A program made the translations under genes and the position numbers. From positions 22,913,406 through 22,977,405 of the forward strand of contig OZ020514.1 of assembly GCA_963971425.1 (NCBI GenBank): a stretch of 64,000 bases of DNA, given 5' to 3'. This DNA is from Bryoerythrophyllum caledonicum. Taxonomy: Eukaryota; Streptophyta; Bryopsida; Pottiales; Pottiaceae. Below the pieces are notes generated by a model that was not told the origin of the DNA, ran no database searches, and worked only from the letters and a program-made list of their open reading frames with translations. Below, in pieces: positions 1 through 64,000 of the stretch; position 1 is the first letter of the stretch, and the number at the start of each line of letters is the position of its first letter.

Positions 1-1100
1 ATGCAACTTGTGGACCACTTTGAAAAATCAAGTGAAATGTCAAGTTCAAGAAAAACATTTGTCGTGTAATATGTACAGTTTTTTTTAAATTGTATAAGTT
101 AAGTATATTATAATTCAATTTAATGAGTTATACATGAGGTTTTTTTTAAATAAAGTATTGCAACATATAATTCATAATCCAAGCTTTACAAAAGAGAATA
201 GATATGATTCACATCATTTGTAAGAATTAACCAATATACACCTAAATTACAATTCACACATGATTAGAAGAAGAAAAAGTTATTTCACATTGATGATAGC
301 AATCATATATTTCTAAATTTATGAAGTAATACAATAAATTTTGAATGTGATACAATAAACTTACAGTGCAAAACAAATAATAAATAGTTCTCATCTTATA
401 TACACTTTACAAATTTTTAATGTAATACAATAAATTTTGAATGAATTACAAAAAATTCATTGAATCAATAGTCTTTACAATTGATGAACATATTTTTATA
501 CTCAATACGATTTGCAATCCATGCTATAAATGATCATAGTCCATAAGTTACAAACCGACAATTTTCAACATGAAATTAACACATATTAAAAAACAAAGAA
601 AGACATATAAAATCAAAGATGATATAGATCCACTCAAAGAGTCCTAATTTGATGAACAATGTCTCAAATAGTTGTATACAAAGTTACGATTTTAAAATAA
701 TTTGAATTTAAAATTTACAATACAATAGTAATGAAAAATTAATATGATTCACATTGATTTCAAAAATTAAAAAGTTCTAAAAAACATTTGTATCAAGTAA
801 AATTTTAAGAACTACCCAAAGAAACTAATTTAGAAAACATTTTCATCATGCAACAATATGCCAAAGTTGGTAGTTTTCAAATCATTCTTGCTACAATCAA
901 ATTGACGGATGATAACGCCCCATATTCATTCCAATTCACAAACATTCATTAACCAAAAAGTAAAGTAAAGCAACACGTCATTTTGGTGTAGTTTCTAAAT
1001 TGGAAATGATTGGACAACCATCCATCGCGTCACTTTAAAATTAGGTTTAATTTGGTCTCGAAAGAAGGCGAAAAAGTTCAATAGCCGCCAATCCCTCCAC
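1..1100. other. AT-rich stretch without a gene
   Basis: The stretch is AT-rich with many short A and T runs and degenerate repeats of the type aatacaataaa (around 320-440). Stop codons are frequent in all frames and no conserved protein segment was seen on either strand. Confidence 0.6.
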
Positions 1101-1133
1101 TTTTTCCAAGAGTGAATGAGGGCGTGATAACAC

Positions 1134-1156
1134 ACACTCTCTCTCTCTCTCTCTAT
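1134..1156. repeat. Short CT microsatellite
   Basis: About ten CT units in a row follow a short CACA run. The short reading frame that crosses it has no other support. Confidence 0.7.
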
Positions 1157-1159
1157 CAT

Positions 1160-2230
1160 GTCCACGGTTGTGATTCTACATCAAACCTAGACTTTAGTCA
1201 TTTAAAGACAATTTACTTGTCATCAATACAACTACATGGAACCTACCTACCTACTTATCTACACCGATCCATACTGATACACTGTCAATACTAGTATTTT
1301 TACGATATGACCTTGCTATATGTATCAAGGGATACATATACCACACGAGGATGTAGAAGGAATGACTAAAAACACCATATACCTAGGTATGATAGGATAC
1401 CTGTTCATCCCACTACACGACTTGTACTGAACTTACCATCAAGTGTAATTGTGAGAAATGGCGCACATTTCCATTCTCTCCTTTAAAAAGACAAATTAGT
1501 GACTTTTGAGGTACACATGGCTGTTTCATAAAAAACTGCAGTTAGTACACAGTTACCTACAACTGCGACATATCTTCTAGTGAACAACAACATCGTTCCC
1601 ACTGCAGCCGCCACCTGAATTTACTATCAGTACGTTCACCCGGCTCCCATACTCACACAGCTTGCCCAGTGCTGCTGATTGCAAATGGGTTCCTCTCACG
1701 ACGCTGATGACAACTTACGCATCACGGCGAGCTGCCTGCAATAGACCAAGTTGTTTGCGGCACTACTTCAATACTGTATTGCAGTAACACAGGTACGCAC
1801 GTCACTTTTGTTGATGATCACTGTAGCGAGCATGCACGTCACCATGCAAGAACTACGCACTTCAGAACAGGCTCTGCGCCGATCAGTCACTCGTGTGTAG
1901 TTTACATCATTCTAGTTTTCATCTCCTTACTGGTTACTTTACTGGTCTTCATGCTGGACCAGGACACACTCGTGCTACATCAGAAGCAATCATATTGTTT
2001 ACTGCCACAAAGCGTGGAGGGAGTAATACAAAATTGACGTTGATGTGTACTAGCTTCTACTAAACGCCAAACCCACACACGTCACATTCAGGAATACCAA
2101 CTTTGTTGGCAACATGACTGAACAGGTTCTTCTTGTACTGTTGTAACTAGAAAGTTAGTTAGTAGTATGATACTGTTTTGAATGTTGATGTAATGTTTAA
2201 TTTGTGACAACGATAGGATGTCATGAGAAA
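1160..2230. other. Non-coding stretch
   Basis: Mixed-composition sequence with no long reading frame and no recognisable motif on either strand. Nothing I can name. Confidence 0.5.
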
Positions 2231-2274
2231 AAAAATCTCTATCTCTCTCTCTCTCTCTGTCTTTTCCAGGTCAT

Positions 2275-2458
<184 letters not shown>

Positions 2459-2486
2459 CTCGCTTCCCCTGTGCTCGTTAGGCTCT

Positions 2487-2800
2487 CTCATTGTGTTTGT
2501 TAGTGTGTGCGAGAGTGTGTGAGGTGTGTTTGCGAGTGTGTGCGGTAAATGAGCGCGTATGTGTGTGAGTGTGTGTGAGTTGTGTGTGCGCTTGTGTCTG
2601 CAGTGTGTGAGAGCGTGTGTGTACGCGTGTGTGTGAGTGTGTGTGAGTTGTGTGTGCGCTTGTGTCTGCAGTGTGTGAGAGCGTGTGTGTACGCGTGTGT
2701 GTGAGGTGTGTATGTGAGTGTTTGTGTGAGGTGCTTGAGGTGTGTGTATGTGAGTATAGGTGAGTGTATAAGCATTAGGTGTGTGTATGTGCAAGTGAGT
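2487..2800. repeat. GT-rich tandem repeat with a 68-bp duplication
   Basis: A run of TGTG and GAGTG motifs lies directly downstream of the CT tract. The segment starting TGTGTGTGCGCTTGTGTCTG occurs at 2581 and again at 2649, so the period is 68 bp. It continues as degenerate GT repeat to about 2800. Reading frames here are low-complexity artefacts. Confidence 0.9.
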
Positions 2801-3289
2801 TTGTGATTGTTAGCGCTTAGGGTTTGAAAGTTTCTTGATTTAGTTTCACTTAAGCGAGGGTTTTGGTAGTGATTTGCAAAAAATTTTGATTGTTTAGGTT
2901 TTGGAGGTTTAGACAATCTCAGCTAGGATTTGGGTTGTCGATGTGCGAGGGTTTTCTGAGGTTGTGTCGTGAACAAAACCCTAATTTCATTAAGCTTCCC
3001 CACACATCAATTGTGCACATCAACTTTGATCTGATTCAGAGCTTACTGTTAAATTTTTTTCCATACACTCCAAGTAAGTTTATGATACCTTTCTCAATTC
3101 TGCATTCCGCTTTTTAAACTACATCTGATTTTGTGTTTATAACATTGTATATGTGTGAGTGGAGAAGTGCCTAAAACCATTGTTTGTGAGTTTGTATTGA
3201 TAAATTGTTTGTGTGTTTGCTGGTTTGTCTGCGTTTTTGTGTGCAATGAATTGTAGATGGAACAAAAATAGCCATACGTGGGAACCGTA

Positions 3290-3823
3290 TATTCTCGAGC
3301 TGAGGATAAAATTCTTGTCACGGTTCACTGGTCATGTAAAAGACGTTTGATTCACTAATTTTTGTAAGAATTCCAACCAATTTATCCTGGACCCGAGAAT
3401 AAATACAAGAAGAAAACTGTGGCAAGAAGTATAGTATCCTACAGCCGAGGGTAGATTGACCTGGAATTTGTTGATAAAAAGCACTAAGGTTCCAAAATCA
3501 TGCTTTTTGTAAAGAAGTCATATATATAATATATGTGAAATATATATTTGCCCGTTACACGACAATACTTGGCATCACGAATAAAACCATAGCTGAAAAA
3601 ATGATTCCTTGTTTATCCTTGAGTCGTGGATAAGTGGCTTCCAAATCACGATACATTTAACGACTTAAGGAACATGTATCCTCGACTCCAGGATAAAAAA
3701 TTAATGAATCCATGAATTTCGAGCATTTACATGTAAATAGTTATCCTCGACTTGAGGATACCAGGACTCACAATCTAATGTCATTTGTCATGAAGAAGAA
3801 TATCCATCCTCGACTCGAGGATA
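3290..3823. repeat. PAL-A cluster: seven copies of a 19-bp palindrome
   Basis: Seven copies lie at 3290-3308, 3383-3401, 3435-3453, 3614-3632, 3677-3695, 3742-3760 and 3805-3823. The consensus is TATCCTCGACTCGAGGATA, a perfect palindrome apart from the central base. Each copy has a few substitutions, and TATC..GATA arms are the best kept part. The cluster ends 20 bp before the first recognisable exon of gene A. No coding frame is kept across the cluster. This is either an upstream region or a lost intron-rich 5' end. Confidence 0.85.
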
Positions 3824-3842
3824 GGCCACAAATTGATTTCTA

Positions 3843-4213
3843 ATGACTATGTGGTCATACATTCTGGAGATGGCCAATGATCTAATGGATATTGTAGACG
3901 ACTACGACTATTCAACAGAGGAGTTATTTATTGAGAGGTTCGAAAATCCGTTCGAATCGACCCCCTTCATCGACAACGTGGTGGAAAACTATGGCACACT
4001 GTGGGCGTTTCGGGATGTAGTGTGGACTTGGTATCAAAATCCGGGAAGTTTGTGCAGATAACGATCAAAGTAAGTGACAAAGTCCTGAATGTGCTTCTGA
4101 ACCAAAACAAGAGAGTGACTTTTGTCGAGCAGCATCAGAGGGAGTATATCGTGCTCGGAATTCAAGCTTTCGATGATGCAAGAGCTGATTTTCCCCACTA
4201 CCACTGATTGTCG
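3843..4213 (+). pseudogene. Gene A, N-terminal segment
   Basis: Two overlapping frames read through this stretch. The first (3843-4061) is acidic and contains MDIVDDYDYSTEELFIERF. The second (to 4207) contains the hydrophobic/charged run KFVQITIKVSDKVLNVLLNQ. A frameshift or intron near 4010-4070 separates them, and CAAA|GTAAGT at 4069 is a possible donor. It fits in style with the first segment of gene B (25043-25405), but the sequences are not convincingly alignable by eye. No family was recognised. Confidence 0.35.
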
Positions 4214-4589
4214 TCAAGGTGGGTTCATATCACAAGCAATTCGACTTCTCGGAGTTGCTTGAATGTGTTGTTCAAAATGGGCAGGGATCGCTAAAGGAGG
4301 CATTCGAGAAGTACTTGCCCTCGACAAATGACGATGCTGTAAAGGTGAATATGCGATTAGTTTGAATTCATCAACTTCTTTCAGCATTTGCAGATTGGCC
4401 GGTTCTTGTCAAAGCCACTATACGTTGTCGACCTCGCCCACTTGGTGCTAATGGAACCAATCCATCGGGTTCATCTACACCTCAAACTTCCAGCCGAGCT
4501 CCGCTAAGAAGGCCGTCAACAACAACTGCAACGGCTGAAAAGCCCTCCTCAAAGAAGAGGAAGTCCACTACTGTGGAAGCTCCACCTCG

Positions 4590-5243
4590 ACTGTAACGAG
4601 GGCTGCGATTCCGAACAAAGCCCAAAATGATCCGCGAGTGGATTTTGAGGTAGTCACCGAATTGCAGCGCCTGTTTTGGGAGGAATGCAAGGGGTGCTTC
4701 TCGTTTGATACTTCAACATATTCGGTTGGAATCGAGCAGCACATTGTTGCAAAAGCCCAATTCATCATTTAGGGAATGGAAGAGGGCATTGTGTTAAGCA
4801 CCATGGACTTCCTCATACAATTTTGCAAAATTGATCAACGCCAAAAGATCTTTGTTTGCCCAGTCAATGCGGATGGTGAGCCTCTTCAGCAGAAGCCCAT
4901 GTCTTGGGACGATATCAAAAAGGGCAAGTTCATGCTAATCAATGGACAATATAGCGTGGAGGCCTCCAGGCGTCTACAACACATCGAAAAGTGCGGTGCA
5001 AATCAAAAGAATGTTTTGCAGCGTTGGGGTGCATACGTAGTTTGGTCAACAAATCCAGTGAAGTTGCAGAGGATTTCCAAATTCTACAACGACACCAACT
5101 ACCTAGACCATGCTCAGCTGACATGGAGGAACCAGATCTTAAGTTGCCTAAGAATTTGGTTCAACTTGGGATGACCGAGTTACTAGCAAGGAGAGGGCGC
5201 AACTCGCGGCAATGCCGTAGTTTTCGACCAGGAGAAATTCACG
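4590..5243 (+). pseudogene. Gene A, ParB-like segment
   Basis: One frame runs from about 4590 to the donor ACG|GTAAGC at 5243/5244, interrupted by TAG at 4770, TGA at 5172 and TAG at 5187. It contains KIFVCPVNADG, then FMLINGQYSVEASRRL, then VLQRWGAYVVWSTNP and KLQRISKFYNDTNYLD. Gene B has the same order with FFGQHSVAASKAM and KLRKISAYYNRVNHLL. The GQ(H/Y)S..AS box after a beta-strand resembles the G-H-H-R-x-x-A box of ParB/sulfiredoxin-type domains, which is inference. The conserved iS..YN..N block downstream is a family signature. Confidence 0.5.
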
Positions 5244-5263
5244 GTAAGCATTTGCTCTGAAAG

Positions 5264-5282
5264 TATCCTCGAGTCGAGGATA
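5264..5282. repeat. PAL-A palindrome in a gene A intron
   Basis: TATCCTCGAGTCGAGGATA, perfect arms. It starts 20 bp after the 5' splice site at 5244 in the intron that follows the ParB-like segment. The homologous gene B intron has PAL-B 29 bp after its donor. Confidence 0.9.
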
Positions 5283-5389
5283 CTTCTTGATACAAAACAA
5301 CTTCCATTACAACCCTCTTGCATGTCTTCTTCATTTTGATTGTTGTTGTTTAAAAATTTGACATGTGTAGGTTTCCTGTATTGTAGTTG

Positions 5390-6286
5390 TTCTCCAAACT
5401 TATTGTGAACCGCTTCCAAAACATCAACCCCACAAAGGAAGGGAAGCAAGTGAACAAGTTGTCAGACATCACGAACGAGATTAAGGTGATCTCATTACCT
5501 GATGACGTTCTCAAGCCGTGGGAAGATTTTCTCGAAAATCACACGAAAGGCGAGATCATCAACCCAGACACGATGGTCATGTATAATGAGGCTAGAGGTT
5601 TCAGAGCCTCTCCCATCCATCGTGAATTTTTCAAGATGTTAAGCCACCTTTCCGATAAGGACTTACGGGACCTGTTCACCTATGTGGTAGACAATGAAGG
5701 CCCAAATGGGTACCTGAAAGTCACGCTTCGGCGGACAAGCGTGGTTCAAGGGTCCTACTATCACTACGAGTGGACAGATCGCCGAAAGAGGAAGCGCATT
5801 GTCTTTCAGGAATTGATCGCAATTAATCCTTCCTTGAAGTTTTTGATGCCAGACGGGTCCACAAACAACGAGGTGTGGAAAGCGTGGGAGCAAGAACACT
5901 GCATGTCTTCTGCGATGTAGAATATGCTCCTTGTCCGGCCCGACAAGGAGTTCTTCGCCATGAGGCTAATAAATGTTGGGAAACTTAAGCGTGCATCTCA
6001 GTTGGTGGAGAAGTTTCTGAACGTGTTTCTAATCTTTCGGATGTTTTTGTACGAGAAGAGCCACATCGACCCGATTGTTGGACCATCAAAGCTTCACGAT
6101 TTTGATAGGGAGAAAATGGAGTTCTCCAAATATTTTGATCCGCTTGCGGAGGACAGAGTGTGGTCCCTTGGTCTCTTTGACCTTCGACAGGTCCCCACAT
6201 GGTCTTCCAAGGACTACTCATCCAAAGAGCCCTACTTCTTTGCATTTCTGAAGACCTTGAAGATGCAGAGAACGGGGTTGTCTACA
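5390..6286 (+). pseudogene. Gene A, methyltransferase-like segment (first half)
   Basis: A single frame with one internal stop (TAG at 5918) runs to TAG at 6287. Conserved blocks shared with gene B are NEIKVISLPDDVLKPWEDF, the HREFFKMLSHLSDKD block, and the D(R/Q)RKRK box, then VEKFLNVFL and LGLFDLRQVPTW. Gene B has LLDWDAPYSYY where gene A has LLVRPDKEFF. In gene B this looks like motif IV (D/N-P-P-Y) of N6/N4 amino-methyltransferases, so gene A has lost it. The acceptor is probably near 5380-5390. The segment stops at the edge of the inserted GC-rich repeat element. Confidence 0.5.
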
Positions 6287-6494
6287 TAGACGGACAGGGG
6301 CCCAAAGACAGCGGACGGACGGACAGTAGGACGAACGGACAGGACGGACAACACTTTTTGACGGACAGGACGGACAACACTTTTTGGCGGACAATTGCGT
6401 ATAAAAAGAAATTACAAAACCCTAAATCAAATTTTCAACTTATCCCCTAGTAAAACACGTGTGCCGACACGTCAGACCGCTTTCCACGTCACAT

Positions 6495-7395
6495 CATACA
6501 GTCGGGCGCGTACCTAGCAGGGCCGTGCCCGTACCCAAAAAAAATTTAAAAATAATAAAAATAAAATAAAAATAAAAAATAAAAAATAAATTTTGTACAC
6601 GCCCAGCCCTTGTAAGCATGCGCCCGACCTTTGGATCGGGCGCGTACGTACAAGGGCTGGGCGCGTACAAACAAGGGCTGGGCGCGTACCATCAAGGGCT
6701 TGGTGCGTACGAACAAGGGTCCCGCACGTACCAAACAGGGCCCCGCGTGTACGCGAAAAAAAAAAAAATTTTTTTTTTTTTTTTTTTTGCACGCGCCCAA
6801 CCTTTGTAAGCATGCACCCGACCTTTTGGATGGGGCGCATACGCACAAGGATTGGGCGCGTACAATCAAGGGTTGGGCGCATATGAACAAGGGCTACGCG
6901 CGTACCAAACATGGCCGCGCGCATATGCCAAAAAAAATAAATTTTAAAAATAAAAAATTTGTACGCGCGCGGCCCTGTAAGGTAGGCGCGTGGCTCTTTT
7001 AGGCACGCGCGGCGCCCCTTAAGGTACGCTTTGGCCCCTTGGTGTACGCGCCCGGCCCTGTAAGGTACGCGCCCGACCCCTTTAGAGACGCGCCGGACCC
7101 TTTTAGGGACGCGCCCGTCCCCTTAAGGTACACGTCCGACTCCTTCTGACTCCTTCAGGCATGAGTGAAAGCTCTTTAAGTACGCGCCCAACCCTTTTCA
7201 ATACGCACCCGACCCCTTTAGGTACACGCTGGAGCCTTTAGATACACGCCCAACCTCTTTTTGGTACGCACTTGATCCTTTCAAGTACGCGCACGACCCA
7301 ATGGGTACGCGCCCAACCTTTTTTAATATGCGCCCGACCCTTTTTAATACGCGCCCGACCCTCATTTAGCGAATGCGCGCGCGCGACCGAATGGG
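6495..7395. repeat. GC-rich short-period array, left block
   Basis: The block has dozens of 20-35-bp units of the type GTACGCGCCC(G/A)ACC + CTTT, in both orientations. In its left part, modules of about 195 bp start with an A/T tract (6540-6592 and A13T22 at 6756-6790). A hairpin follows in which CAGCCCTTGTA and TACAAGGGCTG face each other around GCGCCCGACC/GATCGGGCGC. From 6990 on it decays into simple one-orientation units. Confidence 0.85.
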
Positions 7396-7689
7396 TACGC
7401 ACCTGAGATTATGGGGCAAACAATCGAAGGAGGATCACACATTAAAGGGTCAAGCCCACAACTTGGAGGGTTGCGCGTGTGCGCTCTAGAGGGCCGCACA
7501 CTTTTAATCAAAGAAAGACAATAGATGACATTGGTGAAAAGGAATCAACATTATATATATAAGGGGTGGACAAAAGCTTAGGAAAGGTGGGCACAAGGAG
7601 GAATGAGGCTTATACATGGTCCACATCTTCATTATGCCACTAGTAATATTTCAACGAGATAAAGGAATTTTTAAAACACAAAATAGTAG

Positions 7690-8570
7690 GGGACGAGTTC
7701 TATTTGTGTTGCCCAGCCCTCGTAGGTACGCGCGCGTACCTACCAGAGCCGCGGGCCTACGCCAAAAAAAAAAAAAAAATTTTTTTTTTTTTTTAGCTTA
7801 TGCGCCCAACCCTTGTACACACATGCCCGATCTAGAAGGTCAAGCGCATGTTTACAAGGGCTGCGCTCGTCCCTAGAATAAAGAAAATCGCACGCGCCCA
7901 TTTCTTCAACGTACGCGCCTGATTTAAAAGGTTAGGCGCATGCTTATAGGGGTTCGGCCCATACTTCAAGGAGTTGGGCGCGTATCTAAAGAGGTTCCGC
8001 GGGTACCTAAGGAGGTAGGGCGCATACTCCAAAAGGTTGGATGCAAACTTAAAAGGGTTGGGCGCGTGCCTAAAAAGGCCGCGCTCGTACCTAGCAAGGC
8101 CGCGTGCGTACCTATTGAGGCCGCGCGCGTACGCCAAAAAAATTTTTTATTTATTTATTTATTTTTTTGGCGTAGGCGCCCAGCCCTTGTATGTACGCGC
8201 GCGATCCAAAAGGTCGGGCGCATGCTTACAAGGGCTGGGCGCGTTCAAAGAAATTTTTATTTTTATTTTTATTTTTTTTGGCGTACGCGTGCGGCCCTGT
8301 CCGGTACACGCGCAACCCTTGTTTGTACGCGCCCAGCCCTTGATGGTACGCGCCCAACCCTTGTTTCTACGCACCCAACCCTTGTATGTACGCGCCCGAT
8401 CCAAAGGTCGGGCGTTTGCTTACAAGGGCTGGGCGCATACAGAATTTTATTTTTAAAATTTTTTTTTTTTTAACGTACGCGCGCGGTCTTGTCAGGTACG
8501 CGCGTGGCCCTCTTAGGTACGCGCCCAACCCTTGTTCGTACGCGCGCGACCTTCTTGTCGACATGTCAGC
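7690..8570. repeat. GC-rich short-period array, right block (mostly inverted)
   Basis: This has the same unit family as the left block. The modules around 8171-8470 (GCCCAGCCCTTGTATGTACG, then the GATCC/GGTCGGGCG hairpin, then an A/T tract) read in the opposite sense to those at 6593-6990. A long A-then-T tract (7763-7795) lies between. The Arg/Gly/Ala-rich reading frames on both strands are by-products of the repeat. Confidence 0.85.
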
Positions 8571-8709
8571 CACGTATTTGCCTTCGTGGAAGTGGATAAA
8601 TTGATTTACCTCTAGTCATGGTCAAACCAGCGTTGACCCTTATCGGACGGACAGTGAGACGGACGGACACTACCGGACGGACGGCCGAATAACCCTGGCA
8701 GAGAAGCAA

Positions 8710-9134
8710 ACCCACCCTAAACTCTCCCTCTATTTGGATGTGGATAACTTCTTCCGACCAGCAAGCCATGCAAGCTGAAAAGTATGCGGAGAGAAAGATG
8801 TCCAAATATGTGTGCCTTTAGTTAAGGTACATGCCTTCCGCATATGAGAGGCTGAATTTAGGGACATCGAGGTCGAAGTGTTCTGAGGTTTACCTTCTAT
8901 TCCTCATAAGGGACGACCATTCTGAGTCTCCTTCGCTACTGAAGATGGTTAATCTGAATTACTCTGCCGTGGATTCTCCATACTACACCAAAAAATATAA
9001 GTATTTGGAGGCATGCTTTGCAGTTCACGGCTACGAGTTGCGGATGGAGTTCTACCTTGAGCTCCTATTAGCCTTCTACAAGCCCGCGAGCAAAGTTTTC
9101 GGAGTTTACTATGGCTCCAAGTTGGTGCTGGCGA
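8710..9134 (+). pseudogene. Gene A, methyltransferase-like segment (second half)
   Basis: The frame containing MPSAYERLNLGTS, YELRMEFYLELLLAFYKP and VFGVYYGSKLVLAS ends at donor GCGA|GTAAGA (9135). Gene B (28403-28725) has NELRMEFFIKVLELFCKRR and VVQLFGRTKLLTAS at the same place. The last block resembles motif I (F-x-G-x-G-x-x-x-x-A) of beta-class amino-methyltransferases, which in that class follows motif IV. The glycine spacing is imperfect, so catalysis is doubtful. A GTACATGCC at 8827 may mark the acceptor side. Confidence 0.5.
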
Positions 9135-9166
9135 GTAAGATGATTGATCCCCTTCATTACTAAGTT

Positions 9167-9286
9167 TATCCTCGGGTCCATGATAAACCCGATGAATCAC
9201 CCATTCGCATTATTCTGTATTAGGTTGTTCTGTATCTTGCCTTGTCATGTATCCATTAGTGTCTGTTTATCCTCTCGTCAAAGATA
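9167..9286. repeat. Two PAL-A palindromes in one gene A intron
   Basis: The copies lie at 9167-9185 (TATCCTCGGGTCCATGATA) and 9268-9286 (TATCCTCTCGTCAAAGATA), both inside the 230-bp intron 9135-9364. The first starts 32 bp after the donor. The homologous gene B intron (28726-29010) holds three PAL-B copies. Confidence 0.8.
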
Positions 9287-9364
9287 ACTCTCATGCTAGG
9301 CTCTCGATTTCTGATTGCTCTAATTGTTGTATTTAACTCATTTGTTTTGTCTTGTCTTTTGCAG

Positions 9365-10987
9365 ATGTTAAAACATCATTTTACGGTCTGGTAGATAGGG
9401 ACTATCGCATGTTATACAAATACAATACGAAAAAAATTGATAAGTATGACATAAACGACTTTCTCCATAAAGATTGTCCGTATGCTGGCCCCCTTCCACC
9501 GAATTCCGATGCTCAAGAATCAGCACCATCCGTCAATACTTCAGACTGCAGGCCCTCAAGGACCGTTGCCGCTTGCACAAGCTCTGCCCAAAGGACTTCA
9601 GCGACTGCAGCTGCAACGGCCTCAACCTCTGGAACCGAAGCTCCCATCCATCGACCTAGAGCCAGTGCAATTTTTGGTGTTGGTACGTCAAGCCGCGAAC
9701 AAAGCGATCTCTCTGGCACTCAAATCCGTCTGGATTCAGTCCGCATCGACGAAGTGCCTACGGCGGATGCCGACCCTCCACTCTCGCGCCAATCTCCTGC
9801 TCCGCCAAATCCCTCGAAAGATTTCGATGAAGATACGAAGGAATTGGATACTTATGGGAGTAATATGGATGTGAACCTCTTTTCCTTTGGACCCGATGCG
9901 GCCGGGCCATCTTCTCGATATGCTGATGATGAAGGCAAATCACCAGTATCATCATCCTCTGTAGACAACGTTGAGGTGCTCCCTTGTGAGGTTCCTTCCT
10001 CAGATATTCCTAGTCCACAAGGGGACGCCTCTGCTGTTTTGGAGCCTCCATATCAAGAGGCACCACAAGCTGATGGGGACAGGAAGCAGGATGATGCCAT
10101 CATCCTCCTTTCAGATTCTAGTGACGACGAAGGCCTGAGACCTCATGTGACTCGCCGATCGGATGTTCTTTCTCCTGGAGAAGAAGCTCCTTTGCCAAAG
10201 GTTTTGATTGAGGCTTCCGACTTCTTTATCAATGTTGCTGGTGAAGCACTGCCCCCTGAAGAGGTTGTGAAGTACAAACCTCGTGGTGATTTTTATCAGT
10301 ATCTGGCGTACAAATGCCTAATGGAGGAGAAGGACAAACAGGAATTGTTGGACCGCTTGGAAGAGTCCAAGCGCAGGCAGGCAAAGATGGAGACTGCTCT
10401 TGAAAAGGAGAGGATGGAGTTTGCTTTGGAGAAGGAGCAGATTGAGGGGACTATTAGGGCTGAGCTTCAGCTACAAATGAAGGCAGACCTGGCCTGGATG
10501 TACCTGAGGAGCCCTATAAATACGGGGGCAACATCATCTAGCCCTCCTCCCTCTGCGGTGCCTGTGAACACAAGTTATCCTCGCGTCGATGATAACTCAG
10601 GTTCTGGGCTCTCTACTCCCTTGGAGTCTTTGGCTACATTACCTCAGAGTTCGCCGTCTATTCTTGTTCTTGAACCTTCCTCTGCTGATCACCAACAATC
10701 AATTCCGGGGGAAGCACCTGCGTACGCGGATGTTACTAAGGTGCCCTCTCCAAGCAGAAGCCCTGCTATGGAGTATCCTCGACCCGAGGATACGCCGGGT
10801 GTTTGCCTACACCAGAACCCGCGTCCAGTCCCTACTCCCCTTCAATAGTCTGAGGAGTGCGACATAGAGGCCTGCGTTGTCGACGTTCATGTAGTGGCTG
10901 AGGATGTCTATATGGTGGAGGAGGATCAAGTGGATTACGAGCCGTCACCTGATGGACCTAGAAACGAAGCGTCTAACTCTGATAAGG
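9365..10987 (+). pseudogene. Gene A, acidic linker and coiled-coil exon
   Basis: The exon begins after CTTTTGCAG (9364) and is open to TAG at 10846, then coding-like to a possible donor at 10987 (GATAAG|GTTGGC). It starts with TSFYGLVDRDYRMLYKYN, which may close the methylase-like region. A Ser/Pro/Thr/Asp-rich linker of about 250 residues follows, then FINVAGEALPPEEVVKYKPR and a charged helix of about 80 residues (KDKQELLDRLEESKRRQAK onward) that reads as coiled coil. Two PAL-A palindromes are in the exon (10576 and 10774) and encode YPRVDD and YPRPED. It is the longest open frame in the window (498 codons). Gene B keeps a similar acidic linker plus coiled coil. Confidence 0.55.
10576..10792. 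repeat. Two PAL-A palindromes inside coding sequence
   Basis: Copies at 10576-10594 (TATCCTCGCGTCGATGATA) and 10774-10792 (TATCCTCGACCCGAGGATA). Both keep the exon open and fall in the same codon phase, giving YPR(V/P)(D/E)D. Confidence 0.85.
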
Positions 10988-11220
10988 TTGGCTAGTTCTT
11001 TTATTCATTTTTTTGAGGCTATTTTACAATTTGTAGCCGTGTATTTTTTGAATGACTATTGATAGTCTCCAATAGGTCTTGTATGGGTGTGTTGGATTGC
11101 ACGCATCCGATCCATATGAGTTTTAATGTACATTAGGCGGAGTGTACATATTTGTAAAAGCATATTGCTTATAATTTATTGAATTGCTTAATAATTCAGT
11201 TTTCTTTGATTGTTTTCTCA

Positions 11221-11362
11221 GATGAGAATGGATGATATTGTTCATCGACCTGTTGCATTGAAGCCTCGGATTGGGAATGATTTACGGAAGTCGCTATGTG
11301 GAGAAGAAATCATGCGATTTGTGATAATTCCTTTGCATATTGATCAATGTGCATTTCATCAG
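11221..11362 (+). pseudogene. Gene A, small internal exon
   Basis: This is bounded by an acceptor-like TTGTTTTCTCAG (ends 11220) and the donor CATCAG|GTAATT (11363). It encodes MRMDDIVHRPVALKPRIGN and then LCGEEIMRFVIIPLHIDQC. No counterpart was identified in gene B and no family recognised. It is assigned to gene A by strand, position and splice signals only. Confidence 0.4.
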
Positions 11363-11456
11363 GTAATTTTCATTGACTTTAGTGTGTGTTCGTCTTGTCC
11401 AAGGATTGTTTGCGGAGGAGTTTGTCCGTTGTCCTCAACCGGCGGCCACACAAGTG

Positions 11457-11990
11457 GCTTAATATTGTTCTGGATATTAATGGCATCCTGTGCGAGACAC
11501 AGCATGCCCCTGGGTTGTCTAGAGGCTTAGGGAGTCAGACAGCGTATTCTTGCACCGTCCCTACGTACATAGGTCCCAAAGTTGTATATACTCGCCTTGG
11601 AGTTTGTGCGTTTCCTGGGGACATCCAAAACATTACGAACATTGCCTGCACAGTCTACATGAAGGATCTTGGCACTGAAAAGGATATCTTTTTGAAGACT
11701 TTGTCGAACCATTTTCTTAATTGATTGGGTAGTAAATACGCTTCAACAAATATTTTTTTCATTGACGATAGCCTTATTAAGCACATGCTTGATTTGTCCG
11801 AGAATGTCCTTGGATTTTAACTTAGTCGCACAAACATGATGGTATCAAAGAGGATTCGGTTCTAGTGGAGGAACTGTTGCTATATCTTCTTGGTCTTTAT
11901 CTCTTGGGAAGCGGTCTAGTAGAATATTGGTCCGTACATCTCACGGGTTGGGACATGTTCTGTAAATGATTCGAAGACATGTGGTCTATA
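11457..11990 (+). pseudogene. Gene A, FCP1-like HAD phosphatase segment (deleted)
   Basis: The segment opens after the acceptor-like GGCCACACAAG with WLNIVLDINGILC, HAD motif I in the FCP1/NLI-phosphatase style, with Asn in place of the second Asp of DxDx(T/V). The stretch that carries motif II in gene B (IITIWNSTM) is missing: the reading jumps from GPKVVYTRLGVCAF to YMKDLGTEKDIFLKTL. Motif III survives downstream as FFIDDSLIKHML (11750-11790), after stop TGA at 11722, and a tail GLVEYWSVH matches gene B. So this copy cannot encode a working HAD fold. Confidence 0.6.
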
Positions 11991-12009
11991 CACCGATATC
12001 CTGAATGCA

Positions 12010-12294
12010 ATTGAAGCCTCTATTTTTCCATTGCCACTGTGGCCTTGTTCGATTCTCAAATCTCTGCGTTTGAATTTGGAGAATCGAACTCTTGCAAAGC
12101 GCATTTTCTATGGCAGTTTGAAGGATGCTCCTTACTCATACTTGCTAATGGTGCATTTATGTGTTCACCTCGTTAATACACTGTTGATTCATTCTTTTTG
12201 TGTCGTTCCTAGATTGATGTCAAGCAGCATTGCACCCATACAATTTAGCTTCACTAAGCCAATTTATATTTGGTTGGATGGTAAATGTGCTTAG
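12010..12294 (+). pseudogene. Gene A, post-HAD segment
   Basis: The frame contains SLRLNLENRTLAKRIFYGSL and then KDAPYSYLLMVHL. It aligns with gene B RLNPDNCTPAKYILYDGLRN followed by ATYPRSLTVRV (31830-31975). The function of this block is unknown. It is recognised only because the two paralogues keep it. Confidence 0.45.
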
Positions 12295-12540
12295 TAAATG
12301 TACCCTTGAGCATTTAGCTCTATTCAACCTGAAAGACACTTGGTTGGATCTTAATGTTATTGACTTAACATATGTTGTTTAACACTATTTGGCCTAAAAA
12401 TAGATTTGTTTGAATTGTGTGTGACACCTTTGTGCAAGAATCCTCAAAAAAACGTCTCTTCACTTGCATTCTCTTGGAGAATAGCGCTAAATCCAAATTG
12501 TCTCCTTTAGATCCTACCTGCCGCAACTCGGTCCCCAAAC

Positions 12541-12681
12541 CAAACGTTGATGAGGTGCGTAGGCAAGGATTGCTACATCTTTTAGACAACCCATTGATGC
12601 AAGAGAATGGTTCAATGTAGACTCGTCAACGTAAGAGGGCATTTTTTAAGTCCCGTATAGAGGCTTATGGAGGAACTCCCT
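12541..12681 (+). pseudogene. Gene A, C-terminal exon
   Basis: The conserved end of the protein: VDEVRRQGLLHLLDNPLMQE, then a stop (TAG at 12618) replacing the Trp of gene B, then RAFFKSRIEAYGGTP and the natural stop at 12679-12681. Gene B has the same 46 codons without the stop. The close match at the very end shows the two genes share the same 3' boundary. Confidence 0.65.
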
Positions 12682-12689
12682 AGATTATT

Positions 12690-15600
12690 TTATCAATCAT
12701 GATATGATTGTGTTTTACCTTGGGACAAATGAATATTGCAAGTGATTTTTTTTATGAAGTTTTCAATAAGCTTGAATTTAAGAATATGCTTTTATTTTTG
12801 TAACCATTTTTGTGACATTTGAATATTTTTATCCTTCCTTGCAGTAAAATATTACATGTTGGATGCATTGTCTCTATACTTTGCCCCTACAAATGTCTAT
12901 TAAAATCTATATTTCAAGGAGCATAAACCTTTTAAAGTCGTGGAAATATCTCAATACAAAGAATATGGTGTTAGAACTTACCTAGCAAGGCATAGAAGAA
13001 ACTGCACTTACCCAAGAACGGACTAGAGCTCCTGAAGCTAACCTTGCTAGAAATGAAAAAAATGCAAGGAAGGAGGATGCATATGGCAATCCTAGATAAA
13101 GATGATGGCAAATCCATCATGGCCAAGCTAGCCTAGACCCTCCACTTGAATTCATTGCACTTTCCAATTGCAAATTAAGGAACCGCCATCATTTGAATCT
13201 TGATTTTGAATCTTGAATAAGACTCCATGAGAAACTGACATTGCTATTAGACAAATGTCTTAGGGACTTGGATTTCATGATGTTGTCCTTGACGGTAGGG
13301 AGTTACTGGTGAAGGAAGAATGTTGCACCCAAATATAGAAAGAGATGCAATGGAGCCGTTGGTCACCTCCAAGTGCTACTCATAATATGAGTTTGCTCCA
13401 TCTCTCCCTCTCCATGTGTCTCTATTTTCATTGATTGTTGAGCCAAGGGACGTTAGTTGGTGGTTTAGAAGCGAAGGGACGTGATAGGAGGTACATAGCT
13501 ATTAGATCCTACTGAAGTTTATAATAGAAAACTGTTCTAAGGTTAGTTTTGATTGGCTATGGATGGGGGGGAGAGTTTGGACACCATTGATTTTGAAAGG
13601 GAACTCAATATAAGCATCTCACTATTAACTAGGTGTGAGAGCGGAAGTAGTTCAATTTTGCTCCTAATCCGGCTTGATTATGAGGTACCGATAGAGCTTG
13701 AGGTGGGATTTAGAATTACGACGTGGCGACTATTGCAAATGGTGGTTCAATTTAGGCGTACAAGTGGGTATTCGCTATGTACTTACTCGTCTTCGCAACC
13801 ATGTTCAAGCTTGAGATGCTAGTGGGAACCACCACCGTGGTAGACCTCTATAACATCTCCATTTAGGACTTAGAGTTGTTTCTTGTGCTCTTGTATTTCC
13901 TAGAAGGATATACTTCAACGGCCTTAAAGAGTTGCTACAAACGCCGGTGGAGTTTGAAGGTGTTGCGGGCACTCATTTTAAATAGTTGTTTGATGCGTGC
14001 TGCAATTACTAAGCTAGCTTACAAGAGCCCATGATTTGTGCCAACATCAAAAATTTCTTGACCTTGGAGAACTGTTCACCGCCAGTATGCGTAACAATAC
14101 TGGCGGCAAAGCACGTCATTCATCTTCAGTGCCAACGCAATGCAAGATTGTCGATACTACCTGGACATTCTTGATCACTTGTCCAAGGAAGACCACATTC
14201 AACAATATGAATGGAATAGACATGAGCACATGAATGGACGCGTGCATACTTGAATCAATTCCAAGAGGATAAAGGCTTGGATCCAATAGTGTAGAAGGAC
14301 TAAAGGTGGTGTAATAGTTGATATATAAATGCTAGGTCTAGATTATAAATGTGTATTAATAGTACAATTGTAGTTATGACATTATTCAGTGTTTGGCAGC
14401 ATATAAAAAATCAAATGTTCTAGGGAGTAGAGGTGTAGTCTGAATTTGTTCTTTGGAAGACTAAATGGCAACTGTCAGTCTAATTGTGAGGAGTTTTTTA
14501 GAGCTTGATTACATTATATTATCTGTTATTATCATTATCAGACATGTTTGCGCACGAGTGAGACGATCATGTCAACAAAAAGCCATGACATTTGAAAACA
14601 AATGAAGTTTCCATATTTCAAATACATGTCAAGGATCAAACTTTTAGTGGATGTAGGATTTGCAAGCTTTCGATTCAGGATGCAACTATATACAATGCTT
14701 GTGTGATGGATACCATAGAACTTGTAGGCGAGACAATATATTAGTACTTGTAGTCCAAGCTCAAGTTTAGATTCTCAGCACTCTCAAACGATCAAAACAA
14801 CTTAAGTATATCTGCATCTGCCTCGTTGTCTATGTATCTACATACACGCAAATCAAAATGACAAGAAGGGATTGTAATAAAAGCACGTATGGATTTCCCA
14901 TTGGAATAAGTGGGGATTTTTTTACTGTGCTAGCAATACAATACAATAAGTGGCAACAATACAAGCACAATCAGATTCTCCATTAAAAGAATCCTTGAGG
15001 AAAGACTTTAGTTTTGCATTAAATACAACTGTCAACCATCAACTAGACAATGTCTTAGCCAATTGATTGGCATGCCTGAATAAAATTCCTTGCGTTCTAT
15101 ACAAGTTTGTCGAGAATGGTTTGGCCACAATATGAAACATACATCAAATTAAATTTAGCTGATAACATACGTAGAGAGGCAAAGGCATCAAGAACAATTG
15201 AATTGGGCTTTGACAGTGCTTTGATGAGCATATGAAGGAATGTTGAATCCTTTCATGGACCCCACTCTGGGGGACTCTATCGTTCATAGCTTGTAAGTCC
15301 GATGTGGTGAAATTATAAAGCACGATAGAGTCATCAACCTCCATTCCAAAGTCTTTGAGATCGGCATTGGTAGTATATGTAAAACTATTCTCCGGCATTG
15401 TCATGCGTACCAAGGGCTAAATCCTGAACCATTGTCATTGCCCAAGATTGAAGTGAAGTACTGTACATAGATTTGAAGATTGTAGAACAATGCAAAAATT
15501 CAACAATTCGGATATTAAAGGTGGAACTACAATGAACATTTGGTTTTTCAAATGATGATTTCGGGGGCAATTTTTGTCCAATTTGAAAGTTTTTGGTGGC

Positions 15601-16820
15601 TATCCAAACTGATTTGAAAAGACGCTTCCAATGGCACCTTACCCATCTTCAAATCCGTCTTAAATAAAAATTTGAAGCGATTATTTTTGGGCAGATTTCT
15701 TGAGTTTTGGTTGAAAGTTTGAGGAGGCATATCTTTATTAGTTTTGCACCAATTCTATCGAGTGAGGTAACTAGCTTATGTGTTTTTTTAAGAAGATTCC
15801 ATTGGTATATGGTACATCTTCTAATTGGTTGTGATGCAAAAGTTATGAGCAATTTTGTTAGGCTAATGTTTTTGATATTAAACACTAAATGTAAACAAAT
15901 TGACATTTTGTGAAAGTCAGGTCATAGGGGTAGTTACACTATTGGTGCCATAACACTAATGAACAATATTAGTGTAGTGAGATTTGTACGTTTAGGAAAG
16001 GATTAATACAGGACCAAAGCGGTAGATCGTTGATCTCCCACCACTCTCCTAGCATTTGAAGTTCATATGACTTGGCCTAGGACAAAACATCGGACTGTAT
16101 TTTAGAAAAGTCGTGCACAAACAACAAAATCCCACTTAAGGTCGAGGCACCCATACCTGACCGGGTCCCCATAACCAATGACCAATCTGTAGTGTACAAG
16201 AATATCTGCCAGATGTAAGACCCGTTCCTAGATTGAGTTGCGTCAGGTGCAATTTCGATGGCTTGCAATTAAAATAAAGTGTTCTTGGAATAAGTTGGCA
16301 TCGTTTACTAAAATGGTTGGCAACTTGGTTTGAAATGGATGACGGCTTGGTTGATAATTAGGTAGTGTGATAGCAATGGATGGGTATATAGGTTAGCTGA
16401 AATTGAAGTGGTGACGAAGCAGGTTTCTATGATTAGGGAGACAGTTATTGGTGGCTGCAATATTGCATTGTACACATGTTGATTAGCAAGATCTCATTCT
16501 TCACTTGACGATATCTAGTCACTTCCAAAATACATTCTTAGATCCAAATGATATACAAGTGAGTTATAAAAACATGTGCTCTGATCCGAATCCAACATCA
16601 CAGTTCATTATTCTGAATTTGCATGATTACATTGCAGTTTTGATAGTTTGACTTGCATCGACATTGCTCACGGCTAGTGTAATTTGCAACATACTTGGTC
16701 GCATCTATTGTGATACGTAGTTGAATGGAAAGTGCGAGAGCTAGAGTCACAGGATTAATCGATCACGTCTAATCATTGGGATGGAAGCTAAGTTGCTCAC
16801 GCAAGAGCCAAAGTTCCAAC
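12690..16820. other. Intergenic stretch without a recognised gene
   Basis: Only short, unrelated frames are present (for example 13553-13822, 14036-14233 and 15144-15413). None shows a motif, repeats elsewhere in the window, or continues through splice-like sites. Composition is AT-rich with no tandem structure. Confidence 0.5.
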
Positions 16821-16824
16821 ATAC

Positions 16825-18346
16825 TTGTACATAGACTGCCTATTTCGGCACTTGTTTCCTCACTTCGGAGCCGGAGTCGCACTTGCTGCAAAGCAGATTA
16901 CTTTATTTAGATACCTTGATATTGATGAGGATAAACTCATGGCAAATGAAGGTAGCCGAAGGAGTGGCCGTAGGCATCATGTAGTACATGGCCAACACAA
17001 CTTCCCGGTCCAGGACAGTGATGCAGACTTCACTAATGAGCTTGACTTTGGAGGCTCCTTCGAGAGCAAGGACAATTATTACAATGGCGAAGAGGATTCT
17101 CCAATAGGAACTTAGGGAGTGGATTATACAAACCTTGAGGTGGTGCAACAACATCGCGCGGATGGAAGAGGGGCATTTTATACTCCAAGACTTGTAGCGG
17201 CATGTGTTGGGGGAACTGCTGCGGGAGGGAATGTGGGGAATGGAGCTCGAGGCACGGGCTACATTGCAGATTAGTCATGCGGTCGAATTCTTTGCAGTAG
17301 GAGGACTCTACGCCGAGAGAAGGTGGGTTTAACCATGTAGATGAGAATTAACTTCAACAGGCTGCCGACTGCTGCAACCCAACTGCGGAGTCAAAGGCTG
17401 GGAAGGAGGAGCCTTCAAAGCCAATGTGACGACAAGAATTTGCAGTCCCCGCAAGGTACACATGTAGAGGACATCACATGTACTAACCTGCCTTCCGATT
17501 GTTACTCTTTCCGACGTGTCCTATACAATATCGGAATGAGAAGCACAAGTTTCCAGAGTCACAGGCATGGTTTGGAGCAACACGGACTAAAGACAAGTTT
17601 ATGGACAAATGAGCAACTTAGGAAAGCATTAGGAGTTGTAGATGATGGAATGAGCATGAGGAAGACAGCTACCACGTACAACATACCATACTCTAATTTC
17701 AGGGAATGGTGCTATGGCATTTGCAGCACAAGGAAGATTTTGTGTGGAGTTGGCGTGCAACATTGCACTAGCTACAGAAGTCCAATGTAAGCTCGCAAAT
17801 TAGTTGGGAAAATGACTACAAAGAAATTGTACAAGTTTGCAAGAAGCTCCTACCAAGAACCACTGAGGCAGATCTTGGTAGACGGAACTTCTTCTACCGA
17901 GTCATAGGCGGATATTCGAATGCTACACCCAAGCTATTCCAATTCAGGCGACATCCACATGGGAAACTATGGAATAATTTGGGACGTTTGGTGTGAGATT
18001 AGGGAGAGACCAATGATCTTGACCTTTGCAATGCCTTGCAATGGAAAGAATTGTAGTGGAAGGAGGCTTGGAAGGAGGAAGCAATCGACTTCCTACTTGA
18101 GGAACATAGTCCGGATACTATGAGGACAGTCAAAGCACTTTGGGACTCCAAAATGTTACGTGCTTTGATAAACTCGGATGGGCCTCACCGGAAGACGCCA
18201 GCAGCTCGTAGATTGCTTGGTAATGGGGATGGAACACGCGCAAGTGGTGAGCCGGGTACAACCCAAATTGGTCGAGCCAAACAAAAAAGAGCTGAAGCGT
18301 CGGAAGGTAGTGCGAGTGGAAAACAAAGTGGGGCACGACGTGCATA
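16825..18346 (+). pseudogene. Relic with a pipsqueak-type helix-turn-helix
   Basis: Three in-line pieces are visible. Piece one (to 17115) has basic SRRSGRRHH and then acidic DSDADFTNELDFGGSFESKD. Piece two (17341-17790) carries WTNEQLRKALGVVDDGMSMR followed by KTATTYNIPYSNFREWCYG, a good match to the HTH_psq/CENP-B-N type DNA-binding fold (W..e.L..Al..v..g.s.rkaA..y.IP.s..r). Piece three (about 17880-18346) has RRNFFYRVIGGYSNATPKLF and ends at TAG 18344, with three internal stops. Such domains occur in pogo/Tigger-like transposases and derived transcription factors. No DDE domain was seen, so I call it a DNA-binding protein relic. Confidence 0.55.
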
Positions 18347-18519
18347 GGCAAATAGAATGCATGATGAAGGCGTAGCATTTATGAACATTTTGTATATTGC
18401 GGCATTGTCAAAGGCAATATAAGGACATCTTTAAAGCTTGAATCCATTCTTAGCAGCTAACTTTAAAACACTTAAATGATTTTTTACCATTTAATTCCCT
18501 CAATTTTCAAGAGAACTAC

Positions 18520-18835
18520 TTTACATGAATAGTACGCGCCCAACTCAAGGGCGCGGGTATACGTATGCGCCCAATCCTGCGTCGCGCGCATACATGCGCG
18601 CCTGATCGTATCTATTGCGCGCGAGACCTTTAATGCACGCGCCCGACTAATATGGGCACGCGCGCGGTCACTGTTCATACACGCCCGATCCCGCTCGTAC
18701 GCGCCAAGCCCCTTTTTGTTCGCGCTTGGCCACAATGAATGTTCGCTGCCAGTCATTATTGATACGTGCATGTCCCATCTCATACACGCGCGGCCTAGGT
18801 TCTCATGCGCGCCTGACTATAAGTTCGGGAATCGA
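18520..18835. repeat. Small GC-rich TACGCGCCC-type array
   Basis: About 300 bp of units such as GTACGCGCCCAACTC and ATGCGCGCCTGAC belong to the same unit family as 6495-8570, but more decayed. The 99-aa minus-strand frame over it is repeat-derived. It sits between the psq relic and the family-3 repeat. Confidence 0.75.
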
Positions 18836-19855
18836 ACCTGAATGGGCCCACTTCCTAGGCGCTTTAGTGTACAACTACCACGTGGCGGCTGCTTGCTTGG
18901 CACTATTAGGAAGTGTTTTACGATGTCTATTGACACCCTTTTACTCACGGCAACCCTTCACATTAGTTCTAAGTATGGATTTAAGTGGCCCTTTCGAAAT
19001 GAGGGATACGAAGAAGAGAATGAAGAAACGACTATGTGATGCAGGTCGGGTATGCAACCACAAGCAGAAGAAACGCCTTCACATATTCATTGATGATAAG
19101 CTGAAGAGTTTCAAGGCTAAAGAGATGTACGAAGTCTGTGGACAATTATAGTGTGTGCAAAGTACATTTCTTGGTGTCATTTGGGACATTTATAGAGTGT
19201 TCAAGGTACATTGTCTGGTGTCATTTGGGACAAATGTGGCCGCATTTGCGGTATTCGCAACTTCAGCGGTACGACAAGAGTATCTTAAATTACCGCTCCA
19301 ATTAAGTATTCCAAGAGCGGTGCATCTAAGCGTACCAACACATGTTCAACGAGGCGAGGGTTCACCGCAACAAGGTGAATCTATCTATTTTACGTATGGC
19401 GTACGCAGAAGTTATACTTGGAATAGTAGTCGATTGGAGGACGATGAAAATACAGCCAAACTCCAAGATGACACCAGTAACCACGGCGAGACTACCGATA
19501 GAGCGCAAGTTTGGTTCTTCGGCTCAATTCTGCCCTCCAAGAAACACCGACTATTGGAGAAGAATCCGGCAAGGAAGAAGATGTGATTGAAATGAACACA
19601 GTTGCGTACGAGAACATCAATAATAACCTAGAGTCTTCGGATGATGTTCCAATTGGCCGCGAGGTTCATCTTGAACTTCTTGCTAAATATGAGCAAAGCT
19701 TACAAAAAAACAAGAATCTAATAGAAGAAGCCAGACGTGGCATACCTGCAAGACCTAAAGAATGCAGCCACAGCATAGAACTTCAAAAATTATGCACAAA
19801 ACTCCAAGAAAGGACAATCCACTTCAGGAAAATGCCAAGTTGGTGTTTACATTAA
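18834..19855 (+). pseudogene. Family-3 relic, copy 1 (coiled-coil protein, unknown)
   Basis: A set of frames includes KQKKRLHIFIDDKLKSFKAK (about 19065-19125), EARVHRNKVNLSILRMAYAE with VDWRTMKIQ (19350-19455), and a charged helix LAKYEQSLQKNKNLIEEARR (19680-19740). The same blocks in the same order recur at 21266-21880. No family was recognised. The helix looks like coiled coil. Stops and frame changes between blocks mark it as decayed. Confidence 0.4.
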
Positions 19856-19989
19856 AGTCGTAGAATTTGATAGCAATGGAAGTAGTGCCATGAATGATAA
19901 ATGGGCAAGTTTGTAACATTTTGAACTCATAGACCTTGAGAATTTTGTAATTTGCACTCCATTTGTAAATGGCTTGAGTTCTTTACAAT

Positions 19990-20590
19990 GTTGTTTATCT
20001 ATGATATAAATCAAGTTTTTATGGTTCAGCATGTTTAGAAATTTGTAACATGTAATAAAGTGAATGCCGTGTAAAATCTTGCATATGATTAAATTAAATA
20101 TTTAATGACTATATATTGATCTTCCATGATTGTACAACTTCATCTTTTTCAATCAATAAATTAAACTTATTTTAGTCTATTATTATTTATTCAATTCAAT
20201 AAAGTCATAATATGGTATCTTAAGTAATATTTGAAAATCCACTACAGTAGAATATAAATGGTGCATTTAAAGCAGTAATCATCGCGAATTTATTTGTAGT
20301 GGAATTTATATCATGTGTTGAAAAATAAAACTTCAATTTTGTCTCAAACATGTATGATTTGTACGTTTCATTGAAAAGATAATTAATCATTGAAGACTCC
20401 ATAAAAAAATCATCTTACTTACTTGCATAATAAATGATTCATGATGTATTCAATTCCCCAATATTAATGCAACGTTAATATTCTTGGTTGAATATTATAT
20501 TATAAGTAATTAATTGCGACGGTACGCTTAAATGCAATGCTCCTTTAAATGTTATTGGTGAAGTAGCCTAGGTTGGCCCTATTTTTACGC
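19990..20590. other. AT-rich spacer between family-3 copies
   Basis: Very AT-rich with no coding signal on either strand. The small frames are chance. Confidence 0.55.
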
Positions 20591-20693
20591 CGTAGTAGTG
20601 AATATTGCGAGTATGGCCACATGTACCCCATATGACACCATCCAATATACTGTGCACATTGTGCAAATGTCCACGGTTTTTGAACAGCCTCTC

Positions 20694-20755
20694 AACCAAA
20701 AAATGCCTTCAGCTCTTCATCAATCAATATGTGAAGGCGCTTCTTCTGTTTTTTT
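20694..20755 (-). repeat. Inverted copy of a family-3 block
   Basis: On the minus strand this encodes KKQKKRLHILIDEELKAFFG, matching KQKKRLHIFIDDKLKSFKAK read on the plus strand at about 19065-19125. At the DNA level CGCCTTCACATATT(C/G)ATTGATGA is shared. So family 3 is present in both orientations within 1.7 kb. Confidence 0.7.
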
Positions 20756-21265
20756 ACGTAAGTGTTGTTTATCACATTGTCGTTTTCTAGGTGTCTTACG
20801 AGTGATAAATGGCTCTCCAGAATCCATGGTTTGAGTTGGCGTGAAGAGGAGGAGGAAATACAATGATGTCTACAGACAACGTAAAACACTTCCCAAAAGT
20901 GCCAAGCAAGCAAAATTGGGTTTGTATATGAAAATTTTATTTATATTACGATATATTATAACAAATTTGGCACTATTACAGTTTAGTGAATTTGTTTGGT
21001 TGGCTCAAATGATTTGACTTTTAACTTCCAGAAATCTATGACATATAGTGAGAAATTGATTTACATACAAAAAATCATAAACAACCCAATATTTTTGAAG
21101 TGTTCAAGGAAAGTAGTCAAACACCATAATCTTTCAAAAACATCTTCTAAAAATATTATAAACACAATACTAATACTTTCTTACTAATTTTCTTTCCGAA
21201 AGTTAGTACCTTCAATTAGCATGGAAATTGATTTGTATGATAAACTTATACTCATATTTAGATAT

Positions 21266-21880
21266 TTGTGACGAGGCCAAAGTGCACCGCAACTCAATAA
21301 ATATATCTATTTTACGGATGGTTTACGCGGAGGTGGTACTTTTCATACTGGTTGATTGGAGAACGATGGAAATCCAAGATGGCGCCGGTCATTGGATTGA
21401 CAATACCGTATTTGCAGAAGTTTTCAAGAGAAGGTCTCGGGAGAACAAACGAAGTTGAGCCTTTGAATGACAAAGTTGAGTGGTTTCAAACTTCAACTGA
21501 CGACTCGGATGTTGTATGTGTTCCTTGCATGCGTAGGCAAAAAGAGTGATCCTTCAAAGCAGGTTTGAACAAAGAGCCATTGATTTCGAAACAAGATGGT
21601 AAAGAAGAGGATGCCTTGAAGAGTGATGCGGTACGTGAGGAGGGCGTGGATACAAACAAAAAATCCGCGGAGGGTGACTTGGTAAACCATGACGATTATC
21701 TTTGAGTTCATAATCGACTTGAGCAAAGTTGGAAGATAATTGAGGATCTAGTAGAAGAAGTTCAATAGAAAGAAAATAAAGTTCAAGAATGTCATAAAGG
21801 ACTTCAAGAACTAAAGGAAGATGTTCGGAAAAGCAATCGTCTTCACGCAATACTCACTGGCTATAGTGGCGTTTAGAACT
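21266..21880 (+). pseudogene. Family-3 relic, copy 2
   Basis: EAKVHRNSINISILRMVYAE and VDWRTMEIQ match copy 1 at about 19350-19455, roughly 75% identical by eye at DNA level. The charged helix (RLEQSWKIIEDLVEEVQ, near 21720) follows with a stop after it. The copies are direct repeats about 1.9 kb apart. Unknown function. Confidence 0.45.
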
Positions 21881-22159
21881 TAAATAGTGCTAGAAATGTA
21901 CATAGAACATCGTTGCAACGTTTGGGAACAAGAGCATTCGGCAAATTTGTAATTGCCACTAAATATTGAGTGAAATTTTGTATATTTTATGAAACCTTGT
22001 ATATTGAGTGGAATCATAGAAAATTGCAAAACAAAATTTACCCTAAACCTTGTATATTATGTGGAATTTTATAAGATTTTTGATATATCCAAATGTTAAA
22101 TAGTGTTGCAATGTTTCAATTAGCAACGAACTAGTGCAAACCTTGAAGTAGTTTGGAAG

Positions 22160-22680
22160 AATCTAAATCGCGCGCGCCCAATCCTCAGTGTACGTTGTGG
22201 AAATCCGTTCCCAAAAGGTTTCAGATATAACCTTCAAATCCGGAGAACGAAGGTAAAAATGAAAAAATTATTAAATAGAACAGTGTAGAATAATACAACT
22301 AGGTAGAAATAAGGAATAAAAATTCTAGACCTAACCGAAAACGTTAAACACTGTTATCATTAGCACTTTTTCGGAAATCGGACATCCGGAGCAGCCGAAG
22401 AATGTCCAAAATGTTTCGGATGACATCCGGATCCGGAAACGACATCATGAGTCTGACAGCACTAATGGATGTCCGTACGTCGTGTCATATGTAAAAAAAC
22501 TCACAAAAAGAGCTTCACCATTTGTCCTTTTCTGCTTTCTGTCTCTTTCTCTCTTTCTCTCTTCTTTTGCCTTCCGTCTTCTACTGTAATAGTCTAGAGC
22601 TGTTCCAATAGTTGAGGGCTTTTTGTAAGGTCAGTGCCTGCAGGTGTCATCGGAGGTATTATGAGGTTTGAAGGGTTCCA
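22160..22680. other. Spacer upstream of family-2 copy 1
   Basis: Starts with a trace of the GC-rich repeat (GCGCGCGCCCAATCCTCAG near 22170). Then come CATCCGGA motifs (22385-22440) and a pyrimidine-rich stretch (22520-22580) that might be promoter-proximal. No TATA box was placed with confidence. Confidence 0.4.
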
Positions 22681-22690
22681 TTTTTAGGCC

Positions 22691-24665
22691 ATGGCTCAAC
22701 TGAGACCCGGAGTACCCCTTGACTCCGACCATCTAGAAGGTCCTGCTGGTCATCTCGATTGGTCCGAAAGATCGCGGAGTCCTCCAGCATTTCTTTGGTA
22801 TTATGAGATGCCAAGGACTGCTGGACGTTGCATGGGGCATCAAAGATGAGCAGTTGGTGACGGAGCTGATGGGAGCTCCGGCCAACAAGTATGATGGAAC
22901 GATCTAGGCCCATCCAAAAACATGGGGAGCGCCGGAGTGGCAAAACATCTACAACTTCAACGACAGAACGATGAAGATGGCGGAACGGAGGGACCAAATC
23001 TTGGAGCAAGAGTTCACTAGAGACGCAGACCCCAAGGATGGCTTTAGCGCCGAAGATTTGTGCCATGAAGATGCGCGAATCAAGGTTTGGTTTTTCAACC
23101 CTAAATTCCATCCGGAGAAGCCTAAGCGGGTCGTCTCCAAGTGATCAGCGACCTTCCTCGGAGCGTTGAGAGAGAAGCACTCGGTGGATTGGGCCTCTCT
23201 GATGAAGGGCATGGTTGACCAGATGGTCAAAAGCCTCTGGAAGGTAAAGAAATCTCAAAATTTTCTTCCCTCCTACATCGTCCACCTTTACACTCACCAC
23301 AAAGTGATGACGCCTCCAGAGCAAGACGCCTATGAAGAGCTCATGAGCATCCAAAATTATGGAGAAGTAGAGCCAGAGTCTGAAGGAGAGGAGGAAACAA
23401 AAGTTTGAGCACTACCTCCGGTCACCTATACCCAGAAGAGAAGCCAATCGGTGGATCAACGTCGGGTACTCCGGTGACTTTAGGAGGCTCCGCCTTTTCC
23501 ACCTGGGCTCCTGTTGGTGCTAATTTGGTTGCTTCTGGCCTCTCATGCGTCTCGTCCTGCTGGCTTGAACTGGATGGCTTGGGTTTCCTTTGATCATGGA
23601 GCTCCTCCTCCATGGGGTTTGGAGGGCTGCCATAATCAACCAATCGCCTGCGGATGGCCTAACAGTCATCGATTAGATCCGACAACATCTGGGAGTCGCG
23701 GGTCTACTTGTTATCGTCCCCTGGATTGAAGAGCTCAAGCACAACGCTCCGGCCATAGACATTGGAAGACCTACATGCTACGATCATTCAAAGTTAAGTC
23801 AAGCTCTTAGAACAGCTGGACCGAGCAGAGACGACGTTGGCCGAAGCACAAGCAATGCATAAGGAGGCGGAGGATCGTACAAATGCCTGGACCGACACTT
23901 GGGCAAAAGTCCAGACGATGCCTGACTTTCCAGTCCACACCTTCAACCGAAGTCTTCTCTTTCCAGAGCGACTAGAGAAGGAGGACTGGATGAACTGGGT
24001 GGAGATCATCCGCTTCTTCCATGATCACAGCCAGAAGATGGAGAAAACTTGGGTCCGGATACAAGAACAGGTGGAGAACATGTCTCCTGAAAGGCCGGAG
24101 ACTCGGGGCACCCAAGCATCGGATAATATGAGTACCGCAATGCGGATCACGACTACTCCGGACGAGGCAGGGCTTTCAAAAGTACACCCGGAGCCCTCCG
24201 AAAAGCTAAAGGAAGTTATGACGACTCAAAATCTCGCCTCTCCGATGAGCTGGAGTAACTACATCCTATCTAGTACAAGAATCTTGAAGGAGTTGGAGAA
24301 GATGATTCCAGAAGGACTCTCTCTAGGGACTTCTCCTTCCTTTTGGCTGACGTCTACCTCTCCAATTGCCCGCCGTTGGAAGACTATGCCATCAATGGGA
24401 AGACGTTTGTTGGAGGATCTTCCTAGCCCAAGTGCAAGCTTTTGGGGACTTCCTCGGAAGACTTGTTGGGACGGCTGTGGACTCACCAACGGAGGCGGTT
24501 CCGATGTCAGAGTTGCCACCAACAGCTCTCGGATCCGGATCCCGGAGCCAACAACCAAAAGCAATGCCTAGGGGAAATGACACCGGAAGGGTGGTGGAGG
24601 AGGATTCACTTAGGCGTAGGAGCCCTAGGCTCAAGAGTGTTCAGAACACCCCCTAGTCAGATCTA
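22691..24665 (+). pseudogene. Family-2 gene, copy 1
   Basis: Conserved blocks in order are LLDVAWGIKDEQLVTELMGA (about 22815-22880), ERRDQILEQEF with HEDARIKVWFFNPKFHPEKP (22980-23130, stop TGA at 23142), WKVKKSQNFLPSYIVHLYTH, then PEQDAYEELMSIQNYG, an acidic tail, and a long helical region (AEAQAMHKEAEDRTNAW, then DWMNWVEIIRFFHDHSQKME). The minus-strand copy (51866-50482 plus 43353-43170) has every block in the same order. The 23430-24665 part recurs at 60984-62110. The N-terminal half has the flavour of plant mobile-element capsid or gag-like proteins, which is weak inference. Several stops and shifts. Confidence 0.55.
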
Positions 24666-24849
24666 GCATTAGACATGTACTTTAAGGTTTAGGAAATGGT
24701 AAATATGGATCTTTGATATAAATTTTTTGGATCTAAACCTAAAATGATTGGACTCCTCAAGTGGTTGGAGCGGGACTGAAGCTCGTACACGATTTATGAC
24801 TATATAATGTTGCAAAGTATTACTGACATACTTTGTATCTGGGTACACT

Positions 24850-24868
24850 TTAGCTCGAGTCGAGCTAA
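24850..24868. repeat. PAL-B palindrome upstream of gene B
   Basis: TTAGCTCGAGTCGAGCTAA, perfect. It lies 75 bp before a possible acceptor (GTATGCGTGCAG, ends 24943) of the first gene B segment. Confidence 0.9.
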
Positions 24869-24943
24869 AGAGTAACCTCTCCATCTTATTTGGATGATCA
24901 ATTCAGCAATTTAATATTTGTGCTTGGTTTCGTATGCGTGCAG

Positions 24944-25405
24944 AAATGAGAGGGACAGGATGGTAACTCAGTTGCAGCACTTCTTCCAGCAAAAGCCCGT
25001 CGACCTTGATGATGACGATGGAGACGACAACAACCACTTGGATTGCTGAGGACTTCAAAGGACCCAACAATGACATTGAAGTGGATGCTTTTGTGGGCCC
25101 TCTGGACATATAATCTTGTGTTTGGTCAGACCTTTGCTGGTGATGTCATTGAACCCCAACACATCGACTACACGACCATGATAACTGATGTAGTCCACAA
25201 AGATAACGATCACATTAAGTTGTCTTGTGTGACAACCAATGTGTCCATACAGCCACATATGTTTACTATTGTAGTGAACAATGTTGTATCTTCCTTCCCT
25301 ATCGAGGATTGTGTGGAATCACTTAGGGCGTCCAAATTTGAAGATGTAGTGGCTCACGTCAACCACAAAATCTCACTTAGAAAATGGGAGACTAGTAGTG
25401 GTTAG
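24944..25405 (+). pseudogene. Gene B, N-terminal segment
   Basis: After a possible acceptor at 24943, an acidic stretch VDLDDDDGDDNNH is followed, in another frame, by 25043-25405. That frame contains GDVIEPQHIDYTTMITDVVH and then MFTIVVNNVVSSFPIEDCVE. No family was recognised. It occupies the place of the gene A N-terminus but is hardly alignable. Confidence 0.35.
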
Positions 25406-26378
25406 CCGCGGAAGAAAGGCTGTAGCCAATAAACTCCGCATCATTCTATCTAGGATGAATACCTTTGCTGCTCTAGAGAAGGCAAAGACAATCGCGGATA
25501 GACGCCCGATATCGATTTCGATAGTTTCGGAGGCCGAGACCGGTAGCCAGGAGTTGAGTCAAGCGTCGGTATCGGTTAGAACACTAGGCGCAAGAACAAG
25601 TTAAAGCACCGTACGCAACACGCTGTCTGCTTCCCCCGTCAAGAAGCGCTCAGCTGCCAAGAAGCCGGAGAGCTCTTCAAGGAAGAAGACCAAGCTCATA
25701 TCAGAGTAGGAGTTGGCCAATTCGATAGCCTCTACACTCTCGGAGCTCCCTCATGCGCTCGAGTACGGAGAGATAGTCAACTACACCAATGTCAAAGAGA
25801 TTTACCAAAAATTTTGGACGGAGTTTCAAGGCTTCTTCCTCGGAGACAGAGAGAAGAAGTTCAAGCTTGATGTGATGAGGCTGTTTAATGCACCCCCGGA
25901 GTGGACGATCCATGCATTTGAACCTAGGGGAATGGAGGAGTTGATGCATTATTACATCGAAATGCCAATTAAGACGCAGAAGTAGACTCTCTACGTCATG
26001 CCCAAGCTCGATGTTATGCCAACAAAGGTAGAGGACATCAGCAACTACGACTTCTTTGGCCAACATAGTGTTGCAGCGTCAAAGGCAATGATAAACGGCA
26101 ACGTCCCGGAGATAATAAGAAAGCACTTCCGAACCTAGCAGTGTTTCATTGTCTGGATGGAGGATCTGGAGAAGCTGAGGAAGATTTCTGCGTATTATAA
26201 TCGCGTGAATCACTTGCTCCAGTTCAAGTCGACTTGGGCAACCAATATCCTCGGCTCTTGTGCTTTGTGGATTCAAGCTGGGAGACCAATGCCAAAGCAC
26301 TCCGCCGCGGGCATTCACGGGTCTCACAAGTCAAGTCGAAGAACGGCAGTGGAGGTTGCAAATGACAAGAAATTTGAG
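25398..26378 (+). pseudogene. Gene B, ParB-like segment
   Basis: One frame with four stops runs to the donor GAG|GTATGG at 26379. Blocks are a basic linker KKRSAAKKPESSSRKKTK, then ALEYGEIVNYTNVKEIYQKF, the ParB-like box FFGQHSVAASKAM, IVWMEDLEKLRKISAYYN and WATNILGSCALWIQAGRPMP. Blocks from YTNVKEIYQKF onward align with gene A without large gaps. The GQHS..AS box resembles the catalytic or NTP-binding G-H-R box of ParB/Srx folds, with Ser for Arg. Confidence 0.5.
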
Positions 26379-26407
26379 GTATGGAAATCAAACCAAACTC
26401 AGGCACG

Positions 26408-26523
26408 TTAGCTCGAGTCGAGCTAACGTGTAAGTATGTGATGTATCTGTTTAGTATTGTATACAGATTCAAATTGATTATCTTGTATACTCTGAGGTTG
26501 CAAGTTAACTTGACTCGAGCTTA
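26408..26523. repeat. Two PAL-B palindromes in a gene B intron
   Basis: Copies at 26408-26426 (TTAGCTCGAGTCGAGCTAA, perfect) and 26505-26523 (degenerate, TTAACTTGACTCGAGCTTA). The first starts 29 bp after the donor at 26379, in the intron homologous to the one holding PAL-A at 5264. Confidence 0.85.
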
Positions 26524-26609
26524 CTTCCAATAATCGAACACTACTTGATTTGAGAATCTTCTACCCTAATGATATACTTATTCGACCCCATTTTTGTTTT
26601 GTGCAACCA

Positions 26610-27536
26610 TTTCTTAAAGCGGTTTGTGAGCGCTTCACAATGATCGACGTTGCGAAGAGTCAGCCAAAGCTCAAGAAAGGCGGAAAGGCAAAGGGGCTCT
26701 TGATTACGAACGAGGTGAAGATCATCATTGCGCCCGATGAGACCTTCAAGCTCTGGTCAGATGTCATCTCCTCGGCGGCGCACGGCGACCTCATCAACGA
26801 CAATTTGACTTCAATGCCCTTGGCGAAGTTGAAGGACGCCAAGTCTTGGGTCCTGGAGAAGGATGGGATGCTGTCGCACGAGTTCTTTAAGTTTCTCGGC
26901 AACATGACCGAGGGCGATCATGCGAAAATGTGTAAGAACATTCTGAATCGATCAAGGCCATCGCAAAAATTGCCTTACCCTAAGGTGGTTGTGAAGCAGC
27001 CGAATTCTGTGGTGGAGGATTGCTACACTGCCCGGGACTTGGTCGATCAGAGGAAGAGGAAGGAGGTCGCTCAAATGAAGCTACAAGTGATCAAGCCGGA
27101 GCTGGGCCTCTTCAACAGCACATGAGCGTACAATCGAGCCAACTGGCGGAAGTTCAAGAAGGACAACAACGTTAGCAAGGCTTCAAAGAGTGCCCTCTTG
27201 GATTGGGATGCACCATATTCATACTACGCCAATACGAGGCAAACGCAATTTTGCAACTGCAAATGTGAAGATCTCTCTCCGTATGCAAAGGAGTTCTTCA
27301 GAGTCTTCCTTGATGTGCGGTCGTAGTACGTTCCACTAGAGAGGGCCTTGCACTTTTGTTCGTACAAGGCGTTGACAAATTCGCTCGGGACATGGCCCTC
27401 GGATTCATGACGCAACCTAGGCTGCAAAGTGAAGCTCGGCATCATCGACTTCCGGAACATCCCTAGTTTCTTTGGGATGGCAAGGTCGTCGTTGGAAAAG
27501 CCCTTCTTCGATGAGTGCATGACGATGTTTGCATAA
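26610..27536 (+). pseudogene. Gene B, methyltransferase-like segment (first half)
   Basis: The frame starts near AVCERFTMIDVAKSQP and shares with gene A the block TNEVKIIIAPDETFKLWSDV, the HEFFKFLGNMTEGD block and the RDLVDQRKRK box. LLDWDAPYSYY (27195-27225) resembles motif IV of N6/N4 amino-methyltransferases. The segment ends with LGIIDFRNIPSFFGM and KPFFDECMTMF at TAA 27534. Stops TGA 27123, TAG near 27327 and TGA near 27408 break it. The order motif IV first, motif I-like block in the next exon, fits a beta-class methylase. Confidence 0.5.
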
Positions 27537-27544
27537 AAAGTACA

Positions 27545-28402
27545 GCCCCCACTCATCTGTGAAGCACTGTAGTAATTGAGACCTTTTATTATATTACCAT
27601 TTGTCAAATCCTTTCTGATGGTAAATAACGAGTGATGTGACGAATTATGAAAACCATAAAGTGATAATTACAATTAGTCTTGTATGACTGTTGTAATTCC
27701 CCTAGGTCTAAAACTGAGATGAGTGGATAGAGGGTGAGGTAAAATGCATACAATTATACTATTTGTCTGATAGAATTGCCGAGTGAAATTAAGTCTATAA
27801 TGTGTGAAATAAGGATTGATCACCCTTAGTCATTTAATTATAAGGCAATAATAATTTTTCCCAAAAGCAATTTATGTCATTGTAGTATGAATTGAAGCAT
27901 TAAAAGATCATGTGGGTGAAGCATGACAAATAGTGAAGGTAAATTGAGAAGAAAAGAATTGCTAAAAGAGAGAGCAATGGTGAAGATGGAAGAGTAAGAC
28001 CAAAGAGCGAAGAGTGGGCCGAGAGAGTCTTGAGAGTTTATATTAAATGACCATGTTGTCATAAGTTGGGCTGGATGCCTTTTAAATTAAAGTTTGACCA
28101 AGTGGCCATTAAGTCAAGCTAAAGAAAAAGAGATTGTTTGTATGTGTCATGAGATTGACAACATAAAACAAGACCATTTGCCATGAGGAAGTATTAGTGA
28201 GAGAACACATAGATTTGATAGCAGAGGGTTATCAATAACAACAATTATAATGAGATATAATGGTTGGGATTGGTTATGATGCATTGATTAACATGTGACC
28301 TTATTTATTAAAACGATAGACTCAACTAAGCCTCCCTAAGACCCCCACTAGGAAATTATCTTGGATTTATTTATATTTACAAGACAAATTTTCCCTCTAC
28401 AG
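27545..28402. other. Long AT-rich gene B intron
   Basis: No coding signal. It occupies the place where gene A carries the GC-rich repeat element (6279-8705). It ends in a polypyrimidine-rich acceptor TTTTCCCTCTACAG at 28402. Confidence 0.55.
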
Positions 28403-28725
28403 ATGTGCTGCAGTCAACGTATCTTCCCTCCGAGAACGAGCCCTTGGGGGGATTTGCCCCAAAGAGCAATAACGCTCTCGACCCTATTAGCCTCCTCTTC
28501 CTCTTCAAGAAAGAGCTCACGCAGATCCAGGCCATGAAGAAGACCTACGCATTTCCGAAGCATGTGTTGCACACAAAGCTTCGCAAGTACAACGAGCTGG
28601 TGTACCCGATGAACATGAACGAGCTGAGGATGGAGTTCTTCATCAAGGTCCTGGAACTCTTTTGCAAGAGGAGAGAGACAGTTGTGCAACTGTTTGGCAG
28701 GACGAAATTACTAACAGCGAGTGTA
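28403..28725 (+). pseudogene. Gene B, methyltransferase-like segment (second half)
   Basis: A clean exon between acceptor AG (28402) and donor GTA|GTAAGT (28726), open in one frame without stops. It reads VLQSTYLPSENEPLGGF, PKHVLHTKLRKYNELVYPMN, NELRMEFFIKVLELFCKRR and VVQLFGRTKLLTASV. The last block is where a beta-class methylase would carry motif I (F-x-G-x-G), here FGRTK. Gene A has the homologous exon at 8710-9134. This is the best preserved exon of the family. Confidence 0.6.
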
Positions 28726-28742
28726 GTAAGTTTTCCTGCAGT

Positions 28743-28979
28743 TTAGCTCGAGTCGAGCTAAATTGTTGATACCTTCTTGACTTGTGTATGGATTGATTCA
28801 TAGAAGTCGTTCTTGTACTATTTAGAGTAGCACTTTAGCTGGAGTCGAGTTAAAGTGCTGGATTAGACTTGTTAACTTTTGTATAGGTGTTAACAATCGC
28901 GTCGTATCCTTCAAAAATTAAATAGCTGACTTTTAGTATCTGTATTCTTTTGCATTCACTTCAGGTCAAATCGAGCTAA
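28743..28979. repeat. Three PAL-B palindromes in one gene B intron
   Basis: Copies at 28743-28761 (perfect TTAGCTCGAGTCGAGCTAA), 28835-28853 (two mismatches, arms extended to CACT..AGTG at 28831-28857) and about 28960-28979 (degenerate, again flanked by CACT and AGTG). The first starts 17 bp after the donor at 28726. Confidence 0.85.
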
Positions 28980-29010
28980 AGTGTAACTTCTCTAATCCAT
29001 TGGTGTCCAG

Positions 29011-29716
29011 ATGTTGGATTTGGAGGCATTCTGCATCTCCCACGACACTGATGAGTCGGACCTCGACGACGCTACTGAGGTTGCGTTGACATTGGATTGG
29101 TCCGATGTCGTCGTTGGTGCATATCACGTCAAGAGGGAGATCTTCTCCGAGCTTGGCAAGGCCGTTGCCAAGGGGAAGGGAAAAACAAGTGTTGACCTCG
29201 TCAATGGAGAGGAGGATGTGGACCCGAGCCCCTTGAGTGTGTGCCCAAGCTCGAGCACGGCCACTGCGGATGATGAATTTCCTGACGACTTCGATGACGC
29301 CACTCCGCTGGAGTTTCGAAGTGGCCCTCGATCTGAAGTTGGAGACATAATCGATTCCTCGCGGCAGCGACTCGAGTTCTGAGAGTTGGATTCGCGGGAT
29401 ATTTTCGACAAGCCTCATTCAGCTCCCACCTTGGGCGGGTCATCTGTTCGGCCTGCGGCTAAGAAGGGGAAGGTCGCTAACGCGAGCGGCCGCTCTCTGT
29501 TGGCTTTGGCGAGGAGCGCTTAGGACAATAGCAGGTTGATCACCCTCAAGAAGAAGCTTGAAGAGGAGGCCACCTTGCGGAAGTTGATGGGGCAGCGGCT
29601 GGCGAAGCGTGACGAGGAGTTTAGGAGCCTGCAGCTCAGGCGTGAAAGAGATGAAGATGGACGAAGAGCAAAGGCATGCCGACATGATGCTCATGCTAGA
29701 GAGATTCATGACGGCT
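29011..29716 (+). pseudogene. Gene B, acidic linker and coiled-coil exon
   Basis: It begins after TTGGTGTCCAG. An acidic linker (SDLDDATEVALTLDWSDVV, then DDEFPDDFDDATP) leads to stop TGA 29380. The same frame resumes with PAAKKGKVANASGRSLLAL, a second stop at 29521, and a charged helix LKKKLEEEATLRKLMGQRLA reading as coiled coil. It matches the organisation, not the exact sequence, of gene A 9365-10987. Confidence 0.45.
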
Positions 29717-30054
29717 AAGTTGCCAACTGTCGCCACGACACCACCCGTAGTTAATGCTGCAATCTTCCGGCCTCTCCTCCCAGCGGCAGAAGGGACTGGG
29801 AGTCTGTCCCGCAATTAACACCTGTCGTCTCTGGCGGGTTCCTCCCTTGTCTCTATGGGGGCTTAATTGCTTCTTGTTCCTCCATTCTCGTCAAACCGCC
29901 CCTCTTCCCCTCCGAAGTCGCCCGCTCGGTCGTTATGTGTCGAAGATGTCCCCAGCTCATCGTCAGGTTAGTGTAATGTAGTTGCGAGTGTATAGAGGCA
30001 GAACATTTTGTAAATGTACAAGTTTGTACTCCAATTTATTTGTTAATGTTACAG

Positions 30055-30443
30055 TGCTCAGCGAGCATTTCAGCTCGACTTGACCTAAACTGCTTGACAC
30101 TTGACAACTCTGCCTTGTATCAGTGTCCTATGTGTGCATCAGCTGATAGTTTGAAGTTGTTGAATTTTCTAGATCTATGTATCGGTGATGACGCGATCGC
30201 TCACCCGGTCATAGATGAGGTCGTCCAGACTGCAGTCCCAGTTATAGAAGAGGTCGTCCAAGCTACCGCCGTGCTTGTAGAAGAGATCAATTTTGATTTT
30301 GCTGTCCCAGAGCCACCTCTTTTTGTTGCGGAACCGGGCCCCGAAATGGTTGGGAGACACTTGGAACCCCTTGGCAACCTGTAGGGTTCGTTGGGATCAA
30401 TGGGAGTCTGAGACAAGTTCCTCCAAGATGATGAAGTTCTTGA
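30055..30443 (+). pseudogene. Gene B, acidic exon before the HAD segment
   Basis: Begins after GTTACAG, holds a degenerate PAL-B at 30069-30088, and encodes an acidic repeat-like run (VIDEVVQTAVPVIEEVVQAT) with a stop at 30382. A possible donor is GAG|GTATTC at 30444. Gene A has a comparable acidic stretch (SEECDIEACVVDVHVV) just after its stop at 10846. Confidence 0.4.
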
Positions 30444-30661
30444 GGTATTCTTCTAACACTTTTTACACTCCACTCTCCTCCATGACGCTCCCCCCCGTTT
30501 GCCTCTTTCGTTCTACGTTTTGTTGACGAGTTGTTGTTAATGAATCTGTCGTAATATTGTTTGTTCTCCTGTCGTTTCCAACCACGTCTACGAGGCATCA
30601 ATAAGTGGTGCCAGTAAACTAGAAGAAATACCTAGAGTCCTATCAGATCTCCAGGGCAGGT

Positions 30662-31314
30662 GGTTGAATGTTGTGCTGGACCTCAATGGGATTCTCTGCA
30701 CGAGTGAGCCTGCGTGGCAGGCTAGGGGACTCAGGAACTCTGACTCGTCCATACACTCGGCTTCGTTGCCGATCGAAGTAGGCCCTAATATAGTCCGACA
30801 GCGCCCAAATTGTGCTCAATTCCTAACAAAGTTGTCTAAGTTTGCCATCATCACGATCTGGAATTCGACGATGACATCTACAACCTCGCAGATATGTAAA
30901 TATCTTTTTCAACATTGTCCTTCGTACCCTCTCAGGATCTTTGGTCAGGAGAATTGCAATAGGGTTCCCGAGCGTAGAGTCAGTACCAGAACAATCTACA
31001 TGAAGGAATTTGGCACTCAAAATGACATCTTTTTGAAGACGTTATTAAACCATCTCTTCAATAGGTTGGATCGTGAGCATACTCTGGCAAATATGTTTGT
31101 CATTGAGGATAGCCCGATTAAGCACATGCTCAATTTGCTAAAGAAAATACTTTTACTTCCATCATGGTCGCACAATCATGATGACGCAAGAGAGGATCCA
31201 GTACTGCTGAAGGAATTGCTGTCATATCTCTCTGACCTTCATCTATTTCCGGGTGGTCTAGCGCAGTATCGGGCCAAACATCCCTCGAGTCGGGAAATGT
31301 TCTATAACGATTAG
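30662..31314 (+). pseudogene. Gene B, FCP1-like HAD phosphatase segment
   Basis: This is open for 216 codons after the acceptor-like ATCTCCAG. HAD motif I is LDLNGIL (Asp at 30679-30681, and Asn rather than Asp two residues on). The motif II region is IITIWNSTM. The YMKEFGTQNDIFLKTL block is followed by motif III FVIEDSPIKHML near 31096. The order and spacing fit FCP1/NLI-interacting-factor phosphatases, which dephosphorylate phosphoproteins such as the RNA polymerase II C-terminal tail. The D-to-N change would remove the general acid, so the domain may be a binding module. The end GGLAQYRAKHPSSREMFYND is shared with gene A. Confidence 0.65.
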
Positions 31315-31412
31315 AAGACGTGTGGTCAGTTTGCGAGTATCTCGAACGCAATCCAAGCGTCTCAGAATCTCCGCTCTTAATGCCGCTAGGAACGCTTAGA
31401 TCTCAATTACAC

Positions 31413-31432
31413 TTTCGGTCGGATAGAGCTAA
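31413..31432. repeat. Degenerate PAL-B palindrome
   Basis: TTTCGGTCGGATAGAGCTAA keeps the right arm GAGCTAA and parts of the core. It lies 98 bp after the HAD frame of gene B. Weak on its own, supported by its neighbours. Confidence 0.45.
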
Positions 31433-31796
31433 ACTGTATCAATTGACTGCAGCTCTATTTTGCAAAATTTGTTGGATCATTTTTTGTGTATATATTTTTT
31501 TTGATAAATGAAACCGAGATGTTTCACCACTTTGTCTGTTGTGCGGATTGGATATCTACTGCTGATGGAATGTTGTCCTGTTTTGTATGATTGGAATATT
31601 CATCTATTGTTCTGAGGTATGTGAGCATCACTTTGGTTGAAAATTCTACAGGACTGTGATTGTTAGGCGTCCGTATATTCCTTGCTGGGCCTAGAGGAGT
31701 TCGACCTTTCCCTTCGGAGTAAAGGGCTTTTGTTGCACTCTGCTGCAACCGCGCAGCCAACCATGGACTATTCGACCATGGTAGTGGACGACGAAG

Positions 31797-32075
31797 TTGT
31801 TGAAAGCTCTATTTCGCAGGAGCCAATTCATGATAGGATCAACTCCATTTCGCCCACAGTGGCCTCGTTTAGTTCCAAGGTCTCAGCGTCTAAATCCAGA
31901 TAATTGTACTCCTGCAAAGTATATTCTTTATGACGGTTTAAGGAATGCTACTTACCCACGCTCGCTCACGGTGCGTGTTATGCTCACCGAAACCCTAAAT
32001 CCTAAATACTGCTGGAAACAAATGCTCTCCTTCAGCTCCCACTCGCCGACACTCGCTGCCCAAATCAAGCACTGA
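31797..32075 (+). pseudogene. Gene B, post-HAD segment
   Basis: RSQRLNPDNCTPAKYILYDG and then LRNATYPRSLTVRV match the gene A block at 12010-12140. Unknown function. A long spacer (31433-31796) with no conserved coding separates it from the HAD segment. Confidence 0.45.
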
Positions 32076-32208
32076 CGAGGTGCATAGGCGGGGTTTGCAG
32101 CGTCTTCTAGACAGTCCATTAATGCAAGAGAATGGCGCAACATGGACTAGGCAATGTCAGAGGGCTTTTTTGAAGATGCGTATAGAGGCTTGTGGAGGAA
32201 CTCCTTAG
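32068..32208 (+). pseudogene. Gene B, C-terminal exon
   Basis: This has 46 codons plus stop: STDEVHRRGLQRLLDSPLMQ, then ENGATWTRQCQRAFLKMRIE and ACGGTP before TAG (32206-32208). It has no internal stop, unlike gene A. The identical termination point in both genes fixes the 3' end of the family. Confidence 0.65.
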
Positions 32209-32219
32209 ACCATTTAGTT

Positions 32220-32955
32220 AGTGATAGGACGATGGTGTTTTGCCTCGGGGTAAATGAGCGTTGTGTGTGACTTTTTTCATGAAGTTTTGATTAAAGCTTG
32301 GATTAATGGTATATGCTTATTTTACCGTTATCATTTTTTGGACATTCAGCTAATTTGGTCCATCCATGAAATGAAATATAGTATTCTTGGTACATTGTCT
32401 TTATGCTTTGCACCTACAAATGTCTAACATATTGATACTTCAAAGATCATATGATTTCAAAGTCATGGAAATCTCCCAATATAACGAATATGGTGTTAAT
32501 TGCTTATCATTCAGCTAAAACAAATTGAAGTTTGATCTAAATGATTGATATACTCCAACATCGACTCATGTACGTTGAATGTGATTCTGTAATATCCAGA
32601 TAACCATCATAGCTTACCTCTACTGCTATAGTGTAGAAATAACAGTGTAAATAGAAACAAAAAACAAGTAATCCATGACTTCATATTGGCCTCAATTCCC
32701 AAAATCTTTGTCAGCCACTACATCGAGATATTGTAGCACATCGTGATGATTTTTTTTGCGTCGACATGACAAAGGTGGGGACCTTTTGTCGACAATATTT
32801 CCGCATATTTCTAAGGTAGACTCGAAGACAACATATAGAACGTGAAGATTGTGGTATTCCTACTCCCCTGACGTTGCAATGAAACATAGAGGCATTAGAA
32901 TTCCACTAAATATTGATGATTAGCATTTTCTCCATCACAAGTGGAATTTTAAATG
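32220..32955. other. AT-rich spacer
   Basis: No coding signal. It parallels the sequence after gene A: GTTTTGCCTCGGG..AAATGA at 32245 resembles GTTTTACCTTGGGACAAATGA at 12713, and further short matches follow. So the A/B duplication extends a few hundred bases past the stop codon. Confidence 0.5.
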
Positions 32956-32960
32956 GAAAC

Positions 32961-34448
32961 TTACTTATATGGAGGAATGCGACTCTTCTTCTGCCTTTTC
33001 TGAGATGGTCCACCTTGCGTTCGCCGCAAATTCTTTCTCTCCTCCATTCCCAAATCCACGATCGGCTTTGGAATCAGCGGCGCCAACACCGACCAAAATA
33101 TCTCTAAATCCTCCTCGAAGCTAAAATATGTCGGCCAATAGACTGACATACTCGAATGGTTGAACCTACAATAGATTATTTGCAATATAATGAATATATG
33201 AATACTACAAGAATGAAAATTTAGAAGTATGCAAATAAATGAAAGTATCAATTACCTATTGAGGCATTCCAATCTATAACAATGTCATCCACTGCGGTGA
33301 GGGATTCCAATACAGTCTTCATGAGATCCACAAATTTCTCTCGAGCCTTTCGCCATGGTAACTCTTATTGCATAAACTGTGATGCAGAGTTAATTGGATT
33401 GAATAAGATGTCAAGCTTCCTAAGAGGGGAGCTAAGTGCAAACACGGAGGAGTTACGACTCTCAGGAACAAAGAGCTAAATACAGAAACGCGTTCATTGC
33501 AATAAAATGCCCATAAGACACACAAAATTGATGCAAACATTTGAAATTATAGCCATCAAGTATAGAGTACATGTTTAGGGAAGTTACCGTTGCAGAAGGA
33601 TCCCGAGGCAAAACTAGATGAAGCTCGTTTAAAGCCCAACAGTTGATCAACAGCTTGAACTCAAGAGTGGAAGCACAATCATCAATCTCTAGTTTAGATC
33701 TTTATCATTTGGATGCATTTGATGTAATGCCGCATCGTCATGACAATAACTGTCGGCAAACTTGAAAATGGTATCAATATATTTCTCCGGCCAGGCATTC
33801 CATGAAGGAATGTCGAAACTGTGTTGAGAAAATCCAAGAACAAGCAAGTTCTCAAGTATGTCTGCGACAATGAAATCCAATCATGTGTGCTTGCAATTCT
33901 TGCTGAAAGCGACTACAAACGACTTCCACCAACCTAGAAGGCAAAAACATAATATACTTGAAAAAAATTCGTTGAAACAACTTTGAAACATTCAAATGCC
34001 AATACAGATAATAAACTCTAACCTTTGAAATAAACTGATGGAGTTCCTCCTAAATCGGTGGTGAACCATTACTATCATAAAGTGATTGCATGATTGAAAA
34101 GAGAGAAACATTCTTGATAAAGGACTCTAATGAGACGGAAGACACAACAGCAAGAGGTGATTCTAAAATTCGAAACTGGCATTGTTTGCACTGCTGCACC
34201 TCTATACGTGTGACTTCAACCAAGCTAGATTCAGCCGCATGAGAGGACTCTATGATAGGCAAAGAGTTCCAAAGGAGGACCTTAGTTCTTGTTGCACCTC
34301 CAAGATCAGGCAACACAGAAAGAGAAATTCTGGTGTTCCCAACTAGGGCCGCTACAACAGCAGCTTCAATCTCCACCTTCTTAGAATCTTCGGCGTCCTT
34401 CAAGACTTTCTCCTTCTCGGCTTTTCCGAGGCGCTTTCTCTTGCTCAA
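32961..34448 (-). pseudogene. Gene D: partial relic of the gene C type
   Basis: Read on the minus strand, an exon from 34448 to 34050 starts MSKRKRLGKAEKEKVLKDAE and includes GNTRISLSVLPDLGGATRTK. Then come ADILENLLVLGFSQHSFDIP (33880-33780), LLINCWALNELHLVLPRDPS (near 33640), DDIVIDWNASIGN (near 33280) and YWPTYFSFEEDLEIFWSVLA (33150-33080), ending at 32961. Gene C has counterparts CLNSVRNLHLV and FVNWNASLRI in the same order. The (D/N)WNAS block may be a degenerate methylase motif IV, which is inference. No ParB-like part was found in this copy. Stops and gaps mark it as decayed. Confidence 0.4.
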
Positions 34449-34459
34449 TGTTTGGTCTT

Positions 34460-35713
34460 CAACACGAGGCTAAAGAGATGATGATTGCTACATAACCTCA
34501 ATGACCGGCTTGTCGGCAGGTACTGGAGTTGCGACGGATGTTCCTCCCAATAAACTCCTATAGAGGTCATTCCCTACATCAGGGATAAAACTGCCAGAAC
34601 ACTCCAAGTACCATCCACCGCCATGTAACAACGGCGTAGAAAACCGCCGCATTTAAACGTTTGTGAATATGCACAAACCTGAAGACGGCTGAATCCACGT
34701 TAATAAGAATAATGGGGACGTGGGCTGCAGAAGTGCATTCTTAGCGTAGAAAACCGCGCATTTAAACGTTTGTGAATGGGTTAGCTATTCTATTCACTCA
34801 TGTATTCCGGGGCCAAATCCTTCCGGAGTCTGAAATTTGTACAATAATTGCCTGAACTAGTTTCCGGTCAACCGATGGGTAGTTTGATTATTCTCTGGTC
34901 CCTCTCAGAGAGTCTTCTGGAAGGTTTAAACGAGTAACTGGAAGGCCACTGATCAAGTTTTATGTAAGTGGCCGGATTCCCCACTGCCTTGTGACTTTAA
35001 GTGGCTAGACACCTAGTGCCCGGAACTTATAGTGGCCAGACACCCACTCTCCCTACTCCGCTAACCGGTGATTGATTGCCGCTGCTAGACTTAGACTCTC
35101 AGGACATCCGGATGGCCTTCCGGACGTGGTCACACAAAGACTACTCCGGACTACAACAACATTCCGATAAGTGCGATTGCGGTTCTCTGGAAAGGTGTTA
35201 CCTCTTACCATGAGTTCTCCATCTAGACCTATGCATCAGGCTTTTTTTCCTATCTTTGGAATAAACTCCAGCCTCAACCAAAATCCAGGTTAACACGGAT
35301 TCTTCCGTGTCCTAGAGATTTTGAGGAACACCTCTGCAGTTCATCTCTTCCCCTCCTGACTACTTCCGGATCTTGGAGACTACCAGGAACACCTCTGCAA
35401 TAGTCCTCCAGCTCTTCCAGGTGATCTCCTGATGCGGGTCTTGACCGGTTTTTCTCTTAGCGAAGAAGTTATCACTCCACTCCGGAAGAACACTTACACA
35501 ACCACACATACCCAAATGGATCTGTGACTCACAAAGCAACACTCCACACTCATGAGACTAGGGAGCTGTTCTAGTGAAAGGAGTCTGGAGTATATTTCAA
35601 TGCAAGACAACAAGATGAGGAGTTTTTCCCAAAACTCCACTACTAAGTACTAGCTAAGTTCCTCCTAAACTTAGCCTTCCACCTCATCTGCTGGAAATCC
35701 GCAAGATCTCATC
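34460..35713. other. CCGGA-rich stretch left of the copia element
   Basis: TCCGG and CCGGA motifs occur every 20-60 bp (for example 34820-35460) without a kept frame. The same composition resumes at 40099, directly after the copia element, so one older CCGGA-rich unit was split by the insertion. A loosely similar composition is seen in family-2 copies. I cannot assign a function. Confidence 0.45.
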
Positions 35714-35718
35714 TAAAA
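35714..35718. other. Target-site duplication, left
   Basis: TAAAA, identical to 40094-40098. Confidence 0.9.
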
Positions 35719-36006
35719 TGTTAAAATATGATGAATGTACATACATTCACTCCGAGGTTCTTAATCAGGAGCATTCAACTCACCTACTCGGATTAGGTAG
35801 ACCTTCTAGTTAACACGTAGTTAACCACCAGCTACCGTTAATCCCGAGGCATTAACACCTGCTACCAGCAGTTAATTCACAACTAATTGCACCTACCGTT
35901 AATCCCGAGGCATTAATGCCTCGAGATAAATAAACCAAGGCCTGTGCTCACAAAGACAGTTCATTCTTGTTGTTCATCTGGTTTGTTTGCTTCACGTCTC
36001 TTAACA
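35719..36006 (+). repeat. Copia 5' LTR
   Basis: TGTTAAAATATGATGAATG to CTCTTAACA. An ATAAATAA near 35926 is a candidate TATA element. Inside are two near-copies of ACCGTTAATCCCGAGGCATT (about 35839 and 35893). It differs from the 3' LTR at a small number of sites. Confidence 0.95.
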
Positions 36007-36020
36007 CGTTATCAGCACTT
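36007..36020 (+). other. Copia primer-binding-site-like sequence
   Basis: CGTTATCAGCACTT directly follows the LTR. TTATCAG(A/C)(G/A)C-type sequences at this place are usual in plant copia elements primed by initiator-Met tRNA. The match was not computed. Confidence 0.5.
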
Positions 36021-36201
36021 TCACTCATGTCCTCCAGATTTTTTTTATTTTTTTATTTTTTTGCTCTCTTCATCATCCTCCGCTTGTGTAGACATGCATG
36101 AAGTTTTCTTTTTCTCTCTTTTGTTGTTTTTTAGACAGCCAACTTTATAGTCATAGACACCTAAAGCTGAACCTGTTATAGAAACCATAGAAGTTATAGC
36201 T

Positions 36202-37475
36202 ATGGCGGCACATCGCCCACCCCGCGATAGCTGCATACAGCCTCTCATCTTTGAACCTTTAGAACCCGATGGATTGAACTACTTAGGCTGGAACATAGAC
36301 ATGCGGACATACTTATGCGCTGAGGAGGTAGACGTCATGTTAAACCCAGAACCCAAGGAGGAGATTCCACCTACGTACAAATGGCAGACATTTCTTCTCC
36401 TCTCACACACCTTGATCCTTCACTTCGACAGCAGTATATCCATGTAGAAGACCCCGCCGCACTGTGGGCAACATTTGAGGCCCGATTCGAACACGAGGAG
36501 ACCATATTTTTACCTCAAGCCCATAGCGAGTGGATTGCTCTTCATGTCATGGACTTCCTCAACTTTCTTGCATTCAACTCGGAGCTCCACAGAATCATTG
36601 CACAACTCCGACTTTGTGGCGACACAATAGCAGACACCGAGTTGATTGACAAGACGTTGTCGACGTTTCCACCTGCATGCGCGATCTTAGCCCAGCAATA
36701 TAGCAATATGAGGTTCACGACGCATGCGGAACTCATGTCGTACCTGCTCTTGGCTGAGAAGCAACAACAACTGCTGCTGAAGAACGCCGAATCGCGCCCA
36801 GCCAAGGAGATCCATACAAGCAAAGTACAACGTCAACCGCAGACCTCAAACCCGGCAAAAACACACAACTCGAAGCCAGCACAAGGCAATTGCAGCCGGG
36901 AGTCACACATTTTTGATGCACCACGCCGAAAATCGAAGGGCAGTTGGAAGCCGAAGCAAGAGTGGAATCAGAATCTCCAAAAACCGAGGTATGCGTATAA
37001 ACCCAAAAACGAAACATTTTTTCAGTCATCCACTAGGACAGTCAAATGCATGTGTCATAAATGTGGTTGCCTCGGTCATTACGCCAAGGAATGTCGTGCC
37101 TCTCAATATGTCTGTGAGATGTATAAAGAGTTGCAGTCATTGAAGGAGGACAAGGGGGAAACACACACCCTCGATGCACCCTCCCTCACACTCAGTGAGC
37201 TAGATCCAGAAAACTATATGGTCCAGCGAGTAGCGCCAGTTAGCACAGCCAAAATTGCCTTGCTAGATAGCTCCTCTACTCACACCATTTTACAAGACCC
37301 GTCGTACTTCGAGTTCAAAACTCGAAACGAACCGTGGCAAAGTTGTGACATAGTCACAATAGCAGGCACAAGGAACTTCAAGTTCCGTGAGGGCCGGGCA
37401 TCAATTGTTTTGCTCGGGGAGCCTCCTTCACCTGTGCACGGGCTATGTATGCCCCAAACGCCCCACGTAGCCTGA
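36202..37475 (+). pseudogene. Copia gag, zinc knuckle and protease
   Basis: It starts at ATG 36202 (MAAHRPPRDSCIQPLIFEPL, then LNYLGWNIDMRTYL), with a frameshift near 36385 into the 364-codon frame 36381-37475. That frame carries the copia gag block (WATFEARFEHEETIFLPQAH, TLSTFPPACAILAQQYSNM), the CCHC zinc knuckle CHKCGCLGHYAKEC, and a protease-like LLDSSSTHTI, where active copies have D-S-G/A-A-T-H. The change next to the catalytic Asp suggests an impaired protease. Gag packages element RNA and the protease cleaves the polyprotein. Confidence 0.85.
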
Positions 37476-38004
37476 TCAGCTATCGTGACTTACGGGCCAA
37501 CAATATCCACGTCTCCATTGCGCGTGAGGACGATGAAGAGGTGCTGGAGCTCAGGCGAGGGCCGACGATCCTCGCCATCGCACACGTGGGAGCCAACGGC
37601 CTATACAAGCTTGCTATCAAGCAAGTCGAGCCCCCCTTCAAAGGTGAGGCCTATATAAAAAAGATTCAGCTTGTAGTTAGACCCTTTTTTTTCATGTGAA
37701 CCTACCGCCCACCTTGTGGGGTCATGCTGTCTTACACGCCGTTGTATTACTTAGACTCAGACCTACGCTTCTACAAACCCAAACTCCGCTCGAACTAGCA
37801 TCCGGTAGAACACCCCATATCGCCTACTTACGCACCTTTGGATGCAAAGTATGGGTCCTCGCTTCTGACCCGAAACAAAAGACCTTAACACCCCACAGAA
37901 CTAGAGCCATATACCTTGGATATGACTCCCCAAGTATCATTCGATACAAATTCCCCAAGAGTGCCGATTTTTACAAGGTAGATTTCATAACTGCAAGTTT
38001 ATAG
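37445..38004 (+). pseudogene. Copia integrase remnant
   Basis: APRSLISYRDLRANNIHVS (pre-integrase region) runs to 37690. Then, in a new frame, LPPTLWGHAVLHAVVLLRLR and HIAYLRTFGCKVWVLASDP give the end of the integrase core and its C-terminal domain. The zinc-binding HHCC and most of the DDE catalytic core are missing at the junction near 37650-37690, so an internal deletion has occurred. Confidence 0.8.
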
Positions 38005-38072
38005 AAAACAAATTCCCGGGCACCCCAAACGTAGCCACCTACAAAGCCCTGAACTTCAAGGATTTAGAAACC

Positions 38073-39290
38073 TTGACCCTAAACCCAGACCCACGGACGG
38101 CTCTAGCTGAAACTGAGGTTAGAAAATTAATAAACCTACAGAACATGGCTGAGAACATCCCTGATGGATTCCACTCAGGACCCTGGATCGTTAGAAGCCC
38201 CGTACCCAGTTCAGGCAACCCGGTCCCATTGACCCCAGCCAAGAAACGGAAAATGAACCCGACCCCACGAGCACGTGCAGCCATGCACATGCATTACAAC
38301 CCACCAGAGCCGACTGTAGAAATCCCGTGGGATGATTTTCAATCATTTCTCACCCACCCCGAGACTGACCCAACCACACTAGACCACGTCAAAAGGAGCA
38401 CAAATTGGCCATAGTGGGAGAAAGCCTTACAAAATGAATACAAATCCCTTAGAAAACGTGAAGTTTTTGGACCCCTACTGACCAACCTCACAACCAAACC
38501 GAGGGCACAAACTGATATTTATCCACAAACGAGATGAGCACAGTAAAGTCCTTAGATTTAAGGTTAGGCTAGTAGCCCAAGGGTACACACAGAAACCAGG
38601 GATAGATTTTGAGCAAACTTACTCCCCCGTAATGGACAGTACATCTTTTTGTTATCTTCTAAGAATAGCAGTCCAACTAACTCTCGAAACCCGTCTATTA
38701 GACGTCGTTACAACATATCTATATGGTGACCTAGACACCCAGATTCGTATTAAACCTCCACCAGACTTCCTACCAAGTGATACCTCTCCCCAATCCAGGA
38801 AGTTTGCTGGATTGAGAATCCACAAGGCCCTTTATGGCTTGAAACAAGCTGGCCGTGCATGGTATTACCAACACGAGATGTCTACAAAACTGCTTGGGCT
38901 TCTGGCTGTGCCGTGCAAGTACACTGACTGCGAACGAGATGTCTGGCCTCGTGTTGGTGGCTAAAGTCCTTTCTACTTACCCGAGGATTCACAATCCACC
39001 CAGTCCTATCCTATGTATTCATCCTCAAGGACGATATTGGTTTCGTGATTCTCGCAGTATACGTTGATGATCTCAACTCGATAGGGACATCAACGTTAAG
39101 TAAATACGTAGAAACATTACTAACCGAAAAATTCAAGATGAAAGTATTAGGTCGCACATCCTACTGCTTGGATCTACAAATCAAACACTTCGAGGACGGC
39201 AACTTGCTTCTTCATCGACAGACCTACGTCAAGAAGATACGCCAACTCTGGATTCGAGATCGATCCCTTGTCCGGCAAGTCTCAGACTGA
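38073..39290 (+). pseudogene. Copia reverse transcriptase, broken
   Basis: The frame at 38073-38414 is a linker. After TAG 38412 follows WEKALQNEYKSLRKREVFG. A frame change leads to FIHKRDEHSKVLRFKVRLVA (38525-38580), GIDFEQTYSPVMDSTSF, the first catalytic block DVVTTYLYGDLD and ALYGLKQAGRAWY. After another shift the active-site block AVYVDDLNSIGT follows at about 39054-39090. The end of RT is joined abruptly at 39250-39290 to RNase H, so the connection domain is deleted. In the family it copies element RNA to DNA. Confidence 0.85.
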
Positions 39291-39690
39291 TTATATCTTC
39301 ATCAAGAACGGTGCACTGATATCATGGCGATCAACCAAGCAAACGGTCACCACCACCTCCACCAACCACGCCGAGCTACTTGCCTTCCGCGAAGCATCAC
39401 GCGAGGCAGTATGGTTGCGCACCATGCAAGAAGCCATTCTTCAAATGAGCGGACTCCCACCTAGAAACAATGCAACCATCATATTCGAAGACAACGCGGC
39501 GTGTATCGAGCAAGTGTCTTCGGGATTCATGAAGGCTGACCGTGTCAAACACATCAGCCCCCACATCTTTGGTTATACACAAGACCTCACCGAAACTAAT
39601 CAAATTTAGGTCAAGAAGATCCCATCGGCTGACAACATTGCCGATGTTCTGACAAAGGCATTACCTGATCCCCAACACTGGAAGTAAATC
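39268..39690 (+). pseudogene. Copia RNase H
   Basis: GALISWRSTKQTVTTTSTNH, AELLAFREASREAVWLR, FEDNAACIEQVSSGFMKADR and VKHISPHIF are the usual copia RNase H blocks. A stop at 39607 is followed by VKKIPSADNIADVLTKALP, the conserved C-terminal end. It degrades the RNA strand during reverse transcription. Confidence 0.85.
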
Positions 39691-39794
39691 ACAGCAGCAG
39701 GTATGAGAACCCTGAGTGAATTAGATTCCGAACGATGACTTTACTCTTTTTCCTTCATATTTTTGAAGTTTTTTTAATGAGGAAGATCATCGTT

Positions 39795-39804
39795 CGAGGA
39801 GGAG
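39795..39804 (+). other. Copia polypurine tract
   Basis: CGAGGAGGAG immediately before the right LTR, the place and composition expected for plus-strand priming. Confidence 0.6.
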
Positions 39805-40093
39805 TGTTAAAATAGGATGAATGTACATCCATTCACTCCGGGGTTCTTAATCAGGAGCATTCAGCTCACCTACCCGGATTAGGTAGACCTTCTAGTTAAC
39901 ACGCAGTTAACCACCAGCTACCGTTAATCTTGAGGCATTAACCACCAGCTACCAGTAGTTAACTCACAACTAACTGAACCTACAGTTAATCCCGAGACAT
40001 TAATGCCTCGAGATAAATAAACCAAGGCCTATGCTCACAAAGACAGTTCATTCTTGTTGTTCATCTGGTTTGTTTGCTTCACGTCTCTTAACA
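39805..40093 (+). repeat. Copia 3' LTR
   Basis: TGTTAAAATAGGATGAATG to CTCTTAACA, 289 bp, nearly identical to the left LTR, followed by TSD TAAAA. Confidence 0.95.
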
Positions 40094-40098
40094 TAAAA
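40094..40098. other. Target-site duplication, right
   Basis: TAAAA, identical to 35714-35718. Confidence 0.9.
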
Positions 40099-40292
40099 GA
40101 TCCGGGAAATCCGGAAATGTTCCAGATTGGATCTCAGATCCTATAATCTCAGAAAAGTTTGCGGACTCCGGCTTTCCTACCCTAAGCTACAAAAACTAGC
40201 AGTTGCTTCCGCCAGCAACTGGGTGCAACTGGAGCCCTATCGTTAATCACTGCCGATCTGGAATTACAGCCCAAAAATGCTACACCTAAGTA

Positions 40293-40850
40293 CTAACCTA
40301 AGTCAAGGCACCGATTTCTCCCACTTCTGCGTGAGGGGGAGATCTCCATTGGAACCCGCTGCTTACTCCTTGCCTTCTTTAATGTTGTCGGCGAAGAGTT
40401 GCCCTTCCGGGTCAACGATTCAGCCACTGGAGAAACCCTTGCCACCGGATCTCTGGGATCCGGAAGAGGAGGTTGTTTTTTCGATACAGCTTCCAAACCT
40501 GGAGGTGTTGGTCGTTCCGGCTCGGAAGTTGGTTTGGCCTCCTGGACCAAGTCCCTGTAACTTCCGGAGGGACTCCCTGGTCGATGTGCTCGTCTCCTAG
40601 ACACGGACTTGGGAGGTGCCTAGGAGTCGGCTTCTTCCGGAGGATCCGGCAGGCGCATTGTCGAAGGCGTCAGCAGATCCGGAAGATTCTTCAGTATCTC
40701 ACACGTGCTAGGGTTGGGAGATACGATGCCTTCTGTTGGTGTCCGAGGTGTCGGAGTATCGAGGTCCTCCGAATTCGCTGAGGTACCCAGAGCTGGAGTC
40801 GGATCGGACTGTGGCGGTTCCGGAGGAGCCATGGTCCGGTCCGGGGTCAT
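40293..40850 (-). pseudogene. Pro/Ser/Thr-rich frame, unknown
   Basis: On the minus strand one frame runs from 40850 (MTPDRTMAPPEPPQSDPTPA) to 40293 with a single TAG near 40617. It is low-complexity, Pro/Ser/Glu-rich and basic towards the end. No domain is recognisable. Equally long plus-strand frames overlap, so strand choice rests on the more protein-like composition. It lies in the CCGGA-rich unit that the copia element split. Confidence 0.25.
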
Positions 40851-40929
40851 GAAGTCTTCCGGTACTTGGATCGCCTGGTGTGAGCCAAATAAACTCCCTC
40901 TAGTGGGCAGCTTATCTTGAATACAAGAC

Positions 40930-41760
40930 CCTACTTCAGGGATTCAACCCCTTGTACAACCAACAATCAAGACTATTTATGCACACCACACGCTAGGGTA
41001 TAGTGGGTTGTGATGTGGCTAAGTGAAATTTGGTTATCACAAGTGAATTTAGGAATGAATTCTTCCTTACCTTATGACCGAACTTTGAACATACAAAACT
41101 TTTGCCTTATGGCTTTGTTTTCAATGTTTTTTGGCTTAAAAGAGTTTACCACGTTCTTGTCAACTTGATTAGACCATTCAGGACCAAATTTAGACCAAGA
41201 TACGACTCCCACAGCAGTCGACAGCAGACACACACCTTTCAAGACTCTAGAACCTTGTTCCACTTACCTCCTTGTTCATAACTCCAATTTTAACGTTTTT
41301 TCTTTCTGCCCTTACTAGTTTTTTGTGCTTAACACAATGAAATCACCCTATCAATCAACCGAATTAAACGTGGACTTACAAACATGCGGCCAGCAGTACC
41401 ATCACTCAACACATCCACTCACATAAATCATGAACCATACAATCACATGCATACATCAACGCATACTCCCATACATGACTTTGTTACTCATGTGCATTGT
41501 CATGCAACACCTTCACGGTTTTGTTAAGTTCTTTGCATTTTCTTAAAAGGATTTTAGATTTAGGAATCCTAATTCTGCCTTAAATTTAGCAGCGCTTCCA
41601 CACAATTGTTGAAGACAGTAAACTAATGGTTCTTCCCCTACAACATGCAATAGTTGCAACTCAACCACATTTACAAATTGAGATTAACAAGTTGGGAGGA
41701 AAGGCTCCCAGATCCGACACTGCAATTCATCCCCTGTCCGTCGTCTTGTCTTGATGTTTA
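40930..41760. other. Spacer without a gene
   Basis: Mixed sequence with no coding signal. Frame 41072-41263 (-) has no support. Confidence 0.45.
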
Positions 41761-41764
41761 GCTC

Positions 41765-42275
41765 CTCTTCGTGTTCGGAATCCTCGTGTCTCTACAGCAC
41801 TCCTCACTCTTGGTGATCTTCGTGTTCGTGTCTTCTGCTCTCGGTGATCTTCGTGTTCGTCCCCTTCTCTCTACAGCTCTTCAACTCTCGGTAATCTTTG
41901 TATTCGTGTCTTATGCTCTCGGTGATCTTCGTGTTTGTCTCCTTCTCTCTGCAGCTCTTCTATTCTCGGTGCTCTTTGTGTTCGTGTTTTCTGCTCTCGG
42001 TGATCTTCGAGTTTGTCCCCTTCTCTCTCCAACTCTTCTGCTCTCAGTGCTCTTCGTGTTCGTATCTTCTGCTCTAGGTGCTTTTTGTGTTCGTGTCTTC
42101 TGCTCTCGGTGATCATCGTCTTCGTCCCCTTCTCGCAGCTCTCGGTGATCTTCGTGTTCGTGTCTTCTCTCTGCAGCTCTTCTGCTCTCAATGATCATCG
42201 TCTTCGTCCCCTTTTCGCAGCTCTCGGTGATCTTCGTGTTCGTCTCTTCTTTCTGCAGCTCTTCTGCACTCGGTG
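41765..42275. repeat. Degenerate tandem repeat, CTCGGTGATCTTCGTGTTCGT units
   Basis: About 15 units of roughly 30-60 bp combine CTCTCGGTGATCTTCGTGTT and CGTGTCTTCTGCTCT or CCCCTTCTCTCTGCAGCTCT. All are in one orientation. Frames on both strands (Leu/Val/Phe-rich on plus, Arg/Glu-rich on minus) reflect the repeat. Confidence 0.85.
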
Positions 42276-42299
42276 CTGCAACCTAATTTCCACTCTATC

Positions 42300-43165
42300 C
42301 ACTAGCCGGGGCTTCCGGCTTCTATCTTGATTCCCTTGACCCCTGGTCCTCTCTCTTTTTTTTCAGCCCTTCATTCCTTAGTCCCTACTTCGAATGAGCG
42401 CCTTCTCCAAGGAGTCCCCCTCCAGAGTCTCCAGCTCCCAATGGGCTCCTCGTGTTCCTTCATCGTTCCCTTGTCGTTCACAGCCGCCACCTTGGTTGCC
42501 TTATTAATGGCCACACTAAAAAAATCTTAACGAAAAGCTATTTAATTCCTAGCCACCCTTGCAACAGCAAGGGAGGTGCCTCCACTAACCTAAGAATACT
42601 TTCACTAATAATTTTAACCTCATATCACATGATGTGCACATGATCAACAATAATTGAGGCCCTTTAATTAATTCAAAGGTTCTAATTCCACCTACATCTA
42701 CCTAACCTTGAACCGTCCTTGCATGGAGCTATGTTTAATTAATTAGTGATTGGTGGAGGGTTTTGCCTCAAGCCATTTTGGCTTTCCTGGACTAATTTTT
42801 AATAGGCTTTTTAAGCCTCATTCTTTTTTCTCCCTCCTCACCGTAATTCTTAATTTTCCTTCTCATCTTACCCCTTTTTAATTGTGAATAAAACATCGGG
42901 GCTACTCGTGGTTTCCGAATTGATAAGAGCTCATTCCTTCTTCCATTCTTTTCTTTTTTATCATTTCCATTGTTTTTATTTTTTAATCTTTATTTTTTCC
43001 ACTCTATTTTTTTTTGTTAACCATATAAAAATCTTGATTGCCATAATATGGCTTCTAAATTGAGAATTGGTAGGCTAAAAGGCCAATTGGCCATTCTAGC
43101 AAAAATCATGGGTTAATTCAATTGGTTAACCCATTTTACTAATTCCTAACGTCAATATGTGAGTT
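42300..43165. other. Spacer without a gene
   Basis: AT-rich with T-runs around 42930-43010. No conserved frame. Confidence 0.45.
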
Positions 43166-43169
43166 GTGT

Positions 43170-43353
43170 GACCCCTTTGTCACCGTGAGCCGGTTTTGGG
43201 GCTCACACCTGGTCTTCCGATTCCACCAGAGTGATGTTGCTCACCAGAAGCTTCATCTACTCCCAGGTCTGGCCCATCTTCTCCGCTTGTTTCAGGAGAA
43301 ATCGGAAGATGTTGGTCCTAGTCATTTTCTTCTCCTTCTCCACTAGGGACCAA
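43170..43353 (-). pseudogene. Family-2 gene, copy 2, 3' fragment
   Basis: Read on the minus strand just outside the inverted repeat: SLVEKEKKMTRTNIFRFLLK, then QAEKMGQTWE, a stop, and MKLLVSNITL. Copy 1 has RLEKEDWMNWVEIIRFFHDH, SQKMEKTWVRIQEQVENM at the same distance after its VNRS block. It therefore continues the 5' part at 51866-50528, and the two halves are now 7.2 kb apart. Confidence 0.5.
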
Positions 43354-43411
43354 GCTATCTTGCGTGCCTAATTTTGCGAGCCGCGAGCTGCGAGCCTAGG
43401 GTTGCAAGCCT
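43354..43411 (+). repeat. Terminal inverted repeat, left
   Basis: Begins GCTATCTTGCGTGCCTAATT and contains repeated GCGAGC units (GCGAGCCGCGAGCTGCGAGCC). The complement of 50470-50527 matches at roughly nine of ten positions. Confidence 0.8.
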
Positions 43412-43419
43412 CATTGGCA

Positions 43420-44600
43420 AAAATTCAGTTCTTAATTTGGAAAAGGCATTAAAAAGTAAAAATTTTAAGGTTTTTTTAGAATGACATTGGTTAAATGCAT
43501 TAAATTAATGGACCTATTATTGTGGAGGAGGGTGGAAAATTTGTATACAAGAAGGATCTAAAAAATGACAATATTGTTGATTTTCTTTTGAAAAAAGGGA
43601 CTAATGACCGTGGAGTCTAGGGTTCTATAATGAAGGGAAGATAGGATTTCTAAGGTTATAAAGCTTTGGAGCATGATTTAGAATATAAAAAGGGAGAGTG
43701 AGAGGGAAAGAGAGGAGTTAGAGAGGAAGGAGTGGTGGAGAGGAAGGTTTCAGAATTTGGAGTGGTAGTGGGTCTAGGAATCCGGAGACCGAAGGAAGTG
43801 GGATTAGTGCAATTTAAGGAGATGTCAAGTAGAGTACATAAGGTTTTAGAGAGGGAGCGTTGGGGACAGTGAGAGTGACACACTAAAAAATATTGGTTGA
43901 ATTTAGGGTATTGTAGAACAAAAGATTTAGAGTTAGAATTTGTGGCCTAGAAGGCTTGGGAGAGTCTGATAGCAAGAGGCAAGATTTGGAGATAGACAAC
44001 TAAATTTGGTGGAAGATGACCCAAGACATGGTAAATTTGGGAGATTTAAAATGTGTATGGGTGATAAAGCTAGTGAGACAAAAAGCAAATGATTTAGAGT
44101 ATGGAACTATTGGTAAAGGACAAATAGTAAGTGTTTAGAACTAAAGATAAGGGAGAAAAGTGGAGAGATATGAAAGATAGTTTGTGGACAATTGACGACT
44201 CGACAATGTAGTTTTTGGAACCGGAAAAATTAGAAAGAGTCTTGGAGGGGGACATTGGAAGAGTGAGATATAAAACTCAACTTCTATATACTTGCAAAGG
44301 AAGTGTAAATCAACAATCTCAGTCTCCCTCTGTCCCGTTATAGTCACTAAGTATAGACTTGCGAGTGGACAAGAACTAGTACAAACGGTAGAAGTGGCCC
44401 TTTTAGTCTCACCGCCTTCTATATAGAATTTAGAGTGACACTATACAAGGTCAAAGTACTATAAATGATAGCTATGCACTATAGTGTTTAAACAGAAAAA
44501 TCTATAAATTTTGCTTAATCATTTCCAGCAGAAACTAGATGTGTGAATGAACAGAGATACCTCGAGATCTAAACCACAGTCAATTTTGAAGATGTAACAG
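43420..44600. other. Left interior of the TIR element, no gene
   Basis: AT- and GA-rich sequence, possibly an old untranslated or intronic stretch. No motif was seen. Confidence 0.4.
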
Positions 44601-44630
44601 AGGTAGTAATAGTAAGCCTATGCACTCCTT

Positions 44631-45074
44631 TTGCCGAGTGACTTCTTAGACATCTTTATAAACGTTGGGCAATTGCAATTTAGAAATTTGTTGATCGTCA
44701 TCAAACACCTAGAAACCTTGGATATGTTTCAAGACTCGAAAGTCACAATACAACCTAGGGTTGGAGGCGGTATAATTAGAATCATGCGGATTTTCCCAAT
44801 CACGGATAGAACATATGCGCAACTATTATAGTGTATAGTAAATGAAGCGGACGGAATTCTTTCCAAATCTCTTTGTTGGGTGCTCTACAGGGTTGGAAAG
44901 GGCAAGATAATCATTGATATTCACAAGCATGCCTTCTCCAAAAAACCTTTGAGGGGACAACACCTCACACTCAATCTGATGGAACTCGACGTTTTTGAGG
45001 GCGAATTCTCCATCCTGCTCTACTTTGATTTCATTTCAACTCGTCAGAAGTCTGGGATATGTAGCTTAGATTGA
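44631..45074 (+). pseudogene. Unknown frames inside the TIR element
   Basis: Two adjacent frames contain FINVGQLQFRNLLIVIKHLE, TIQPRVGGGIIRIMRIFPI (to stop at 44829) and KIIIDIHKHAFSKKPLRGQH, then LTLNLMELDVFEGEF (to 45074). Density and composition look coding, but I recognise no family and see no second copy in the window. Confidence 0.3.
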
Positions 45075-45356
45075 AATTTCCGTTGCGGTGTGTCTATAAA
45101 ACAACTATGAATGTTGTTGTTGCAAAAGAAGAATTGCATTCTTTCCATTCTCAATTTCTTGAGATCAACCAGTAGCCCCGTGTATGTTGAGGCAGATGTA
45201 TTTCTTCCATGGTGACATACTACTTCCTTGTACCGACCTATAGAGCAAAGCATGCTTTATTGGATGTCTTTGGAAGCCTTCCAGTGTGCTATAGCTTCTC
45301 ATCACAGATAGTCTCATGTACAGCTTTGAGGTGCTTACTCCGGAAATAAGTCGCAA
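45044..45356 (-). pseudogene. MULE transposase C-terminal scrap
   Basis: On the minus strand: TSASTYTGLLVDLKKLRMER and MQFFFCNNNIHSCF. The plus-strand MULE relic at about 59555-59660 reads TAAPTYIRMMINY, stop, KNKVEQMQFFFCNNDVERC. The block-by-block match identifies it as the same transposase family, reduced to about 100 codons. Confidence 0.55.
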
Positions 45357-46775
45357 TTAAAACCGATGGAAGTACTTCAGTTGCTTTAGGAGAACAAGTG
45401 CAATGCGGTGGCCTCTCTACAATTGTAAGGTTAGCAATCATTGGATCAATACAAAAAGCCTTTATCTTTAAGCGTGAGGCCCTTATTTTGTCGAGGTGAT
45501 GCTAGTCTAATTCTAAGCTTGGAGAAGAAACCGTTTTTTTTCCAGAGATACAAAAACTTCCTCACCTTGTAGGTTAAGATTGCGAGTACGAAACTTGTTT
45601 GCACGAAGCATATTGGCGAGTGCGGCATGTTTTCCAAAGCATTGAATGATGCGATAGGCAATACAAAGAGTGAGTTAATCATTCTCATGATCGTTGCCTA
45701 GTTTTTTCGCCTTTCAAATATTGGTAATAGACAACAATCCGGATGCATACCTAGACCATCTCATCCACAGCCGCAACATGCATATCATAATTTTTTGTTT
45801 GAATATTGGAACCACTTGTTGTCCATCAATTCCGTCAAATATATGATGACATCATAACATGTTTGAACAGCTTCCGATAGATTATTTGCTAGAACTTGAC
45901 CAAGACAAAGACAAGATCCTCATATGCAAGGGTCTTGTGAAGAATACTTTTTGGTCATAAAAATAATGTCTGAGGTAATTTTTGCACGCTCCAACCACTA
46001 AAGAGGTGCCGACATCGGCACCCTTTTACAGAACCGCTCCTATATTTAGAAAGAAACCTCCCAAGGGGTTGCGGACATCGACTCTCTACAAGAAAATCCA
46101 TTCTGTATATGTAAAAAAAAACCTTCTAAAGAGGATGCCGACATCGGCATCAAATTAGAAGGTCATTTGTATCTCTAGAAAAAAACACCTTGATATAGAA
46201 TGCTACCATCAGCACCCTCTAAAATACCTTTCCTATGTTTTGAAAAAAGAAACTTCAGGGAAGATACAGACATTGGCACTCCATTAGAAGGCCCTGCATA
46301 TTTTTAAAAAGACAACCTCCAATGGGGTTGCCGATATTGCCACTTCTTTGAAGGATCCTTCTTATGTTTAAAAACGGAACCTCCAAAGTTGATCCCATTA
46401 TCGACATTCCTCTAAATAGCCCCTCCTATATTTTGAAAAGGGACCCCCGAAGGTAATGCCGACATCGGCACTCGTTTAAAGGAGCCTTCTCATTTTAAAA
46501 AATCAATCTTTAGAGGAGTGTCGACAACGGCGCTCCTCTACAGGGTCCTTTATATCTTTGAAAGGAAATGTGAGACGTCTAAGGGAGGTGCCGACATTGG
46601 CACCCCTAGGACGCCCTTACATTTTTATTAAATGAACCTCCAAAAATAATTTTAGACATTATCATCCCTCAAAAAGACCTTTTCTATTGTTAAAAAGAGA
46701 ACCTCTAAAGGTGGTGCAGACATTGGCACTCCACTAGGCACTCTTCCTTTGTCTACAATGAGAACCTCTAAAGGG

Positions 46776-47162
46776 AGTGTCGACATCGGCACTCTACAAG
46801 AAGGCCTTTCCAATCTTTGAAAATGGAACTTCCAAAAAGAAGTGCCGACATCGGCACCCTCTGAAATTTACATTCAAATTCTAGAAAATTTTGAGAGAAT
46901 TCTAGAATGGTATCACACTTTATCATCCAACACTCTAGCAGTAAGTTATCAACGGATGAAGTCTTGGAATTTACTACTTCATCCATTGATAACTTATTCT
47001 TAGATTGTTGGATAATGAACTGTGATACCATTTTTGGAATTCTCTCAAACAATCTTAGAGCACAAATGTAAATTTTAGAGGGTGCCGATATCGGCACTCT
47101 TTTTTAGTAGTTCCGTTTTAAAAGATTGGATAGGCCTTCTTGTAAAGTGCCGATGTTAGTGC
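46776..47162. repeat. Large hairpin 1 in the satellite
   Basis: An inverted repeat of about 390 bp centred near 46969. The inner arms (about 70 bp each) run from GAGAATTCTAGAATGGTATC inward to GGATGAAGT, then return as ACTTCATCC to GATACCATTTTTGGAATTCTC, with a 13-bp loop. The outer arms include satellite units. The precursor-like shape would give a long foldback RNA if transcribed. Confidence 0.9.
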
Positions 47163-47402
47163 CCCCTAGAATTTAACTCATGCTCTAGAAAATTTTAGGA
47201 GAATTCCAAAATGGTATCACACTTTGTCATCAAATGCTCCAAGAATAAGTTATCTTTGGATGAAGTCTTGGAATTTATTACTTCATCCGTAGATAATTTA
47301 TTCTTAGAGTGTTGGATGATGAAGTGTGATACCATTTTGGAATTCCTTGAAAAATTTCTAAAGCGTCAATATGAATTCTAGGGGGTTGCCGATGTCGGCA
47401 TC
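47142..47402. repeat. Large hairpin 2 in the satellite
   Basis: A second, shorter copy of the same foldback, centred near 47273 (GGATGAAGT..ACTTCATCC again, outer GAATTCCAAAATGGTATCAC). It is about 80% like hairpin 1 by eye. A duplicated foldback unit within the array. Confidence 0.85.
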
Positions 47403-47609
47403 CTCTTTAGAAGATCTATTTTTAAACATAGAAAGGGCCTCTTGTGGATTGTCGATATCGGCACTTCCTCTAGAGATTTTTTTTAACAGATAGGAAGGAC
47501 CATTTAGATGAGTGTCAATGTGTCCCTCACCTAAAGATTCTCTCAAAGAATAAGGGAAGAGCGGCCTTAGGAGTGCCAATGTCGGCACCATTTTTACAAG
47601 AATGATGAT

Positions 47610-49315
47610 GATGGAGAATATTGCATGATATTATATTAAATCTTATAAAATCCAATCAATCAATTATACAATTTATTTAAATTCAAATCCTTTTCAACTC
47701 AAATTTGATTCAAATATGCGCTTGCAAATGCCTTGCTTGTCTCTATTTCCTTTGTCCAAAATCAAAGGTGCAAGTGCTTGTGATTGACGAAGTATTGCTT
47801 GTAGTCATCTTTTCCACTAATATTGAAGGTCATCGTCATTGATCAACGGCAATTCACATGGAAATTCTCTAATTTTGAATGATCGTTAATGACGGAGATT
47901 ATTGTAGGCTTCAGCGACCTCACTCCATACTTAATGCATGCATTAAAGAATTCATCAAAATAGTCATCGATATCTTCCTGAAAACTCTATTGGTATTTTT
48001 TGCAACTTGTCTAGTCCAATCAAAGTATATTCCATCAAGAATATACAACAACACATTGAACAGCTTTAGACCGTCCATGGAAGCAATTCTTTCCCCCATC
48101 TTGTGCTTCACCATTGCTCTATATACCGGCAAATACATTGAGAGAACTTACTTTTGTGCCTTCATTGATTCTACAATTGTATGAAATAATACACTTATAG
48201 TATCTCCAACCTCCAATTACATGAGGACCTTGTAATTTCACTAAAATGGAAGCTTTCAAATATTTTCCCTCCCCATGCTAATTTGCTCTAAGATGTCCAA
48301 ATTTAGCGCGAAATTTTCTATCATGTCTCCTTCATCTTCAATTCTATTGTATGACTATATTCAAATCTCAAGTACCAATAATTACAGTAGCTATTAGATA
48401 TTGAAACCACAACTCTCACAGCATCCTCAATACTCTCATCTCTAGCATTGATCCATAGCCAATCTTAAGAGTCTAAAATTCAAAAAGACAAAGATCTATT
48501 GAAAGAGACTAAGAAACCTGAGACTAACCGTATGATCTAGTCTCTCTCAACTCTCCTTTTTTTTATTAAAGCCGTTCAACTCTATAAGAATAGGACAACT
48601 GCGTTTGCAATTCATTTTAGTGTTTATTTTTCAATATTGAGTAGATCAACCTAACATTTGCAATTCACAAAGCTCATCAATTTGAATGCCCCTATCACCG
48701 GCTCTATTGAGGTGCTTTTTGAATTGATCATTAATAATTATTGATTTTCTGCATTTGTTTTGTGTGATGGACGCCCTTGAGAAGCTTTGTTTTATTTAGA
48801 TTTGACGTCTTCTTTGACGTCTTCTTTAAGATTGAACAATCGCTCCACTTGTTGATTCTTTCATGTTTATGTATTTTGTCATGTTTATGTATTTTGTTGA
48901 TTCTTTTATATTTATGGTCTACCTGGCATCTTCTTCATGATCGAACAATCCGCAAAGTTTCGAAGAAAACAGGATTAATTAAGTTAGTTGGAGTTCTCAT
49001 TACTCCCTCAAACATCATTCTTTGTTTCTTTATGTGACAAAAATTTGTATGACTTCATCGGGCTAATGACGGAGCATATCTCTCCCGATTGAGACTTTGC
49101 CATGGCACCGTGGAATGTTGCAATTGCATATGATATCAATTGCTCAAGTTTTTAAACAAAATCCATATCCTCATGGACTTTGTTTAAAAACGTAGGTGTA
49201 AAACCACTACCAGTATCCATTCCCTTTGTTGACATTGACAAGTGGTGTTGAACTTAATGCTTCATGTAGCTCTTGGAAATCCGCATTCTATTCGAGTTCA
49301 TGGTCATCATCGTAC
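47610..49315. other. Right interior of the TIR element, no gene recognised
   Basis: AT-rich. A frame at 47879-48184 is open for 101 codons but shows no motif. A small direct repeat (TTTGACGTCTTC, 48801-48827) and TCATGTTTATGTATTTTGTTGATTC-like duplication near 48868-48905 are present. Confidence 0.4.
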
Positions 49316-49320
49316 TTTGG

Positions 49321-49435
49321 CACCAATACACATTGCATTGTGTATTGGTGTAAATCCGTCCAAGAATACACAAGATTGCATTGTGTATTACAATTAAAAA
49401 ACTGAAGTGAACCACTTCAGTTTTTTAATTGTAAT
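49321..49435. repeat. Chain of three short perfect or near-perfect hairpins
   Basis: First, 49321-49350: CACCAATACACA and TGTGTATTGGTG around TTGCAT. Second, about 49372-49390: AATACACAA and TTGTGTATT around GATTGCA-type loop. Third, 49387-49435: two perfect 23-bp arms (ATTACAATTAAAAAACTGAA.. and its complement) with only AAC between them. The second and third overlap by a few bases. Confidence 0.9.
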
Positions 49436-50217
49436 GTTCAGCACATCAACCTCCGAAGAGATTACTTTCTTCATATTATTCTTGAATATTACTTCAAGTA
49501 CTTGAGAGTCCATCAAAATGACATAGTTACATTGAAGGTGATGTCAATGTTATCACCCACTTCCAGTTGCATTCTTAGTCATAATGTAGTAAAAAATGTA
49601 GCTTTGAGTTTTCACCATTTCTCAAACAAATGAGCTTTGTGATGTCTACATTCAGACTTTTTTGCTCCATCTTCGTCACCTCTACTTGATTTCTAGCAAA
49701 TCAAAATGATTCTATCACTCAAGCACACCCATATCAATTAAACAAAACTTCTAAGACTCTGTGAACTACTTGCCTAACTCTAAGAACTTCCAAAATAAAT
49801 GTCATGAATACCTACTGCCCTCTCCACCCTTATAAACTCATTACTTCCAATTGCATCAATTTAAAGGCTACAATTTCTAGTCCAACAATATGCCCCTAAA
49901 CCAGAACATAACTTGAACTGTCAAGCCTCTCAAGAATTGCTCTACAAGTTCAACACAAGGTAGCTTTGAATAATGATGCCCACCATTCTACTTAAGAGTC
50001 CATCCTATTGCCCAAGTCTATCTATGACAAACATATGGGGAAAAATCTACCGAAGGCTATCTATATTATGTGAGTAAGGAAATCTTTATGTTAAATTACT
50101 CTTATGATAGTTTATGTGGAGTCTGATATAATGATTATAAACCTAAGGAATATCCAAATATTTACCAATTTATTTTGAATCAAGGTTCAGACACCCACGG
50201 TTATAGGATGCCTAAAC

Positions 50218-50285
50218 CATTTAAGCAGTCAAGATCACCGCCAAAGCCCAAAGTCCAAAGCCCGAAGCCCAAAGCCCTAATACAA
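50218..50285. repeat. Short AAAGCCC tandem repeat
   Basis: About seven units of (A)AAGCCC with small variations (AAAGCCCAAAGTCCAAAGCCC). Confidence 0.8.
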
Positions 50286-50469
50286 AATGACTAAATTAAT
50301 ATAAATGCCAACGGTTCATCAATTTCCACAGCTATAGGGCCCATTCTCTTGAACTTTTACTTTTAACTTCATTTTTTTCCTAACTTTTTTTTAAAAATTA
50401 TATTTTTCCTAACTTTATACTTCATTTTCACTTTCACTTTTCTCAATAATACAAAAAATTTCTATTTCT

Positions 50470-50527
50470 AGGCTCGCAATCCTAGGCTCGCGGCTCGCGG
50501 CTCGCAAAGTTGGGCACGCAAAATAGC
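50470..50527 (-). repeat. Terminal inverted repeat, right
   Basis: Complement begins GCTATTTTGCGTGCCCAACT and has the same GCGAGCC series as the left end. Confidence 0.8.
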
Positions 50528-51866
50528 AATCCCCTCTCCACCAGTTCGGTGAAGAGCTTGCTCCGGTTGACCGTGTCCACTGGAAAGATCAGAGCCTCCC
50601 GGACCCCCGTCAAGGCGGTTGCCGATGCGTTGGCTCTTGCCTCCGCCTGTTTCCGGGCCACCACTGCCAGCACTGTCTCTTGTCGCAAGTGTACTACCTG
50701 CTTTGTTAGTGCGGTGTTGGATGTGTACAGGTTGGTGACCTGTAAATGCACTGCCTCCAGAGAGATCTCCTTGTTCCGGAGATCTTCTACCCGGCGGATC
50801 GCCTCTTCCAACCGATCGACCTCCAGACTCCGGAAGATCTGTTCCACCCCGGTCTTCATGACGTAGTTGAGCTCGTTCAGAGTCTCCACTCTCCAAGTTA
50901 GCCTGTGCAGGATGTCATCAATTTCCTTTATATGGCTCTTAGAGTCTTCCGGGTCGAACCTCCTCTTCTTCCGGCTGGCTTCCTCGGACGGCCCGGATTC
51001 GTCTACACCAAACGATCCGGCCGTACTACTAGCATCCGGACTTTCTGATGCTGGCTCCTTGTCTCGAGTCCTCTTTTGCGCCCTCCGGTCTTCTTTCGGA
51101 GTGTCCGCGGTTGTTGGTTCACGCAATGGTTCCGCTACCCCTCCGAATTCTTCTTCGGTCTCATCACCTCCGTACTTCTGGAAGCTAAGGACTTCGTCGT
51201 ACTGCCTCTGCTCCGTCTGGGTGAGCTGCTGGTGATGGCAGAAGAACTGCTCGACATAGGAGGCCAGCGGGGTTGCCGATTTCTTCACCTTCTGGAGGTT
51301 GGCTACCAGTCGGTTGATCATCTCGCTCATGAGCGCTCCCTAGTCCACTAGTATCTTTCCCTGGAGTGCTTTGAGGAAAGTGCAGACCCACTTCGCCACG
51401 ATCCGCTTCGGCTTTTCTGGATGGAAGATAAGGTTTAGAAACCCTAGCACCAGTCTGGCGTCTTGATGCTTCAAATCCTGGAAGTTGTATCCCTCCTTTG
51501 GGTCGGCTTTTCCTTTGAACTCCTCCATCTCGAACTCGTCTCGCCGTTCCACCACCTTGGTGCAGCCGGCCTGGATGCGGTGCGGCCGGCCGGATGAGCC
51601 CACAACATCCCTTCGTACTTCTGGTCCGGCGTTCCTATCAGCTCCCGGACGTATACCTCTTCACGGATGCCCCAAGCAACGTCGAGAAAGCCGTCGCAGC
51701 CCATGGCCTTCAGATTCTCCTTCAAAAGGTTGTAGTCGTCCGGGTCTGTAGGGATCTCCGGCAAAACCCTTATCAAGGGTGGAAGCGCACCGGCCGGCTC
51801 TTCGTCTTGCTTCCCTCGTCCATCTCTGTCTGTTTTCTTCTTCTTGGCCATGGGGACCGTCTTCAT
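50482..51866 (-). pseudogene. Family-2 gene, copy 2, 5' part
   Basis: This starts at ATG 51866 (minus) with MKTVPMAKKKKTDRDGRGKQ, a basic start. Blocks are GFLDVAWGIREEVYVRELIG, a frameshift near 51595, ERRDEFEMEEFKGKADPKEG, HQDARLVLGFLNLIFHPEKP, stop near 51338, then a 282-codon frame (51330-50482): LVANLQKVKKSATPLASYVE, TQTEQRQYDEVLSFQKYGG, an acidic/basic linker with RKKRR, and a helical region ending PVDTVNRSKLFTELVERG. There the TIR element begins. The last 20 or so residues of the frame come from the TIR. It is the best preserved family-2 copy. Function unknown, with a gag-like flavour only. Confidence 0.6.
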
Positions 51867-51984
51867 TTGGACCCCCTACTTCCTCACCTTCTTTCTATGT
51901 TGTCCCTACACGCACCATCCTCACAGCAAACCCTCCCTAACGGACACACATCCGTTCTAACCGTCTAAGCTAACAAATCCTAAC

Positions 51985-52035
51985 GGCGAGCACTTAGAAA
52001 ACTGGGAGAGAGAGAGAGAGAGAAAGAGAGAGCGT
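51985..52035. repeat. GA-rich microsatellite in the leader of family-2 copy 2
   Basis: (GA)n with minor interruptions, about 120-170 bp upstream of the ATG at 51866 on the minus strand. CT/GA tracts are common in plant 5' leaders. Confidence 0.85.
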
Positions 52036-52097
52036 TGGAGCGGAAGCGCAACACGCGAAGAAGACAACAAAAGAAAGAGGTTTCCCTCACTTCACGG

Positions 52098-52107
52098 CCT
52101 TTTATAG
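52098..52107 (-). promoter_or_regulatory. Candidate TATA box of family-2 copy 2
   Basis: CTATAAAAGG on the minus strand, about 235 bp upstream of the ATG at 51866, with a GA tract between. It fits a plant core promoter. No initiator was assigned. Confidence 0.5.
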
Positions 52108-53749
52108 CTGGCCGTTAGTATGACTGATGATGACAGCTGATGGTGACAGCTCCGGTTGACAGTCTCTCTCGGAGTTCCGTTAACTACTCTAGCCGTCGAT
52201 TTAGCAACTTTTAGGATTAATTAAGGATTTCAACCGGGTTCATCCGTCTTTATTTTTACAAACTAACTATAGGTTTTATTCTAGCACAAAATATCGTAAC
52301 TACTTAACTAATTTTTTGTTTTTGCCGGATTTTTAGGTTAACATCCGGCACCTTGTGGAAACGGATTTCCACAAGCAACTCGCTGACAATGTATCTGAAT
52401 ACATGAGTATAGAGTATCATAAGTATTTTGTACGTACATATTGAAATGCCAAAGTATAATGTTAGAGACAAACCTATATAACAAGCGTTTGATGGCGAGG
52501 TCGGCACCGGGCAAGACATCCAACTTTGAACCCTTCTAAAATTGTCGGACACGCTCGGATGAACAAAGACCATATATTCCTTCTCCCAAAGAATCATCCG
52601 CCATTTCTCGACATACTCAGCGGGCTTATCAATTCTTAGGGAAGCATTCCAATTTACAAAATAGTGTCCGTTGCACATATCTTTTCAAAATGAGCTAGAA
52701 ACCCATCTTCCAACTGTCATCAACCAAATGAAGGTTTCGTACTGAATTCAAGCATCCGGGTTTCAAACAATGACTAAAGGAGAAGATATCAAATAAAGGT
52801 TTGACACTACATTTGTGCCCAAAATGTTGCCTTGTTGAGGAATGAATCAAGAGCACTTTCCTTAGAATGCGACGCATGAAAATGGAAAGCCGAGCAAAGA
52901 ACCCATGGAGGATTTCAAAGGTGTAACCATCTTGCTTTGAAACTTGGCTCCAGAGCAATAGTAGCTACCTTCTGTAACTTCTCAATTGTCATTTCAGTCT
53001 TCTTAAAGTGACTGAAATGAAAATTTATCTACAAAAATGGTTGTTCTACAATTGACATGTTATACAATTGTATTGATTACAATTAAAGAGTATTTGAACT
53101 TAAAGTCAATGTAGGGGAAAGGTAGTATCATATCGTCACCTTGTCAAAAAATTCCTCGCCATTCTTGGGATTAGCAACGACAAAATACTTTTGAAAGTCC
53201 TTGCCCTTGATAGACTTAACAGTATTACTAGCGGCATCATACATGACCTTCTACTTGCCTTCCGCACTTCTTCCATCGACAGATGTCTTTGTTTCATAGT
53301 TAAGTGTTGTCTCATCCAAAGCGCGAGCAATATCTTGCTCCAATGAAAAATTCACATCAATTAATTCATTTTGTTAGGTTGCAATGATACACCTTGTTCA
53401 TGAAGCTCAATATCAGAATGGCCATTGGAAATTTGGAATAGTTTACCCGATACAAGAACGATATAAATATATCCGTAGAAAGTGGGAACTAGGCTGAATG
53501 GGACCGCTTAACATTTGAGCACGCCTTGAACTCATTGGCAATCAAAAGATCCTTGAAGTCCTCTAATTATAATCCACTATATTATCGCATTCAATATAGT
53601 CGTGCTAGTAGGCTTGTCTTTACAAAATCATTATGTGTAGACTTGCTTCATAATACATGCTCAATGCTCTGATGCTCAATTATCAATAGATGATATACGG
53701 AATTCATAATTACATTAGGAGGGTGATGCAGTATACTTACCAGTTCACG

Positions 53750-53995
53750 TCGTGCATACAATTTAAAAGCACCGAAATCCGACCTTTTGGATTCAGAGAA
53801 ATGCACTGGACAAAATAATGCCCTCTGGGATTGTCAGTGTGACGCTTCGAAATAAAGCGCCACTAGGCGTTAAATCTATGGTTCTCGTCCCATACAGAGA
53901 ACATTTTACCGTTGAAGGCCGTAAAATCTGGAGAGCACTTCAACGACTCCTCGAACCTCTCGTTGGCTACTTTCGAGTGTGAATCCCAAGTGGAC
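53750..53995 (-). pseudogene. Gene C, ParB-like exon
   Basis: The frame on the minus strand has SPDFTAFNGKMFSVWDENHR, FNA, TAG, then WRFISKRHTDNPRGHYFVQC and NPKGRISVLLNCMHDVNW. A short beta-strand, D-x-N-H-R, then A.W, then a strand with F(V/D)C is the usual order of a ParB/sulfiredoxin nuclease-like core. One TAG replaces a probable Trp codon. It is open otherwise. Confidence 0.5.
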
Positions 53996-54045
53996 ATAAT
54001 GTCCAGTGTAACATCGCTTGTTATCTCATGGTGATCAAAGACAGA

Positions 54046-54151
54046 GATATAGAACGCTGGATCTCTATCAATGTACCCCCGGTCAAAACGTTTTTGAAGA
54101 TATAGAACGCTGGATCTCTATCAATGTACCCCCGGTCAAAACGTTTTTGAA
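54046..54151. repeat. Exact 53-bp tandem duplication
   Basis: Two adjacent identical copies (54046-54098, 54099-54151), beginning GATATAGAACGCTGGATCTC. The identity suggests a recent event within gene C. Confidence 0.95.
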
Positions 54152-54968
54152 GAGCACAAACGTCAACCTCTTAGATAGGCCAAACTCATGGAAGCGATAT
54201 CATCCGACATAGGGGCACATATAAGAGCCTCGTTGAAACATGCATGCTCTCAAGGACGCTAACAAAATATGATTTTTGTTGAAGTCGTCTTGCAGTTTTG
54301 CCCTCTTGAGATCTCATCAAACCCTTGGGACACTTCGGAGAGGAATCCTCACAGTCCGACTTAGGAGCACCCTTTAGGAAGCATTCCAGAAGTTAGAAAT
54401 TAACATCAGAAACTCTGAAGTATTTGGATTTATGGTTAAAACATGATGATAATGGAGCATACCTGAATGTCGACCCTGTCATCCAATGACTACTGATCTT
54501 GAGTGTTATGTCCTCCAAGCGATACGGCAAGATCCTCCTAATATCGCACAGAGTTCAATCTTTGTAAGAATGTGGAATATTGTAGAATTGTATACGATAT
54601 TTTTTTTCTGCCAATCGGGCTAAGAACTTGTAGCGCATCTACATAAAAAAAAACACTATGTTTTCAAGCGAGAATAATTGACCATCACGTCGCAAAAAAA
54701 CAAGAGGTCTAAAAGAATGTGCCACATTTCTAGATATATCAAGGCAGCATATATCATGACCGGAGTCTCTGTAGTATTCCATATTCATTGTTAGATGTCG
54801 GCGAGGTAAGCGACGCTATTTCTGCCATGTTGTCTGGAAGCATGTCGATATCTTTCCCCAAATCAGCCTGTCAAAACAACAAAAACAACTAAGAATCTCA
54901 GTGACTACATTCCACGTGAAAATCCTCGTAAACGAGGGCTCACTGATGTCGACGTGGTACAACCACGA

Positions 54969-55345
54969 GAGAGGACCAGGGCATCGCTTGAGCTCAGGAT
55001 CTTCTCTCCTCGCTGACAGTCTTCCCACCCAGGCTCTCGATTCTTTCTTCTCAAGATCAACATGATGACCGTGGTGAGCGCGAGAAGATGCTCAACTTAG
55101 AGGCCTCGTGCACAAAGGCTCACTCACAGCAGCCATGTGAGAGGACTAGGGCGTCGCTTCAAAGCTCACGACCTTCTCTACTCGCTCACAGTCTTCCCTT
55201 CCACGCTCTTGGTTCTCTCTTCTCAGATCAACATGAACACCGTGGTGAGCGCGAGAAGATCTTTAACCAAGAGGCCTTGTGGACGAAGACTCATTCTTCT
55301 CGACGGTGAGCAGCCACGCGAGAGGACCAAGGCATCGCTCGTGAG
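54969..55345. repeat. Three-copy tandem repeat of 170-181 bp
   Basis: Copies start at 54969, 55139 and 55320 (GAGAGGACCAGGGCATCGCT and variants). They share TCAACATGA..ACCGTGGTGAGCGCGAG in the middle. The third copy is incomplete. It lies between the first exon and the ParB-like exon of gene C, so it is intronic if gene C is one unit. Confidence 0.85.
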
Positions 55346-55439
55346 CACTTCAGTTTCCGCTAAGATTGTGGCAGCCAAGGGTTTCGACAGGGCTTGGGAC
55401 TCGTGGAATATAGGCGTCCTTCTTTAGACAAGTCGTCGA

Positions 55440-55815
55440 ATTTCATGCGCAAATATGTCATTTGGTGATGCATGATTATGGAACCAATTTCTACATTCTT
55501 AATGGCATGGTTGTGTTACTCGTTTATCTCCTACCTCTATCCTAAATACATTGAGTTCTTTACCCATATAATCAAATCAAATACATAATTAGTATGGCCC
55601 AATTGAAACAAAAACCCAAAGTAAAAAAAATTCAAGGTTGTCCACCTCGTCACTCAAAGTCGTTGCTTCCGCCAAAGGTGTAGTTTCTACTTTACTGTCA
55701 CTTTGAGTGTCTGTTCTTCTTTGTTGTTTGGTCTGTCGTGCAGAAGAAGAGAATCATGATAAGCATTTCATATTAACAAGTCCCTGCTAAAGGGGCCTGA
55801 ACAAAAAGTACTTGA
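55440..55815. other. Spacer without a gene
   Basis: No coding signal on either strand. Confidence 0.4.
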
Positions 55816-55872
55816 AACCTAATTTGAAACGCAATTCAGACTGAACGCGACAAGGTCAACAACATTTCTTAC

Positions 55873-56130
55873 CAATATGTCGGGAGATGCTGAATCTCTT
55901 TCAATCTCTATTATGTTCTGAAGCTCACAATTACTACCACGCTTGATTGAGTTAAATGATAGCACCTTCGCCGTCAAAGATATGTCGGACTGACTAACAA
56001 GCGTCTTGCGCTTCCCCATCCTTGACCGCATCAACTGCTTACGACTTGTAAACAAAATTTCTCGCCTCCTCCGCTTCTTCTTCCTCTTAGATGATAGTAC
56101 AAGTAATACCTTACTACCTTCCTGAGTCAT
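55873..56130 (-). pseudogene. Gene C, possible first exon
   Basis: From ATG 56130 (minus), MTQEGSKVLLVLSSKRKKKR with a nuclear-localisation-like basic run, then KTLVSQSDISLTAKVLSFNS, ending in SPDIL at a good donor (GTAAGA). Gene D starts comparably (MSKRKRLGKAEKEK, then NTRISLSVLPDLGG). Assignment to gene C is inferred from strand and order. Confidence 0.4.
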
Positions 56131-56149
56131 TCGGGATACTCAAGATCCA

Positions 56150-56730
56150 TAAACCTTTGTTGTCCTGCAAATTCCAAACTGTGCGCGTGAAAGTACGTTG
56201 GTCATTTGAATGTACTGGACGTTGACTTGAGTTTCAACTTGCATACTTAAAATAATCTCTACTAACTTGAGTTTCAACTTGCATGTTAGGATGGAAGGTT
56301 TTTAATAATTCCGTGTGTAACCGCCGCCGCCATATTTTTATTGACGTTTTAGCATCTAGTAACCCGGCCTCACTTATAGGACCTCGACAATTTACTATTA
56401 CACGCTACTAGTACTTGATTCATAGTCTGTCAAACCTCTCAATTTGTTCAGTATAGAAGCCAACTTGTATCTTCTGCAATTGTTCATCAAAATGAATGTT
56501 CTATAAAAAATGTACTATAATAATGATGATGAATTTGTACGTTCTATTGAAAGTGTACTATAATAACAACTTCCGGCGCAATATCTAGATCAAACCAATG
56601 CTTTGATTGCTCTCTATCATCTCATTTGAAATCGACCGGATCTGAAAGCTGATCATCCTTTGACTTTGTATATTTTACTAGCAAGCGTATAGTTATCTGT
56701 CTTTTTCATTGCTCAACAATTGGTGGTTTT
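56150..56730. other. Spacer without a gene
   Basis: A short duplicated phrase, TTGAGTTTCAACTTGCAT, occurs at about 56225 and 56268. Nothing else was recognised. Confidence 0.4.
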
Positions 56731-56734
56731 TGTG

Positions 56735-59700
56735 ATGACGTCCTCGGAAGTAGATAGTGTTGGTAGAGTTATGATTCGTAGTAATGGTCGAGAAATCCCG
56801 CTTATGTTCCATGTCTCTATTGGCGGTCACTGCACTGTTAGTGCAGCTAGCTTTCTACTCGGTTCCACTTGTTAGACGGTTCAATGTATGTTGACCAAGA
56901 AGCTCGTGATTCGGAGTCTCGAGTTGTCACTCACACTGTCGAGTAGGAAACTACCGTCGACGATGATGGGAAACTCTGGAAACTAAAGTGTGGAACGTAT
57001 AAAGTGTAGGAGTGAAGGACAATCACTATAGTTCATCGACCCAAGTCTTGGAGTCTACAGTGTCTTCCACTCGCTACAATGATAGAAACATTCCATGCAG
57101 AGTCAGAATTGACCCAGGTTGTGAGACAATTCACATTCTTAGCGATGACTCTGATACTAATTTGCCCGATATAGCTCATATAGATGTAGCAGACCTAACA
57201 CCAATATGTCATGCCTCTAAAGGCAATTGACCAATAATTGTGAAGCCCCCACTTCTACCACTTCGATCATCTTCGTCTACTATTGTAGAATGCATTAGGA
57301 CTCTAGGTGCCAAAAAAGGGTCAGAGTCTATTCTTTCACAGGTTGATTTCTTGAAGGTCTCTATATGTACGGTTGATTTCTTGCCTCCTAGTGTTGACGG
57401 GGATGTAATTTTTGTCTTATCTCCAGCTACAAAGTCGTCTTCGCATTCCCAGTCCAAGCTGCTACAAGGCATGGACAAACGTCATGATGGTGATGATTGG
57501 ACTCGAACCGTGACAACCCATTAATGACATGGGTCTTTCTTTCAGAATGTCATCTTGTCTAGGTCACTTACAGTGCGTCAATGTCCATTGCGGCTACCTC
57601 AACAGAGTACATAGGCCATCATCTGCCAGCGAGATGGAATGGGATGGGGCATTGTACTGACCATTTGATGTTCATTCAGTACCTCCAAAAGGATCTACTG
57701 TTGTTTGCAAAATCTGTCACACTCCTACTTTGAATTTGAACATTTGTTCTGCTAATATCTACTATGTCATAGGTCCGCTTCCTATGTCTCGTGCTTGTGT
57801 TTACATCGGAACTCACTCACATCCAGTGAAGATTGGTGTTGACAGAGAGGCTGACGAGCAACCGTCGAGCCTCGTCAACGAGCAAGTTGAAACGACTACC
57901 TCCGCCATAAACTCTACTATTGTCTTGGAGGCCGACAAAGAATTTGTTGCAGATCTCTTGCTAAATTTTGAAGGCGCCCCAGAAGAGAGTTTGTCACCCA
58001 AAGAGTTGGTGCTTGTCCTTGAGAGATGCAAGAATTTAACATCTCCAAATCTACGCAACAAGGTCACATCCTTCCGGTTTTCTGAGACGCTATGGAGTCA
58101 TGGACAATATCATGAGGCTTGGAGGATCCAGCAAATGGGAATATGTTCATAGTAACATGTTTCCTGGACAAGGTTCGCAATTTGACAAGGTAATTATTTT
58201 CAAAATGTTTGAGGTTGGATCAAACAGTGGTGTTGATCTTGTACAGAGGATGCAATCTGGTGGTGATTTGTGCAATGCTTGGATGATGTTTGACCACGTC
58301 AAGCGTGTCAAAGGATGGACCACCAAGGCTTGTCATGTATATTACACCTCATATTGTTGTGTCATGACAATTTTTGTTTGTGACATCCAATATGAGGATG
58401 TTGAGGCCCAACTTGTCTTTCGGAAGAATTTGAATGTTGTTGCAACATGTCATGGCATTTTGAAGCCTCAATTCTAGGGATTTATGGCTGAGAATGCCCA
58501 ATCAAATTGGATTGTTGTGAGGATCATTTATGGCTCTGGTGACGCAAAGATTCCAATGAAAGACCGCGAATGGACATGCTTATTTCATTGGGCACAATCT
58601 CTTGAGAAACACACCAAGGCCGATATTTGAGCAGATCTTCAAGAGCAACACCGCCATTTGTGTAAGCAATATATGGATGCAAAGTCATTAGAAGATGCAT
58701 AGACCAAGTATCTTGCCATTAGATCTTGGTGGCTATCGTCAAGCGCAACAGCAGATAAAGGTCTTGTTTGCCTTGACCTTTGGTTGGCATTCTAGCACTT
58801 TCAATACCGCCAATGAGGTGGTTTTTTTGTTCTTGTAAGTTATGTCAACCTCACTCGTTTGAATATCACATTTCAAATAATTTGAGATGCTCTGTAATCC
58901 ATTAAATTGTGATTGACATGTTCCTCCTTTGTGCCAGAATCTTAGAGATGAGGAACTCCTCGAGATGCCCTCGTGCAACCTTGCAGAGACGGTGTACAAC
59001 AAGTAGCTCCAACAATCTAGAAAGAGAGGAAATGATTTGTACGTGGCGACAGTAGACGACTATGTCCGAGCATTTATGCAGGTCGTTGCATGTTATCAAT
59101 ACTCCAATGGCAATACAATAGGCTCATAACCTAGTAAAGAAGATCTTTGTCTTTGGCTTGCCCAATGGATTGCCAGTAATACTGGAGACCCCAGAAATTT
59201 CATGTTGCTTTGGAGTAAATGTTGGGCGCTTCAAAATTTTGCACATTAGACCTACATTTGGAAGGTGATAAGGTTAACATGTCTCGGCCTATTAAAAGAG
59301 CACGCTACGATGGTAGTGACCATGTTATCTCACAACAGAAATTGGGTCAGAACCTATCACCGAGGTTTCTTCCCCCAAAGAAATAGCACCCACCGCCCGT
59401 ACAACGCTGCGTAAAACGGCTATCCTAGAGACTGCTTGTAATGAGAAGGAGTGGCACATTGCACGACTTCCGAAGACTTTAGCAGAAGCTTGTTTCGCTC
59501 AACAAGTTATTACAAAAAAAAAGTGCATAGCCAAGATTGTCCAATACAACCAGGCAACCGCTGCGCCTACCTATATAAGGATGATGATTAATTATTAGAA
59601 GAACAAGGTGGAGCAGATGCAATTTTTCTTTTGCAATAATGATGTTGAGCGTTGTATAAAAGGCACAAGATGAAAGTCGGTTGTAGGGAAACCGCCTTTA

Positions 59701-60069
59701 CTCAAGGTTTGGCCTGTCAAGGTCAGCACCAATCTTACTCAGGAAGAGGTTTTAGTTCTTGAGCAAGCAGGATTTTGCTTAGCAAAGCACCCTGTAGTGG
59801 CCCCTCATGAGTTGTTTTGTGAATGTGAAGGGATAATTAATTTCAATGACTATCCAGTACCTGATTTTCCTGATGAGTATCCAAAGCACAGATTTGGGAA
59901 GAACATCCGACAGAACCCCAAGGCACGAACAACAGAGCACTCCAATAGCTATGCTTCTGCCATCGCAATGAACGATAAAATTGTCAAGGTAACTATGCTT
60001 CCTTCTCCCGCGTTGGGTTCAATTATAACATTTGAATCTCGCCAAGCATCAAAGTCTGTCAATATTTGA
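56735..60069 (+). pseudogene. Mutator-like (MULE) transposase, decayed
   Basis: It starts near ATG 56735. A zinc-finger-like part (CKICHTPTLNLNICSANIYY, then RACVYIGTHSHPV; WRKY/GCM-style C..C..H.H) lies at 57690-57840. After a frameshift near 58100 comes the transposase core: MMFDHVKRVKGWTTKACHVY, then TAG 58476, GFMAENAQSNWIVVRIIYGS, CLFHWAQSLEKHTKA. The order D...(D)xA...C-x2-H-W is that of MULE DDE domains, but the second Asp is replaced by Asn in this copy. Downstream blocks are MPSCNLAETVYNK, DLYVATVDDYVRAFMQVVAC and MQFFFCNNDVERC, ending FNDYPVPDFPDEYPKHRFGK. Many stops. Confidence 0.7.
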
Positions 60070-60079
60070 TCACTATCAG

Positions 60080-60960
60080 ACAATTTCCTAGCTGTGACTG
60101 CCATTTTTCAAAGATATGGCAACAAAGTTTCGTGGTAAACGTGGCCAGTGGATAAATTGCAAGCATAGGTATTATGTTTTTACTTAGTTGTGTGATATGG
60201 TCCCAAAGGTGGATCAGTTTATCCACGCTCCTAGTTTCAACTAAAGTGAAATCAGAAGTATTTTGGAAATTCTCTTATTGAAGAGCCAAAGTATTACGCC
60301 AATTTGATACTAGAACGTATCGTATTTGTTATTGCTTGTGTAATTGAATTCGTGGTAAGACTAAAAATGCCACCACTTCATAATTTTCATATGTGTGCCT
60401 TATAAAATGCCTTCAAGTGTGGTTAATGATATTAAATTTTGTGTCATTATCTATTGTATGATAGAATAAAGTATTACGTATATAACTTGAATATTTGATA
60501 CATTGAATTAGTAAAATTTCGTATTCTCTCTTAATTTTCAAAAGGTTTGGCAGTTTATATTCTGTCCATATTTGACAGTATAAAAGCAAAGCACATGGCA
60601 AGACAAGGATCAACACTTTGATGAAACAATATTTCTCTCACAAAATGCTATGAACTAAGTCTGAGAATTTTGTGCACATGCATAGTTTGGTTAATTTTTT
60701 AAAAAAATCCCAAAAGCCAAGTTTAAGGATCATTTTGCTTTCCTCATCTTATCCTAAACCCTTAATTTAAATATTTCATACTTAATTTCCACGGTGATAG
60801 CCACATCAGTTTTCCATGGTTATAGGTCGTAATTCTTACTTTAAATATTGAGATTTCTAATTTTTAGCCATTACAAGTTTTTTACGGTTCCAATATCTTT
60901 AAACTTATTGAACACTTCTGCACTGATCTCTAAGTTTTATGCTCACAGTTCCTCCGCTCA
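60080..60960. other. AT-rich spacer
   Basis: No gene seen. The right edge, TTTTTGCTCACAAAATAGC (ends 60983), resembles the outer end of the 58-bp inverted repeat (GGGCACGCAAAATAGC). So another related element may end here, against family-2 copy 3. Confidence 0.4.
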
Positions 60961-60983
60961 TTGCTTTTTGCTCACAAAATAGC

Positions 60984-62110
60984 TTCGTCCCCTGGAAGAA
61001 AAGCCAATCGGTGCAAAGGGAACCCAAGTCGTTTAATCCAAGCCAGCAGGATGCATGAGAGGCCGGAAGCAACCGGACCAGCACCAAGACTAGCCTGAGT
61101 GGAAAAGGAAAAACCTCCTAAACTCACCGGAGTACCCGGCCTTGACATCATGGAGCTCCTCCTCCATGCGGCTTGGAGGGCTGCTATGATCAACCAATCT
61201 TCCGTGGATGGCCTAGCAGTCATCGATCAGATCCGAAAACATCTGGGAGTCGAGGGTCTACTTGATATTGTCCCCCAGATTGAAGAGCTCAAGCACAACG
61301 CGCTCCGGCTATAGACAGTGAAAGACCAACAGGTTGCAATCATTCAAAGTTGAGTCAAGCTCCATGAACAACTGGACGAAGCGGAGACGATGTTGGCTAA
61401 AGCACAAGCAATGCGGAAGGAGGCGGAGGGTCATGCAAATGCCTCGGCCCACACTTGGGCAAAAGTCCAGACGACGCTTGACTTTCTGGTCGACACCGTC
61501 AATCGAAGTCTTCTCTTCATAGAGCGGCTAGAGTAAGAGGACTGGATGAACCGGGTGCAGATCATCCGCTTCTTCCATGATCACAACCGGAAGATGGAGA
61601 ATCCCTGGGTCTGGATGCAAGAACAGGTGGAGAACATGTCTTCTGAAAGGCCAGAGACTCGGGGCACCCAAGCATCGGATAATATGACTACCGCAGTGCG
61701 GGTCACAACCACTCCGGACGAGGGAGGGCCTTCAGAAGTACATCCGAAGAGCTCCGGAAAGCGAAAGGAAGTTATGAAAACTAAGAATCTCGCCCCTCTT
61801 ATGAGCAGGAGTAACTTCATCCTATCTAGTACGGGAATCTTCAAGGACCTGGAGAAGATGCTTCCGGAATGACTCTCGCTAGGGACTTCTTTGGAAGACT
61901 TGTTGGGACGGCGGTGGACTCATCAATAGAGGCAATTCTGATGACGGAGTCGCCACCAACAGCTCCCGGATCCGGATCCCGGAGCCAACAGCCGAAAGCA
62001 ACGCCTTAGGGAACGTGCTCCAAAAGGGTAGTGGAGGAGGAATCGCCTAGGCGTAGCGGCCCTAGGCTCAAGGGTGTTCAGAACACCCCCTAGTCAGATC
62101 TAGGATTAGA
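60984..62110 (+). pseudogene. Family-2 gene, copy 3 (3' part only)
   Basis: It matches 23430-24665 closely over its length (for example CATGGAGCTCCTCCTCCATG at 61148 and 23605). It encodes the helical region AEGHANASAHTWAKVQTTLD, FLVDTVNRSLLF and DWMNRVQIIRFFHDHNRKME, with stops at 61533, 61870 and others. The N-terminal half is absent. The break lies at 60983, next to a TIR-like sequence. Compared with copy 1 it lacks an internal piece near 24325-24445. Same strand as copy 1, 37.5 kb away. Confidence 0.6.
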
Positions 62111-62289
62111 GTTAGGAAATTCCTAGTCAGGAGGAGAGAGTCATTGGGGCCAAAGGCAATTGCTCTAAAAACATGGATGGAGTAAAATACAAGAGGAAGA
62201 ATATCCAAGTAAAACGAATTATGAACGCCGCATCAACTACTGGAGCCGAGCTATAATTGCAAAACTTGAATTGAGAGCTAGAGGAGTAC

Positions 62290-62478
62290 GTGGCACTAGT
62301 CTTGGAAAAGCTTGCGGAGAACTTTCCATCATCAGGCGATGATGTAGACGATGACGATTGTGATAAAGTACCTGGCGATAATACTGTGGTGCTTTGGAAG
62401 TTCTATGTTCCCAAAAATATTCGTCAATCAAATCAAAAGAGGAAACACAATGAAGATTCAAAAAACTCAAATGATTAA
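62290..62478 (+). pseudogene. Short acidic/basic frame, unknown
   Basis: MALVLEKLAENFPSSGDDVD, a run of Asp, then a basic tail NIRQSNQKRKHNEDSKNS before a stop at 62476. It could be the end of a longer unrecognised protein, since charged tails of this type are common in plant transposases. No homologue was seen in the window. Confidence 0.25.
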
Positions 62479-62689
62479 AGGATGATCAAGACCAAGGTAC
62501 TACAAGTTAAAACTACAATTAGTGGTGTGGTGATTGCATTGTACAATAGTATCGTTGCTTAATATATGTTCTTGGAATTAAGAGTGCCCATTCATGAAAG
62601 CTCCACTTGAAATAAATAATTTTAAGGTTAGCCCACCCTTGTATTGTATTCTCTCTAATAAGTTCTACCTTAGCCCTTTTGAGGGGCAA

Positions 62690-63116
62690 ACGCTCCCAAC
62701 AAGCACGCGCACCCGACCTTCATAATCGCGCGTTCGGCCCCTAACCACGTGCACCCAATAAGCAAATGTGCACGCGGCCCACAACGGTACGGGCTAGGCC
62801 TTAAATGTTGCGCGTGCGGCCTCTATCGGTACGCGCCCGACCTTAATTGTACGCACCTTGCCTTGATTGATACGCATCTAGCCTCAAATGTTGCGAGCGC
62901 AACCTGAAGGTGCGGGCTCGGCCCTATGACGTGAAGTAAAAGCGGTCTAACGTGTCGGCATACGTGTTTTACCAGGAAATAAGTTGTAAATTTGATTTAG
63001 GGTTTGTAAAAAAAAAATTCACGCAACCGTGCGCCAAAAAGTGTTGTTCGTCCTGTCCATCCGTCCGAATGTCCGTTTGTTTGTTGACTTTGGGCCCCTG
63101 TCCGTCTATGTAGACA
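62690..63116 (-). mobile_element. Inverted end of the GC-rich repeat element
   Basis: A GC-rich TACGCGCCC-type array (62700-62940) is followed by a 180-bp stretch that is the complement of 6279-6490. It ends with GGGCCCCTGTCCGTCTATGTAGAC at about 63092-63116, the same terminus as in gene A. Only one end is visible. The array part is much shorter than in gene A. Confidence 0.65.
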
Positions 63117-63119
63117 ATC

Positions 63120-64000
63120 CTAGGAACGGAAGCGAGGTTCTTTGACCATCACCGTGAGTTACAACTGTACCTAGACTGCCAAATTTAGCATATGCCATTG
63201 CAAAGAACTCGAGAAGTTAAGCATTGAAAGTGGAAGATTATGCTGAGCTATCAAGTATTACAGAAATACTTTAGCAGAGAATTAATTTTTGTTCTATCCA
63301 ATTTTGAATAAAAAGCATGGAAACAAATGAACGATAATTGCAACTGTACGTGTACTTATTGCGCCCTGATAGTGGCAGCAAAATATAGAACTTCGAAATC
63401 AAATAAATGATTGCAAACTTGTCAAAATCAAACAATTAATGAAAATGAATTGGAAGCTAATAAAATATGAGGAAGGAGATACAAAAAAATGGAGTATTTT
63501 AGCTTAGATTCAAAGTAAACAAGGCACATATTAGTTGGCACATTAATATATACAACCTATAATTATCAACTTCACTAGATTAGGTTTGAAAATAAACTCT
63601 AACAATGCAAATTGAGGTATATGATAAAAATAGTACACCTTAGATTATGTTGCAATTTTTGTCTCTGCCAACATGTATTCAAATATAGTGGTTAAAAGTA
63701 TAGATTGTTGATGAAATTTAAACAACTACTAGAGGAAAAAATGGCGGGCAACAGGTAAATTGCTAATATAATTTTGCCAACTTGTATCCTGATATATATG
63801 GCAGCTGTGATTTGGAAAGTACAGTATTCAATTTGTTTGCATCTTTGAATAAAATAGAGAGGATTGCTTCTTTGTTTCTAAGCCAAGGTAGATGGAACTG
63901 GCATTTGAAAAAGCTGAGAAAACTACTAAGGATTCTCCAATTATATCACGTGAAAGAGAGAAGAAGCGGAGGAGATAAGGCATTTTGTTTTCAAGTCGTA
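63120..64000. other. AT-rich stretch without a gene
   Basis: No reading frame of note and no repeat shared with the rest of the window. Confidence 0.5.

What the first reader, a model, noticed from the sequence alone, without database searches (positions are those of the whole stretch)
3290..31432. Copy-specific palindromes at conserved positions in two paralogous genes
Gene A and its flank carry 12 copies of TATCCTCGACTCGAGGATA (PAL-A), and gene B about 8 copies of TTAGCTCGAGTCGAGCTAA (PAL-B). I saw neither in the other gene nor elsewhere in the window. Core CTCGA(G/C)TCGAG is shared, but arms differ. In two homologous introns the first palindrome lies 20 (A) and 29 (B) bp, and 32 (A) and 17 (B) bp, after the donor. 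Keeping place while changing sequence, with both arms changed together, suggests concerted turnover: a mobile palindromic unit, a homing or binding site, or selection on an RNA hairpin near the 5' splice site. The multi-domain gene with ParB/methylase/phosphatase-like parts makes a self-recognition system conceivable, but that is speculation.
Basis: partly seen in the sequence, partly recalled or inferred. Interest (0 to 1): 0.88.

Follow-up and report, generated by a model that had tools for sequence, protein, structure and literature searches.

The report
Transposon families with own palindrome tags
Two families of a large jumping gene in a moss-like genome each carry their own version of a short mirror-image DNA word near and inside their genes, probably docking sites for a protein that each element makes for itself, so that it can recognise its own copies.

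Summary
PAL-A occurs 12 times (<=4 mismatches) only around gene A, PAL-B 7 times only in gene B; chance gives about none. Both genes are decayed second genes (ORF2) of large terminal-inverted-repeat DNA transposons in a 437-Mb, moss-like genome; the first gene is DUF7869, transposase-like. Exact PAL-A occurs 867 times and PAL-B 4,292 times genome-wide; a control arm pair, none. Two complete 19.4-kb PAL-A elements sit inside PAL-B sequence, and the words switch exactly at the boundaries: 36 PAL-A and 0 PAL-B inside, 0 and 39 outside. Arrays lie upstream of both genes; further copies sit at matching intron positions. In database relatives (species mostly unnamed) read through the same intron, the core TCGA-N-TCGA stays while arms differ between the two main clades. 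Decay within PAL-A is one-sided, unlike an RNA hairpin. ORF2 has a methyltransferase-like fold without the usual catalytic motif, an unproven ParB-like motif and an NIF phosphatase domain lacking one catalytic aspartate. Best reading: family-specific dyad binding sites for an element-encoded regulator, working like Arabidopsis VANDAL/VANC anti-silencing but built from unrelated parts. Binding and anti-silencing are inferred, not shown.

The parts
3290..3823 (.). PAL-A array upstream of gene A (sites 3290, 3383, 3435, 3614, 3677, 3742, 3805)
3837..11960 (+). Gene A: decayed ORF2, limits approximate (ParB-like exon about 4611-5243, methyltransferase-like exons about 5387-6286 and 8699-9134, disordered/coiled-coil exon about 9365-10990, start of NIF exon about 11383-11645; from about 11650 the sequence is B-like)
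5264..5282 (.). PAL-A, perfect, intron 1, 20 bp after the inferred donor
9167..9286 (.). Two decayed PAL-A sites (9167, 9268) in intron 2
10576..10792 (.). Two PAL-A sites (10576, 10774) inside the coding exon, read as YPRVDD and YPRPED
11650..12972 (+). B-like 3' end of the gene A copy, with a B-like terminal inverted repeat ending at 12972
24850..24868 (.). PAL-B, perfect, upstream part of gene B
24945..31402 (+). Gene B: decayed ORF2, limits approximate (ParB-like part about 25710-26378, methyltransferase-like parts about 26560-27540 and 28402-28726, NIF exon 30544-31311)
25267..25270 (.). Unoccupied site corresponding to the place where a 19.4-kb PAL-A element is inserted in a related PAL-B copy (L029/L030)
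26408..26523 (.). PAL-B sites in intron 1 (26408 perfect; 26505 decayed)
28743..28979 (.). PAL-B sites in intron 2 (28743 perfect; 28835, 28961 decayed)
30070..30088 (.). PAL-B, decayed
32472..32497 (-). Right terminal inverted repeat of the PAL-B element (AACACCATATTCG type, 5 mismatches to the PAL-A type)

Best explanation
The palindromes are family-specific dyad-symmetric protein-binding sites of a large DNA transposon group. Shown: the elements are two-gene TIR transposons (DUF7869 transposase-like gene; ORF2 with a methyltransferase-like fold and an NIF domain) with palindrome arrays upstream of both genes and copies in ORF2 introns; in the stretches examined PAL-A and PAL-B segregate exactly with the elements; the core is constant and the arms are symmetric but differ between the two ORF2 clades, also among database relatives. 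Inferred: the element's own ORF2 product, probably a dimer, binds the palindromes through its methyltransferase-like and/or ParB-like part; the arms give family specificity and co-evolve with the protein; binding keeps the element's promoters and introns open against host silencing (as VANC does), or otherwise activates its own genes. The altered catalytic motifs of both enzyme-like domains suggest binding and recruiting rather than catalysis.
Against: No binding, expression or methylation data. The binder could be the transposase or a host factor; neither was tested. ParB-like identity is unproven (no Pfam or PDB match; model pLDDT 37.6). The best Foldseek E-value for the methyltransferase fold is 4.1e-3. 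Within the A clade TATCC and TATCG-type arms intermix on the tree (3 and 4 changes; the second no better than shuffled labels, 500 of 500), so arms are not fixed at fine scale, although some decodings are ambiguous. Fetched loci were chosen for carrying PAL-A, and the species of most database relatives is unknown.
Confidence: 0.57

Rival explanations
1. The palindromes are binding sites of the element's transposase (internal repeats used in transposition or its own regulation), not of ORF2.
For: Many DNA transposons bind internal repeats with their transposase (established knowledge); the longest array of E1 lies next to the transposase-like gene.
Against: In E1 the first array lies about 4 kb from the nearer TIR and the second about 7.7 kb from the other, and sites recur in ORF2 introns and exons. 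How far the transposases of PAL-A and PAL-B elements differ was not tested.
Confidence: 0.18
2. They are binding sites of a host transcription or chromatin factor that the transposons exploit as enhancers or insulators.
For: Position upstream of both genes and in introns fits enhancer use.
Against: Arms differ between families living in the same genome and nested in one another; a single host factor would favour one word. No copies outside the two genes' surroundings in the window.
Confidence: 0.14
3. Selection on an RNA hairpin near the 5' splice site, or a homing/mobile palindromic unit.
For: Similar place a few tens of bp after two inferred donors; one variant, TTAGCTCTANTAGAGCTAA, is changed on both arms (5 compensated pairs in PAL-B, 1.2 expected).
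Against: PAL-A: 216 pairs changed on one side, 2 compensated, 2.16 expected. PAL-B: double changes that do not pair are in excess too (11, about 2.4 expected), so its excess probably reflects duplicated sites. Many sites lie upstream of the genes; sites travel with whole elements.
Confidence: 0.05
4. Neutral by-product of tandem duplication in non-coding parts of the elements, without a function.
For: The first array contains a tandem duplication of about 605 bp; several PAL-B arrays repeat at 47 bp.
Against: The same core occurs behind the same exon in distant database relatives (19 decodings against 0-2 in controls) and in arrays, introns and exons of both families; dyad symmetry is kept while arms change.
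Confidence: 0.06

Closest known systems
VANDAL transposons and VANC anti-silencing proteins of Arabidopsis (Hosaka et al. 2017, PMC5735166; PMC10398659)
   Same: Multi-gene DNA transposon; short family-specific words repeated in introns, intergenic and terminal non-coding parts, often in tandem arrays; related families use different words; element-encoded second protein as binder (shown for VANC, inferred here).
   Different: VANC words are 8-9 bp (YAGTATTAY; AGTTGTCC/AC), VANC21's in same-orientation arrays, and the word palindrome does not occur in the main text of either paper; here 19-27-bp dyads. VANC carries DUF1985/DUF287; here methyltransferase-like fold plus NIF. The transposase-like gene here is DUF7869.
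Beta-class N6/N4 DNA methyltransferases (M.BceJIV, CcrM, M.RsrI)
   Different: No DPPY: the stretch judged to correspond reads DFRNIPG in P0122 (read off, not from a residue-level superposition); 9-12% identity in those matches; no Pfam methylase match.
FCP1/NIF phosphatases (PF03031)
   Same: Clear Pfam match, E 6.8e-18.
   Different: The catalytic DxDx(T/V) motif (recalled) reads DLNGI, DINGI or DLSGI in the copies looked at: the second aspartate is missing.
Fungal DNA transposons that encode TET/JBP dioxygenases (PMC12730594; seen only as a search listing with the start of its abstract)
   Same: DNA transposons carrying an epigenetic accessory gene.
   Different: Different enzyme and hosts; nothing on family-specific palindromes in what was seen.

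Membership tests
VANDAL/VANC system | Mutator-type transposase (VANA; superfamily recalled) | tested here: not met
   The only Pfam family listed for the 583-aa ORF is DUF7869, E 6.7e-42 (protein 1); no Mutator family listed for the other transposase pieces.
VANDAL/VANC system | VANC protein with DUF1985/DUF287 | tested here: not met
   Pfam scans of the ORF2 pieces list neither.
VANDAL/VANC system | Family-specific short words repeated in non-coding parts of the element | tested here: met
VANDAL/VANC system | Element protein binds its own word and lowers DNA methylation of its own family only | not testable with these tools
   Needs binding and bisulfite data.
Beta-class N6/N4 DNA methyltransferase | Fold | tested here: met
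Beta-class N6/N4 DNA methyltransferase | Catalytic (D/N/S)PP(Y/F/W) motif | tested here: not met
   DFRNIPG at residues 277-283 of P0122, placed by the order of strands in the model; D277 is nearly invariant in 93 rows.
ParB/Srx-like domain | Fold or profile match | tested here: inconclusive
   No Pfam or PDB match; model pLDDT 37.6; only the INGQHSVAAS motif, recalled as ParB-like.
FCP1/NIF phosphatase | Profile match | tested here: met
   PF03031 E 6.8e-18, 2.5e-11 for window B.
FCP1/NIF phosphatase | DxDx(T/V) catalytic motif (recalled) | tested here: not met
   DLNGI/DINGI/DLSGI in window A and B, L029, L030, L032.
TIR DNA transposon | Terminal inverted repeats, target-site duplication, unoccupied site | tested here: met

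The most novel reading that the evidence does not exclude
A second, independently evolved self-versus-nonself system of plant transposons: a pseudo-methyltransferase/pseudo-phosphatase protein, possibly derived from a bacterial ParB-methyltransferase, reads a palindrome with a methyltransferase-like core (GASTC) and family-specific arms, so that each element family switches on only itself; changes of arm specificity give rise to new transposon families.
Probability: 0.38. Interest if true: 0.88.

Novelty: new variant of a known kind. Interest (0 to 1): 0.74.

Why it matters
The only case of sequence-specific anti-silencing by a transposon protein that I know of and met in my searches is Arabidopsis VANDAL/VANC. 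A second case with a different transposase, a different protein and long dyad words would show convergent evolution of self-recognition, and it offers many natural pairs of protein and DNA word in which specificity changed while the core stayed. That makes the co-evolution of a DNA-binding protein and its site directly testable, and could yield family-specific epigenome tools.

Tried and rejected
ParB-like exon: Pfam, PDB by sequence and by profile, AlphaFold with three rows (pLDDT 37.6): no support, left as a motif only. The methyltransferase-like exon found nothing convincing in Pfam or in PDB sequence; only the fold search spoke. A composite 933-aa ORF2 query found no homologue, probably because database proteins are single exons; the exon query found 94. 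The scans of viral contigs (A4, A5) and genome contigs (A4) found no relative. I first took DWGPP in gene B for the methylase DPPY motif; in the model it lies before the matched range 240-455, so I dropped that. A survey of all ORF2 families in the genome was not possible because the genome search was mostly unreachable; patterns for TTAAC arms and TTAGCTCTA arms did not complete. The PAL-A TIR at <=3 mismatches has 0 matches in the window; the related ends appear at 5 mismatches. Literature: DUF7869 in 0 papers; moss/palindromic/transposase one paper, unrelated by title; the palindromes as letters in 0 papers; ParB+FCP1+transposon in 0; (12 of 26 listed; 8 of 57; 4 of 4): no listed title or abstract start describes these elements; those papers were not read. 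The species was not identified; moss-like rests on homologues named Ceratodon and Physcomitrium. The transposon superfamily was not identified; the 4-bp duplication recalls Sola (recalled, not tested).

Dropped before counts: 22 of 41 hits lie outside the exon tails and were not counted (6 are a recurrent coding string EYRxDT; 4, in P0126, P0148 and P0149, look like PAL-B near the C-terminus but those proteins lack the anchor motif). Of the 19 counted, P0179 and P0213 are probably chance. Some 5-residue decodings fit 16-32 arms. The tree used 38 of 94 proteins, with labels partly set by eye (P0134, P0211, P0212) and P0162 put with B although its arms end in AAC.
Full report
Observation. At <=3 mismatches PAL-A has 10 sites in window 1-12020 and none in the other three parts, and PAL-B has 7 in 22601-32500 and none elsewhere. 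Genome-wide, exact PAL-A (central C or G) occurs 425+442 times and PAL-B 2165+2127 times; the reversed controls give 0. A made-up arm pair round the same core gives 0; arms TATCG, suggested by some database relatives, occur at one place.

What carries them. The window is C1:22913406-22977405 of a 437-Mb genome. From the listed PAL-A places (only the first are listed, all on contig C1) I fetched 20 stretches and later 8 more, flanks included. Aligning two 30-kb stretches gives complete elements of 19,441 and 19,468 bases, with TIR AACRCCATATTCATTAAAATGAGACA (one mismatch at one of the four ends) and duplications AATA and CCTT. Both sit inside PAL-B-bearing sequence; the window's gene B is the unoccupied counterpart of the first, and L034 that of the second. 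PAL-B-type ends are related (AACACCATATTCG..., 4-5 mismatches), one at window 32497. Gene 1 is a DUF7869 protein (E 6.7e-42); 309 database homologues (120 listed) include Ceratodon purpureus and Physcomitrium patens; in this genome 75 of 4,682 first-look candidates were scored, many with open frames of 937-949 aa.

Segregation. In the first 50-kb stretch the element holds 18 PAL-A and 0 PAL-B and its flanks 0 and 28; in the second, 30-kb stretch, 18 and 0 against 0 and 11. These stretches were chosen for PAL-A, but the absence of PAL-B inside and of PAL-A outside was not. In E1 (<=4 mismatches), nine sites lie upstream of gene 1, five upstream of ORF2, and six more in or near ORF2 introns and exons. 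In the six copies that I displayed (window A, window B, E1, E2, L027 and the interrupted PAL-B copy) both homologous introns have a palindrome shortly behind the exon, some decayed.

Arms among relatives. Database proteins that run on into the intron behind the methyltransferase-like exon carry translated palindromes: LARxEL and SSxRA (TTAGC arms), YPRLED and ILDSRI (TATCC), YRRVDD (TATCG), NSSRV (arms ending AAC). Their species are mostly not given. A systematic decoding found 19 hits in 59 tails (1,395 residues) for core TCGA-N-TCGA, 17 of them with recognisable arms, against 0-2 for each of 11 control cores; another 22 hits lie outside the tails. On a tree of 38 of the 94 proteins the 12 rows labelled B lie on one side of one branch (100/99); the four TATCC and four TATCG-type rows intermix, which tells against strict fixation within the A clade, or reflects ambiguous decoding.

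Symmetry. Among 219 PAL-A sites in L009-L036 and the window, 216 pairs are changed on one side, 2 on both with pairing and 3 on both without; independence predicts 2.16 paired. PAL-B (64 sites): 59, 5 and 11, with 1.2 paired and about 2.4 unpaired double changes expected; the five are one variant, TTAGCTCTANTAGAGCTAA. Of the 226 changed bases in PAL-A, 100 are C to T or G to A and 76 A to G or T to C, the latter mostly beside the centre: decay, partly as expected of methylated DNA (inference). Arms therefore differ together between families but not during decay, which fits selection for a dyad in DNA rather than pairing in RNA. In PAL-B the dyad extends to CANTTTAGCTCGANTCGAGCTAAANTG (array sites are related by duplication).

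Mechanism and known systems. The closest working model is VANC: a transposon protein that binds short words in non-coding parts of its own family and removes methylation there, with different words in related families (PMC5735166, first two of six parts read, and passages; PMC10398659, passages). Here the same arrangement appears with other parts. It works like VANC (inferred) but is not a member: transposase and protein domains differ. The centre GA-S-TC recalls CcrM's GANTC (recalled), which would fit a methyltransferase-derived reader; this is a guess.

Verdict. The elements, their words and their segregation are well supported; the binder and the effect are inferred. I found no description of these elements in what the searches listed.

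Noticed in passing
window 11614-12972: Gene A looks chimeric: up to about 11,645 it aligns with PAL-A relatives, from 11,650 to its end at 12,972, TIR included, with PAL-B relatives; recombination between families inside the NIF domain is likely.
   Followed up: partly
window 6272-8698: A 2.4-kb insertion inside gene A, flanked by CGGACGGACAG-like sequence and absent from relatives such as L027.
   Followed up: no
window 10090-10133 and homologous places in L027, L030, L032: Acidic SUMO-interaction-like motif (IILLSDSSDDE or close) in the disordered exon of A-type ORF2 copies; the motif name is recalled.
   Followed up: no
window 9337-10848; L030, L032: Palindromes inside coding sequence in one frame, giving YPRxED-like peptides; tolerated or selected in the protein.
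   Followed up: no
L031:371-2107, L030:9544-9631, L020:599-685: A third word, TTAGCTCTANTAGAGCTAA, changed on both arms, in separate short arrays near PAL-B sites.
   Followed up: partly
window 36324-37475: Copia-like gag with a zinc knuckle (recognised by eye), open for 383 aa.
   Followed up: no
P0149: A homologue of ORF2 is filed under an uncultured Synechococcales cyanobacterium; probably plant DNA in a metagenome bin.
   Followed up: no
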